A stretch of 64,000 bases of DNA from Moringa oleifera (taxonomy: Eukaryota; Streptophyta; Magnoliopsida; Brassicales; Moringaceae), in contig JAJFZO010000718.1 in the NCBI GenBank assembly GCA_021397835.1, forward strand, positions 620,001 through 684,000. The letters run 5' to 3'. Below, piece after piece: positions 1 to 64,000 of the stretch (the first letter of the stretch is position 1; each line of letters begins with the position of its first letter). A program made the position numbers and the translations under genes. The notes under the pieces were generated by a model. The model was not told the origin of the DNA and did no database searches. It saw only the letters and a list, made by a program, of their open reading frames with translations.

Positions 1-78
1 GCAACACCAAGAAATCAAGAAGCTATCAAGATTCAGTTTCATAAGAGGCATTCTCCGCAGATGCTCTCTTGCTAACCA

Positions 79-195
79 GTCAAGTGCCACCTAGGGTTCC
101 CCCAAACACTTCAGTGGGATTAGGCTAAGCCATCTGTTAGGGCTCCTTGAAGAGTCCCAATGAAGTGGTTAGGGGAACTCTAGGGGACAGCCGAC
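79..195 (-). ncRNA. MIR395: MIR395 precursor, locus 1, minus strand
   Basis: This is a foldback with the miR395-type 21-mer on the 3' arm of the minus strand (plus coordinates 94-114). It matches the canonical miR395 except that position 20 is C, so the 3' end reads AACCC. The 5' arm is the complement of about 155-190 and pairs along its whole length, including the lower stem that reads gtcccctagag on the minus strand. By family knowledge the miRNA directs cleavage of ATP sulfurylase and SULTR2;1 mRNAs during sulfur starvation. Compared with its paralogs, two bases (tg) are missing at the stem base near position 80. It is transcribed leftward, away from the plus-strand precursor at 1024. Confidence 0.87.
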
Positions 196-1023
196 TCTCT
201 CTTTCCCTTATTCACTGAATTTTTTGATAAGTTGATGCATGCATGGCAAGCCATCTATTTATAAGAGGGCATTCCTTCAATGAGATATATACTAAAGAAA
301 ATGTGACAATGTGACCTTGGCATACATAAGGAAATAGAGGATTATTCTGCACGTGATGATTGAATCTGGTCCTTATTGTGATGATGGAGGATCCAGAGAC
401 GTGACTCCGGTAAGTTGGCCACAAGTGGTCACAAATTCTTCCTGCGACTTTCATTTATGCGGTCCATCCTTAATGTTTATGAGGGAAGAACATTTTTTGA
501 GCACTAGCTTCATATGCTTAAGTCAAGGATTATCTTTCTTTGCTGTAAAACATGTGTTAGTTACTCATCTAACATGGTTTTAGCCATCTTCGAAGTAAGC
601 TACATACTACATGTATGGTTAAATACACCGAGAGGTTGGCATTATTTGAACTACAGCAGTTTATTAAGGCAGCATGCAGTACCAACAATAATTTGACACA
701 TGGGTTTATATAGAAGATTCTGGGTTTGCTTGGCCAGCTGAAGATGAAAGGTTGATGGGTATCAATAGTGAAAAAGAGGCGTAGACGGCTTGTGTCCACA
801 GACCACTCACCTCTAATATTCTCTTGCTCTCATGTATCGATACAGCGGTTGCGTCTAAGATCACTGCTCACAGCTTTATCCGCAAAAATCTCTTGTGGTC
901 TCTTAACCGCACAAAGACCCAAAATTCAACCAGATGCACTAAGAGGAGCTCATTATAAATGGTGGGTCGTTTAGTTGCATTCACTTCACCAAGGAATCAA
1001 TACAAGCAAGAGTAAAAATATAT
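196..1023. promoter_or_regulatory. Bidirectional MIR395 promoter, locus 1
   Basis: This 0.83-kb spacer separates two divergent precursors. A minus-strand TATA box (TATAAATA) lies at 256-263, 61 bp from the left hairpin. A plus-strand TATA box (TATAAAT) lies at 954-960, 64 bp from the right hairpin. A G-box CACGTG is at 350-355, immediately followed by ATTGAATCTGGTC at 359-371, which resembles the UPE-box of sulfur-response genes. A GAGAC core, as in the sulfur-responsive element SURE, is at 396-400. The short ORFs here are not conserved between paralogs and I do not call them genes. Confidence 0.7.
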
Positions 1024-1122
1024 GTCAGGTGCCCCCTAGAGTTCCTCTGAGCACTTCATTGGGGACTTTCTCAATACCAGACCTCACTGAAATGTTTGGG
1101 GGAACTCCCGGTGTCATCTGAT
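1024..1122 (+). ncRNA. MIR395: MIR395 precursor, locus 1, plus strand
   Basis: The foldback has a 5' arm at about 1024-1062 and the miR395 21-mer at 1087-1107 on the 3' arm. The 21-mer differs from the canonical form only at position 6 (G to A), which lies inside the target-recognition seed. The lower stem pairs gtcaggtgcccc with the ggtgtcatctgat tail. Because the family's targets pair through this position, this copy may be weaker or have a changed target range. The precursor is otherwise well formed. Confidence 0.85.
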
Positions 1123-2474
1123 ACAAGGCGAGGTGAGGCTAGTGACACATATTGCCAGGACTATGTGGTTCTATCCCCTTTATTGCTTCTGACTAGTTAG
1201 GTTTAAGTTTAGTTTTTAGCTAAGTTACTTGATTGCTGCTCATTTGGAACAACATCAAGGACTCGCTGCTTTGAATTTAATATATATTCATCAGCCAAAT
1301 TATACAGTACAAATATAATACATCCCATGTATCCTATACTTCCATCATCCATCTGCTGACAGAAAGTTTTTGCTGATCCAATGCTCTTCTTTATGTCAAG
1401 ATTTGGATATACTTTCCTGCATATATCATGTTCTTGTAAAGGTCAATATTGCAGGTGCATATATTTATAGGCACTGTGGGTTTAGTTTCATTAAAATGCC
1501 AAATCCTAGGTTTTTTCACTCTTAGGTCTTCTTCTTAACCCTAAGCCTTGGTCTTTAGGAGTTGACAGAAAAGGTCAGAGAAACCATTTGGTCTAAGGTT
1601 TTTGTTGCATAACTACACTAATAAAAGGAGTATAGTTTAGTTTATTAAGATTAGAAGATAGCATGAAAGTCTTTGATTAGAAGTGAAAAAGAGTTCCTCA
1701 CAAGAATTTTTCTCCCCCTAAACAAACAAAACATGATTAACAAAAACCTTGCAAAACATTTCTGTGCTTGATCTAAATTTGCTAGTTCTCTTTCTGACAT
1801 TATTGCATATTATTTGCTCTACTTCTTGCAATTATAAGTGAGATTAGTTTTTTGCATTACAAGAGAAAACATATCTTTGCACGATCTCTTTCATGTATTA
1901 CATGTCAGCTTAATTGTGATGTACGGCTTAGATTGTGCAATGCTGAGGACTTGCTTGTTTTGTTTCTTGCTATTTTCTTTCTATAATAAATTCATATTGT
2001 TTATATTTGTATGTCTTTTGGATCTTGGTTATTTAGTCTAGGTAACATATATGTATTGAGCTAAACCTGTGACACAAGTTACTGTGTCAAGACCGTGGGT
2101 TTGAATTGCATGTCCCTTTAATTTTCTTTTGTTAGAAGCGTGTTTTACTATAAATTATTATAACTAATCTTCACAGTTATATTAATTCTGCTGATTTCAC
2201 TAAGATAATCACTGTGATCTTATTCAGATCACTCTATACTAAACAACGGTTTAATTATTACATAGTAAGTGTAATAAATAGAGAAGAAAGCTAGTTTAAG
2301 GTTGGATGGACGTATAGCATGAGCTAGACGTATTATTTCATAACTATAATTACAATTTTTTGTAGTAATATAAATTAAATTTGTAGTTTATTTTAGTACC
2401 AATAAATGCTTTTACTTACCAGTTATCATCTCTTAAGAGTGGTTATATAGTTACTCGATAATTAAAAGAAGACA
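1123..2474. other. Unit A 3' flank, no protein gene seen
   Basis: This stretch follows the plus-strand precursor and aligns by eye with 23681-25011 and with parts of 36803-37690 and 42541-44350. It probably contains the 3' part of the primary transcript and then decayed intergenic DNA. The ORF at 1838-2041 does not stay open in the paralogs. The similarity to copies without the gypsy insertion stops being continuous at about 2475. Confidence 0.5.
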
Positions 2475-2766
2475 AGGTTAGAAACTAGTAAGCAAAGAGA
2501 AGAAACTCGCTCTATAAAAGAAATTTTCATTGATTCTCAACTCTTTGATGATCTCATTTCAATTACAAGGGATGTATTTATAGAAGTTTCACAAGGGTAT
2601 TTACATCATTATCCTTCTAAAATATTTGGCCTTATTACATTTCCAATACAACCTTTAACCTTTCAAGCAATTACTCTAATCCCTCTAGAATAATGAAAGA
2701 AGTTGTCTACACTTTTGGATTTCAATGACTGGGTTGCATCTGAGCTTGGATGTGGATTCCATTCCA
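2475..2766 (-). repeat. LTR of degraded Ty3/gypsy element, unit A
   Basis: About 290 bp that recur at 25012-25290 and 34127-34412, sharing gtaagcaaagagaag near one edge and (except in the 25 kb copy) gtggattccattcca near the other. The copy at 34127 abuts a primer-binding-like site, which identifies the repeat as an LTR. Edges are approximate because no clean terminal inverted bases or target-site duplication could be fixed. Confidence 0.55.
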
Positions 2767-5520
2767 TGATCCTCTGGTTGGAGAAGACTCATCTTTGAGT
2801 TTTATTTTTCATCTTCATAATTATATGGTGAAAGCCAGCAACATTAAATGTTGTAAAGATCCTATAGTAATTTGGCAACTTTATTTTATAAGCATTATCA
2901 TTAGTCTTTCGCAAAATCCGAAATGGTCCATCAGCTCTTGGAGATAGCTTGGCATTTGGGTGATTTAAGAACCTTCCTTTTTGCTAATGGATTCAAATCA
3001 AGTCTCCTTCCTAGAAAGTATGTTTTTTTTTTTTTGGTTGAATTCTTACACGAACTTGTTCATTAAGTTTTTTGATTTCTCTTGCTCTCTTTTTTGCCTC
3101 CGCATTGTAATGATGAATATTAAAAGATGGTGCTAAGTCAAGGGGACTAAGGGGATGAGTGCCATAAACTACCTCAAAGGGATACTTTATAATAACTTAA
3201 TTAGTGAAGTTGTCATAAGCAAGCTTTAATTGTGCAATAATAAGATCGATCTCATTATTTCAGGTTCTTCCTAATAAAACAAAAGAGTAAGTTCCCCAAA
3301 ATTCTATTAATTGACTCGATTTGCCTATCTGTTTGTAGATGACTTGGACTATTCAATTGGAGTTTGGCACCTTTGCCATGAAGTTCTCTAGAAGTGACTT
3401 AAAAATTTGTTATCTCAATATGAAATGACCGTTTTTGGGATTCTATGAAGTTAAACATCTCCTTAAAGTACAAATTCGCGACCTAGACAACATTATTAAT
3501 CTTTTGACATGAAATAAAACTTGCCATTTTCGGGAACTTATCTATGACAACCATAATAGAATCCTACTATCATTGAGTTTGAGGTAGTCCAAGAACAAAA
3601 TCCATGCTCACATTTTTCAAGGTGCTTTTGAAATTGGTAGGGGCATATATAATCCTATATTTTCAATTTTAGTTTTGGCCAAGTAATAAGTCCTACATCG
3701 TTGAATGTGTTTATTGACATCTCGCTTCAATCTTGGTCAACGAAAATTTTTATTAACCAAAACCATAGTTTTATCTCTTCCAAATGTCCAGCTAAGCCTC
3801 CATCATGTGCTTCCCATATGATTGCTTCTCGAAGTTATTACTGAGAAATGCATAATACTTTTCCTTTAAATAAGAATCCATCTTGTCTATGGTATTGCTG
3901 GAAGGTAGTTTCTTAATAAAACTCCAAACTTAATCAAAATAAGGATCATCTTGATACAGCTCCTTGATAATCTCAAATCAAACTACTTTCATTTGCAAAG
4001 TGGAAAGTAAGGCATGCCGTCGACTAAGGGCATTAGTTACGAGTTTTATCTTCTCATCTTGTACTTCAATAAGAATGGATAAGATTGCAAGAATTCACTC
4101 CAAGAGGTATGTCTTCCACTGATTTTTGTTGAGAGTTCAAATGCTTGACTGCCTTATGGTCAAAATAGAGAATAAATTTTTTACTCAATAGGTGATGGCT
4201 CTAATGTTACAAGGCACACATAACAACATAAATTTTTTTTTTATAATTAGTGGAGTATTTAAGTTTGCAATTATTGAGTTTTTCATTGAAAAAGGCTATC
4301 GGATTCATTTCCTAGCTTAAAACAGCACCAATACCAGTATTAGCTTACCTTGAATATTTGCTTAAGATTTAGATGTGATAATACAAGAGCTTCAGTTCTT
4401 CAACTCTTCAAAACTCTTGTGGGCTTCTTTTGTCCATTAGAACTTGTCTCTCGTGATGCAGCAACACTGAAACTAAAAATTCTAATGAATTTTGTACAAA
4501 ATGAGGCTAGCCCATAAAAGATCCTTACATCATGGACAGATTTAGGACTTGGCCAACTATTGATGGCTTCTATCTTGCTTAAATCTACTTGGATGCCTTC
4601 AGCAAGTAATGATATACCTAAAAAAGACAATTTCATTTGTTAAGAAAGAATATTTCTTAAGGTTGATATATAATATTTTCCTATGGATAAGTTCTAGCAC
4701 TTAACAGAGATGCCCTAAATGCTCTTAGTTGGTTTTACTATAGATCAGAATATCATCAAAGTATACAATCACTTTTTAATGGAAGGATGAAGTACTTGGT
4801 TCATTAGGTGCGTGAATGTGCTAGGTGCTTTTTATGATCGAAAGGGCATGATAGTCTACTCACACAAGCCATATCAGGTTTCAAAGGTAGTCTTCCATTC
4901 ATATCCTGGTTGTTCATATGATGATACCCACTACGAAGATTTAATTTTTTAAGAAAAGATAATGGCACCATAAAGCTCTTCAAGCATGTCATCGAATCTC
5001 AATATCAGGAATTAATATTTTATGGTGTTCTTATTCTTAGTTTGGCTATCAATGCACATTCTCCCGCTGCCATCTTTCTTTGGTACTAAAGATGTATGTC
5101 CAACACAAGGACTAACGCTTTCTTAGATCAATACTTTCTTTAATAATTCCTCGACTTAGCATTGGATTTTAATATGCTCTTGTAAATTCATTTGGTATGT
5201 TGGTTTTTTAAGAACAACAACCCTGGGAGTGAGGTCCATGGCATGTTAAATATCTTGCACAGGGGGTAGACCAGGAAGGATCTCATCAGGCATTCAATCT
5301 GGAAATTTGATGAGCAAGTGTCCTACTTTTATTGAACAAGCGGTTTCTTTGTTTTGTTCAAGCAACAATATAAGACACATGTCTTGTGTTTCTTTGGGTT
5401 TCACCTTGAATTGGCTTTTAGATACTAATGATACCAGTGTCTTGCCTTTGTTATGGTCCTGATTGATTTCAATGGGTAGTATTGGGACTAACTTAATCTT
5501 TCACTCTATCATTGAAGGTG
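2767..5520 (-). mobile_element. Ty3/gypsy retrotransposon remnant, pol on minus strand
   Basis: Minus-strand fragments read as gypsy polymerase. At 4804-4992 there is reverse-transcriptase core with a DLRSGYHH-like motif (here NLRSGYHHM). At 4400-4636 there is the end of RT passing into RNase H, with LSFLGISLLAEGIQVD and WPSPKSVHDVR followed by LASF. Integrase-like sequence lies around 3280-3480. The frame is broken by many stops and indels, so the element is dead. The same fragments occur at 25.3-28.5 kb in the same orientation. Confidence 0.75.
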
Positions 5521-5599
5521 ATTTAAATCAGGTATTCTTGTGTTTATTTGATTTCTTTTTATATTAATTATTATTGATTTTAAATGTTAGAGATTTTAT

Positions 5600-7603
5600 A
5601 ATTAATCCCATCATTTAAGGATTTAATACTTAAATTCCCCACAAGAATGAACCATAATTTGATGGAAAGAGTAAAGTATATACTTTTCATGACAAGGTTA
5701 AGTAAGGACTTTTAGATTGAGGCTATAATAGGTGCAGCTCACTTGATCAATTAGTATCCATCGAAGGTAATAAACCTCAAAGCTTCTAAAGGAGCTTAGA
5801 CCAGAAAGCCAGTTAGCTTAAGTCACTTTAAGGTCTTTTGTTGGTGTTGCTTATGCACACTAAAGAGAAGGGAAGTTGGATCCCAAGTTTACAAAAGGAT
5901 CTTTCTTGGATGTCTTAAGGTGATTAGAGGCTATAAGCTTTATGTGAAGCGTAGAGCAAGCTATATGACTTTTATAAGCTAGGATGTGATCTTTGATGAC
6001 ACACTCCCATATGCAAATTCTAGAAAGGGCTTAAGTTTGTATGAAAAGTTCAAAAGATTATCTTGAGGTGCCTCAAAGAGTTACTATTGAGGTGGAATCT
6101 TCAATCTAACCAATTTTCTCAAGTCTTAAACTAATTCTAGAAGAAATGAACACTGATAGCAACTTTCGACAAATGCAAGCTTCTTCAAATCTTGAAATCA
6201 ATGGGTAGAATGTTAATGGTCCTAGGCAGTTGGACAATTACTACCTGGCAATGGATAGGACTATAAGGAATATAAGATCGCATAGGATATTCCAACAGGA
6301 GGAATCAAGAACTTACTACATATGCTCTTAACTTTGTTAAGCAATATATAAATTTGAAGCTTTCCAACTTCACTCGGGTAGTGTAAAGCCTCAAGTAACC
6401 AAATGGCTAAGACAATGAAGAAAAAAGATGCAATCTCTCATGAAAATCCATATGTAGGACATTGTTCGAAGGCCAGAAGAGTAAAAATTGATAGATCATA
6501 AATGGATTTACAAGCTGAAGGAGGGTGAAGTTGTTGATTGTACCAAGAAATGGCAAGGCTAGTAATAAAAAAGATTCATCCAAATCTTTTGCCTTATAAT
6601 GAAGTATGAAAGTATAAGATCAGTGCTTGCCTAGGTAGCTCTAAATGGCTAAGAGTTAAAGCACATGGATGTCAAGATTGCCTTTTTATGTTTGTAGAAA
6701 ATTGAAAGAGAGCATGTACACTAAACAAATAAACGGTTTCTAGGTAAAAGGCAAGTAACAGGATGTGTACTTTTTAGAAAAATCTCTTCACAAGCGCAAG
6801 TAATTTCCTAGATAGTGGTATAAAAGATTTGATGTATGCATACTGCAAGAAGGCTTCAATAGAAGCAACTATGATGCATGTGTGTTTTTTGAGGTAGCAA
6901 GTAACGTGGATGCAAACATTTTGCTTCTATATATAGTCAATATGTTAATCACTGGGCGAAGAATCAAAATAAGTGATTCTTATGAAGGAAATACTAAGTA
7001 AAGAACTCAATATTAAGGACTTAGGATCGACAAAGAATATGCTAGGCATAAGCATCCTTAAGAACAAAACCAAGGATGTCTTAAGCTTTCTCAAGAGCAT
7101 TACTTGTAAATTTTGCATGTAACAAGTTATAAAGATAAATATTCCTTTCAAAGTCCATTTTAAGTTGTTAACTAAATGTTCTCCTAGTAGTGATGAAGAA
7201 AAGCAAGAAACTTCACGTGTGCCTTACTCAAGTACAGTTGGTTTTTTGATGCATTCCATAATTTGCACCATACCAAGTTTTCCATATCCAATTAGCATAT
7301 TGAGTAGGTGCTTGACTAACCAAAATAAGAAGCATTGGTTGGCTATCAAATGGGTAATGAGGTATGTGAAAAATGCTTGATACTATGGTTTGAACTATGG
7401 CAAGATTAAGCAGAGGCAACAAAGGCTTGTGAGGTATATTGATTCTAACAACATATGGGATAAGGATAAGAGACAATCATTATCTACTCATGTGTTTCAT
7501 TATGGCTGTTGCTGCATCAAGTGAAAAACAAAGTTACAACTTTTATGGCACTCTTAAGCATAAAAGCTCAGTATATGGCTATGACGAAGGGATTTAAAAA
7601 GGC
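5600..7603 (+). mobile_element. Ty1/copia pol remnant (integrase to RNase H), unit A
   Basis: Plus-strand pieces follow copia order. Integrase C-terminal sequence (QVYKRIFLGCLK) lies near 5900 and an RT entry segment (KWIYKLKEG) near 6500. The conserved region before RNase H (SRVPYSSTVGFLMHSIICT, then HWLAIKWVMRYVK) is at 7165-7380. Stops and frameshifts interrupt it throughout. It lies inside the gypsy remnant, so it is a nested insertion, and it is repeated at about 28490-30529. Confidence 0.75.
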
Positions 7604-8007
7604 TGTTAATAAATGATAACTATTTATTTAAGTTATAAAAATAGGGGTGGAATAATCAAATGACTAATAAGATGGTGAGAAAGATCTAAAAGCACAATAA
7701 ATGTGGTTAGTGAGAGAATCATAAATAGAACATAATAAATATTATCAATAGAAAAGCACAGTTTGTTTGAATTAAACCAACTCTTCGCACCTATATATAT
7801 AAGGCATGCTCCCATCCACACAAGAAAAAAGAAAATCAATACATAGCTTTGGACTCTCTACTTGCTTACTTTCCATTATTTTCACTAATAACCCATAAAT
7901 CTACTTATTTTACAAAAACCTCTCACTTGTTTTTAGTATTTTTGAAAATAGTCATAATACATAGTATATTATAGACTTACCAATTAATTATTCTCAAATT
8001 TTCTACA
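7604..8007 (+). repeat. Copia LTR (404 bp), unit A
   Basis: The repeat starts TGTTAATAAATGAT and ends at taca. It is followed by tggtattagaac (8009-8020), a decayed form of the initiator-Met primer-binding site TGGTATCAGAGC. Copies lie at 30530-30933 and 39844-40244. Pol 3' sequence lies on its left and a gag start on its right, so it serves as the 3' LTR of one element and the 5' LTR of another. Confidence 0.7.
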
Positions 8008-9018
8008 GTGGTATTAGAACAATGTCGATCATTTATTAAGCATAATTTTTACTAACCTATGATTAATTCAAATCGTGTATCCCTATCAATCTCTAATTAT
8101 GATTTTTGGTCAATTAAAATTACGACCTATTTTTGTGCTCAAAATTTGTGGGAAGTTGTGGAAGGAACTGTCATCTTTAAAGATATTATCACTCTTTCAA
8201 CTACTCCAAAAAAAATATTGGACAAAAATATTCAAAAAATTCTTAAGCGTTATTTTTACTTTAACAAACTATGGCAGATGAGATCTTTCCATGAACCATA
8301 AAAGCAATTACCACTAAAAAAAAAAAGTGTAAGACACATTGTATGACGAGTTCCAAGGAAATAAAAAGGTATATACTATCAAACTCCAATTTCTTAGAAG
8401 ATATTTTGAAAATATTAAAATAAAGGATAATGAGATTGCAAGAGACTATTATTTAAGATTAAAGAAATAATTAATCAGATGAGAGCCTATGGAGAAAATA
8501 TTTCTGATAGAAGAATAGTGGAAAGAATTGATTTGCTACATAAAAAAAATGATGCATTGATTTTTGATATTGAAGAGTTTAAAGATATAAAAAGCCTCTT
8601 TGGAGAGTACCATTTAGTCTAAAATAAAAGTGTAGCCTTAAAAAGTAAAGAAAATTAGGAGAAACTCAAATGAGAATTCCAAAAATAAGCAAAATCTAAA
8701 AAGATAAGTTGAAAATAAAAATAATTTTCCTCATGTGAGATTTGTTTCAAAAAAAAAAAGAAAAAAAAGAAAACCACTCGAGAAAGATTATTAGTTCCTA
8801 GGAAAGCCGCAATGCTAAAATTGTAAGAAATTTGGGTACTTAATGAGAGATTATAGACTAAAAGAAGTATTCAAGCTAGTTTTACTAACGAAAGGGAGGA
8901 AGAGAATTTTCTTTTTCATGCATGTCAGAAAACTACTAAAGAGGAAAGTGATGTATGTTATTTAAACAGTGTCTACAGTAATCTTACGATAAAAGATGAG
9001 AGTATTTTTGGCAATCTT
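8008..9018 (+). mobile_element. Copia gag remnant, truncated at 9018
   Basis: After the primer-binding-like site, the reading frame from 8059 (MINSNRVSLSISNYDFWSIK) is typical of the start of copia Gag. Further Gag-like fragments lie at 8560-8700 (FDIEEFKDI) and near 8800, where a zinc-knuckle region would be expected. The element ends abruptly at about 9018 within sequence that continues as copia at 31943, where unit B DNA takes over. Confidence 0.7.
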
Positions 9019-10336
9019 AATATGTTTAATGTTATGATTTTAATGTAATCTCAAATAAATTTAAAATAACTTCATCTATATTTACAATTAAAATCAAATT
9101 ATAATAGCACAATATAATTTTTTGTTATAATTCAAATGCAATGTACACAGATCTTTTTTTTTTCATGTATTTGTTTGCTAAACCGCAAAAATGTACCAAC
9201 TTTAGGTTAATAAAACAAAGTCCATATTGCAGTATATGCTTTGCCCAGAAATTTTTCTAGTCTTGCTTTGTTTTCTCCCTTATTGACAGAATGGTTAGTC
9301 AACCCAAAATTCAAACAGTAATTGGGTAACAATCAACCAACTAAATGCATCAAGATTATAGTTGTGACTAATAAGACTACACCCACTTCAAAATTCGTTC
9401 TCTTGGAATCTTATTTAGTATTAATTGATCAAATACAATCCATTCATCAAGAACATAGTAACACTCATGCTATCAGTAAATGATAAATTCAAATTTGTCT
9501 TTATGATCTAATTACTAAACGGATAAATAAGATAAACACAAACATAAACATAGATAAAATGGATAAGATTTTTACGCGATTCAGTTAAATAACTGACATT
9601 CATAAGGTCACGCTCAAATTATAATCAAGCCATCAAGTAATGAAAGTTCTTACAAGTACCAATTGTTTTTTACACAGCTTCCTCTTCAACTGTCATAATT
9701 AGTATTGTAACATTTATTGAAACAATATTAAGTGAAATCCACTCAACTTATATGATCGTACTTTACTTGAACTCCCATCAATGTGCAGCTGTGTTTTTCT
9801 CCCAATAATAGTTCATTATTCTTCCAAGGAATTCTTAGAATTTTAACATTTTTTGAATCTCCAAATAAAGAATTGGGTTAACTTTTGGAAAATCTCTATC
9901 AATATTAAAGCCCGTTTAAGATTTAATAAAAGTTTACGTAAAGCTTAATAAATTAAATTTGTTAGCAAATCATGGGACATATATTTTTAAAACGAGTGGA
10001 TCCAACTCAGCTTATTAATTTAAAAGACCCATCAAAAATGGGTTGGGCAAAACTTGGATCATAAATTTCAAGTTGACCTGGCTCAGCTTGACTTATTGTC
10101 GAGCCTAAGTTAGTAGCACTTACTTTCAAAGATATATGCTCCATTACACCTTAAATTAGATTTTCTTACCTAAACTTTGCAAGAATTGGTATTGGATAGT
10201 CAATTCTTAGTGCATTTCTCAATTTACCAGTACGATAATTACCTCTTTTAAGCATATTCATCAGCTTGCAATAGGTTTTCTCATTAGTTACCAATGAAGT
10301 CAAATGCAATACTAATTCCTTTAAGTTTGAGATCAG

Positions 10337-10621
10337 TCACAGTAAAAGCCACATAATTTTTGGCAAGATCATTATCTTTTGTGCTACCATGGGAGTCCTC
10401 CTTACTCCCAAAAACTTTCTTTTCTTCTTGATTGTGTTGGCATATTCAGCTTGAATAAGTCCATCGCCATCACATTCTCGACATAATATCCATTTGACTT
10501 TCTTTCCGAACTCAATTGAGACATTGAGAGCAGTTGATATCGGAAACTTCCTTAGTTCAAAGTTTTCACCTTTATTCTTCTTGTTGACCTTCTTGAGTTT
10601 TCTGTTGAGCCTTTTAGTCAA
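10337..10621 (-). pseudogene. Copia-type Gag zinc-knuckle remnant
   Basis: The 94-residue minus-strand frame reads KWILCRECDGDGLIQAEYAN, which is a decayed retroviral-type CCHC knuckle: the His and last Cys are now Leu and Tyr. The paralogous stretch in the other copy of unit B (about 59905-60185) still has C-x2-C-x4-H-x4-C but carries a stop upstream. It is a retrotransposon fragment, not a host gene. Confidence 0.6.
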
Positions 10622-11971
10622 TAAGGTTAAGGACTCATCAATGCTTTCATCCTAATCCAAAACAGCATCATCTTCTTGCTGGTAAGCTTCCACTTGAAAA
10701 GCCATTTTTTTCTTCTTTTTTCTGTTGTAAATTCATCTCAAAAGTTTATAGAGATCCCATCAACTCATCCAGCTTCGTGGCTAGCTTGTACATCACGAGT
10801 TTCTTGTTACCTTGTATGCAAACCTTTCTAGTGAAGACTTAAAGATTTTTCTTACAAGTTTTGATTTAGAATATTTTTCTCCAAATGCGCAAAAAAAAAA
10901 TCAATAATTACTAAATGTCATATTTATAAAAATAATGTCAGCAAAATTAACAATGTTAATATACTAGCTTTATATGATTTTTAAATTAGTCCGAAAACAA
11001 TCTAAACTTATCATTTCATTTTAAATTTCATATAATTAAAAAAATCAAATTTTTTATTTTATTTTAATAAAATTAAATAAAATCTTAATTGATATATATA
11101 AATTCTAAACAAAAATAAAAAAGTTATTCAAAAGAGCTTCTATTTATTATACTATTAACAAAAACTTAACTTTTACCACTTACCGATAAAATGGAAGTAT
11201 CCAACATAGTATTATAATGCGCCAACATCATTTTGAAATTGAAATTAAATCAAACGTTGATTTAAAATAACATTGCATAATAATTTGAGATTCAACTAAT
11301 TATTTTTTATTTACAAAATTTTAACCGGTTGTAGATATGGAAATCAATGACTCACTTAAAATTTGAAACTTTGATTATGGATATGGTTTATGTGAGGTCT
11401 TTATCGCAATCTTTTTGTAAAATATTATTAATTAAAGTAAGACAATTTGGGTGGATTTTATGTCCACTTCAACAAAGGGTATGGTGCACACCTGGTGCAC
11501 ATAGGACACACATGCATATTTAAGATTACCATAAAAATTATGTTAATGTAAAAGGATTAAATCAAAATTAAAGAGAAACAAATCAAGGATGGATTGACGC
11601 ATGAGGCATGGATGTGCTTGCATTAAACATATTCAGAGAATTAAAAATTGATTCTCTCTTGTATAAAAGCACTGCTTCAATCAAATTGAAAGATTTCGCA
11701 TAATCAATTTAATTAGGTTAAGTAAAAGCAAGGGCAGTACTACAAGAATATGCCAACCTTATACATATATATGGACACAGCCATTGTGCTTGCAAATAAG
11801 GAAGGAAGACCATTGCAGTACAACATATCTTGTCCAAGACATTTTAAACAGTATATGAGATCAAATGCAAGAGACTGGGCTGACATGTAAAACACGAAGA
11901 AAGAAACCTATCCGACATTAAGTTTTATAATTAATATAACATTCTTCTCATGCAGCTGTGTTGTTAAACAG

Positions 11972-12089
11972 TGTCAAGTGCCAGCCAGGGCTCCCCCAAA
12001 CATTTCAGTGCTGCAGGGCAAAGCCCTCTGTTAAGGCTTCTGAATGAGCAGCAATAAAGTGGTTAAGGGAACTCTAGAGGACAGCTGAC
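11972..12089 (-). ncRNA. MIR395: MIR395 precursor, locus 2, minus strand
   Basis: The minus-strand 21-mer lies at 11988-12008 on the 3' arm. It differs from canonical miR395 at position 6 (A), 18 (G) and 20 (C), ending GAGCCC. The 5' arm is the complement of about 12052-12086. Loop bases include a small internal stem (agggcaaagccct). It forms a divergent pair with the precursor at 12555 and is duplicated at 61560. Confidence 0.8.
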
Positions 12090-12554
12090 TCCCTCTTTAG
12101 CTCACTTTGTTTAATTTCTAGATAGGATATGCCTGCAACTTATAACGGAGATGTTCTATATATGTCTTGGCACTCAAGCATAATGGTGGCCTCAGCAGAT
12201 AGAAATATTGGAGGATTGAATCTGGACTTGATAACGGTACAACATGGCATGTGGCCATAGGTGGCCTTAGATTCTGAGTGTGGCTTTCGATTCTCTGTGG
12301 TCCAACGATGAGCTCACAGCTTTATCGTCCACAAAAAACATCTCTAATATTCTCTACTGCTCATGCATCTATCTTGCAGCTGCGTCTAAGTTCACTGCTC
12401 ACTGTTTTATTGCCCCAGAATATCTCTTGTTCGCACGAGAAGAAAGTAACAAAATACCAATATAAAGCCAAATAACCTCATTATAAATAGCAGGCTTCAT
12501 TTCCATGCATTGCCACATGAATCAACCAAGAAAAGCAGTACTAAGAACATATTT
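12090..12554. promoter_or_regulatory. Bidirectional MIR395 promoter, locus 2
   Basis: The spacer is compact at 0.47 kb. It contains ATTGAATCTGGAC at 12215-12227, the closest match in the window (with 61803) to the UPE-box core ATTGAACCTGGAC. The plus-strand TATA box TATAAATAG is at 12482-12490, 65 bp before the hairpin. On the minus side only a weak TATAAG is seen at 12139-12144. Compared with the 61.7 kb copy, about 20 bp are missing just after 12240. Confidence 0.65.
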
Positions 12555-12663
12555 GTCAGGTGTCCCCTAGAGTTCCCCTGAGCACTTCACCGGGCACTCT
12601 CGCAGTACCAAAGTACAATTAGGCCCACTGAAGTGTTTGGGGGAACTCCTGGTGTCATCTGAT
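12555..12663 (+). ncRNA. MIR395: MIR395 precursor, locus 2, plus strand
   Basis: The canonical miR395 21-mer lies at 12628-12648 on the 3' arm. The 5' arm (gtcaggtgtcccctagag, then ttcccctgagcacttcac) pairs with it through the mature region and the lower stem. The terminal loop is about 30 bases. By family knowledge it targets sulfate-assimilation mRNAs. Confidence 0.94.
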
Positions 12664-14396
12664 GCCAGGCGTGGCAAGCTGGGTTACCCTTACATGCTGC
12701 CAGGACTGCATGGTTGCATTTCCTCTAATTGCTGCTGATTATTTGTTTTATAAGTTCTTTTGCTACTTCTAGGAAATAAGGTTGCATGCATAATCTAATT
12801 GTTGGAAACACATATGCTTTCTGTAATATATGCTAATTCCTTCTCTTATACACTATATAATATATGCTACAATCTTATACTTCAGTTATTTTTTCTTAGA
12901 AAAATTTTGGTCGATCCCTTTCTCTATATCAAGGTTTAAGATATACTGTTTCTGTGCATGCATCTTTGCGTTTGTGTTATATGTTCTGGGTTTTCTCACA
13001 AAGTTTATTAATTTTCGACTCCAAGTTTTCTTTTCAAGCCTAAACCCTAGTATGGGAAGTCTTTTAGAGTGGATGGAAAATCTCAGATCACATGGATACA
13101 CTGAGATTAACAGATACATGACACTGTATGTTTGCTCAACAAGGTTTTTTTCTCTATATATAAAACAGATAGACCTAGCAAACGGTTTATTGGTTCATGC
13201 TTGATTAAAGTCTGCTAGCTAGTTTTCTTTCTCATGGCATTAATGCATCTTAATTTGTCTACTTCTTGCAAGTCAGGCTATAGCAAAAGGAAATATTGCG
13301 AAGATCAGTTTGGGGAAATGCCAATTTCTGGACGTATTAACGAAGCAGCAAGCTTCATTTGCTATCAAATTTTTGATGAAGAACTATAACCCGATTATTA
13401 TATCTAGGCAAGAGAGGGACTATGTAAAGAATGAGAAGAATTGTTTCGTGACCATTTTTACACATTAATTTGCTTTTATGTAAATTAAACCGACCTTAAT
13501 TAGGGTTGGTTCTTTAAGCAATAATGGAGGATTTTAATCAGTCCAATTCTAATCTCTTAAGATTCATTATACGGTACTTATAATCAAACATTATGATATT
13601 GGGTAACGAAGATAGAGAAACATAAAATACTTTTAAAGGAGAATAGAAAAGCCCATAATATGAGAGAACAACAATATATAATGCATAATATTATTATCCA
13701 ATATAGTTCATTAGAAGACAATGGGCTTAACAACTTAATAAAAGCTATTAAGAAACATAGAAATTCAATAATGGGTTTGAAACTGAAACTGATTATTGGA
13801 AACTCACTCTCAGAATTACATGAAGATTGGTAAGAGAAACCATTTAATCTAGCATTCTTATTGATTGGGAAAAATCAGAAGAAAATCATGAAAAGAAAAA
13901 TTAAAGAGAGAGATACAATATTAATAATTTTTAAAAAATGGATGGAGAAAGAATAATCTCGAAAAAGAACAAGTAAAAAGAGAAGCATATACTGTGAGAA
14001 GTGTATAAGTCAACCATGTGAACTAGAATCAATAATCAATATAAGAGGAAAACAGGATTTCTCGCAGATTTAGACAAAAATTAATCAAAGAGAAAATCAG
14101 CAGAAGAATTAAATAAAGAAAACCAACAGAAAGAGGTGACAAGAGGAAAGAAGAGCTTCTTGTATTTGCTATGTGACGTATTTCAAATTAGCAATGAGAA
14201 GAATCCTCTGAGTTTCTCTGGTGAAAAGGCACCCGCAAAAAAGAGTTTCAAAAATCATTGTTTTCCGGCAATAAGCAAGCCTTAAAGTATTAGTAATGGA
14301 CTTCTTTTCTTGTGATGTTTGTTTCAAAGACTTTCAGAACTGCAGCCTCACCTCTTCATTTCATAATATCGTATAGTAATTTAAGAAGACTAACTG

Positions 14397-14916
14397 CTTA
14401 TACGTTGTGATAATTTACTCTTGAGATTGGCTGGGAAGAAGTTGATTTGCCGCATTAGGATTAAAACTTCTGCAACTTTGCGGCTATCCAACAGTAGATA
14501 TATGGACATAACTCATAATTAATGCATGTAATTGTATCATTTTATTGACTTGGTTTTTTTTTCTGAATTAGAAAATAAGAACAAAAAACAATATGTCTAA
14601 TAAAAAAAATGTAACGATGTAATTGCCATAATTATCATTTGGAGATTGGAATAATTCTTACTTCTTTGTTCTTTCCCTTTTTTTTTCTAATTAAGAAATT
14701 GCATAATAATTTAAGATTTAACTACAGTTTCTAATTAAGAAATTCTTAACTTATGAGTCTTAGATATTAAAAGCAGTACACAATTATTGTGCTCGAATCA
14801 TACACACATAATGGATGTGATAAAAAAATTCGTGCACAAAGAGTTATAAAAAAACTTGTTTACATTACTCATCTAATAAAGGTGTAACCATCACCTCATA
14901 TATGTACGCTACGTAC

Positions 14917-14961
<45 letters not shown>

Positions 14962-15366
14962 TTGTTTTTATGGATTAGAGCTACAAATTAACATTACTAG
15001 ATAGTAAGATGCACTTCATGTTTCTTTTTAAAGTTGGGTACTTTATATACTTGATTCTGCTTTGGATTTGCTTGGCTAGATGAAGATGAAAAAGGTTGAT
15101 GGATATGGTGATTGAAAAAAAGGTAAAAAGGGCTTATTATGTCCAGAGGCCACTCTCTTCTCTAATATTCTCCAACTCTCATGCATCTATCTTGCAGCTG
15201 CGTCTAAGTTCATTATTCCAAGAAAATTCTCTATGTCTGAGGAGAACGAAATACCAATATCGAGCTAAATGCATAGGCAGAACCTCTCTATAAATAGCAG
15301 GGGTTACTTGCTATTACCATACCAACACATCAACTAAGACTAGCAGGAGGCAGATTAATTACAGAC
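14397..15366. promoter_or_regulatory. Upstream region of the unpaired MIR395 locus 3
   Basis: The part from about 15050 aligns with the plus-side promoter halves of the other loci, including a shared gcatctatcttgcagctgcg block. It ends in TATAAATAG at 15289-15297, 70 bp before the hairpin. No minus-strand precursor and no ATTGAATCTGG element were found upstream. An (AT)n microsatellite at 14921-14957 interrupts this flank. Confidence 0.55.
14921..14957. repeat. (TA)n microsatellite
   Basis: An uninterrupted run of about 18 TA dinucleotides. It lies upstream of the unpaired MIR395 locus and is likely to vary in length. Confidence 0.95.
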
Positions 15367-15469
15367 ATCTGATGTCCCCTAGAGTTCTCCTGAGCACTTC
15401 ACTGCAGAATTTTTTTTTTTTTTTAAAGCTCCACTGAAGTGTTTGGGGGAACTCCTGGTGTCATCTGAT
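15367..15469 (+). ncRNA. MIR395: MIR395 precursor, locus 3, unpaired plus strand
   Basis: The canonical miR395 21-mer lies at 15434-15454. The 5' arm (gatgtcccctagagttctcc, then tgagcacttcactg) pairs well. The loop contains a run of 15 T at 15410-15424, not seen in the other precursors. This is the only locus without a minus-strand partner. The TATA box and upstream block are kept, so transcription is plausible, but the sulfur-type element is missing. Confidence 0.9.
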
Positions 15470-17530
15470 AGGCACGATGGCAAAGCAAGTAAGGTAGATA
15501 TGTTGGGGGGCTACATGGCTCGAGTATATGGGTTTGCACTTAATCCAAGAGTTGGCACTTCTGTGCGGCTTCAAGGCAAGAACACTAAGTTGTCACTAAG
15601 GTCTCCTTTTTTCCTTCATATACTTAATTTTAAAATTTACTTGCTATATTTTTTTCATAATTTTTAAATTTATGATGATTTATTTTTAAATAGATAAAAG
15701 GTTACTATATTTAGTTTTGTTTCTATTTTTAATGGGTTCAATAATTACTTCTTTCTTGATAGTAACAATAATTTTTATTTATTTTTTAATGTTCTTTTAT
15801 CATGTGCAAGTTTTCTTTTTTTCTTTGATTTTTTATTTTTTTCTTATCAATTTTTTCTCTTCTCGTTAATTTTGTTATTCTCTTTATTAGATTTTTAAGT
15901 CTTTAACATTCAAAATTTAATATTCTTCAAATTTTCATTGAATTCTCAATTTTTCATAGTTCTATACAATTGATGGAATGAGAGATTTATAGAAGAAAAA
16001 AATGCATATGCTTTCTTTCTTTTTAATTATTCATTTTCAATTAAAATTTAATCTTCTCATATATTTATGCAATCATCTTTATTCATGTGTCTATTTTTTA
16101 ATGATCTTTTTTACTTGGTGATATAGGTGCTTCGAGCAATCAACAAACAATAAAATCATTATAAATTAACTAGGTGTTATCATTTTTTTTAATTTTATTT
16201 TATTTCATTGGTAATTTAGTATATTTTTCTTAAAAATTGTGTTAATTATTTAATTATTGTGAATATATTTATTAAAAAATGTAAATATAGATATGAGAAA
16301 CAAAATTGGAAAAAAGACATTGTAATTTATTCAATTTTTTTGCAATAAACATAACACAGTAAAAAATATAATTGAAAAAAATTATTAATTCAATTAACGT
16401 TAATTAGTATATATGAAAATGCAATAAGTAGTAGCAAATCGTCTATCTACACAGGATGTTAATGAAGAACATGAAAATCACTTTGAAAGAATTGAAAAAT
16501 AAAAACAGATAAACAAAATATACATATACATATACATATATATATATATAATATAGGTGATCAAGCTATATATATCTTCTCAATTCAAAGTATATTTGAA
16601 ATTTTCAAATACATTAAAATATTTTTTGTTTTTTATCTTTAAAAATTAAGATCTTTTGATGATCATCATTTATATATATAATCTCAAAAGAAGATGTAAA
16701 CCATGTGAGTTATCATATATTACATTAATGTCCTAGTTATATTTATTTGATGAATAAATTTTTTTTAAAAAATTAGGAATAAAAAAACATTATTTAAAAT
16801 ATTATGTTATATATATATATATATATGTAAAATGTACTCTTTGTTAAATGTATAAAATAGTCGAGCTGTCTACCTGCTATCAATATTTACATTAATTAAG
16901 ATAAAAACATGTAGTGGTTCCGTGTGTTATAACTCATAATAGCAAACATAATGAGAAGTGAATGTTTTTAAAGCTGTTAAAAAAATTAAAAGTGAGAAAT
17001 TATATTAGAGTCTAAATGAAAATAATGGAATAAATAATTATGATACTTTAAAATATATTATTAAAATAAATATAAAAATAAAAAATTATTACTTTTAAAG
17101 AATAAAAAAATATTTTAAAATTGTTTAATTTTTAAACCTTTCCAAATGAAATAAGATGATGTTATAACAAAAATAAATCAAACCATTTTAAATAAATTGA
17201 ACCAATTAAAAACTCCATTTATTAATCCATTTTTTAAAAGAGTGAAAAAATTACTTTCTTAATTGATCTCGAGCTAAGATAAGGAGGTTCAATTAAGACC
17301 TCTCAATTATGTAGTTATGTGTTTGGCTTACAAATCACTTGGAAAGCGCAATACTAATATGCTAAGAATCTTTTGCATAATATAATATTAAACAATTCTC
17401 TAGCATTTATTGCCCCTATTGGGGTCAACTGCCATAGTATTAACTGATAGCCAATAAAAATGTGGTCTTGCAATTCTTTATGGTAAGACTATAATTTTGT
17501 AATAAGGCATTTATTGAATCATACTAACTA
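15470..17530. other. AT-rich intergenic DNA
   Basis: I see no gene here. The stretch is strongly AT-rich with T- and A-runs, short (AT)n tracts near 16530-16550 and 16808-16828, and no recognisable transposon protein. Confidence 0.6.
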
Positions 17531-17592
17531 TAGTATATAACTCCCAATTTGTTCTATCCCCAAAGGGTTGTTTGGCACAGCTCTTCACAAAC

Positions 17593-18004
17593 ATGAAGAA
17601 CGTTCCAAGCTGGTTCTTTCTTTATTGCTTTCCCAATATGCTTGGTTTCTGTATCAGCAACTCGACCACAGATTTTTCTTTCGACGAGCCACGTTACTGT
17701 CTTCAACAATTTGCCTCAGAACTCGGAGCCATTGAACATCAACTGTGACCCTGATCTCTCCAAACGTGGATTTGACCCTCTTCCAGCAGGCAATTGGCTC
17801 ATATTTGCGGCCTACAGTGATCAAACTGCTTATTATTGCTTGGTTCAATGGGGAAAAAAGTTTGGCTGTTGGCCGGCGTATGTGTTCAAATTTGATAAAT
17901 ACCACAACATCGTGGCTTGGAAAGTGACAACAGATGGGTTTTATAGGAGCTTCGATCAGACTACTTGGAACAAGATGCATAATTGGGGTTATCAACACTG
18001 CTAA
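17593..18004 (+). pseudogene. S1-type self-incompatibility protein homolog, frameshifted
   Basis: The frame ending at 18004 encodes a plant self-incompatibility S1 (S-protein homolog, SPH) domain. HVTVFNNLP opens the fold, followed by CLVQWGKKFGCWPAYVF. Four cysteines, as in the family, stand at residues 35, 66, 76 and 120 counted from codon 17642. Family members are small secreted proteins, usually intronless. A TATATAA box is at 17534-17540 and the first ATG at 17593 starts a plausible signal peptide (MKNVPSWFFL), but in a different frame: it stops after about 51 codons. The SPH frame has no ATG of its own before the domain and a TGA at 17594. A one-base shift within about 17596-17640 would explain this. 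It is therefore a pseudogene, or the shift is a sequence error. A polyadenylation-like AATAAA is at 18097-18102. Confidence 0.75.
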
Positions 18005-18479
18005 AAATCACATGTATATTGTGTTGTCTTGGGTTATCTTGGGTTATGGATTTCAACGTGTACTGTGTTGTGGTGTGGATTCTTAGCCAATTAATGAATA
18101 AATGTTGAGAAACTTCTTTAATCTTATAGAAGCTTAGGCAAATATTACTTGATTGGAAATAGATTCGGTTTCTGTTTATGATTACTATGGGATTGGAAAA
18201 TTTATAAATATATATATGTATATCATTATATTTTGTTTATTTATAAAAACTAGATGGCAAAATCTTTCTGACTTTGATATCGATGTAATATGAAAAATAA
18301 AATCATTAAATTGATTTTGTCTCTTTTAGGAGATTGAGTGAACCAAAATTTTGATACTAGGCATAGGCATAGTTAGACCAACCTCCAATTATATAGAGAA
18401 AACTTGTCTGAAATAAGCCATTTTAAGATGTTATCATTGTCTCAAGAAAGCATTGGTACCATACATGATAAACGATTCT

Positions 18480-18755
18480 TATTCACAATTAATCAGAAAT
18501 TTAATGAAAAAAATGTGTGGATTTAGTTTCTTCTTATGCTATCGGAGGGACAATAACATTAGAGTTCTTGAATTAAATATTTCTTAAGATTATTAGTCAA
18601 TGATCACCTAACTTGATTTGTAATTTGATATACAACGAGTCAATGATCACCTAACTTTAATGAAAGAATGTGTGGATCCAGTTTCTTTCTGTGCTATATG
18701 AGGAACACAATAACATTGGAGTTCGTGAATTAAATGTCGTTTCTGAAGATTGATT
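18480..18755. repeat. Imperfect tandem duplication downstream of the SPH locus
   Basis: Two diverged copies share a block running from aatgtgtggat through agtttct to gaattaaat (about 18500-18590 and 18657-18750). A shorter repeat, gtcaatgatcacctaact, occurs twice between them. The remaining 18110-19500 shows no gene. Confidence 0.6.
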
Positions 18756-19521
18756 AGTATGCATACCTGAAATGTTGTTCGATCCTTCTGTATGGAGTTC
18801 ATGCAGACTTGCTGGTTGGTGCAATTTAATGTCTGTAAGACTTATATCGATGTGTAGAACAGATGATCCTTCACACCCATCACACGAAAAGAAAAAAAGA
18901 CATCAATTTTATATTGTGTGTTTTCTATATGATAAAGTTGTTGGCATGACATTAAAAACTAATGCCCATCAAATCTGATCTGATGAATGACATTATCGTG
19001 CATGTCAATGTGAGTGTACTCACAGTAAGACCCATTTTGTGGATTGAATTTTCAAATCACCTAACTTGTACAATGACTCATTAAGACACTTCACTCTCGT
19101 ACCACATATTTTTCTGAATTTTTCTTCAAGAAATTAATAGAGGAGTTCTTTCTGTACACGAAAGGTATCTGAAATTGATATTTAACCAAGGTCATATGAA
19201 CCACTGGTATACACTTTCTCTCCAATCTCTATCTTGTCTGTGTTGCTTACAGTGATGTCGACGGAAGTGACATCATTTCTAAAAGGCCCTTTCACCCACG
19301 AGAAAAACAAGTTCCCATGAACATCACGAGGGGTCTCATGTTGACCAGATGCCAATATTTTGTTTGGTTTTGTAATTTCTCACTGGCTCTTGCATTGCCA
19401 CATCATATGAAGCACTGAAGAAGGTTCTTCCTGGATACTCCTCTTTATATGCAGCCCCCCTGCCTGCCTTCTTCCACGCCAACTTGCATGTCCAACTCAA
19501 CTCTTCCCCTTATTATTCACC

Positions 19522-22191
19522 ATGGCCTCTCTTCATCGCCCTTCTCTCAAACACAGCGTCTGTGTCGACCCTCAAGGAATCAGGGGCTCTTCATCGTTGG
19601 AGGTGGAAGCAGCTGACAGAATCAGGAGGTATGAAGGAGAAGGACGAGGTGGTGGTGATCATGGAGTTTTCTTAACATGGAACGATTTGTGGGTGACAGT
19701 CAAAAATGGGAAAAAAGGGAATAGGCCAATCCTTCATGGTCTTACAGGTTATGCTCGGCCTGGAGAGCTCTTGGCTATAATGGGTCCTTCTGGTTGTGGC
19801 AAGTCCACTCTTCTTGATGCCCTAGCAGGTATACACATGTAATTTGAAACATTTAACCCTGAAATTAATGTGACTCATTAATTCATCTTTTTACAGTGTT
19901 CTTGTTAGTCTAAATTACTTCTAATAGTTGCCCTCTTGATATTGTGATCTCAGGCATATGTCTCACAAGACGATGCCTTGATCACCACTTTAACAGTTGG
20001 AGAAGCCATACACTACTCAGCCCAGCTTCAATTGCCAGACACAATGTCAATGGCAGAGAAGAAAGAAAGAGCAGAAATGACAATAAGGGAAATGGGACTG
20101 CAAGATGCCATGTGCACGAGAATAGGAGGGTGGGGTGTTAAAGGACTTAGTGGTGGCCAAAAAAGGAGAGTTAGCATTTCCATGGAGATGCTAACACACC
20201 CAAAGCTTCTTTTTCTGGATGAACCAACCAGTGGACTTGATAGTGCAGCATCATATTATGTCATGAGTAAAATTGCAGCACTCAATCAAAGAGATGGAAT
20301 TCGAAGAACTATCGTTGCATCTATTCATCAGCCTAGCAGTGAAGTCTTCCAGCTGTTCAACAATCTTTGTCTTCTGTCTTCTGGTAGAACTGTGTACTTT
20401 GGTCTTGCTTCTTCAGCAAATGAGGTGAACATTTGCAAACTTTCCCTTCAACCCCCTACCCTTTACAGTATTCAATTTGAGAAACTAATGGCTGTTTGAG
20501 AATTCATTGTAGTTTTTCTCTTCGAATGGATTCCCTTGCGCAACTCTTCAGAATCCATCTGATCACTTTCTGAAAACCATAAACAAAGATTTTGAAAAGG
20601 TATGTATATGGTATTTTCTTAGAAATTCTTAATTCTTGTAGCATATTTCCTCACATTCTGTAATAAATTCTCCATTAGTAAGCTAGATGAGGACTTGAGC
20701 ATTATTTCCTAAACAGAAAAGATCTAAAGAAATCTAATGAGCCAGATTTCTCGTCTTCTTTCCAGGATATTGAACAAGGTTTAGCTGATTCTATATCTGC
20801 AGAGGAAGCAATTAATATTCTTAAAAATTCATATAAATCATCAGATTATTACCAACAAGTTCAAAGAGAAGTCTCTGAAATATGCAAACAGGTGAGTGTA
20901 TTACTTATGCATAATGCATACACTTAACTTGTAACTTCAGCAGCCTTTTCCGTAGCAAATACTCTAGAAAGCCATTGACGACTAGTATATTCTTATGGGT
21001 GGTTTCAGGATTGTGGAATGCTGGAAAAGGGAAGAAGCCATGCTGGCTTCCTCACTCAGTGTCATGTCCTCACTAGAAGATCTTTTGTGAACATGTATCG
21101 CGATCCAGGCTACTATTGGTTACGTGTAGCCATCTATGTTGCACTCTCTATAGGCCTAGCTACATTATTTTGTCATATTGGTAGTAGTGGTAGTTCAATT
21201 CAGGTAAAAGTAATATGGTATTTTGTAAATGCATGTAGAATACTTTAGTAGAAACAATGCCCGTAGTTTCATTTTGGTAAACATAAAGCCTGACATGAAA
21301 ACGTAAATCTCAAAATGTTTCAGGCAAGAGCATCACTGCTTGTGTATGTAGCTTCATTCCTGACTTTCATGGCCATCAGTGGATTCCCTTCTTTTGTGGA
21401 GGACATGAAGGTACATTTTGAATGTTGTCTAGTCACTTAAAAGTTGTTCAATTGAGGGACTTTTAATCGTGCTTGAACCTTGAAATTCAACGTGTCACGA
21501 ATAGGTATTTCAACGAGAAAGATTGAACGGGCACTATGGAGTTACAGCCTTCGTTATCGGAAACACATTCTCTTCATTTCCATACTTACTGATAATCTCA
21601 CTGATTGCTGGAGCAATAACTTACTTCCCTCCTGGACTACACAAAGGATATGAACAATTCTTGTACTACATATGCGTAATATTTGCTTGCATGATGTTGG
21701 TGGAGAGCCTAATGATGATCGTTGCAAGTCTTGTGCCCAACTTTCTAATGGGCATAATAATTGGAGCAGGCATACAAGGGCTAATGATTTTAGGTGGGGG
21801 ATTCTTTCGATTGCCAAATGATCTCCCCAAACCATTTTGGAAGTACCCATTACACTACATTGCTTTACATCGATATGCCTATCAAGGATTGTTCAAGAAT
21901 GAGTTTGAAGGTGCTATGTTTCCTAATAATCAGGTCGGAGGGCCACCCACCACTAGAGGTGAAGAAATTTTGAGAATGACATGGGAGGTTGAAATGGCTT
22001 ACTCTAAGTGGGTTGATCTAGCAATCTTGCTAGTGATGGTGGTTCTGTATCGAGCTATGTTCTTGGCCATCATCAAGACAACTGAGAAGATGAAGCGTAT
22101 TATGGTAGCAAACATGAAAGTACAGTCAAAACAAACAACACAAGTGATGGTAAATCCTTCTACTACACCTTTACATGGAGAAAGCACTTAA
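19522..22191 (+). pseudogene. ABCG half-transporter gene lacking one exon
   Basis: This is an ABCG-subfamily (WBC type) half-transporter gene. Exons I can define by GT-AG borders and conserved protein are 19522-19828, 19954-20424, 20513-20599, 20766-20891, 21009-21203, 21324-21410 and 21505-22191. The nucleotide-binding domain shows Walker A GPSGCGKST (residues 88-96), the Q-loop QDD, signature LSGGQ, Walker B LLFLDEP and the H-loop SIHQPSSE. The last three exons encode the transmembrane domain. The family normally has about 27 residues between DALAG and AYVSQDD, with a GxILINGRK-like segment; none of it is present in the 125-bp gap 19829-19953. Exon 1 ends in phase 1 and the next recognisable exon starts in phase 0, so joining them directly breaks the frame. 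An orphan acceptor-like ctttttacag ends at 19896, suggesting that an exon was deleted right after it. All other exons are open, so the loss looks recent. Relatives of this clade export lipids or cuticle and suberin precursors; the substrate here is unknown. Confidence 0.85.
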
Positions 22192-22641
22192 GTGCTTCAA
22201 ATCGAAGAGTACAGTTGTGTTATCTCTCAGTGAACCCTTTTTAAGATTAAGTGTTGTGTCCCTAATAAAGGGTATCTCCGTGTGCTTATGAGGATTAGTT
22301 TGAGAGCCTTGTGATTAGCTATCTTAAATAAAATTATGTGTTGATGTCCTTGTCAAAGTAATACAATTTTACAAGCTTATGTATCTCTCTTATTTTTCTT
22401 CTAAGTTCGGTGGAAACAATAGCCAACAATTTGTTTTAGCTCCAAAAAAAAAAATAATAACTTTCAGAACAGTTTGATAGCCAATGAAAACCCAATTTAG
22501 TTAACAAGAATTTGCAAGATTTAGTAAACAAAAGTTGTAATAAACTTTGACAAGAATAAGAATAAATTGCTTAATTACATTGAAGCTATCAAGATTAAGT
22601 TTCATAAGAGGCATTTTCCGCAGATGCTCTCCTGCTAACCA

Positions 22642-22760
22642 GTGTCAAGTGCCACCCAGGGTTCCCCCAAACACTTCAGTGGGATGAGGCTAAGCCCTCT
22701 GCTAGGGCTTCTTGAAGAGTCCCAATGAAGTGGTTAGGGGAAGTCTAGGGGACAGCTGAC
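22642..22760 (-). ncRNA. MIR395: MIR395 precursor, locus 4, minus strand
   Basis: The minus-strand 21-mer lies at 22659-22679 and is canonical except for C at position 20, the same sequence as loci 1 and 5. The star arm contains one extra mismatch (plus-strand ggggaagtc at 22737-22745 where the paralogs have ggggaactc), which opens the stem opposite the 3' end of the miRNA. It is the left partner of the pair with 23582. Confidence 0.86.
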
Positions 22761-23581
22761 TCTCTCTTTCACTTATTCTCTGAATTTCTTGATAAGTTAA
22801 TGCATGCATAGCAAGCCATATCTTTATAAGAGGGCATTCCTTCAATGAGATATATGCTAAAGAAACTGTGACGTTGGCGTACATAAGGAAATGGAGGATT
22901 GATCTACACGTGATGATTGAATCTGGTCCTTATTGTGAGAATGGAGGATCCAGAGACGCGACTCTGGTAAGTTGGTCACAAGTGGTCACAAATTCAACCT
23001 GCGATTTTCATGTGGTCCATCCTTAAAGTTTATGAGGGAAGAAGAACATTTCTCCAGCACTAGCTCCATATGGCTAAGTCAAGGATTATCTTTCTCTGCT
23101 GCAAAACATGTGTCAGTTACTTATCTAACATGGTTTTAGCCATTTTTGGAGTAAGCTACAAACTACATGTAGGGTTAAATACATCAAAAGGATGGTATTA
23201 TTTTAACTACAACAGTTTAAGGCAGCATGCAGTAGCAGCAATAATTTGACACATGGGTTTATATGGCAGATTCTGCTTAGGGTTTGCTTGGCCAGCTGAA
23301 AGTGAATGGTTGATGGGTATCAATAGTGAAAAAGAGGCGTAGACGGCTTGTGTCCACAGGCCACTCACCTCTAATATTCTCTTGCTCTCATGCATCTATC
23401 TAGCAGTTGCGTCTAAGTTCACTGCTCACAGCTTTATCCCAAAAAATCTCTTGTGGTCTCTTAACCGCACAAAGACCCAAAATTCAACCAGGTGCACCAA
23501 GAGGAGCTCATTATAAATGGTGGGTCGTTTGGTTGCATTCACCTCACCAAGCAATCAATACAAGCAGGAGTAAAAATATAT
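22761..23581. promoter_or_regulatory. Bidirectional MIR395 promoter, locus 4
   Basis: The minus TATA (TATAAAGA) is at 22821-22828 and the plus TATA (TATAAAT) at 23512-23518. The G-box CACGTG at 22907-22912 is followed by ATTGAATCTGGTC at 22916-22928 and GAGAC at 22953-22957. Order and spacing are the same as in loci 1 and 5. Confidence 0.7.
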
Positions 23582-23680
23582 GTCAGGTGCCCCCTAGAGT
23601 TGCTCTGAGCACTTCACTGGGGACTTTCTCGAGACCAGACCTCACTGAATTGTTTGGGGGAACTCCCGGTGTCATCTGAT
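23582..23680 (+). ncRNA. MIR395: MIR395 precursor, locus 4, plus strand, seed variant
   Basis: The 21-mer at 23645-23665 carries T at position 6 instead of G. The 5' arm also has a change (gagttgctctgag instead of gagttcctctgag), which weakens the stem opposite the 3' part of the miRNA. The overall foldback remains. Both changes together suggest relaxed constraint on this copy, or a shifted target range. Confidence 0.78.
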
Positions 23681-25011
23681 ATAAGGCGAGGTGAGGCCAG
23701 TGACACATATTGCGGGGACTACGTGGTTCTGCTCCCTTTATTGCTTCTGACTAGTTAGGTTTAAGTTATTGCGGCTCACTTGGAGCAGAATCAAGGACTG
23801 GCAGCTTTAAATTTAATACATATTCATCAGCCAAAATGTACAGTACAAATATAATATATATGGCATGTATCTTATACTTTATTTATCCATCTGCGGACAG
23901 AAGTTTTGGTTGATCCAATACTGTTCTCTATGTCAAGATTTGGAGATACTTTCCTGCATGTGTCATGTTCTTGTAAAGATCAATATTGCAGGTGCATATA
24001 TTTATACATACAGTGGGTTTAGTTTCGTCAAAATGCAAATTCCTACGGTTTTTCACTCTTAGGTCTTCTTCTTAACCCTAAACCTTGGCCTTTAGGAGTG
24101 GACAGGAAAGGTCAGATAAACCAAATGGTCTAAGGTTTTTGTTGCATAACTACAATAATAACAGGAGTACAGTTCAGTTTATTAAGATTGGAAGATAGCA
24201 TGAGAGTCTGTGATTAGAAGTGAAAAAGAGTTCCTCGCAAGATTTTCTCTCCCCCTACACAAATAAAACATAATTAACACAAACCTTGCAAAATGTTTCT
24301 GTGCTTGATCTAAATCTGCTAGTTTTCTTTCTGACATTAATGTATCTTATTTGCTCTACTTCTTGCAATTATAAGTGAGATTAGTTTTTGTATTACAACG
24401 GAAAACATATCTTGATATGATCTCTTCATATATTACATGTCATCTTAATTGTGATGTACGGCTTAGATTGTGCGGGGCTGAGGAGTTGCTTGTTTTGTTT
24501 CTTGCTATTTTCTTTCTACAATAAATTCTGATTGTTTATATTTGTATGTCTTTTAGATCTTGGTTATTTAGTCTGGGTAACATATATGTATTGAGTTAAA
24601 CCTGTGACACAAGTGACTGTTTCAAGACCTTGGGGGGTTTGAATTGCATGTCCCTTTAATTTTCTTTTGTTAAAAGCTTGTTTTACTATAAATTATTGTA
24701 ATTAATGTTTACAGTTATATTAATTCTGCTGATTTCACTAAGATAATCACCATGATCTTATTCAGATTACTCTATACTAAACAACTGTTTAATTATTACA
24801 TAGTAAGTATAATAAATGGAGAAGGAAGCTAGATTATAGTTGGATGGACGTATAGCATGAGCTAGACGTATTATTTCATAACTATAATTACAATATTTTG
24901 TAGTAATATAAATTAAATTTGTAGTTTATTTTAGTATTAATAAATACTTTTACTATCCAGTTATCATCTCTTAAGAGTAGTTATATAGTTACTCGATAAT
25001 TAAAAGAAGAC
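23681..25011. other. Unit A' 3' flank, no protein gene seen
   Basis: Paralog of 1123-2474 with many small differences. It runs to the same gypsy insertion point (agaagacaag) as unit A. Confidence 0.5.
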
Positions 25012-25290
25012 AAGGGTTGGAAACTAGTAAGCAAAGAGACAAAACTTGCTCTCTAAAAGAAATTTTTATTGATTCTAAACTCTTTAATGATCTCCTTTCA
25101 AATTACAAGTGATGTATTTATAGAAGTTTCACAAGGGTATTTGCATCATTATCCTTGTAAAATGTTTAGCCTTATTAAATTTCCAATACAACCTTTAACC
25201 TTTCATGCAATTACTCTAATCACTCTAGAATAGTCACAAAAGTTATTGTCTACCCTTTTGGATTCCAACTACTGGGTTGCATCTGAGCTT
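25012..25290 (-). repeat. LTR of degraded gypsy element, unit A'
   Basis: Paralog of the 2475-2766 repeat, inserted at the same point relative to the MIR395 flank. It is shorter at its right edge, where the gtggattccattcca block is missing. Confidence 0.5.
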
Positions 25291-28200
25291 GACAAGACTC
25301 ATCTTTCAGTTTTATTTTTCACCTTCATAATTATATGGCGAAAGTCAGCAACATTAAATGTTGTAGAGATCCTATAGTAATTTGGCAACTTTATTTTATA
25401 AGCGTTATCATTAATCTTCTGTATAATCCGAAATGGTCCATCAGCTCTTGGAGATAGCTTGACATTTGGGTGATTTAAGAACCTTCCTTTTTGCTAATGG
25501 ATTCAAATCAAGTCTCTTTCCTTGAAAGTATGTTACAAATGATGCTTATCTTGTTGGGCTTTGTACTTTGAGGTTTTTTTTTTTCGGTTGAATTCTTACA
25601 TGAACTTGTTCATGAAGTTTTTTGATTTCTCTTGCCTTTTTTTTTTTTTTTTTTGCCTCCACATTGTAATGATGAATATTAAAAGATGGTGCTAACTTAA
25701 GGGAACTGAGGGGATGAGTGTTATAAACTACCTCAAAAGGATACTTTCTAGTAGCTTAATTAGTGAAGTCGTCGTAAGTAAGCTTTAATTGTGCAAGAAT
25801 AAGATCCCATTGTTTTAGATTCTTCCCAATAAAACAAAAGAGGAAGTTCCCTAAAATTCTATTAATTGACTCAATTTGCCTGTCTATTTGGAGATGACTT
25901 GCACTATTCAATTGGAGTTTGGCACCTCTTCCATGAAGTTCTCTAGAAGTGACATAAAAATTTGTCATGTCAATATGAAATGATAGTTTTTGGGATTCTA
26001 TGAAGTTAAACATCTCCTTGAAGTACAAATTCATGACCTAGACAACATTTTAGTCTTTTAATATGAAATAAAATGTGCCATTTTTGGGAACTTATCTACA
26101 ACGACCATAATAGAATCCTGTTATCACTGAGTTTAAGGTAGTCCAAGAACAAAATCTGTGCTCACATTATTTTAAGGTGCTTTTGAAATTGGTACGAGCA
26201 TATATAATCCTGTATTTTCAATTTTTGTTTTGGTGAAATAATAAGTCCTACATCGTTGGATTATTTATTGAAATCTCGCTTCAATCTTGGCCAACGAAAA
26301 TTTTTCTTAACCAAACCATAGTTTTATCTCTTCCAAAATGTCTAGCTAAGCCATCATCATGTGCTTGCCATATGATTGCTTCTCGAAGTTATTGTTGATA
26401 AATGCGTAATACTTTTCCTTTAAATAAGAATCCATCTCATCTATGGTATTGCTAAAAGGCAGTTTCTTAATAAAACTCCAAGCTTAATCAAAATAAGGAT
26501 CATCTTAATACAACTCCTTGATAATCTCAAATCAAACTACTTTCATTTGCAAAGTGGAAAGCAAGGCATGCCGTCGACTAAGGGCATTAGTTATGAGTTT
26601 TGTCTTCTCGTCTTGTACTTCAATAAGAATGGATAAGATTGAAAGAATTCACTCCAAGAGGCATGTCTTCCACTGATTTTTGCTGAGAGTTCAAATGCTT
26701 GAGTGCCTCATGGCCAAAATAGAGAATAAATTCTTTACTCAATAGGTAATGGCTCCAATGTTACAAAGCTTACACAACAACATAAGATTTTTTTATAATT
26801 AGTGGAGTACTTAAGTTTGCCATTACTGAGTTTTTCATTGAAAAAGGCTATTGAATTCATTTCCTAGCTTAAAACAGCACCAATACCAGTATTAGCTTAC
26901 CTTAAATATTTGCTCAAAATTTAGATGCGTAATATAAGAGCTTTAGTTCTTCAACTCTTCTAAACTCTTGTAGGCTTCTTTTATCCATTGGAACTTGTCT
27001 CTCGTGATGCAGCCAATAAGAGGGGTGACATTGAAACTAAAAATTCTAATGAATTTTGTATAGAATGACGCTAGCCCATAAAAGATCCTTACATCATGGA
27101 CCAATTTAGGACTTGGCCAAATATTGATGATTTCTATCTTGCTTAGATCTACTTGGATGCCTTCAGCAAGTAATGATATACCTAGAAAAGACAATTTCAT
27201 TTGTTAAGAAAGAATATTTCTTGAGGTTGATATATAATATTTTTTTATGGATAAGTTCCAGCACTTAATAGATATGCCCCAAATGTTCTTATTTGGTTTT
27301 ACTATAGATTAGAATATCATCAAAGTATACAATCACTTTTCAAGGAAAGGATGAAGTACTTGGTTCATTAGGTGCATGAACGTGCTAGATGCTTTTGATG
27401 ATCTAAAGGGCATGATAGTCTCCTCACACAAGTTGTATTAGGTTTCAAAGGCAGTCTTCCATTAATCTCTTGGTTGTTGATATGATGATACCCGCTACGA
27501 AGATCTATTTTTTTTACAAAAAAAAAAAAAGATAATGGCACCATGAAGCTCTTCAAGCATGTCATCAAATCTCAATATCAAGAATTAATGTTTTATGGTG
27601 TTCTTGTTCATAGCTTGGCTATCAATGCACATTCTCTTGCTACCACTTTCTTTGGTACTAAGGTTGTATGTCCAGTACAAGGACTAATGCTTTCTTAGAT
27701 CAATACTTTCTTTAATAATTCCTTGACTTAGCATTGGATTTTAACATGCCTTTGTAAATTCATTTGGTATGTTGGTTTTTTAAGAGCAACAACCCTCAAG
27801 AGTGAGGTCCATGGCATGGCATCGTCTAAGGGCATTAGTTATGAGTTTTGTCTTCTCGTCTTGTACTTCAATAAGAATAGACAAGATTGTAAGAATTCAC
27901 TCCAAGAGGCATGTCTTCCACTGATTTTTGTTGAGAGTTCAAATGCTTGAGTGCCTCATGGTCAAAATAAAGAATAAATTCTTTACTCAATAGGTAATGG
28001 CTCCAATGTTACAAGGCACACACAACAACATAAAATTTTTTTATAATTAGTGGAGTACTTAAGTTTGCCATTACTAAGTTTTTCATTGAAAAAGGCTATT
28101 GAATTCATTTCCTAGCTAAAAATAGCACCAATACCAGTATTAGCTTACCTTGAATATTTGCTCAAAATTTAGATGTGTAATACAAGAGCTTTAGTTCTTT

Positions 28201-28480
28201 GTTAAATATTTTGCATAGGGGGTAGACCAAGAAGGATCTCATCAGGCATTAAATCTAAAAATTTAACGAGCAAGTGTCCTACTTTTATTGAACAAGTGGT
28301 TTCTTTGTTTTGTTCAAGCAACAATATAAGACACATGTCTTGTGTTTCTTTGGGTTTCACCTTGAATTAGCTTTTGGATACCAAGGATACCAGTGTCTTG
28401 CCTTTGTTATAGTCTTGATTGATTTCAATGGGTAATAATGAGACCAACTTGATCTTTCACTCTATCATTGAACGTGATAC
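25291..28480 (-). mobile_element. Ty3/gypsy retrotransposon remnant, unit A'
   Basis: Minus-strand pieces are: integrase at 25756-26034 (QIDRQIESINRILGN, then KNLKQWDLILAQLKLTY), RT to RNase H at 26943-27200 (GIQVDLSKIE, then FYGLASFYTKFIRIF) and RT core at 27368-27568 (KIDLRSGYHH). A secondary duplication places a second copy of the 26570-26940 segment at about 27815-28200. No long frame is left. Confidence 0.78.
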
Positions 28481-28489
28481 AAAACATGT

Positions 28490-30529
28490 ATTATTGTGTT
28501 TATTTGATTTCTTTTTATATTAATTATTATTGATTTTGAAATTAGAGATTTATAATTAATCCCATCATTTAAGGATTTGGTACTTAAATTTCCTACAAGA
28601 ATGAACCATAATTTGACGAAAAGAGTAAGGTATATGCTTTTCATGACAAGGTTAAGCAAGGACTTTTAGATTGAGGCTATAATAGGAGCAGCTCACTTGA
28701 TCAATTAGTATGCATCGAAGGTAATAAACTTCAAAGCTTCTAAAGAACCCTAGACCAGAAAGCCACTTAGCTTAAGTCACCTTAGGGTCTTTTGTTAGTG
28801 TTGCTTATACACACTAAAGAGAAGGGAAGTTGGATCATAAGTTTACAAAGGGCTCTTTAGGTGAAGCGTGGTGCAAGCTATGTGACTCTTATAAGCTAGG
28901 ATGTGATATTTGATGACACACTTTCATGTGCAAATTTTGGAAAGGGCTTAAATTGATATGAAAAGTTTAAAAGATTGTCTTTAGGTGCCTCAAAGAGTTA
29001 GTATTAAGGTGGAATCTTCTAACTAACAAGTTTTATCAAGTCTTAAACTAATTCTAGAAGAAATGAACACTAATAGCAACCTTTGACAAATGCAAGCTTA
29101 TTTAAATCTTGAAATCAATAGGTAGAATGTTGATGATCCTAGGTAGTTGGACAATTACTGCTTGGCAATGGATAGGACTATAAGGAATATAAGATCCCAT
29201 GGGAGATTCTAATAGGAGGAATCAATAACTTACTACATATGCCCTTAACTTTCTTAAGCAATATATAGATTTGGAGCTTTCCAACTTCATTGGGGTACTG
29301 TAAAGCCTCAAGTAGCCAAATAGCTTAAGCTAATGAAGAAAAAAGATGCAATCTCTCATGAAAATCTATATCCAAGACATTGTTCGGAGACCAAAAGAGT
29401 AAAAATTGATAGATCATAAATGGATTTACAAGGTGAAGTTGCTGATTGTACTAAGAAATGGCAAGGCTAATAATAAAAGGATTCACCCAAATCTTTTGCC
29501 TTATAATGAAGTATGAAATTATAAGATTAATGCTTGCCTAGGTAGCTCTGAATGGTTAGGAGTTAAAGCATATGGATGTCAAGATTGCATTTTTATGATC
29601 GTAGAAGATTGAATGAGAGCATGTACATTAAACAAATAGACAATTTCTAGGTAAGAGGCAAGTAACATCATGTGTACCTTTTAAAAAAAGTCTCTTCATA
29701 AGTGCAAGTAATTTTCTAGATAGTGGTATAAGAGATTTGATGTATGCATACTATAAGAAGGCTTCAATAGAAGCAACTATGATGCATATGTGTTGTTTGA
29801 GGTAGCAAGTAACGTAGATGCAAACATTTTGCTTCTATATATAGATAATTGCTTAATCACTAGGTGAAGAATAAAAATAAATGATTCTTATGAAGGAAGT
29901 ACGAAGCAAAGAACTCAATATTAAGGACTTAGGATCAACAAAGAAGATGCTAGGCATAAGCATCCTTAGGAACAAAACCAAGAATGTCTTAAGCTTTCTC
30001 AAGAGCATTACTTGCAAAAGATGCTTACTAGATTTTGCATGTAACAAGTTATAAGGATAAATATTCCTTTCAAAGTCCATTTTAAGTTGTTAGCCAAATG
30101 TTCTCCAAGTAGTGATGAAGAAAAGCAAGAAACTTCAAGTCTTCCTTACTCAAGTACAGTTAGCTTTTTAATGCATTCCATAATTTGCACCATACCAGAT
30201 TTTCCCTATCCAATTAGCATGTTGAGTAGGTGCTTGACTAACCAAAATAAGAAGCATTGGTTGGCTATCAAATGGGTAATGAGGTATGTGAAAAATGCTT
30301 GGTACTATGGGTTGAGCTATGGCAAGATTAAGTAAAGGCAACAAAGGCTTATGGGGTGTATTGATTCTAAGTAACTATGTAGGGGATATGGATAAGAGAT
30401 AATCATTATCTACTCATGTGTTTCATTATGGTTGTTGCTGCATCAAGTGAAAAACAAAGTTACAACTTTTATAGCACTCTTAAGCATAAAAGCTGAGTAT
30501 ATGGCTATGACGAAGGGATTTAAAAAGGC
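28490..30529 (+). mobile_element. Ty1/copia pol remnant, unit A'
   Basis: Paralog of 5600-7603. The best preserved frame is at 30087-30335, with the conserved block before RNase H ending HWLAIKWVMRYVKNAWYYGL. A short piece present in unit A near 5900 is deleted here near 28860. Confidence 0.72.
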
Positions 30530-30933
30530 TGTTAATAAATGATAACTATTTATTGAAGTTATAAAAATAACGGTAGAATAATCAAGTGACTAGTAAGATG
30601 GTGAGAAAGATCTAAAAGCACAATAAATGTGGTTAGTGAGAGAATCATAAATAGAATATAATAAATGTTGTCAATAAAAGAGCACAATTTGTTTGAAATA
30701 AACCAACTCTTCACACCTATATATATAAGGTATGCTCCCATCCACATAAGAAAAGAAAATAATCAATACATAGCTTTGGAGTCTCTACTCGCTTACTTTT
30801 TATTATTTTGACTACTAACCCATAAATCTTCTTATTTTACAAAAGCCTCTCATTTATTTTTAGTGTTTTTGAAAATAACCATAATACATTATAATTAAAG
30901 ACCTAACAATTAATTATTCTCAAATTTTCTATG
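30530..30933 (+). repeat. Copia LTR, unit A'
   Basis: Starts TGTTAATAAATGAT and is followed by tggtatcaaaac (30935-30946), a near match to the initiator-Met primer-binding site. It again has pol 3' sequence on its left and gag on its right. Confidence 0.68.
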
Positions 30934-33600
30934 GTGGTATCAAAACTATGCCGATCATTTATTAAGCATAATTTTTTATTAACCTATGATTAATTCAAAT
31001 CGTGTATCTCTGTCAATCTTTAATTACGATTTTGGGTCAATTAAGATTAGGACCTATTTTTGTGCTCAAAATTTGCGAGAAGTTATGGAAACAGCTACCA
31101 TCTTTGAAGATATTATCACTTTTTCAGCTACTCTAAAGAAAATATTGGAGGAAAATATTCAAAAAAAAAATTCTTAAGCGTTATTTTCACTTCAGCAAAC
31201 TATGGCAAATGAGATCTTTCCATGAATCATAGAAGCAATTAACACCAAAAAAGCGGAAGATACATTGTATGACGAGTTCCAAGGAAGTAAAAAGGTACAT
31301 ACTATCGAACTGCAATATCTCAGAAGAGATTTTGAAAATATTAAAGTAAAAGACAATGAGATTGCAAAAGACTATCATTGAAAGATTAAATAAACAATTA
31401 ATCAAATGAGAGCCTATGGAGAAAATATTTCTTACCGAAGAATAGTAAAAAGAATTGATTAGCAGCATAAAAAAAATATGATGCATTGATTTTTGATATT
31501 AAAAAGTTTAAAGATATAGAAAGCCTCTTTAGAGAATACCATTCAATTTAAAATAAAAGTGCAGCCTAAAAAAGTAAAGAAAATTAGGAGAAACTCAAAT
31601 GAGAAATTAAAAAATAAGCAAAATCTAAGAAGACAAGTTAAAAGTAAGAATAATCTTCCTCCTTGTGAAATTTGATTTTTTTTTTTTTTTAAAGGAAAGC
31701 TACTTAAGAAAGATCATTAGTTCCTAGGAAAGCCACAATGCCAAAATTGTAAAAAAAATTGGGCACTTAATAAGAGATTATAGACTAAAAAGAAGTATTC
31801 AAGCTATTTTACTAAGAAAATGGAGGAAGATAATTTTTCTTTTTCATGAATGTTAAAAAGCTACTAAAGAGAAAAGTGACCTATGGTATTTAGACAGTGA
31901 CTATAATAATCATATGATAAAAGATGAGAGCATTTTTGCCAATCTTGATAAGATAAAAACAAAAATAAAGATTAGAAATGGTGAATTAGTGGTGGCAATA
32001 AGTAAAGGTACTATTGCATTAGTATCAAGAAAGAAAAGAAATATATACGTGATATTTTACTATTCCCTAACATAGCTCAAAGTCTATTGAGCGTGAAATA
32101 AATCATAGAGAAAGAATATTCATTGCATTTTAAGGGAAATTCTTACTCAATGTTTAACAAACAAATGATAAAACCCTTGAAATTGTAAGAGTAAGAATGA
32201 AAGAAAATAGATACTTTCCAATATAATGAAGATATGCAAGCAACGTAGTTATGGAGGTGCAACTAGATGACTCTTTACAATGGCACACAAGGTTTGGACA
32301 TTTCAACTTTCATGGCTTGAAGATCCTATATCAAAAGAACATGATGCGAAACCTTTCATCAATCATAGAGAATTAATAACAATGTTGGTGGAGGATGTAT
32401 ACCTGGAAAGTAACATCGACAATCATTTCCTTTCAACAAAGCATGGAGGGCTATGGAGCTTTTAGATTATTCACATAGATTTTTATGGGCCGATGCACAC
32501 TTTAACCCATAATTAAAGCAGGTACTTCATTATCTTCATTAATGACTATACAAGAATTACATGGGTTACTTTCTATGTGAAAGTCATAAGTTTTTGAAAT
32601 CTTCAAAAAAAAATAAAACTTCTGTCGAGAAATGAAGTGGTCATTGTATAGAGACAATAAAAAATAATCAAAATAAATAATATATTTCTAAAGAATTTAA
32701 CAAATTCTCTGTAAAGAAAAGGCATTGCAAACTTAAGTTATTCTCAGCTAGGCTCTAAAGCAAAATGGAGTATTAGAAAGGAAGAATAAAACATTCATAG
32801 AAATAGCAAGAGCAATGTTGATGAAGAAAAATCTGCCAAAACTTTTTAGGTAGAGGCTGTGAGCATCATAGTTTATCTACTCAATCAATATGTAACCGAG
32901 GTTGTGCAAATAAGACACCAGTTGAAGCATGGAAGGGATGAAAGCCTTCAACAAAACATGTCAAAGTCTTTGGACGTGTACACTATGTACATATCCCAAA
33001 ACAAAAGAGAGACAAGCTAGATGAAAAAACAGAAAAAGATTTAGACGAGTCTATAACTTAAGAATAAAGAAATTAATCATCAGTAAAGATATGAAATTTG
33101 ATGAAGAAGCTAACTATAATTGGGATAAGGAAAAGATTGAAAGAGAGAACATCCTAACTTGCCAACTTCTCCCCAATAATAAAGTGAGAACAACTATATA
33201 CACCTAGAGTCACTGACCTTAGGGGAATTAACACCATTGGAAGACTCATCGTCAGAATCATCACCAAGAAGGACAAGGTCATTCACCGAAATATACAAGA
33301 TGTGCAGCTCTAACAATAACAAAGCCGAAGAATTATGAAGTAGCTTCAAAGTAAAACGTATAGATAAAAGTTATAGAAAAAATCAAGATGATCGAGAAAA
33401 ACAAGTGACGGGAACTCATAGATCCACCCCAAAACAAAAAAACATAAGAGTCGAATGGGCCTACAAAACAAAACTTAATCCTGATAACTTGATACAAAAC
33501 CACAAAGCATGACTTGTAGCCAAGGGATAGTCATAACAATTTGTGGTTGATTACAATGGGGCATTTACTGCAGTTGCCAAAGGAATAAGGGATCAGTAAT
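30934..33600 (+). mobile_element. Copia remnant: gag, protease, integrase, start of RT
   Basis: Gag begins at 30986 (MINSNRVSLSIFNYDFGSIK). Integrase sequence follows around 32290-32900, where translation in shifting frames gives IIHIDFYGPMHT-like and YFIIFINDYTRITWVTFYVK-like segments. RT entry sequence lies near 33440-33580. Stops are frequent. This is the continuation that unit A lost at its 9018 breakpoint. From 33600 to 34126 nothing clear is seen. Confidence 0.68.
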
Positions 33601-34126
33601 CAAGTGGATAAGGTAGACACTACTATTGCAAGGCATCATAAGCCGCAAAGTAAGATCATTGTAATGTTAGGGATCTAACTAGCTCTACTTATGTATGAAA
33701 GTTTTGGGATACAATCTCATTCATTAAAAAAGTGAAGGATTTGGGGAATGAAAATGGGTCAGCACGTGCATATTTTCCTTTGTATTAAGAAGAAATACTA
33801 TCATTTGGGATTAAACACTAGCACTTTTTTCTTGAAGCGGGCACTAGAAGAGTACTCATAAGACTATTTCATGTGTCTGAGATACATTTAGTGGGTGGCA
33901 TGCTAAGGCACATGACCACTTTGTTGGCAGTGAAATTTTGCAGTCTAATGTTTCAAGATCCTTTGATCTTGCACGGTGTTGTTTTACTAGAAAAAAGACC
34001 AAAAATGGGAGTTTTAACAGTGGTAGGGAGTAAACATGCTATGCACTGTCGGAAAATACGAAATTCAAAGAAATTCCAACCTTCCTAAAAACTCATACAG
34101 GAACTAGAAAATGGATGCTCTGATAT

Positions 34127-34412
34127 CAATATGGGTATGAAAATGGTAAGCAAAGAGAAGAAAAACTTTGTAAAGAAACTATTGATTCTCAACTCGTTGA
34201 TGATCTCCTTTCAACTACTGAAGATGTATTTGTAGTAGCTTTCACAAGGGTATTTGCATCTTTATTCTTCTAAAATATTTTGCATTTTACGTTTTCAATA
34301 CAACCTTTAACCTTTCATGCAATTACTCTATATCATTATAAAATAGTCAAAGAAGTTGTCCACCTTTTTAGATTTTGAGTTGCATGGGCTTGGACGTGGA
34401 TTCCATTCCACT
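34127..34412 (-). repeat. Second LTR of the gypsy element in unit A'
   Basis: Matches 2475-2766. Immediately left of it, gctctgatatcaat (about 34116-34129) reads on the minus strand as a TTGATATCAGAGC primer-binding site. It is therefore the 5' LTR of the minus-strand element whose 3' LTR is at 25012, and the copia DNA between is nested inside it. Confidence 0.6.
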
Positions 34413-35740
34413 TAGACTCTTAAGAATTCAACTGGAGGTTGAGAAAATGGATAGAGTAACAAGTGATATCAACTGCAAAATACAAAGATCAAATGAAACC
34501 ATAATAGGAAGAAAAAAAATTTGTGAACCCATCAGGAAATTAAGATGAACAATAACAAAAAGGAGAACTAGTAAAAGATATAACCAGTCAGGAAACAAAT
34601 ATTGAAGAAACAGAAGTCATTCAAAATCATATATAACTGTAATTAATCTTCTGGGTTTCAATGGTGGAGATAGAGTTTTAGTGGGTGATAATGAACTACA
34701 AGAACAAGAAAAAGCAAAATTTAGAGGAGAAATTATATTTTGAGTTTTTATGATTTTGGTGGTTCAACATTAAAATGCAAAAGGTTAGAAAAGTTATTTT
34801 CATGTACAAACTAAGCTGATCATCAAGAGTAGACTTGTATTTTCTTTTTTCTTGTGTTTTTTTGGCACTAGAATTTCTTTGGCCATAATTTACCAATTCT
34901 TGTGAGATCTCAAGATCTCAGGTTGTGTATTACATGGACAACATTTATTTTCATTTTTATTTGAGTATGAGAAATCTAACAATTCTTACTCAAATCATTA
35001 TGTTACATGAATCTGAATGTGTATACCAAGCTTAACAAAAACTTGATGCCTTAAATAATAGCAATATACGTGATAACCATTAATAGCAATTGAAAATTGA
35101 AATTTTCCATCATTGAATAAGAATTAATATTTCATGATGAAATTTGACGGACTATTTTGAAAACTTTTGACTGGTGTGGCAAAAAATGCCAATTATCAAA
35201 AGCGAACAATACTGGATTTTAAATATGCTTACAACTGATATGGGATACGTAGGGAGGTTCATGAAGTCTTACGCAAAAAGATGGAGGTTGATAACAGGTA
35301 GAAGAGATCTGGTCAGGATTAATGTGTCCAATGAGTTTTGGAACTTTACAATATGAGATGATTTAACAGGACTATGGTGATTCTAATGGCGTAAATCATA
35401 TTATTGTGTTTTTTCAAAATTTAATGATCTTCCATGTCTATGATTTTCAAATTTAATGATAAAAAATATGAAATCATGGCAATGATCATATGTCAAGAGA
35501 GCCCCTTACAGGGATGGCAGGTACTCCAGCGAGGTGTGTGTACCCATGGCGGCTTTCCTCATAAGCTTAAAAACTATGAGGGTTTTCTTTGACCTAAGGA
35601 AGAAGAAAACAGCAAAGAAGCCCAGCCTACCAGGTGCAAGACATCAAAATATGAACACATAATTCAAGAATAAGTTTGCAACAACAAGAAATTAAGAAGC
35701 TATCAAGGTTAATTAAGTTTCATAAGAGGCATTCTGGGCG
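34413..35740. other. Left flank of MIR395 locus 5
   Basis: No gene is seen. The part from about 34480 resembles 40500-41570, the left flank of locus 6 (shared atggtggagatagagttt block), so the flank belongs to the ancestral MIR395 duplication unit. Confidence 0.5.
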
Positions 35741-35760
35741 GATGCTGTCGTGCTAACCAG

Positions 35761-35878
35761 TGTCAAGTGCCACCCAGGGTTCCCCCAAACACTTCAGTGG
35801 GATTAGGCTAAGCCCTCTGTTAGGGCTCCTTGAAGAGTCCCAATGAAGTGGTTAGGGGAACTCTAGGGGACAGCTGAC
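35761..35878 (-). ncRNA. MIR395: MIR395 precursor, locus 5, minus strand
   Basis: The 21-mer lies at 35777-35797 on the minus strand, canonical except for C at position 20. The star arm (complement of about 35840-35875) is fully kept. It is the cleanest of the minus-strand copies, with a continuous lower stem. Confidence 0.9.
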
Positions 35879-36702
35879 TCTCTCTTTCACTTATTCTCTG
35901 AATTTCATGAAAAGCTAATGCATGCATAGCAAGCCATATCTTTATAAGAGGGTATTCCTTCAATGAGATATATGCTAAAGAAAATGTAACGTTGGCGTAC
36001 ATAAGGAAACGGAGGATTGATCTACACGTGATGATTGAATCTGGTCCTTATTGTGAGGATGGAGGATCCAGAGACGTGACTCTGGTATGGTCACAAGTGG
36101 TCACAAATTCAACCCGCGATTTTCATATGTGGTCCATCCTTAAAGTTTATGAGGGAAGAAGAACATTTCTCCAGCACCAGCTCCATATGCTTAAGTCAAG
36201 GACTATCTTTCTTTGCTGCAAAACATGTGTTAGTTACTTATCTAACATGGTTTTAGCCGTCTTTGGAGTAAGCTACATACTACAAGTAGGGTTAAATACA
36301 TCAAGAGGCTGGCATTATTTTAACTACAGCAGCTGAAGGCAGCATGCAGTAGCAACAATAATTTGACACATGGGCTTATATAGCAGATTCTGCTTAGGGT
36401 TCGCTTGGCCAGCTGAAAGTGAATGGTTGATGGGTATCAAAAGTGAAAAAGAGGCGTAGACGGCTTGTGCCCACAGTCCACTCACCTCTAATATTCTTGC
36501 TCTCATGCATCTATCTAGCAGTTGCGTCTAAGTTCACTGCTCACGGCTTTATCCCAAAAAATCTGTTGTGGTCTATTAACCGCACAAAGACCCAAAATTC
36601 AACCAGGTGCACCAAGAGGAGCTCATTATAAATGGTGGGTATTTTGGTTGCATTCACTTCACCAAGCAATCAATACACGCAGGAGTAAGAATTAATATAC
36701 AT
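35879..36702. promoter_or_regulatory. Bidirectional MIR395 promoter, locus 5
   Basis: The minus TATA (TATAAAGA) is at 35939-35946 and the plus TATA (TATAAAT) at 36627-36633. CACGTG is at 36025-36030, ATTGAATCTGGTC at 36034-36046 and GAGAC at 36071-36075. The ORF at 35992-36336 spans these elements and is not conserved as a protein. Confidence 0.7.
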
Positions 36703-36802
36703 GTCAGGTGCCCCCTAGAGTTCCTCTGAGCACTTCATTGGGGACTTTCTCAAGATCAAACCCTACTGAAGTGTTTGGGGGAACTCCCGGTGTCATTTGA
36801 TA
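36703..36802 (+). ncRNA. MIR395: MIR395 precursor, locus 5, plus strand
   Basis: The canonical miR395 21-mer lies at 36766-36786 on the 3' arm. The 5' arm at about 36703-36742 is fully complementary apart from the usual bulges. Unlike its close relatives in loci 1 and 4, it keeps G at position 6, so it is probably the functional plus-strand copy of the A family. Confidence 0.94.
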
Positions 36803-37900
36803 CAAGGCGAGGTGAGGCCAGTGAAACATATTGCCAGGACTATGTGGTTCTGTTCCCTTTATTGCTTCTGACTAGTTAGGTTTACGTTTTGTTTTTAGCT
36901 AAGTTACTTGATTGCTGCTCATTTGGAACAAAATGAAGGACTCGCTGCTTTGAATGTAATACCTGTTCATCAGCCAAAATGTACAGTACAAATATAATAT
37001 ATCCCATGTATCCTATACTTTAGTCATCCATCTGCTGACAGAAGTTTTTGTTGATCCAATACTCTTCTCTATGTCAAGATTTGGATATACTTTCCTGCAT
37101 ATAACATGTTCTTGTAAAGATCGATAATGCAGGTATGTACATTTATACTTACTGTGGGTTTAGTTTCATCAAACTGCAAATTCCTACGGTTTTTCACTCT
37201 TAGGTCTTCTTCTTGACCCTAAACCTTGGTCTTTAGGAGTGGACAGAAAAGGTCAGCTAAACCATTTGGTCTAAGGTTTTTGTTGCATGACTACACTAAT
37301 CAAGGGAGGACAGTTCAGTAACTTATATATTGAGCTAAACCGGTGACACAAGTGACAGTTTCATGAGCATGGATATGAATTGCATGTCCCTTTTTAGACA
37401 TTTTTTTTTCTGTTAGTACAGCTTGTTTTACTATAAATTACTATTATTATTAATGTTGATATTTATATTAATTCTGCTAATTTCACTAAGATAATTGCCA
37501 TGATCTTATTCAGATCACTCTATAATAAACACTGGTTTTAAGTATTATATAGTCAGTATAATGGAACAGAAGTTTAACGTTGTAGTAATGTAAATTAAAC
37601 TTATTTGTTTTAGTGTTGAAGTGTTGATAAATGCTTTTACTACTCGTGTGATCATCTCTTAAAAGTGGTTATAGTTATGGATAAATAGTAGAAGACAAAG
37701 TGTGTCTCATTAAAGTAAAACAGAACAAGCTAATTATCACACGAGAGAAATTAATACTTCCTGAAGTACTTAGTATCAACATCAAGTGTTGTTCACCATA
37801 GATAGAGAGTTTAACAAATTATTTACTACTCTATGGAATCTATAAAGAAGATACAAATTTCAGTATCAAATTCAGAACTGAAACTGTGTTATAGAACCCA
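36803..37900. other. 3' flank of MIR395 locus 5
   Basis: Paralog of the start of 1123-2474 but with internal deletions and without the gypsy LTR: the sequence reads agaagacaaagtgtgtctc where units A and A' have the insertion. No gene is seen. Confidence 0.5.
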
Positions 37901-37939
37901 CAATCAGTATATGTTTTGGTTAGATTTCTAAATCTATGT

Positions 37940-39843
37940 GGTTAATATCACTATGTTTTCTAGCTTAGAAAATCTTCTAGGATGAAATCTCTTGGTATAT
38001 ATGAACTATCTGATACGAGAGTTTGATGGAAGCAATGACTTCAAATTATATGGAAGATCTAAATCCTTCCTTGCCTAGGCAATTTAGGACTAGATGCAGC
38101 ATTAGAAGGAGAGAGCAAGCTGCCTAGACATCTGTCTCCTAAATATATAGTAAAGCAAACTTCTTGAAGAAGGCTCATAATACTAGCTGCATAAAAAATA
38201 AATAAATAAATGATGCATTGATTTATGAGATTGAAGAGTTTAAAGACATAGAAACTGTATCACCAACAGAGTTAGTAGGCTTTCTTGAAGCACATGAAAG
38301 AAGATTGAATAAACGAAATAAAGATTATTTAGAGGGTGCCTTTCACTCTAAAGTAAAAGTGCAGTCTCAAAAATCAAAGGAAGGTGTGAGAAACTCAAAT
38401 AAGAATTTCAAAAATAAGCAAAATCTAGGAAAACAAGTTGAAAGTTAAAATAATCTTCCTCCATGTGAACTTTGCAGAAAAAAAAAAAAAAAGAACCCAT
38501 TTGGACCAATTTTGTTGGTTCAAAGCAAAATCACAGTGCCAAAATTGTAAGAAATTTGGGCACTAGATGGAAGATTGTAGACTGAAGAGAAGTATTCAAG
38601 TTAATTTTATTGAGGAAAGAGAGGAAGAGAATTTTCTTTTTTTATGCATGTCAAAAAGCTACTAAAGAGAGAAATGATGTATTGTACTTAGCAGCTGCAG
38701 TAATCATATGGCACAAAATGTAAGTATTTTTTGCAATCTTGATAAGATAAAAACCAAAGCAAAGGCTGGAAATTGTGAATTTGTGGAGGCAATTTGTAAC
38801 TGTAATATTGCAGTTAGTGTCAAGAAAGGAAAGAAATATATAAGTGATGCACTACTAGTCCCTAACATAGCTTAAAATCTATTCAGCATGGGACAAATAA
38901 TACAGAAAGGATACACGATACATTTTGAGGGAAATTCTTGCTCAATATTCGATAAAAAGGATAAAATCCTTGAAATTACAAGTGTAAAATGAAAGAAAAT
39001 AGATGCTTTTCAATACAATGGAAATATGCAAGTGATGCATCTATGAAGGTGCAAGTAGACAAATTCGAGATGGTACATAAGGTTTGGATATTTCAACTCT
39101 CATGGCTTGAAGATGCTCCATCATAAGAACATGATGCGAGACCTTCCATTAATCATAGAGAATAACAATGTTTATGAAGGATGCATCAATATCGACAATC
39201 ATTTCGTTCCAACAAAGTAGGAAGTAGGAAGGGCTAAGAAGCCTTTAAAGTTAGTTCACACAGATATTTGTGGATCGATGCGCACTCCAACTCATAATCA
39301 AATCACCTAATTTATTTTCTTATACAAGGAACAAAGAACTATGGTATAGGTGTGAATCCCAGCTAATTCAAGACTAGTCGGTTATATTGAGAGTGATTAG
39401 GTAGGGCCAACAGATGACATGCAGAATACCTCAAGATATGCATTCACAATAGGCTCGAGGATATTCCCTTGGGCATCAAAGAAGCAAGCAGTTGCACAAG
39501 CTTCAGAAGAGGCCAAATATGTCGCTGCAGCATTAACGCAATTCAAGCTGTATGGCTAAAGTGCATACTTAAAAATATGAAATAACCTCAAAATAAAGCA
39601 ACAGAGATTTACAATGACAACACATCAGCAATAGCGATGGCTAAAACTTCGTGTTCCATGGCAGAACAAAATATGTAGCCATAAAATATCACTTCCTCAG
39701 AGAGGTTAAAGCAAATAAAGAGATGTAGTTCAAGCATTGCAGGTTTGAAGAACAATCAATAGATATATTCACTAAGATTATCACGCTGAAAATTTAAATA
39801 ACTGCAAGATATAATAAGAGTTACGAAAATGTGCATCAAGGAG
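37940..39843 (+). mobile_element. Copia remnants: two gag types and RNase H tail
   Basis: Near 38000-38180 the plus strand reads as a copia Gag N-terminus (DGSNDFKLYG-like). From 38218 it resembles the gag of the units A and A' copia (YEIEEFKDIETV), followed near 38540 by a decayed zinc-knuckle region. From about 39370 an RNase H segment appears (SRYAFTIGSRIF, then WASKKQAVAQASEEAKYVAA in broken frame). Most of pol is deleted. Confidence 0.65.
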
Positions 39844-40244
39844 TGTTAATAAATGATTCCTATTTCTAAAAGTCACAGAAATGTTAGTGGAAGATTCAAC
39901 AGTCCACTAAGAGGATGAGACATATCCAAAACTACAATAAATGTGATTAATGATAGAATTATAAATGGAGTATAATAAATGTTGTTGGTGAAAGAATATG
40001 GTTGTTTGAAACAGATCAACTCTCGGCACACATATATATGCACTTGTATATGCTTCTATACACACAAGAAAAAACCAAATCAATGCATAGCCTTTGAATC
40101 TCTTACTAGCCTACTTTCTACTATTTTCACTGCTAATCCACAAATCTTCTCATTTACAACAGCCTCTCATAACATTTTAAAAAATAACCACAACACATTA
40201 CATATTATGAACTAACACAATGAACTCTTTTCAAATTTCTTACA
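39844..40244 (+). repeat. Copia 3' LTR, about 401 bp
   Basis: Starts TGTTAATAAATGAT and ends ttaca. Same family as 7604-8007 and 30530-30933. No primer-binding-like site follows, so here it is a plain 3' LTR. Confidence 0.65.
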
Positions 40245-40962
40245 GAAGCGAATTAATCTGTTTTGGGATCAAAATCTCATTCATGCTAAAGATTGGAGCA
40301 TTAAGGAAGTGAAGATGACTACCCTTGTGTATTATCCATCTGTGGATCTCATTATAGGATCAAGAAGAAAGCTGTCACCTAAGATTCCACACTGAGGGAC
40401 TCATCCTGAAAATGGTTACTAAAAATGTACCTAGTGCATGTACTGCTTCTTGTTAATTGCAAGATAATAGGACTCTTTTATGTGCGTGAGAGATAAATGA
40501 TGCATGCTGACTGAATGGAAACGAACAATAATAAGAAGAATAAAAGTTCATGAACTTTTCTGAAAATTAAGATGAACAATAACGAAAATGAGATACTAGT
40601 AAAAGATATGACCTGTAATGCAAAAAAATTAATGGAAGAAAGAAAAGGAATTTAAAACAATAATAACTCTGTAAATAACCTTATTGTTAATTGGTTTCCA
40701 ATGGTGGAGATAGAGTTTCAATGGGTGATTATGAGCTATGAGAACAAGAAATAGCATGTTTTAGAATATTAGGCTAGAAATGAGAATATGAACAGAGAAA
40801 TTATACTTGCATTTTTATGTTTTTGTTAGTTCAACATTAAAATGAAAAGGAAGAAAAAGCAATTTAAGAGAAACTAATCTGATAAACTTTTGTTGTGATT
40901 TGCTTGACAATAAAATCTCCAAGGCAGTAGCTGGCAATAGTCTTATAGAATCCACTGAAGTT

Positions 40963-41186
40963 AAAAAACCACCACCACCCAAGAAAAAAAGTGATTTGAC
41001 ATGATAGTTAATATGAGATGTAAAGATTATGTTGACTCAACTTGTGTATTAAATCAATATTTCTAAAATCAAATAAAAAACCACCACCACCCAAGAAAAA
41101 AAGTGATTTTACATGATAGTTAATATGGGATGTAAAGATTATGTTGACTCAACTTGTGTATTAAATCAATATTTCTAAAATCAAAT
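40963..41186. repeat. 112-bp tandem duplication
   Basis: Two almost identical units (40963-41074, 41075-41186), each starting aaaaaaccaccaccaccc. Only a few bases differ, so the duplication is recent. The surrounding 40245-41575 has no gene. Confidence 0.9.
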
Positions 41187-41413
41187 AAAAAAAATTATGC
41201 CAGTAATCTAACTATTGATATTCCATGAATTTGAATGTGTATGCAATAAGCTCAAATGGAAAGCCAATGCCTGATATCCTGCAAATATACGTAAATCATA
41301 GTTAGCATTTTAAATTAGAAAATAAATTCCATTTTTCTTTCACATTGCCAAATAAGAATTAATAATGATGTTTAATAATGTTAAGGACATTTAAAGGTGT
41401 TTAATCACCAAAA

Positions 41414-41491
41414 ATGAAATTTGGACTTTAAATTTATTCATAATTGACATATATGAAATTTGGATTTTAAATTTATTCATAATTGATATAT
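41414..41491. repeat. 39-bp tandem duplication
   Basis: Two copies starting atgaaatttgga at 41414 and 41453, just upstream of the locus 6 minus-strand precursor. Confidence 0.85.
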
Positions 41492-41575
41492 AAAACACGA
41501 GAAAGATGCTATCAAGACTAAGTTTCATAAGATGCATTAGGCAACATTCTCTGCCAGATGCTTATCTTGGTAATC

Positions 41576-41693
41576 AGTGCCAACTGCCACAGTAGATTCC
41601 CCCAAACACTTCAGTAGGTTGGCTAAGTCCACTGTTAAGGTCTCTTGAAGAGACCCAACGAAGGGATTAGGGGAACTGCAGGGGACAGCTGAC
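41576..41693 (-). ncRNA. MIR395: MIR395 precursor, locus 6, minus strand, degenerate
   Basis: The minus-strand 21-mer at 41594-41614 keeps positions 1-18 of miR395 but ends TCT. The star arm has drifted: plus-strand gaagggattaggggaactgc at 41660-41679 where the paralogs have gaagtggttaggggaactct. A foldback still forms but with more mismatches. It may be a decaying copy. Confidence 0.6.
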
Positions 41694-42430
41694 TCTCTCT
41701 TTCACTAATTCGGTGAATTTCTTGATAAGTTAGGCACAGCAAGCCATACATATAAGAGATCTTCCTTCCAATTGACACTTAAAAGAGAAATAATGGTGAC
41801 CTGAGGCCTACCATTAAAGAAATGGAGGACTGAATCTACACGTGAGGATTGAATCTGGTCCTTATCATGGAAGAGATGAAGGATCGAGAGCGACTGCGGT
41901 AAGTTGGCCACCAGTCTCCAATTCTACCAGTGATTTTCATTTCTGTGGTCCGTCCTACCTTTACATGGAAGAAAATTTTTTTGTGTAAACATGGGTTAAT
42001 TGCAGACATATAGAGGCTAGCATATTTGAAGTAAAGAGTACCTAGGCGCTGCAGAGATAAACTGGCACAGATTACGATCAACATGCAGTGGCAATTATAA
42101 TTCAGACACATGGATTTATACAGGAGATTCTGCTTAGCGTTTGCTTGGCTAGCTGAAAATGAAAGGTTGATGGGTATCAAAAGTGAAAAAGAGTCATAGA
42201 AGGGCTTGTGTCCACAGGCCTCTCACCTCTAATATTCTCTGGCTCTCATGCACCTATCTTGCAGTTGCGTCTAAGTTCACTCTCACTGCTTTATCCCCAG
42301 AACTCTTGGTCTCAACAACACAAAGAACCCATATTTAACCATATGCACCAAGAGAAGCTCATTATAAATAGAGGGCTGAGTTGCCTTTACCTCACAATCA
42401 ACCAAGACAAGCAGGAGTAAGAATATATAT
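41694..42430. promoter_or_regulatory. Bidirectional MIR395 promoter, locus 6
   Basis: CACGTG is at 41839-41844 and ATTGAATCTGGTC at 41848-41860, with a second partial copy (ctgaatctacacg) just before. The plus TATA TATAAATAG is at 42363-42371. On the minus side only a weak TATATGTA remains near 41747-41754, matching the decay of the minus hairpin. Confidence 0.65.
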
Positions 42431-42540
42431 GTTAGGTGTCCCCTAGAGTTCCTCTGAGCACTTCATTGCGGACTTTCTCCAGATGAAAGAGCTTTCAACC
42501 CACTGAAGTGTTTGGGGGAACTCCTGGTGTCATTTGATAC
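42431..42540 (+). ncRNA. MIR395: MIR395 precursor, locus 6, plus strand
   Basis: The canonical miR395 21-mer lies at 42503-42523. The 5' arm at about 42431-42468 (gttaggtgtcccctagag, then ttcctctgagcacttc) pairs well. The loop is slightly longer than in the A family. Confidence 0.94.
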
Positions 42541-45500
42541 AAAAAGAGGTGAGGTGAATGACGTATATATATATATATTGCCAGGACTGTATGGTTGTGT
42601 TATCTATATTATTGCTTCTCACTGGTTATGCTTAAGTTTTGTTTCACCTGAGATAATTGATTGCTGCTTATTGGGAACAAGGATCAATGTCTTACTGCAT
42701 TGAATTTCAATACATATTCATCAGCCAATATGTACTGTATAAATATAATATATGCCATGTATTCTATACTATAGTCATTCATCTGCTGACACCATTGAAG
42801 TTTTCGTTGATCCAATACTCTTCTCCATGTCAAGATTGTGGATAGAAATTTGTGCAAAGCGTCTTTTATTTATGTTTAATTATGTGCAGATGTTATGTAA
42901 AGATACTGCAGGTGCATATATTTATACAACGGCAGACTTAATTTCATCCAACCGCAAATTCCTAGGGTTTTCGATCTTAAGTCTTCTTCTTAACCATAAA
43001 CCTTGTCTTGAAGTTTTTAAGAGTGGACAGACACGGTCAGCTACAACATTTGGTCTAAGGTTTTTGTTGCATACTACGCCAATAAAAGGTAACATAAAAT
43101 TTGTAAAACCTTCATGTGCTTAATCTAAGTCTGCTAGTTTTCTCAATTTCTGACATTAATATACTTTCTATACTTCTTGTAAGTCAAATTAGTTTTCTGT
43201 ATTACAAGGGAAAATATATATTGGCATGATTTTTTCATGTATTACATGTCTTCTGAATTTGGATGTACGGTTTAGATTGTGCTGTGCTGAGGAGTTTCTT
43301 GCTTTATTTCTTGGTTATTTCCCTCAACAATAACCTTTTATTATTTCTGCTGGAAAAGAGAAGTTAAAGCAAAAAAAAAAGGTTTTGAATGAAAAGATAT
43401 ATTAGTTTCTTTTGAATGAAAAGATACATTTCCAATTAAATATGTATCATTTCTCTTATGATACATTTTTTATAATACATTTCTTTAGAAAGATACACTT
43501 CTTCAAAGATCATCTTTGAACACCTATAACAAGCCTCCTTCATATCCATTTCTATCATCTAAAAATAAAAACAAAAAACTAATTCATTCTTTCTTTCTCT
43601 ATTTGTTTGAAAAAATAAACCTTATTTGAGAGACAACAACTATAAATTGTTTATTGTTTTTGTGAATTAAAGTAACACTTTTACAAGAAAAGATCATTGT
43701 ATCTTATGAGACATTCACCATTAACCTAATAGTACCAATTGTGGGGTGATTTTGTCTTAAGGATATAGAGTCAAATTTTAGTTTTGGTTTAACATAAGTA
43801 AAGTGCTACGTGTTACCAATTACTATAAGTCTAGTTTCATTTATTATTTATCTGATTAGTTGGTTAAAGTAAATTATCGATTTGTATATTATTAAATATA
43901 ATAAATAACAATTTCTATTTGTATATCTTTGAGATTTTGGTTATTTAGTCTGGCAAAATATGTTTGTGTATGTGTATATGTATATCAAGCTAAATCAATC
44001 ATGAGATGACTATTTCAAGACCTTGGTATGAATTCATGTCGCTTTTCTGATTATTTTAATTAAAAAGTTTACTGTAAACTATTATAATTAGTCAAAGATT
44101 TATCTTAATAGTGGCTTTGTACTGAATGACCATTTTTAAGTATTATATGTAAGTATAATAGACAAAAAAGTTTAAGGTTGGATATAAATATAGAATGAAA
44201 AGCAATATTTCATATCCTTAATTAAATATTTGTAACAATTTAAATGAAATTAACCTTTTGTTTGTTTTATTATTAATAAATGCTTCATGACTCCAATTGT
44301 CATATCTTGCTAAGAGCAATTATATTGTTATCAGATAATTAGAAAAAGATAAATTGGTGTCTAAAGCAAAACATAAGAATGTAATTATTACATAAGAGAA
44401 CACACCCGAATCCATAGTATCAAAATCCAATATTGGTCACCAAGAGATAATGAGCTTAATAAATTTACTACTCCATGAAATCCATCAAAACGAAAAAATT
44501 TTCAATGTCAATTTTAAAACTAAAATTATATTATATAACCCATACCATACGTTTTGTTTACATTTTTATAGCTATGCGCACGGACAAATTAATCTATAGT
44601 CATGTTTTTTATTGCATAACATGATTATATTATCTGATCTTTGTTGATGATGCAATCAAATATTTGAAGGTGATTTGCTTGCAACTTGGCCATCAATTGA
44701 TTGAATTCAAATTTCAAATATGCTCTTTTGTGCTATAAAATCTTTTGAACAAATTTTCTCTCTTGAATTTATTCTTTATATTATGAGTCATACGATAAGA
44801 ACGTAAACCATAGGAGAGATCGAGGAACACCTTTGCAGTGGTCTTAATAATCTCGTATAAAAACTAAGTTCTTAACATGACCTATTGTTTTCTTTAGTTA
44901 CCTTAAGAACCACTTTCATGCCTTATAGTTTTGTAGATCACCATAACCAAATATAAGTGGGTGTATATCTATCCATTGCTATCCTTGCATATTGTTACAA
45001 ATATGATATCATAGAATTTTCCTTTCAAGTGAGTTGTATTAGTAGTAATAACTGGTCTAATCATTAAGTGGAATATCCTAAATGATTGCCATGACTACAA
45101 AGCAATACTAGTATTCTCTATGCATACGTAACCCCTAGTTCTTGAATTATTTTATTATAATATGTGATAGTAGAATGACAATTATTAGTATAACTCAAGT
45201 GGATCACTATCTATATGTAAGAAATAGGGCATACTCTTTTATATTTCAAGCTTTACTATATAATTTGCATGTCATAAAATTCTTTTGTATTACTAATGAT
45301 GTCTTTAAACTTAATAATTTTAGTATTAGCGGCCAGCCTTTATGCCACAATCTCCCCGATAATGATAAAACTTGCTTATCGATGCTAACAAAGCAACTCC
45401 TTAACTATGCTAGTATGTCAAATCACATTGTCCAATTTGAAAGAATTTCTCTTATTCAATTTCCACAGCGCAAACATTTTATGTATACTTGTTTTTCACT

Positions 45501-48500
45501 CTTTACAAGCAATCTTAAGTAATGATTTATTAGATCAAATGACTTTGAATTTAAAATTCTCAATTAAAGTATGTATACTCAAAAATCACTTCAATTTTTT
45601 TTTATTTATAGAAAACTGATCTCTAATAAAGGTATGATTTAAAGCCACAAACTCTATGTTAAGAACTAAGGCAATATTCTATCATTTTGCACTTGGCACA
45701 CTCTTATCTTCTTAAAAGATTGTCACGTATTCTTAGGTGCTTCAAAGCATGCAAGTGGGCATAAGGTGAGTAGAATGTAAATCATAAATAAACTCTTTAT
45801 TATCATGGTTTACTTCCATAGTATATCCATAATGTTCTTTATCTATAGATTGAGTGGGTCCTGCATTCAGGTAGTCACACTTAATATTATAGATCGTCAA
45901 CTTATGCACATAGAATTCATTAGTATGTTGAGTGTCAATGGGAGTCTTACGATGAAACTATGGTACCATACCAAAATTCTCGCCTAAAATGGAGGATAAG
46001 GCTACAAAGTGGGAATTGCATCACTAACTTGATTATTTTTCAATACAAAAATTAAAAGAATTGACTCATTCTAGTTTTTGACTATCACAAACACCACGTA
46101 TGTTTTTTTAGTAACATGTCATTCCACCAAATCCATAATTTCATGTGAAATTATATTGTCATGATACAATAAAACAAAACATCGTTATTATTCAATGTCA
46201 TAGTTTCAATAGAGATTTTTTTTTTTTACTTAACTATTATTTGCAGTATAATATCATACTTAGAAAAATTGAACCTGCATATAAGATTTAACCAAACTCA
46301 ACAATTACAGATACATTAAACCCCTCTGAACAATATGCACCATGATTCTAATAAATTTGTTATTATAATCAAACTTCCCTTTAATTCAAATCAATTGCCA
46401 TTCCAAGTTATCATAATTCATATTTTGTAATGAAAACATGAAACTATACATATCAATGCACAAAAATGACAAAGAAAATATGAATCTATCAACCAAAGAC
46501 CAATTTGTTGCAAACTATACATGAAATTCATGTAATCATTTTGTGGAACATTTTTAAACATTAACATACAATTTCTTAAAACAAGGAAAGTTTTCCTAAT
46601 CATGCCATAATTTATCTAACGTACCATAAAGAGTCTAAAGCCAACATAATTGATGGTGTCACAAAACTATGAATCAAGTCTTATTTGAAAACAACATGGT
46701 TCCATAAATAAAACATGATTCTTTGATTTAGTAACAAAAATATAAAAGAAAAGTAATGACCTTGACAGAGGTTTTAGTTTCGAGTCCTCCACCAACATAA
46801 TACAGACTCGACACGAAATAATAGTGTTTAGGTTTGAAATAAATGGTTTAGGTCATAATTAGATCGATCCATTCAAAACACAATAAAATCTTCTAATGCT
46901 GTAGGTTGACCCGTAAACCCTTTTATGACTTGATTAACCCAACAACTAAAATGATTTCGTTTTAATATATACTTAAATACTACATGGTATTGAAGTTATT
47001 CTTTTAAATTTAATCTTTTGCCAACCTAAAAACTAAAAATCTTGATACTCTCGCTCCTTGTGATTTTGAAGTTCAGACCTAATAATGATTAAGGTATTTA
47101 CTAATATTGCCAATCGAACTTTTATATTCGAAAAGTGACAAATCAAACTTTAATATTTCAATTTCTTTTAACTTAAACTTTAACTCAAATAGTTATAAAA
47201 AACTAAAAGCATTTTTGTTATTGAAATATATAAAAAATAATTCAAATAAATTGTTTACTCTATTTCAAGTCCATCTCTTAAATTTGAATAATTTTTTATG
47301 CAAGATCTATTTTTTATGAATTTTTAAAATTTTTGATATTGCAAATTTAAAAATATGTATTTTCGGCATTCAAAAAATTATCAAACTTTTTGTGATGGTA
47401 TGTTGAATTTTTTTTATATTTATGAAAATTTTCAAATGAAAATTCATTGTATAAAATATTCAATTTGAATATCTCTAATTTTTAAAATTTTTGACAATAT
47501 TCAATTTAAACTAAATTGATAAAATAAATTTTAATTTATCACTTTTAAAAATAAAAGTTTGATTGATAATATAAAATAAATATCAAAATTTTACAGACCT
47601 TTACCCTATCTGTTATTTAATGATATTATGATTTAGGTTATTACATTTAATCATTATCATTGTGTGCATTATTTGAATTTGGTTTAATATTAATTAAAAT
47701 AACTAAATAGATTAATTATTATGATTAATAAATTAAATAATTTAAATAATTTTAAGCGAGATAAATTAGTCATATTAAATAAATATAACTTATTACTTAA
47801 GGAGATTGAGTTGTCATATTGTATCAATCGTTTAAAAAATATCATATTTGAGTTTGTTTATTTAACTTATTTAATAATTATGTTATATTTATGTCGTATC
47901 TAAATGTATTTACATTATAACAAGTCGATACGATTCAAAGCTCACACATAAACTCAAATTACGAGCTTAATATTTCAAACAAGCATATGCAATTATCAAA
48001 GTTCAAAGCTATATTATTATTCAAAACAATACCTTTAACCTTCTTGAATCAACTGAAACTTTTTAACTTTGTAAAATAAAAACTTGATGAAAATGATTTT
48101 TGATTTTTTTTTAAAATACAATTTTTTGGTTTTTTCAATGCATGATAGATGTATAGGATAATCAAATACATCGAATAAAAATATTATCGATCTGTTGTCT
48201 AGATGATTAGGTAATTTAATGAGAGATCAAGTACATCAACATGATGAAGGGAAAAAAACAAAGAAAAAGACCCAAAAAAAAAAGATCAACAAATGAAAGA
48301 AAGCATTTGGACAAGCTCCTCTCTTTTTTTTTTTTTACTCACTGAAGTCGAGTAGCATTTTAATCAATCCAAATTATTTAAGTGTTAAACAATATAACTT
48401 AAATGAGGAGGATTATTCTCATTAAAAAAAGAAAAAAAAGCAGGCAGCTAATTTGAACAATTTGATAAAAAAATCAAAATAATATTTTTGGTTATTGAGG

Positions 48501-48700
48501 CAAAAAAACAAAAAAAAAAAACTAAATGAGCCATTTTCCCCCTGACCATAGACATACCCTGTTTTTTTTTTTTTTTTGGTGAAAATGATGACAATCAACA
48601 TATGGGAATCCGAAACAGCAAGTTGGTTGCTCTCTTTGAAGCATGATTAGTTTATGGTTTGGATTTGGTTATTTGATGTCAAACAGAAAAGTTTTACTTA
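42541..48700. other. Flank of locus 6, then AT-rich DNA without genes
   Basis: Up to about 44350 the sequence is a diverged relative of the unit A 3' flank. Beyond that it is AT-rich with no protein I recognise. Open frames such as 42752-43123 and 45142-45522 are composed of AT-rich codons and show no family signature. A tRNA B-box-like string (gtttcgagtcctcc) near 46777-46790 is isolated. Confidence 0.5.
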
Positions 48701-48830
48701 ATACTAATGCCAGCTTTTTTATTACATGAACAGAGTCACAGTCTTTCTAAAACCTCTCTGTCACACAAACTCGCTCCAGTAAGAGTTTGTCCCTTTATTC
48801 ATACAATAGGCTCCACGTTGATAGCTAGGC

Positions 48831-50048
48831 TTACATGGTGTCCACCAATAGTCCATACCCAAAAGGCCTTTGGTCGTAGCAATCAAGGTTGTCGCCGTAT
48901 TCAACCCCAAGCATATCACAGTACCTCTTGAAGAACCCAATACGATTCGCAACCCTGTTATCCGGACCTCGGCCACATTCAAGACCACCATTGATGATGT
49001 TTGTGGTCACTCCGAACCCCGGAAGCCGCCCGGCTGACACATCTGCAAGAGTCGGTCGCCACCTTCCGATGATTACATCGTGACACGATGGTTTTGGAAG
49101 TTGTTCGGTCATCCAAAACCAGATAGCTGACTTGAAGGAAATGACTGCGTCCCTTGCAACCAGATCTGGGTCGTTCAATAGGTCCAAACTTAGCGCTTCT
49201 CCACACTGTCCATAGTTGTAGTTCCTGAACAGTATCCAGTTCATATTAACAACCAGTGTTACAATCTTTCCAAAAGAAGAAGAAAGAAAACAAGATCAAA
49301 TGTAAGAGTTAGCATGATCTGGACTTGGTGCTCACCAAGAAAGTTGAATAGGACCCCTACCGAAGTATTTCTGACCAGGAGCACATGGCCATGTGGGGTT
49401 TGGTTGGCAGTAATCAAAACCAGGGTTAATCTCCCTGAGGAAGCAATATCCCCAAGCAAATGGACCATCAGGTGCAGTTGGCCATCCACCTACACAGACA
49501 ACACCAAGTTACCAATATGATTGATCATAAAAGTGGGGAAATAGTTGTATTACTGCGATAATAATGAGTGGTAAAAGCCATATTGGTTCGTTCATTGTAC
49601 CAGTAGTTTCATGAGAAGTTTGAGCAAAGAAAGCAGCTATCTCTCTTTTACGTGTGGCATTATCGCCTGTGGTGGCAAATCCAGGGAAGGAATTAGCAGC
49701 TTCAATGAAAGCATCGTAAGTGTAGAAGCCCCTGGCAGGACAAGCAACATTATTTCTATGCTTAAGCATCTCTTCAAACATTGATCGTGATATGAGACTG
49801 CCAACCTCACCTTCACCACCGCCACCACCACCTCCACCTCCACCTCCACCTCCACCTCCACCACTTTCACATTGGCTCTGGCAACCCTCTCCGCAGTAAG
49901 GATCGGTTGTTCCACACCAACCCCATCTGCTGCAACATAGGCCTCCTGGGCACAAGGCGCCTCCAGCTTGCGACCCACATTGCTCAGCTGAGCAACCCAG
50001 GAAAAACAACAACAAAAAAGAAAAAACTGACACTGCCCAACACCTCAT
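48831..50048 (-). CDS. Class I endochitinase (GH19) with chitin-binding domain
   Basis: Three exons on the minus strand: 49601-50048, 49336-49489 and 48831-49224, with GT-AG borders in frame, giving 331 residues, close to the usual class I length. A signal peptide (residues 1-21) is followed by a hevein-type chitin-binding domain (22-60, eight Cys). A hinge of 16 glycines (63-78) leads into the GH19 catalytic domain. The catalytic glutamates are Glu147 in HETTGG and Glu169 in CFLREIN, 22 residues apart as in the family; SCHDVI and [11 protein letters not shown] are also present. The protein ends in GLLVDTM, the vacuolar-sorting tail known from tobacco class I chitinase. By family knowledge it cleaves fungal cell-wall chitin in defence. 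The gene looks intact and stands alone between MIR395 loci 6 and 7. A longer read-through of exon 1 or exon 3 is unlikely, because the conserved residues match only across the splices. Confidence 0.95.
49815..49864 (-). repeat. GGN-codon minisatellite encoding the chitinase hinge
   Basis: A six-base repeat (GGTGGA on the coding strand, five perfect units) followed by GGT/GGC codons encodes 16 consecutive glycines between the chitin-binding and catalytic domains. Slippage would change hinge length without changing the frame. Confidence 0.9.
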
Positions 50049-50089
50049 TTTCGTAGTCTTAGTGATTTATTCTGAAGCAAGAGATGAGT

Positions 50090-50096
50090 TTTTATA
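50090..50096 (-). promoter_or_regulatory. TATA box of the chitinase gene
   Basis: TATAAAA on the minus strand, 42 bp upstream of the ATG at 50048, implying a short 5' leader. Confidence 0.55.
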
Positions 50097-50099
50097 CAT

Positions 50100-53000
50100 G
50101 GTGAAGGTGATGGAAAGAGATGCATATAGACATAATGCACTCTGTTCCATATTCATGACTTATTCAATATCATCGAGCGAACACTTGACTAGGCTCTTAT
50201 CTTATCTACAAGACGCTACCAAACAAAAAGAATTCTGAAAAAGAGTAGCCTCTGAGCTCGTTTTTATTGTTTTTGGTTTCTTGCACATGAAGGCTATGGT
50301 ATTGTAATAGTAAGCATGGCACTACAATAGTAACAGCACGTTTATATCACCACATAAAGGCTTAGAGCATGAGAAGTGAATTGCACCTATAATTATTGCA
50401 CGGAAGGATCTCGAAGAGGCCAGCCAGCTAGTGAGAATATCTCTTAATATTTTCTTTGTTTAGGACATGTTTATCTTCGTATCTAGGCATGGCAATGCTA
50501 GAGTCACATGAAATGAAGAGGAAAGTTAGAATTTGGTCCAGTGCACTTAGCACATCCTCCAATTTCTAAATGCTTTACAACCGTAAATTCACCGGCTTGC
50601 AATATTTTTCTTTCTAAAGCTATCTGCTTGATTGCTATGATTATGATTGGATTAGTAAAACGTAGAAAATATTGCATCTTTATCAAACGCATGACTTTCA
50701 ACTCAACTGTATAGTTTTCTTTCTTTCCATTGGTGATGAGTCTATCTAGAATGTGATTTTGGAGAACCATTTTCCACACTGTTAAACTGTTAGCCATTGC
50801 AAATATACATTCTTAATTACATTGCACAGACTTATGGTAGCCATGTAAGAGAGATGAATTAAATATCAAAATTCTTAATCCTCCAAAGTAATAATAACTT
50901 ATAAGAGAAAAAATCAAACAATCATAAAAACACATCAACTACAATGGTTCACCGTGAATTCAGAGATACATCAGTTATCTCCAAAAAAAAAAAATCACTA
51001 TAAAAATATATTACAAGAGATTCAATTTATTTTTTTCTTAATCATCTTTTTATACAATAAAGCCTAGAACTCCCTACACATATATAAAAATCTCATTCTT
51101 ACGTAATGGAAGCTAAAGCTAATAATATAATAATACTTGTATGAAAATTTCAAAATATTTTTCTATGCAAATTAGTTTTTAGATAGCGATGTAAAACATC
51201 TTGATGATTAGATTATGTCTGCAAAAAACTGTTTAGGGTCACATTAAATGATGATCATATGAATTTTAGATGATAATTGTTGGACCGTCATCTAATATAA
51301 TTACTTTAATTTTTTATTTGAAAAATATTTTAAATTTTGACATTTTTTCCAGGTTTCTTACAAATCGTCCAAAAAAATCTTTAACTTTTTGGGCATTTGT
51401 TGACAGTTCTTTAGGAGCCGTAATCTAATGTTATATATGTTTTAATAAAGAGTGTCAAGGAAGGGTACATGTCTTGATGATTCATAAGAAACTATTAAGA
51501 AAAATCTCCTATTTTTTGAACATTTCTTGACAGGCTTTTGGGAGCGGTCATCTAATGTTATATTTTTTTAATATTTTTTTTTTATGTTTACAATTAATCT
51601 AAAATTTACACGTGCAACAACACCAACTAATTAATATACTAACCAATGTATTACTCTAACCAATATTAATGCACTAATTCACTTCCTTAACATTATAATG
51701 CAACCAATAGTCTATGAAAGTTCAAGGGCATATACAAAATCATCCATTCATCTTCTATTACATCCTTGAAGTAACCTCATGTGAAATTACAAAAATCTTT
51801 CCTTAGTTCACTTATTTTAGATTCAGTGCAACTTTCTTTATCCACTAACTGCAATGAAAAAAACAATATACATAAATGAAACGCTTTCTTCATAATAAAT
51901 GCATCAACCTATTAAACAATTACCAAATAACTTACTATTTTGTAAAAGCTCATAATTTTTTTCTTTATTCAAGTTATCCTTCACTTGGTTAGGAATATAT
52001 ATATCCTATTTTCTTTTTCTAGGAGAACAAGCTTATTCTAGAAACTTATACACATGCACATTATTAACAAATTATTTTTAGTAATTAAATTATTAAATTA
52101 ACTTATAAATATCATTTGTATAATAAAAAATTATACTAATATATATATATATATATACACATATATATATATATACTACTAAAATTGATCTCTAGTAACA
52201 TAACAATATCATTATATTATAAATTATTAAATTAACTTGTAAATATCATTTTGTGTAATAAATAATTATACTTGTATTTCTCACATATGTGATCAAATGA
52301 TATGTATCTCGTGATTTTTTTTTTTATATTAAAGAAATCATTGCACAACTTGAATTTGTCACAGAAAAATTTTAGATGCATGCCTACCGTGTGGTCATGG
52401 GTGAGAAGGGGAATAAGTTGTTGTAATTCATGCATGTCTAGATGATGAAGAGAAGTCGGCATCTTCATCTTGCCACTGGTGTCTTGCCTTGTCATTTTCC
52501 TGGGTATATATAATCGAACTCATTCTCAAGATCATCAACATCATCATTATCTTCATCTCCCTTTGACACGAGGATTCCTTGAAATATGAAAATCTTAAAT
52601 AGTATGCTCCTGGGAATAAAACTACAAACCAAATCCAATTACAAAATCGACCTTTGTGCCTTTTGTATTTGGTCTTGTAACGCAGAAAAGACTGACTTTC
52701 ATCTTTCTACTCATACTCATAATAAGGTTGGCATCTTGGAATGGCGCACTCGTTGCAAGCAACAAATACATCTGGATTAGATAGGAAAGCTAAAAGTGAC
52801 GTTTTCGAGATCAAGATGTAAAACAAAAGCAACCAAGATGAGAACTCTTAAATTGATCAAAGAAGAAATAGATCTAAAGATAACTTGAAGACAAAAACTC
52901 ATGTTCAGTCACATGAAAAGAAAATCTATTTGGTGGTAAGTACATACAAAATAAGATAAATGATTAGATAGGACTTACCTTTACTACAATATCAGATTTT

Positions 53001-54300
53001 GCTTCCACAAGGAATCCCTCAAATTTTGAGCTTGAGTTGGCCCTTATAGATGTAACATAGATCAAATTATTTGGAAAGAGAACCAACCAAAAATAAACAA
53101 ATAGAAAGTAAAATCAATAAAGTAAATTAAATCTTAGATAAAAAAAAAAAATAATCGCTGGAACATTATACTACAATGGAGATAATATTCATAAGGAAGC
53201 AATGACATTGATCATGACTTCTTGATTGTATAACAAAAAGAATGAGACAATTTTTCAATAACATAAAAAGAATTGTAAAATTGAATCAATTTAGAATAGG
53301 AATACCAACAAAAGAAGAAAGTACCTTTTAAGTTTTTCATGAAATAAGCAATTAAAGCAATTAATCTAAAGGAAAACAATTAATCTAATAGATAACCAAG
53401 AAAAGTATAGGGTTAAAACTAAGACCCCTAACCATTTCCTCCTACCTGATTAGACCCCTTAAATGGTTAGGCAATAAATGGAACAAATGATGCCCTCCTC
53501 TCACAGTGTACTACACTTATGAAATGGAAATCAAACACTGAGAAAAAAGAAGCTAATATAAGATAAAATTAAGTAAATAAGGATTTCACATCCTGTATCT
53601 AATTTAGATAGTTATTTAACCTATTATAAGAAGTTCAAAGACAATGTTCTGCTCCCTTATTGCACATATTATAATCATTTCTAAGTAGATATTTTACATT
53701 CACGAAATTTAAAATCTTACTTTCTCTTTACTTTCCTTTAGTTTTTTGGTTAATCACACAAAAAGTAAAGAGCTTTCTCCTGCACAATAATTTCTTTCTT
53801 GGGGGTTTTAGATTTATCTCATCATTACTAGCGAGAGGTGACATTCTCCATCTTGAAGATAAAGGTTTCCGAGTTAGGTAACGTAGGAGTAGAAATGGAT
53901 GGAATAGAGACCATTTTAGCTGAGAGCGAAGATCAGCCATTAAATAAAGCATAGTTTATGGTACATGAAGAACCAAAGGCTTTAAAGTCAATGAGTAGAA
54001 TGATGAAGATGGTTGCTAGCTACTCACCGATTGCTAACTAGTTGTGAGAGAAACAGAGATGAAAGAAGAAAGAAAAATGGAAGGAAGAAAAGAAAGCAAA
54101 AGAGGTGCACGGATCTACCAAAATTAGAGTTAAGGGCTTTTAGATTGGCTCTTTTTATTGATTGATAACAAACAAGATAACTTAAAAGTTTTGGTTCATT
54201 TTCTCCTCAATCAATCACTGGCCAACGAGAAAACTTAGTATCATCTTCTATTCTATTTTTTTTTATTTTGATAATTTTTCATTATGATTTTTAAAGAATC
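50100..54300. other. AT-rich intergenic DNA, no gene supported
   Basis: No gene family is recognised. A roughly 115-120-bp block with gacag and a following gtcatctaatgttatat-like string recurs imperfectly near 51385-51440 and 51510-51565. An (AT)n tract lies at about 52139-52175. The 97-codon minus frame at 50504-50797 has no family signature and no visible promoter. Confidence 0.5.
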
Positions 54301-54308
54301 ATCATTTA

Positions 54309-55099
54309 TTAAGCATTATTTAGTGTCATCTTTTTGCTGGCTTTTGTAAGTGCAACATATTCTGATTTTATGGTAAAAAGTGCAACTATCTTTTGTAACT
54401 TAAACATTGATTTGATTGCGGTACCACCTAACATGTAAAGATACTTACTAATAATTTTTCTGTTATTTATATTACCAATCACATCAATATCAATGTGACC
54501 ATGAAAATTCAAGTTTGTTTCTTGAAAGTACAAACTAAATTTGTAAGGATATCAATAAAAGTCTCATAAGACCTAGACAAATAGTGTAATAAGACTAGTG
54601 CCTTATCCTTATCCTTATCGTCATACTCAACTTTGATATTTTTCATGTCTAAATAAAGTTTTGTAAACTCGTCAAGATAATCTTGTAGTGGTTTACCCTC
54701 TTGCATTTTAAATGTGAAAAATTTCTCTTTCAAATAAAGTCTACTGGACAAGGTCTTTGTCATATACAAACCTCTAACTTCAACCACACCTTAGCTACTT
54801 TTTTTGCTTTACAACCTCACATAGAACCTCATCACTCAAGTTGAGTATGAGGGTGTTATATGCCTTTTTCATAACATCTCTCCTCTCCTCTTGTGTAAGG
54901 GTATTGGGCAATCTATGATCTCCTCCTAGTGCAACATCAAGATCAAGGTTCCAAAGCCATGCCAACATCTTGATCTTCCAAAGGCCAAAATCATTTGTGC
55001 CATCAAACTTCTCAACAACATATTTTAGAGGTGATGATGTCATTTTATGCAAACTAGGAAAACATACTGAGCTATCATTAATGCAGCTCTGATACCAAT
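54309..55099 (-). mobile_element. Internally deleted copia element: gag joined to RNase H
   Basis: Reading leftward, a primer-binding site TGGTATCAGAGC (complement of about 55087-55098) is followed by Gag at 54795-55052 (VEKFDGTNDFGLWKIKMLAW). Gag continues at 54509-54787 (YLKEKFFTFKMQEGKPLQDY), then an RNase H piece at 54309-54533 (YLYMLGGTAIKSMFKLQKIV, SEYVALTKASK). Protease, integrase and most of RT are missing. It is a different family from the copia in units A and A'. Confidence 0.75.
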
Positions 55100-55650
55100 G
55101 TTAGGATACTCAAGTCCCTTATATATCAATAGGACTTAGAAATAAAATGTGATAAGATAAATATATTTTAACCAACAAATCAGTAAAATACAGAAAAATG
55201 AAACATCAGCTAGATGAAACAACAAGAAATAGCTCTATAACTCTATTCTTCATAACAGAACACATCCATCAAGCATAAACACAAAGAAAGCATTAAGAAT
55301 AAATGTAAAGAGTAAGCAAAGAGGAATTTATGTGGTTCAGCATGAGCCTACATTCATGATTGGTCTCCAACAAGCAAAGAGACCAACAGCTTTCACTAAT
55401 CCTTCAAGGAAAGAGATACAAAGCTCTTTGGGTTACAGGAAAACTAGAGCAGCTCTCTTACCCCTCTCTAACCCAATTTTCAGCCCCCTCACTGATATAT
55501 TGCTATCACTCTCTTTCTAGTACAAGACACCCTCATAAAGTTTGCTGAGTACAAATTATACATCCCCCACTAGTTTTGGTGAGCAGCCTACATATTACTC
55601 CCTTAAATTCGACCAATAATGTCTCCCTGTGGTGTTGTACCTTATTCAAA
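55100..55650 (-). repeat. LTR of the deleted copia element
   Basis: On the minus strand the LTR ends in TATCCTAACA directly before TTGGTATCAGAGC. The far edge is not defined; the LTR-typical string atttatgtggttcagcatg lies at 55328-55346. No matching second LTR was found to the left. From 55650 to 56600 I see no gene. Confidence 0.5.
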
Positions 55651-56607
55651 GGGGTCAGCTTTTTTTTTTTTTGTTGCTGATTTAATTCACTATGCACAAT
55701 TGAAATATAACTTTTGCTTTCAGCCAAATAAGATTCATATGTGTCTTAAGGAAGGTCATATTAAAGTTCCTAAGTCATCTTAAAGAAGACTTAAAAAAAA
55801 AAGCAATTAAAAACATTTTAAAACAAAAGCTCCACTAATGCATGTTTTCCAGGGAAGTAGTCTTCTAACAATATATAAATCACTTTATGGCTCAAAATAA
55901 TCTCCTAAGCAATGATATAGAATATTTCTTCACATTCCTAACATTTAGTTGTATGACTTAATGAACTCCCTGACTCCATCAAAGTCATTCTTTTCACACA
56001 TAAACATCATAACACCAATACCTCAATTGAACTTGCTCACCAAGCACTTCCTTTTTTTGTGTTTGAAGAAAAAGGATCCTGTTTTACATTAAGTCATCCA
56101 TAGATATTCATTTATTTATGAATATAAACTGGGACATTAAGAATGGGAATTCCCAAACTACTGATAAAGCATGTAGGCTGAACTTCATGACTTGAGCAGC
56201 CAGCCCACTAAAATCACTCCCACTAGTTGATGCTTTGAATTATTCCAATCATTTAATTCCCATAATTAGCATTTGAAGATTGGAGAAGAATTCATCATTG
56301 AATGCATTGCTTGTGTCAAACTGAAGGCTTTGGTATAACCAGTTTAGCTTAATTAGAAGCAAGACCCTACTACATGAACATGGCAGCTATATGTACCTAT
56401 ATGTGTCTGTGTGAACACTGGCATTGTGCTATGGAAAAACAAAGGAAGACGGTTGCAGTACAGCTAATCCAGTTCATGAAAGTTAAAAAATATGCAGAAT
56501 GCAAGAAATTTTAACTGATATGTAACTGTAAGCTAAGAAAGCTACGAGACATTTCATTTTGATAACAATGTAACATCCTTTTCTGCCCTGTGCTGCCTTG
56601 CTAATCA

Positions 56608-56725
56608 GTGTCAAGTGCCACCCAGGGCTCCCCCAAACACTTCAGTGCAGTGGCTCTAGGCCCAAAGTTAAGGCTCCTGGAAGAGGCGCAATGTGTGGTT
56701 AAGGGAACTCCAGAGGACAGCTGAC
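56608..56725 (-). ncRNA. MIR395: MIR395 precursor, locus 7, minus strand
   Basis: The minus-strand 21-mer lies at 56625-56645, canonical at positions 1-17 and then GCCC (G18, C20). The star arm is partly drifted (plus-strand caatgtgtggttaagggaac at 56689-56708), leaving more mismatches around the 5' half of the miRNA. It shares its 3' end with loci 2 and 8. Confidence 0.75.
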
Positions 56726-57516
56726 TCTCTCTTTGGCTTACTCGGCTTTATTTCTTGATAGGGTATTGCATAGCAGGCCTGCTATTTCTAAGAGACATTC
56801 TCTATGTTTTGACACTTTAAGAAAAATTGTGGTTTCAGCTTATATGGAACTGGAGGAAACTACACGAGATGATTGAATCTGGTCTGAATCATGGGAAAGA
56901 TGGAGGGTTGAGAGTGTTGATATTGCAAGTGGCAATAGGTGGTGTCAATTTCTCCATATGTCTTTCATCTCTGTGGTCCATCGATAACCTTTATTTAGAG
57001 GCAGAATTCTTTGAACGCTTGACGTTGGTGTTCGTTTTGGAGGCTTGTTTTAATTAAAGGAGAATATGTTTTAATTAGTTGTCTATAAATAGTTTAGCCA
57101 TCCCATTATGCAGACTGCCAAATACATGCATACGTTTATGTATCTAAATTACAATACCTAATTAAGGGCTACTGATACTGGAAAGAATCAATGATAAGAA
57201 GTTTAGTGTTGCGCATTCTTGTTTATACAGCAGATTCTGCTTTGGATATGCTTGGCTAACTGAAAATGAAAGGTAACATTAATGGAAAAAAGGTAGAAGG
57301 GTTTATGTCCACAGGCCAGTCATCTCTCTAATATTCTCTACCTATCATGCATCTCTCATGCAGTTGTGTCCAGGTTCCCTGCTCAAAGCTTTATCTCCTA
57401 AAAAAATCTCTTATTCTCAACAGAACAAATTATTCAACCAAATGCATTGAGAGGAGCTCACTATAAATAGCTAGCAGATTAGTTGCTGTCACCTCTGGTG
57501 GATGTAAGAATGTATA
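56726..57516. promoter_or_regulatory. Bidirectional MIR395 promoter, locus 7
   Basis: ATTGAATCTGGTC is at 56872-56884 and the plus TATA TATAAATAG at 57462-57470. The minus-side TATA position reads TAGAAATAG at about 56781-56789, one base off TATAAATAG. The G-box position reads CACGAG. Confidence 0.62.
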
Positions 57517-57625
57517 CATCTGATGTCCCCTAGAGTTCTCCTGAGCACTTCACTGGGGACTTTCTCCAGATAACTTAGCGCAACCCTACTGAAGTGTTTG
57601 GGGGAACTCCTGGTGTCATCTGATA
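57517..57625 (+). ncRNA. MIR395: MIR395 precursor, locus 7, plus strand
   Basis: The canonical miR395 21-mer lies at 57589-57609. The 5' arm (catctgatgtcccctagag, then ttctcctgagcacttcac) is the same type as in the unpaired locus 3, suggesting these two are closest relatives. Confidence 0.94.
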
Positions 57626-58593
57626 CCAATCATGGTGAGGTGGGTAGCATATATATGTTTCAGCTGGGACTGCATTGCTATATGTCCTCTAATTTGATTT
57701 TGATTACTTATGAGTTGTTTATGCTGCTTTAGTTTGCTACTTGTTGGGAAATATAGGCTTAATCTAAATTTTATGCATTAAACATTTGTCTGCCTACACT
57801 GTAATATAAAAGCTTATTATCTTACCCATTCATCACCTATACACTATTATATATGCTAATCTTATACTTCAGTGATCAGGTGTTTGAGTCAACTTTTGGT
57901 CAATCAGATTCCCTTTGTGAAGATGGAGAGCTTACTGTTTATGTGCATTCACATTTGTGTTTGTGTTACATTTTCTAAGTCTTTTGTAGAGTTTCTGACT
58001 CTTAAGCCTCTTCTCAACCTTAAACCCTCAGCATGTGTGGAAGTCTTTAAGAAGAGTGTGGATCAGAATTCTCAGATTACGTGAAGACCTAAAAGTGTCA
58101 GGTTGGTAAGTTTAAAAGAGAGATGCATGGCAGTATATTTTTGAACAACATAAATTTTGCTCAATCAAGAAAACAAAATAATACAAACACTAGCAACTTT
58201 TATGCTTTATCGATCAAAAGAAGACTAGATTTTGACATCAATGCATCTTACTTCTCTACTTCTTTCAAGTCAGACTAATAGCCAAGATATTGGGTAGATT
58301 TGTTCAAGTGTACTTTACATTGTGCTCTTGCTTGCATTATTTATTACTTTTTCTTTTCACAATGAAAGTTTGTTGTTCAGATTTGTATATTTTGAGACAC
58401 TGGTTTAGTATAGGCGAACAAGCATCCCTGGAGTGTAATCTGTGGTGCAAATGACTGTGTCAAGATCTTGCATGTATATGAGTTCCATGTTTCTTCTTGA
58501 GCATATGTTAGTATGATAAGTTTTGAAATTTGATTCATTTAATACGTACTGTAAGATAAAACTAATTCAACAGCCTATGATTAAATTAGACTA
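57626..58593. other. 3' flank of MIR395 locus 7
   Basis: Diverged relative of the unit B 3' flank, without a recognisable gene. The short plus ORF at 57872-58084 lies in this flank and has no family match. It stops at the unit B boundary at 58594. Confidence 0.5.
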
Positions 58594-59904
58594 TAATATG
58601 TTTAATGTTATGATTTTAATGTAATCTCAAATAAATTTAAAATAATTTCATCTATATTTACAATTAAAATCAAATTATAATAGCACAATATAATTTTTTG
58701 TTATAATTCAAATGCAATGTACACAGGTCTTTTTTTTTTTTCATGTATTTGTTTGCTAAACCGCAAAAATGTATCAACTTTAGGTTAATAAAACAAAGTC
58801 CATATTGCAGTATATGCTTTGCCCAGAAATTTTTCCAGTCTTGCTTTGTTTTCTCGCTTATTGACAGAATGGTTAGTCAACCCAAAATTCAAACAGTAAT
58901 TGGGTAACAATCAACCAACTAAATGCATCAAGATTATAGTTGTGACTAATAAGACTACACCCACTTCAAAATTCGTTCTCTTGGAATTTTATTTAGTATT
59001 AATTGATCAAATACAATCCATTCATCAACAACATAGTAAAACTTATGCTATCAGTAAATGATAAATTCAAATTTGTCTTTATGATCTAATTACTAAACGG
59101 ATAGATAAGATAAACACAAACATAAACATAGATAAAATGGATAAGATTTTTACGCGATTCAGTTAAATAACTGACATTCATAAGGTCACGCTCAAATTAT
59201 AATCAAGCCATCAAGTAATGAAAGTTCTTACAAGTACCAATTGTTTTTTACACAGCTTCCTCTTCAACTGTCATAATTAGTATTGTAACATTTATTGAAA
59301 CAATATTAAGTGAAATCCACTCAACTTATATGACCGTACTTTACTTGAACTCCCATCAATGTGCCGCTGTGTTTTTCTTCCAATAATAGTTCATTATTCT
59401 TCCAAGGAATTCTTAGAATTTTAACATTTTTTTAATCTCCAAATAAAGAATCGGGTTAACTTTTGGAAAATCTCTATCAATATTAAAGCCCGTTTAAGAT
59501 TTAATAAAAGTTTACGTAAAGCTTAATAAATTAAATTTGTTAGCAAATCATGGGACATATATTTTTAAAACGAGTGGACCCAACTCAGCTCATTAATTTA
59601 AAAGACCCATCAAAAATGGATTGGGCAAAACTTGGATCATAAATTTCAAGTTGACCTGGCTCAGCTTGACTTATTGTCCAGCCTAAGTTCGTAGCACTTA
59701 CTTTCAAAGATATATGCTCCATTACACCTTAAATTAGATTTTCTTACCTAAACTTTGCAAGAATTAGTATTGGATAGTCAATTCTTAGTGCATTTCTCAA
59801 TTTACCAGTACGATAATTACCTCTTTCAAGCATATTCATCAGCTTGCAATAGGTTTTCTCATTAGTTACTAATGAAGTCAGATGCAATACTAATTTCTTT
59901 ATGT

Positions 59905-60185
59905 TTGAGATCAATCACAGTAAAAGCCACATAATTTTTGGCAAGATCATTATCTTTTGTGCTATCATCGAAGTCCTCCTTACTCCCAGTAATATTCAAA
60001 AACTTTCTTTTCTTCTTGATTGTGTTGGCACATTCAACTTGAATATGTCCATCGCCATCACACTCTGGACATAATATCCATTTGACTTTCTTTCCAAACT
60101 CAATTGAGACATTAGGAGCAGTTGATATCAGAAACTTCCTTGGTTCAAAGTTTTCACCTTTATTCTTCTTGTTGACCTTCTTGAG
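59905..60185 (-). pseudogene. Copia-type Gag zinc-knuckle remnant, copy 2
   Basis: The minus strand reads KWILCPECDGDGHIQVECAN, a complete CCHC knuckle, then KKKRKFLN and SKEDFDD-like acidic sequence. Upstream, a TGA replaces an Arg codon that is intact in the copy at 10337-10621. Each copy is therefore broken at a different place. Confidence 0.6.
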
Positions 60186-61559
60186 TTTTCAGTTGAGCCT
60201 TTTAGTCAATAAGGTTAACCTCTCATCAATGCTTTCATCCTAATCTGAAACAGCATCATCTTCTTGCCGGTAAGCTTCCACTTGAAAAACCATTTTCTTC
60301 TTCTTTTTTCTGTTGTAAATTCATCTCAAAAGTTTGTAGAGGTCCCATCAACTCATCAAGCTTCGTGGTTAGCTTGTACATCACGAGTTTCTTGTTACCT
60401 TGTATGCAAACCTTTTTAGTGAAGACTTAAAGATTTTTCTTACAAGTTTTGGTTTAGAATATTTTTCTCCAAATGCGCAAAAAAAAAAATCAATAATTAC
60501 TAAATGTCATATTTATAAAAATAATGTCAGCAAAATTAACAATGTTAATATACTAGCTTTATATGATTTTTAAATTAGTCCGAAAACAATCTAAACTTAT
60601 CATTTCATTTTAAATTTCATATAATTAAAAAAATCAAATTTTTTATTTTATTTTAATAAAATTAAATAAAATCTTAATTGATATATATAAATTCTAAACA
60701 AAAATAAAAAAGTTATTCAAAAGAGCTTCTATTTATTATACCATTAACAAAAACTTAACTTTTACCACTTACCGATAAAATGGAAGTATCCAACATAGTA
60801 TTATAATGCGCCAACATCATTTTGAAATTGAAATTAAATCAAATCGTAGATTTAAAATAACATTGCATAATAATTTGAGATTCAACTAATTATTTTTTAT
60901 TTACAAAATTTTAACTGGTTGTAGATATGGAAATCAATGACTCACTTAAAAAATGAAACTTTAATTATGGATATGGTTTATGTGAGGTCTTTATCGCAAT
61001 CTTTTTGTAAAATATTATTAAGAAGTAAGAGAATTTGGGTGGATTTGGTGTCCACTTCAACAAAGCATATGGTGCACACCTGGTACACATAGGACACACA
61101 TGCATATTTAAGATTACCATAAAAATTATGTTAATGTAAAAGGATTAAATCAAAATTAAAGAGAAAAAAATCAAGGATGGATTGATGCATGAGGCATGGA
61201 TGTGCTTGCATTAAACATATTCAGAGAATTAAAAATTGATTCTCTCTTGTATAAAAGCACTGCTTCAATCAAATTGAAAGATTTCGCATAATCAATTTAA
61301 TTAGGTTAAGTAAAAGCAAGGGCAGTACTACAAGAACATGCCAACCTTATACATATATATGGACACAGCCATTGTGCTTGCAAATAAGGAAGGAAGACCA
61401 TTGCAGTACAACATATCTTGTCCAAGACATTTTAAACAGTATATGAGATCAAATGCAAGAGACTGGGCTCACATGTAAAACACGAAGAAAGAAACCTATC
61501 CGACATTAAGTTTTATAATTAATATAACATTCTTCTCATGCAGCTGTGTTGTTAAACAG

Positions 61560-61677
61560 TGTCAAGTGCCAGCCAGGGCTCCCCAAAACATTTCAGTGCT
61601 GCAGGGCAAAGCCCTCTGTTAAGGCTTCTGAATGAGCAGCAATAAAGTGGTTAAGGGAACTCTAGAGGACAGCTGAC
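61560..61677 (-). ncRNA. MIR395: MIR395 precursor, locus 8, minus strand
   Basis: Duplicate of the 11972 precursor. The 21-mer at 61576-61596 shares A6, G18 and C20 and has one further change, T at position 12, from ccccaaaac where locus 2 has cccccaaac. Position 12 is next to the slicing site, so this copy may have lost activity. The remaining stem is unchanged. Confidence 0.72.
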
Positions 61678-62160
61678 TCCCTCTTTAGCTCACTTTGTTT
61701 AATTTCTAGATAGGATATGCCTGCAACTTATAACGGAGATGTTCTATATATGTCTTGGCACTCAAGCATAATGGTGGCCTCAGCAGATAGAAATATTGGA
61801 GGATTGAATCTGGACTTGATAACGGTACAGAGGGAGGGGTTGTGAGTGACGATGGCATGTGGCCATAGGTGGCCTTAGATTCTAAGTGTGGCTTTCGTCT
61901 CTGTGGTCCAACGATGAGCTCACAGCTTTATCGTCCACAAAAAACATCTCTAATATTCTCTACTGCTCATGCATCTATCTTGCAGCTGCGTCTAAGTTCA
62001 CTGCTCACTGTTTTATTGCCCCAGAATATCTCTTGTTCGTACGAGAAGAAAGTAACAAAATACCAATATAAAGCCAAATAACCTCATTATAAATAGCAGG
62101 CTTCATTTCCATGCATTGCCACATGAATCAACCAAGAAAAGCAGTACTAAGAACATATTT
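61678..62160. promoter_or_regulatory. Bidirectional MIR395 promoter, locus 8
   Basis: ATTGAATCTGGAC is at 61803-61815, the plus TATA TATAAATAG at 62088-62096 and a weak minus TATAAG at 61727-61732. It retains a 20-bp segment after 61827 that locus 2 has lost; locus 7 has similar sequence there, so the longer form is ancestral. Confidence 0.65.
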
Positions 62161-62270
62161 GTCAGGTGTCCCCTAGAGTTCCCCTGAGCACTTCACCGGG
62201 CACTCTCGCAGTACCAAAGTACAATTAGGCCCACTGAAGTGTTTGGGGGAACTCCTGGTGTCATCTGATG
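62161..62270 (+). ncRNA. MIR395: MIR395 precursor, locus 8, plus strand
   Basis: The canonical miR395 21-mer lies at 62234-62254. The hairpin (62161-62270) appears identical by eye to locus 2 (12555-12663), so small-RNA reads cannot separate the two. Confidence 0.94.
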
Positions 62271-64000
62271 CCAGGCGTGGCAAGCTGGGTTACCCTTACA
62301 TGCTGCCAGGACTGCATGGTTGCATTTCCTCTAATTGCTGCTGATTATTTGTTTTATAAGTTCTTTTGCTACTTCTAGGAAATAAGGTTGCATGCATAAT
62401 CTAATTGTTGGAAACACATATACTTTCTGTAATATATGCTAATTCCTTCTCTTATACACTATATAATATATGCTACAATCTTATACTTCAGTTATTTTTT
62501 CTTAGAAAAATTTTGGTCGATCCCTTTCTCTATATCAAGGTTTAAGATATAGTGTTTCTGTGCATGCATCTTTGCGTTTGTGTTATATGTTCTGGGTTTT
62601 CTCACAAAGTTTATTAATTTTCGACTCAAAGTTTTCTTTTCAAGCCTAAACCCTAGTATGGGAAGTCTTTTAGAGTGGATGGAAAATCTCAGATCACATG
62701 GATACACTGAGATTAACAGATACATGACACTGTATGTTTGCTCAACAAGGTTTTTTTCTCTATATATAAAACAGATAGACCTAGCAAACGGTTTATTGGT
62801 TTATGCTTGATTAAAGTCTGCTAGCTAGTTTTCTTTCTCATGACATTAATGCATCTTAATTTGTCTACTTCTTGCAAGTCAGGCTATAGCAAAAGGAAAT
62901 ATTGCGAAGATCAGTTTGGGGAAATGCCAATTTCTGGACGTATTAACGAAGCAGCAAGCTTCATTTGCTATCAAATTTTTGATGAAGAACTATAACCCGA
63001 TTATTATATCTAGGCAAGAGAGGGACTATGTAAAGAATGAGAAGAATTGTTTCGTGACCATTTTTACACATTAATTTGCTTTTATGTAAATTAAACCGAC
63101 CTTAATTAGGGTTGGTTCTTTAAGCAATAATGGAGGATTTTAATCACTCCAATTCTAATCTCTTAAGATTCATTATACGGTACTTATAATCAAACATTAT
63201 GGTATTGGGTAACGAAGATAGAGAAACATGAAATACTTTTAAAGGAGAATAGAAAAGCCCATAATATGAGAGAACAACAATATAGAATGCATAATATCAT
63301 TATCCAATATAGTTCATTAGAAGACAATGGGCTTAACAACTTAATAAAAGCTATTAAGAAACATAGAAATTCAATAATGGGTTTGAAACTGAAACTGATT
63401 ATTTGAAACTCACTCTCAGAATTACATGAAGATTGGTAAGAGAAACCACTTAATCACGCATTCTTATTGATTGGGAAAAATCAGAAGAAAATCATGAAAA
63501 GAAAAATTAAAGAGAGAGATACAATATTAATAATTTTTAAAAAATGGATGGAGAAAGAATAATCCCAAAAAAGAACAAGTAAAAAGAGAAGCATATACTG
63601 TGAGAAGTGTATAGGTCAACCATGTGAACTAGAATCAATCATCAATATAAGAGGAAAATGCGATTTCTTGCAGATCCAGACAAAAATTAATGAAAGAGAA
63701 AATCAGAGGAAGAATTACATAAAGAAAACCAACAGAAAGAGGAGACAAGAGGAAAGAAGAGTCTCTTGTATTTGCTCCGTGATGTATTTCAAATTAGCAA
63801 TGAGAAGAATCCTCTGAGTTTCTCTAGTGAAAAGGCACTGGCAAAAAAGAGTTTCAAGATCATTGTTTTCCGGCAATAAGCAAGCCTTAAAGTATTAGTA
63901 AAGAACTTCTTTTCCTGTGATGTTTGTTTTAAAGACTTTCAGAACTGCAGCCTCACCTCTTCGTTTCATAATATCGTATCGTAATTTGAGAAGACTAACT

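Follow-up and report, generated by a model that had tools for sequence, protein, structure and literature searches.

We identified in Moringa oleifera a MIR395 array of 31 hairpins, arranged as 14 pairs and 3 orphans over ~139 kb, all of them on a single 765-kb contig (C491). The window, that is the whole 64-kb stretch of DNA analysed here, is the right half of this array, which runs ~73.5 kb further to the left and ~1 kb further to the right. An earlier note on this DNA had claimed fifteen miR395 foldbacks in the window, eight on the plus and seven on the minus strand, and all were recovered at their places by a 21-mer search and by the Rfam MIR395 model (RF00451). They form seven head-to-head pairs and one orphan (mature site at 15434). 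With ≤3 mismatches the 21-mer search returned 16 matches in the window against 0 in 100 shuffles, namely 14 mature sites and two 5' arms of minus hairpins; widening it to ≤6 mismatches added the minus mature site at 61576, the remaining matches being mostly 5' arms. Mature sites near CTGAAGTGTTTGGGGGAACTC lay on the 3' arm in 15/15 window hairpins (0-4 mismatches) and in 31/31 of the array. In the RF00451 covariance search, nine of the 15 window hairpins scored above the gathering score of 56 bits and the other six reached 27-55 bits, with all 15 at E ≤ 0.18, and for every one of them the assigned strand outscored the opposite strand or was the sole one listed. The minus and plus hairpins of the array constitute two sequence classes, M and P. 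Those of the window are given below with their type (Greek letter) and their fold z-score, calculated from 200 dinucleotide shuffles per hairpin.

84..190, minus strand: M-class MIR395 hairpin, alpha; mature 94-114, CTGAAGTGTTTGGGGGAACCC; z -5.8
1029..1117, plus strand: P-class MIR395 hairpin, alpha; mature 1087-1107, CTGAAATG..., changed at nt 6; z -2.2
11978..12084, minus strand: M-class hairpin, delta; mature 11988-12008, changed at nt 6; z -3.3
12560..12658, plus strand: P-class hairpin, delta; mature 12628-12648, canonical; z -5.6
15372..15464, plus strand: orphan P-class hairpin, epsilon; mature 15434-15454, canonical; z -4.4
22649..22755, minus strand: M-class hairpin, alpha; mature 22659-22679; z -5.2
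23587..23675, plus strand: P-class hairpin, alpha; mature 23645-23665, CTGAATTG..., changed at nt 6; poor fold, z -0.4
35767..35873, minus strand: M-class hairpin, alpha; mature 35777-35797; z -6.2
36708..36796, plus strand: P-class hairpin, alpha; mature 36766-36786, canonical; z -3.4
41583..41688, minus strand: M-class hairpin, beta; mature 41594-41614, ...AATCT; lopsided duplex; z -3.1
42436..42533, plus strand: P-class hairpin, beta; mature 42503-42523, canonical; z -3.0
56615..56720, minus strand: M-class hairpin, gamma; mature 56625-56645, ...AGCCC; poor fold, z +0.3
57523..57619, plus strand: P-class hairpin, gamma; mature 57589-57609, canonical; z -3.6
61566..61672, minus strand: M-class hairpin, delta; mature 61576-61596, four differences from canonical; z -3.1
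62166..62264, plus strand: P-class hairpin, delta; mature 62234-62254, canonical; z -5.6

The orientation of the pairs was constant. In 14/14 array pairs the M hairpin lay on the left (minus) and the P hairpin on the right (plus), separated by a hairpin-to-hairpin spacer of 474-828 bp, and the divergent minus-left, plus-right arrangement that had been reported was true of 7/7 window pairs, 15434 being the orphan. The same head-to-head M/P layout was found at two unlinked loci of the same genome, C12 and C583. At C583 the P hairpin has decayed, yet the pair aligns with the array modules along its whole length; at C12 the spacer measures ~3.0 kb. The criterion for a bidirectional promoter is that starts lie <1 kb apart, and the distances given here for the array pairs and for C12 are those between hairpins, not start sites; the pair at C12, with its ~3.0 kb, would exceed this limit. 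In the hairpin tree, array M, C583 and the C12 plus-strand hairpin split from array P, the C12 minus-strand hairpin and the decayed C583 hairpin (UFBoot 94), and the array M hairpins grouped together without the outside loci (UFBoot 97). This tree has no root, the C12 hairpins fall in between the M and P classes, and the split of array P and the decayed C583 hairpin from everything else has a support of 62 only. As two other loci have the same layout, the simplest account is that the M/P pair is older than the array. When the most diverged pair types were compared, the bulk of the homology found fell in the pair box and the 1-kb flanks were mostly unalignable. The two hairpin classes, the order kept in 14/14 pairs and the identical layout at two unlinked loci support the divergent pair as the inherited unit of the array.

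We then consider the spacer. A P-side TATA-like box was present in 14/14 array pairs, 126-146 nt 5' of the mature start, as TATAAAT in 13 of them (127-146 nt) and as TATACATA at 126 nt in the remaining pair. On the M side, a TATA-like hexamer was found in 12/14 pairs, 138-155 nt 5' of the mature start. Judged by eye, C12 and C583 have TATA-like boxes on both sides, and the orphans keep a P-side TATAAATAG. Between the TATA-like boxes of each array pair lies ATTGAATCTGG, the core of the 20-nt UPE-box motif of sulfur-starvation genes published as AG[G/A]T[T/A]CATTGAA[T/C]CT[A/G]GAC[A/G] (PMC9229004).

359..369, plus strand: UPE core ATTGAATCTGG, alpha spacer of the pair 94/1087
12215..12225, plus strand: UPE core, delta spacer
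22916..22926, plus strand: UPE core, alpha spacer
36034..36044, plus strand: UPE core, alpha spacer
41848..41858, plus strand: UPE core, beta spacer
56872..56882, plus strand: UPE core, gamma spacer
61803..61813, plus strand: UPE core, delta spacer
36627..36633, plus strand: example of a P-side TATA box, TATAAAT, 139 nt 5' of the mature start
35938..35950 (coordinates approximate), minus strand: example of an M-side TATA-like box, TTATAAAGA, ~150 nt 5' of the mature start

In 194 kb, ATTGAA[TC]CT[AG]G matched 14 times against 0.63 expected from base composition, once per pair and at none of the 3 array orphans; for the epsilon orphan at 15372..15464, neither an M partner nor a UPE core was found. 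The element sits nearer the M side of the spacer, and ATTGAATCTGG is the longest run invariant across the 14 spacers, with 11 columns against 5 for the runner-up. A length of 11 was reached in 0/10,000 column shuffles, which ignore the clustering of conserved columns, and since the 14 spacers share descent, their agreement does not amount to 14 independent observations. Outside the array, 10/11 core positions matched at C12 and 9/11 at C583. Because only ~14/20 positions of the full consensus match in the alpha copy (by eye), we do not file the array element as a full UPE-box. Genome-wide, GATTGAATCTGG occurs 65 times (13 in the array) and its reversed control 24 times; by itself the motif thus lacks specificity. 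PMC4212615 reports the UPE-box from just eight Arabidopsis genes induced by sulfate starvation and denies it the rank of prime SLIM1 site; PMC4292543 states that a UPE promoter combined with SLIM1 was active irrespective of sulfur status. In the excerpts of literature naming both UPE-box and miR395, no UPE-box in a MIR395 promoter was found. We regard the UPE core of each spacer as a candidate sulfur-starvation switch common to both twins. The spacer itself resembles a pair of opposed TATA core promoters with a common upstream element. Of the single shared promoter proposed earlier, what survives is a shared regulatory spacer with one UPE core in each; the promoter itself gives way to two opposed candidate TATA core promoters.

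Recent growth of the array appears to have taken place by tandem superunits of ~34-51 kb, starting ~70 nt outside a pair, and these carry protein genes.

22582 (= C491:642582), no strand: superunit junction, where the ABCG-side flank meets the alpha box, 77 nt to the left of the M mature site
19411..22191, plus strand: ABCG-type half-transporter exons; three co-amplified copies in 194 kb
17597..18004, plus strand: self-incompatibility S1-like ORF (PF05938), co-amplified, 3 copies in 194 kb
48831..50066, minus strand: class I chitinase exons (PF00182, PF00187); two co-amplified copies in 194 kb

The junction at 22582 recurs at C491:608256, and its sides have diverged between the two occurrences. 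ABCG and S1-like genes are carried by three superunits and the chitinase region by two of the three, the second chitinase copy in the 194 kb containing stops; superunit 2 is without beta and gamma pairs. Homology is layered, with the alpha, beta, gamma and delta types of diverged pairs at one end and near-identical long blocks at the other. A 5.4-kb block of the window is repeated at 97% (9018-14395 and 58594-64000), and across the array long blocks recur at 85-97%. The pair is thus what is inherited, while what was physically copied in recent growth was apparently the gene-carrying superunit. The earlier suggestion that pair plus promoter is the unit of amplification is therefore supported as to inheritance and not supported as to what was recently copied.

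Our preferred reading, to which we assign a probability of about two in three, is that the heritable module is a heterotypic divergent M/P pair with an EIL-responsive UPE core, which diversified and was then copied in superunits. The M hairpin would be transcribed leftward and the P hairpin rightward out of the 0.47-0.83-kb spacer. An EIN3-like sulfur-starvation factor (SLIM1/EIL3 or NtEIL2 type) would bind the UPE core and turn on both opposed core promoters, such that both precursors are made together, and the miR395 products would cleave ATP-sulfurylase and sulfate-transporter mRNAs. The homology layers suggest that an old pair first diversified in tandem; superunits would then have been duplicated in tandem from 77 nt left of an alpha M mature site, protein genes included, with surplus copies decaying afterwards. 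If instead one ancestral inverted duplication was passively copied, each hairpin would have its own promoter and orientation would be without a role. The array pairs do derive from each other, a separate TATA-like box is present on most sides, the recent superunits copied unrelated genes too, and the three orphans persist with a P-side box and good folds (z -4.2 to -4.4). However, passive copying sits poorly with a single UPE core as the sole long invariant stretch of the spacer, with a pair layout and recognisable element form kept at C12 and C583, and with diverged pair types that align in the pair box when their flanks mostly do not. We consider it unlikely, if still a serious contender.

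Fold z-scores were ≤ -3.0 for 12/15 window hairpins and 27/31 array hairpins (above -3 in 4/31); in this folding, proposed earlier as a check, the window exceptions were +1087 (-2.2), +23645 (-0.4) and -56625 (+0.3). A miRNA duplex is limited to 5 unpaired mature bases; 13/15 window hairpins have ≤5, and hairpin -41594 has 6 in a lopsided duplex. In the array, the mature sequence is altered at nt 6 or 10 in 3/17 P and 2/14 M hairpins. Several array hairpins look to be decaying, and the fifteen precursors of the earlier note stand as loci (15/15), about four of which appear weak or decaying; such copies also count against taking hairpin number as a measure of dosage of a sulfur-starvation miRNA, the role suggested earlier. 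In favour of the preferred reading, 3/88 arm columns vary over the six alpha pairs versus 118/785 spacer columns (Fisher p 0.0016). Were the M hairpins non-functional remnants, miR395 would be made by the plus hairpins only. In the window, 2/7 M hairpins against 7/8 plus hairpins exceed the Rfam gathering score, unpaired mature bases number 2-6 in M against mostly 1 in P, and across the array a canonical 3' end occurs in 0/14 M hairpins. Against this, the alpha M hairpins rank near the top in fold strength (z -5.2 to -6.5), their mature sequence is variable at 0/21 columns across six copies compared with 15% of spacer columns (alone p 0.058), pooled M mature divergence is 4/420 compared with 5.4% in the spacer, and damage is also seen in three P copies. 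A remnant status for the M class is distinctly improbable. That the array owes its size to haplotypes or repeats wrongly placed in tandem by the assembly, as blocks repeating at 97% and 85-97% might suggest, is very improbable, given a superunit 2 without beta and gamma, one junction found twice with diverged sides, and 31/31 hairpins on one contig.

Five candidate target sites were translated and two were used, C32:1552143, which lies ~0.4 kb 5' of PF00916 (sulfate transporter) exons in the same genome, and C2:1011734, in an ATP-sulfurylase-like frame identified by eye. The undamaged M forms (AACCC, AATCT and AGCCC ends) matched the sulfate-transporter site better, with penalties of 2.0-3.0 versus 4.5-5.5 at the ATP-sulfurylase site, and the common P form was nearly even (3.0 versus 3.5). 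The divergent pair might conceivably be an old two-product nutrient switch, in which a single UPE-core element, bound by an EIL factor, induces together two miR395 isoforms that differ in their target leanings. By fixing the ratio between both arms of the response, the pair would then account for the retention and amplification of pairs rather than of single hairpins, and SLIM1-type factors would act directly on MIR395. We hold this to be speculative and rather unlikely.

Many tightly clustered copies of the RF00451 family are shared with rice and maize; the clusters there are compact, those of rice each said to be a single polycistronic unit, and the maize miR395a/b cluster is described as not detected by RACE (PMC2773440). 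Merchan 2009 reports miRNA clusters as strongly biased to the same strand, with a total of only four opposite-strand clusters of <1 kb across Arabidopsis, rice and poplar (PMC2812943), whereas 14/14 Moringa array pairs are on opposite strands. Grapevine, with 16 predicted MIR395 loci reported as frequently clustered (PMC2147077), offers a eudicot of similarly high copy number. In the UPE-box promoters described for tobacco UP9C and Arabidopsis LSU1-3, APR1 and APR3, bound by NtEIL2 and SLIM1, the motif core equals the array 11-mer, but the flanking UPE positions are mostly unmatched in the array element. The head-to-head SULTR1-SULTR2 pair of angiosperms, reported as kept over a long time (PMC12666378), is likewise divergent and in the same nutrient pathway, although it consists of protein genes and is no miRNA source.

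The UPE core, present in recognisable form at three loci and absent at three orphans, provides natural controls within one array. The array shows a route by which a nutrient microRNA may be multiplied, with whole divergent pairs kept and copying in large tandem blocks, which leaves intact, damaged and orphan MIR395 copies side by side.

Scanning the window with the 21-base miR395 sequence gave 16 matches when up to 3 mismatches were allowed, compared with 0 in 100 shuffles. At up to 6 mismatches, and with 5' arms set aside, 15 mature sites were left, all 15 of which were matched by the Rfam MIR395 model, 9 of them above the gathering score. The earlier note had described 15 miR395 foldbacks, 14 of them in seven divergent pairs with the minus-strand hairpin (M) on the left and the plus-strand hairpin (P) on the right, and both the 21-mer scan and the Rfam MIR395 model confirmed these seven pairs and the one P hairpin without an M partner, here called an orphan. 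Decay is visible among the copies: nucleotide 6 is altered in P copies 1087 and 23645 and in M copies 11988 and 61576, and folding or pairing is poor at -56625, +23645 and -41594.

Mature miR395 sites in the window (window coordinates; 21-mer scan, up to 6 mismatches)
1087, 12628, 15434, 23645, 36766, 42503, 57589, 62234; plus strand; P mature sites
94, 11988, 22659, 35777, 41594, 56625, 61576; minus strand; M mature sites

The window corresponds to C491:620001-684000, and a scan of 194 kb of that contig (C491:520001-714000) extended the array to 31 hairpins, 14 minus and 17 plus, at C491:546510-684991, which form 14 divergent pairs and 3 orphans. Typed by their flanks and by the 3' end on the minus strand, the pairs run, with the orphans among them, in the order a0, alpha, alpha, beta, gamma, delta, orphan, alpha, alpha, delta, orphan, alpha, alpha, beta, gamma, delta, orphan. 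A search for M hairpin remnants at the orphans gave short weak matches only. AT microsatellites occupy window positions 14920-14961 and 52139-52175, the first lying ~80-120 bp left of position 15042, where the window orphan stops being homologous to a pair's P half. At window 40962-41192, just left of a beta pair, a 112-bp unit is present in 2.1 copies with 98% matches. The genome (279.5 Mb in 669 contigs) was also searched outside the array with the MIR395 21-mer at up to 2 mismatches, which returned a pair on contig C12 and a hairpin on contig C583. One further miR395-like 21-mer, CTGAAGGGTTTGGAGGAACTC at C583:2636222, was left out of the hairpin counts owing to a fold and a tree branching unlike the others; its opposite strand resembles a target site, although it is doubtful in that role too.

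Orphans in the array and related loci outside it
C491:600489, 635434 and 684971; plus; orphans, each with a delta pair 2.7-2.8 kb to its left
C12:4210009 minus and 4213218 plus; pair outside the array
C583:6596469; hairpin outside the array

The 14 array modules share a common internal anatomy. The hairpin-to-hairpin spacer measures 474-828 bp and carries a P-side TATA box in 14 of 14 copies, 126-146 nt upstream of where the P mature sequence starts, in the form TATAAAT in 13 and TATACATA in one, the latter having been added to the P-side pattern only after inspection of the alignment. An M-side TATA-like hexamer is found in 12 of 14, 138-155 nt upstream of the start of the M mature sequence, and ATTGAATCTGG lies in the spacer closer to the M side. 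The published sulfur-starvation UPE motif, as given in excerpts of PMC9229004, is AG[G/A]T[T/A]CATTGAA[T/C]CT[A/G]GAC[A/G], with the core ATTGAA[T/C]CT[A/G]G. This core occurs 14 times in the 194 kb against 0.63 expected, once per pair and always on the same strand, and is absent from all 3 orphans in the same scan. Over the 14 copies, 138 of 897 spacer columns are invariant, and the longest invariant run is exactly the UPE 11-mer; the next longest is 5, and none of 10,000 column shuffles reached 11. Since an alpha copy agrees with the full motif at only ~14 of 20 positions (by eye), we call the element the UPE core and not a UPE-box. The 12-mer GATTGAATCTGG occurs 65 times genome-wide, of which the array accounts for 13, and its reverse occurs 24 times, so that the argument rests on context and not on the motif alone. 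SURE cores (GAGAC/GTCTC) are present in 12 of 14 spacers, yet there are 166 of them in the 194 kb, and their presence therefore says little. A bacterial-type promoter scan was set aside as inapplicable to plants.

Constraint on the hairpin arms was assessed from the divergence among duplicates belonging to the same type, with the alpha, beta, gamma and delta groups pooled. The arms diverged by 1.0% (M mature), 2.6% (M star), 2.6% (P mature) and 2.0% (P star), the loops by 4.0% and 7.9%, and the spacer by 5.4%; the nominal flank values of 24% and 15% have unrelated sequence mixed in. The delta group by itself showed higher divergence in the M mature (6.3%) and P star (5.8%) arms than in the spacer (3.5%). 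In the alpha group, which has six pairs, variable columns number 3 of 88 across all four arms and 118 of 785 across the spacer (p 0.0016), a difference that holds for the pooled arms only, as neither single mature sequence differed significantly from the spacer (M, p 0.058; P, p 0.34).

Minus and plus hairpins make up two sequence classes. In an unrooted tree of 34 hairpins and the decayed C583 hairpin, the array M hairpins were set apart from the P hairpins. One split, with an ultrafast bootstrap of 94, separated the array M hairpins, C583 and the C12 plus-strand hairpin from the array P hairpins, the C12 minus-strand hairpin and the decayed C583 hairpin. Both C12 hairpins sit on branches that lie between the two classes of the array, and their probable class assignment rests on this split together with arm and flank letters. 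Support was only 62 for a split of the array P hairpins and the decayed C583 hairpin from all others, and the array M hairpins grouped without the outside loci at 97. When C12 and C583 are read on the opposite strand, M lies on the left and P on the right, as in the array. The C583 module can be aligned end to end with array modules, its P hairpin having lost four mature bases, and the C12 spacer is longer (~3.0 kb). Near matches to the UPE core (10/11 at C12, 9/11 at C583) sit at the same place within longer similar blocks, and TATA-like boxes were seen by eye on both sides at both loci. This is most simply explained if the heterotypic divergent pair predates the array.

Array self-comparison revealed long collinear blocks. 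The left flanks of alpha pairs 608333 and 642659, on the side of an ABCG transporter gene, match each other at 98% and at the threshold used showed no similarity to those of the remaining four alpha pairs; the alpha pair boxes (hairpins plus spacer) are 87-97% identical despite the differing left flanks. The switch is located 77 nt to the left of the M mature site; the same junction occurs at C491:608256 and 642582, where a comparison with the two parent flanks points to ~3 bp of microhomology (GAA). Homology to the last unit stops near C491:692321. We infer tandem superunits of ~50.6 kb (557615-608255), 34.3 kb (608256-642581, without beta and gamma) and 49.7 kb (642582-692321). All three superunits include an ABCG transporter together with an S1-like gene (three copies each in the 194 kb), and the chitinase region has two copies, one with stops. 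A protein search with the S1-like gene returned no relative with three 5-residue words in common. The chitinase query matched at 43-67% among the 120 matches listed, and a molybdate-transporter-like protein encoded elsewhere in this genome had its best match at 84%, with the top-scoring named relatives at 77-81% (Ricinus, Hevea, Euphorbia, Pterospermum and Theobroma; Prunus campanulata at 80% over 82% of the query). As these matches included no near-identical relative, they point only to a eudicot, probably a rosid; Malpighiales is a weak lead, and an assignment to Prunus was rejected. About 957 bp are absent at C491:609867, right of alpha pair 608333, relative to the copy at 557693, as read from the block ends in the self-comparison.

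Protein genes within the superunits
window 48831-50066; minus; class I chitinase exons with a long glycine run
C491:583550-583951; second chitinase copy, superunit 1, with stops and a garbled stretch
C491:602.7k, 637.6k (window 17597-18004) and 686.8k; self-incompatibility S1-like ORF, three copies

For the most diverged types (alpha versus gamma or delta), alignments at 70-76% cover 28-55% of the pair box; none of the left 1-kb flanks aligned, and few of the right ones did (at most 36% coverage at 65%). This pattern would fit either pair-sized old units or the erosion of larger ones.

According to excerpts of PMC4206189 and PMC4212615, miR395 targets ATP sulfurylases and SULTR2;1, and loss of SLIM1 blocks or weakens the miR395 starvation response. 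A scan for complementary sites gave at least 221 places against 234 for a control, and its use was therefore limited to near-perfect sites in relevant genes. Five target-like sites were translated and two used: GAGTTCCTCCAAACTCTTCAT on contig C2, inside an ATP-sulfurylase-like frame (named by eye), and AGGTTCTCCCAAACACTTCAA on C32, ~0.4 kb before sulfate-transporter exons. The C18 site and a second C2 site fell in an unrelated frame; two further 1-mismatch sites, on C15 and C564, and other sites with 2 mismatches were among the matches listed, and no long ORFs were found in two sulfate-transporter loci. Under a simple plant penalty scheme, the common P form scored 3.5 at the ATP-sulfurylase site and 3.0 at the transporter site, undamaged M forms 4.5-5.5 and 2.0-3.0, and damaged forms 5.0-9.0. 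The difference between M and P may be taken as a lead, not a result.

MIR395 clusters are already known, and in the portions of Merchan 2009 (PMC2812943) that bear on this, same-strand clustering is the rule in three genomes, in contrast to the divergent pairs here. Such pairs were not described in titles and abstract openings among the matches listed, a weak absence given thin coverage of subscription literature. The array's anatomy, its conservation and its layered homology are direct observations. Taken as a whole, they are best explained by a heritable divergent M/P pair, a putative EIL switch at the UPE core and growth by tandem superunits, an explanation held with a confidence of about 0.66, lowered from 0.68 in view of the unrooted hairpin tree and the position of the C12 hairpins between the classes. 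Most likely, an EIL-type factor would bind the UPE core and activate two opposed core promoters, M and P precursors would then be made together under sulfur starvation, and the array may thereby raise miR395 dosage.
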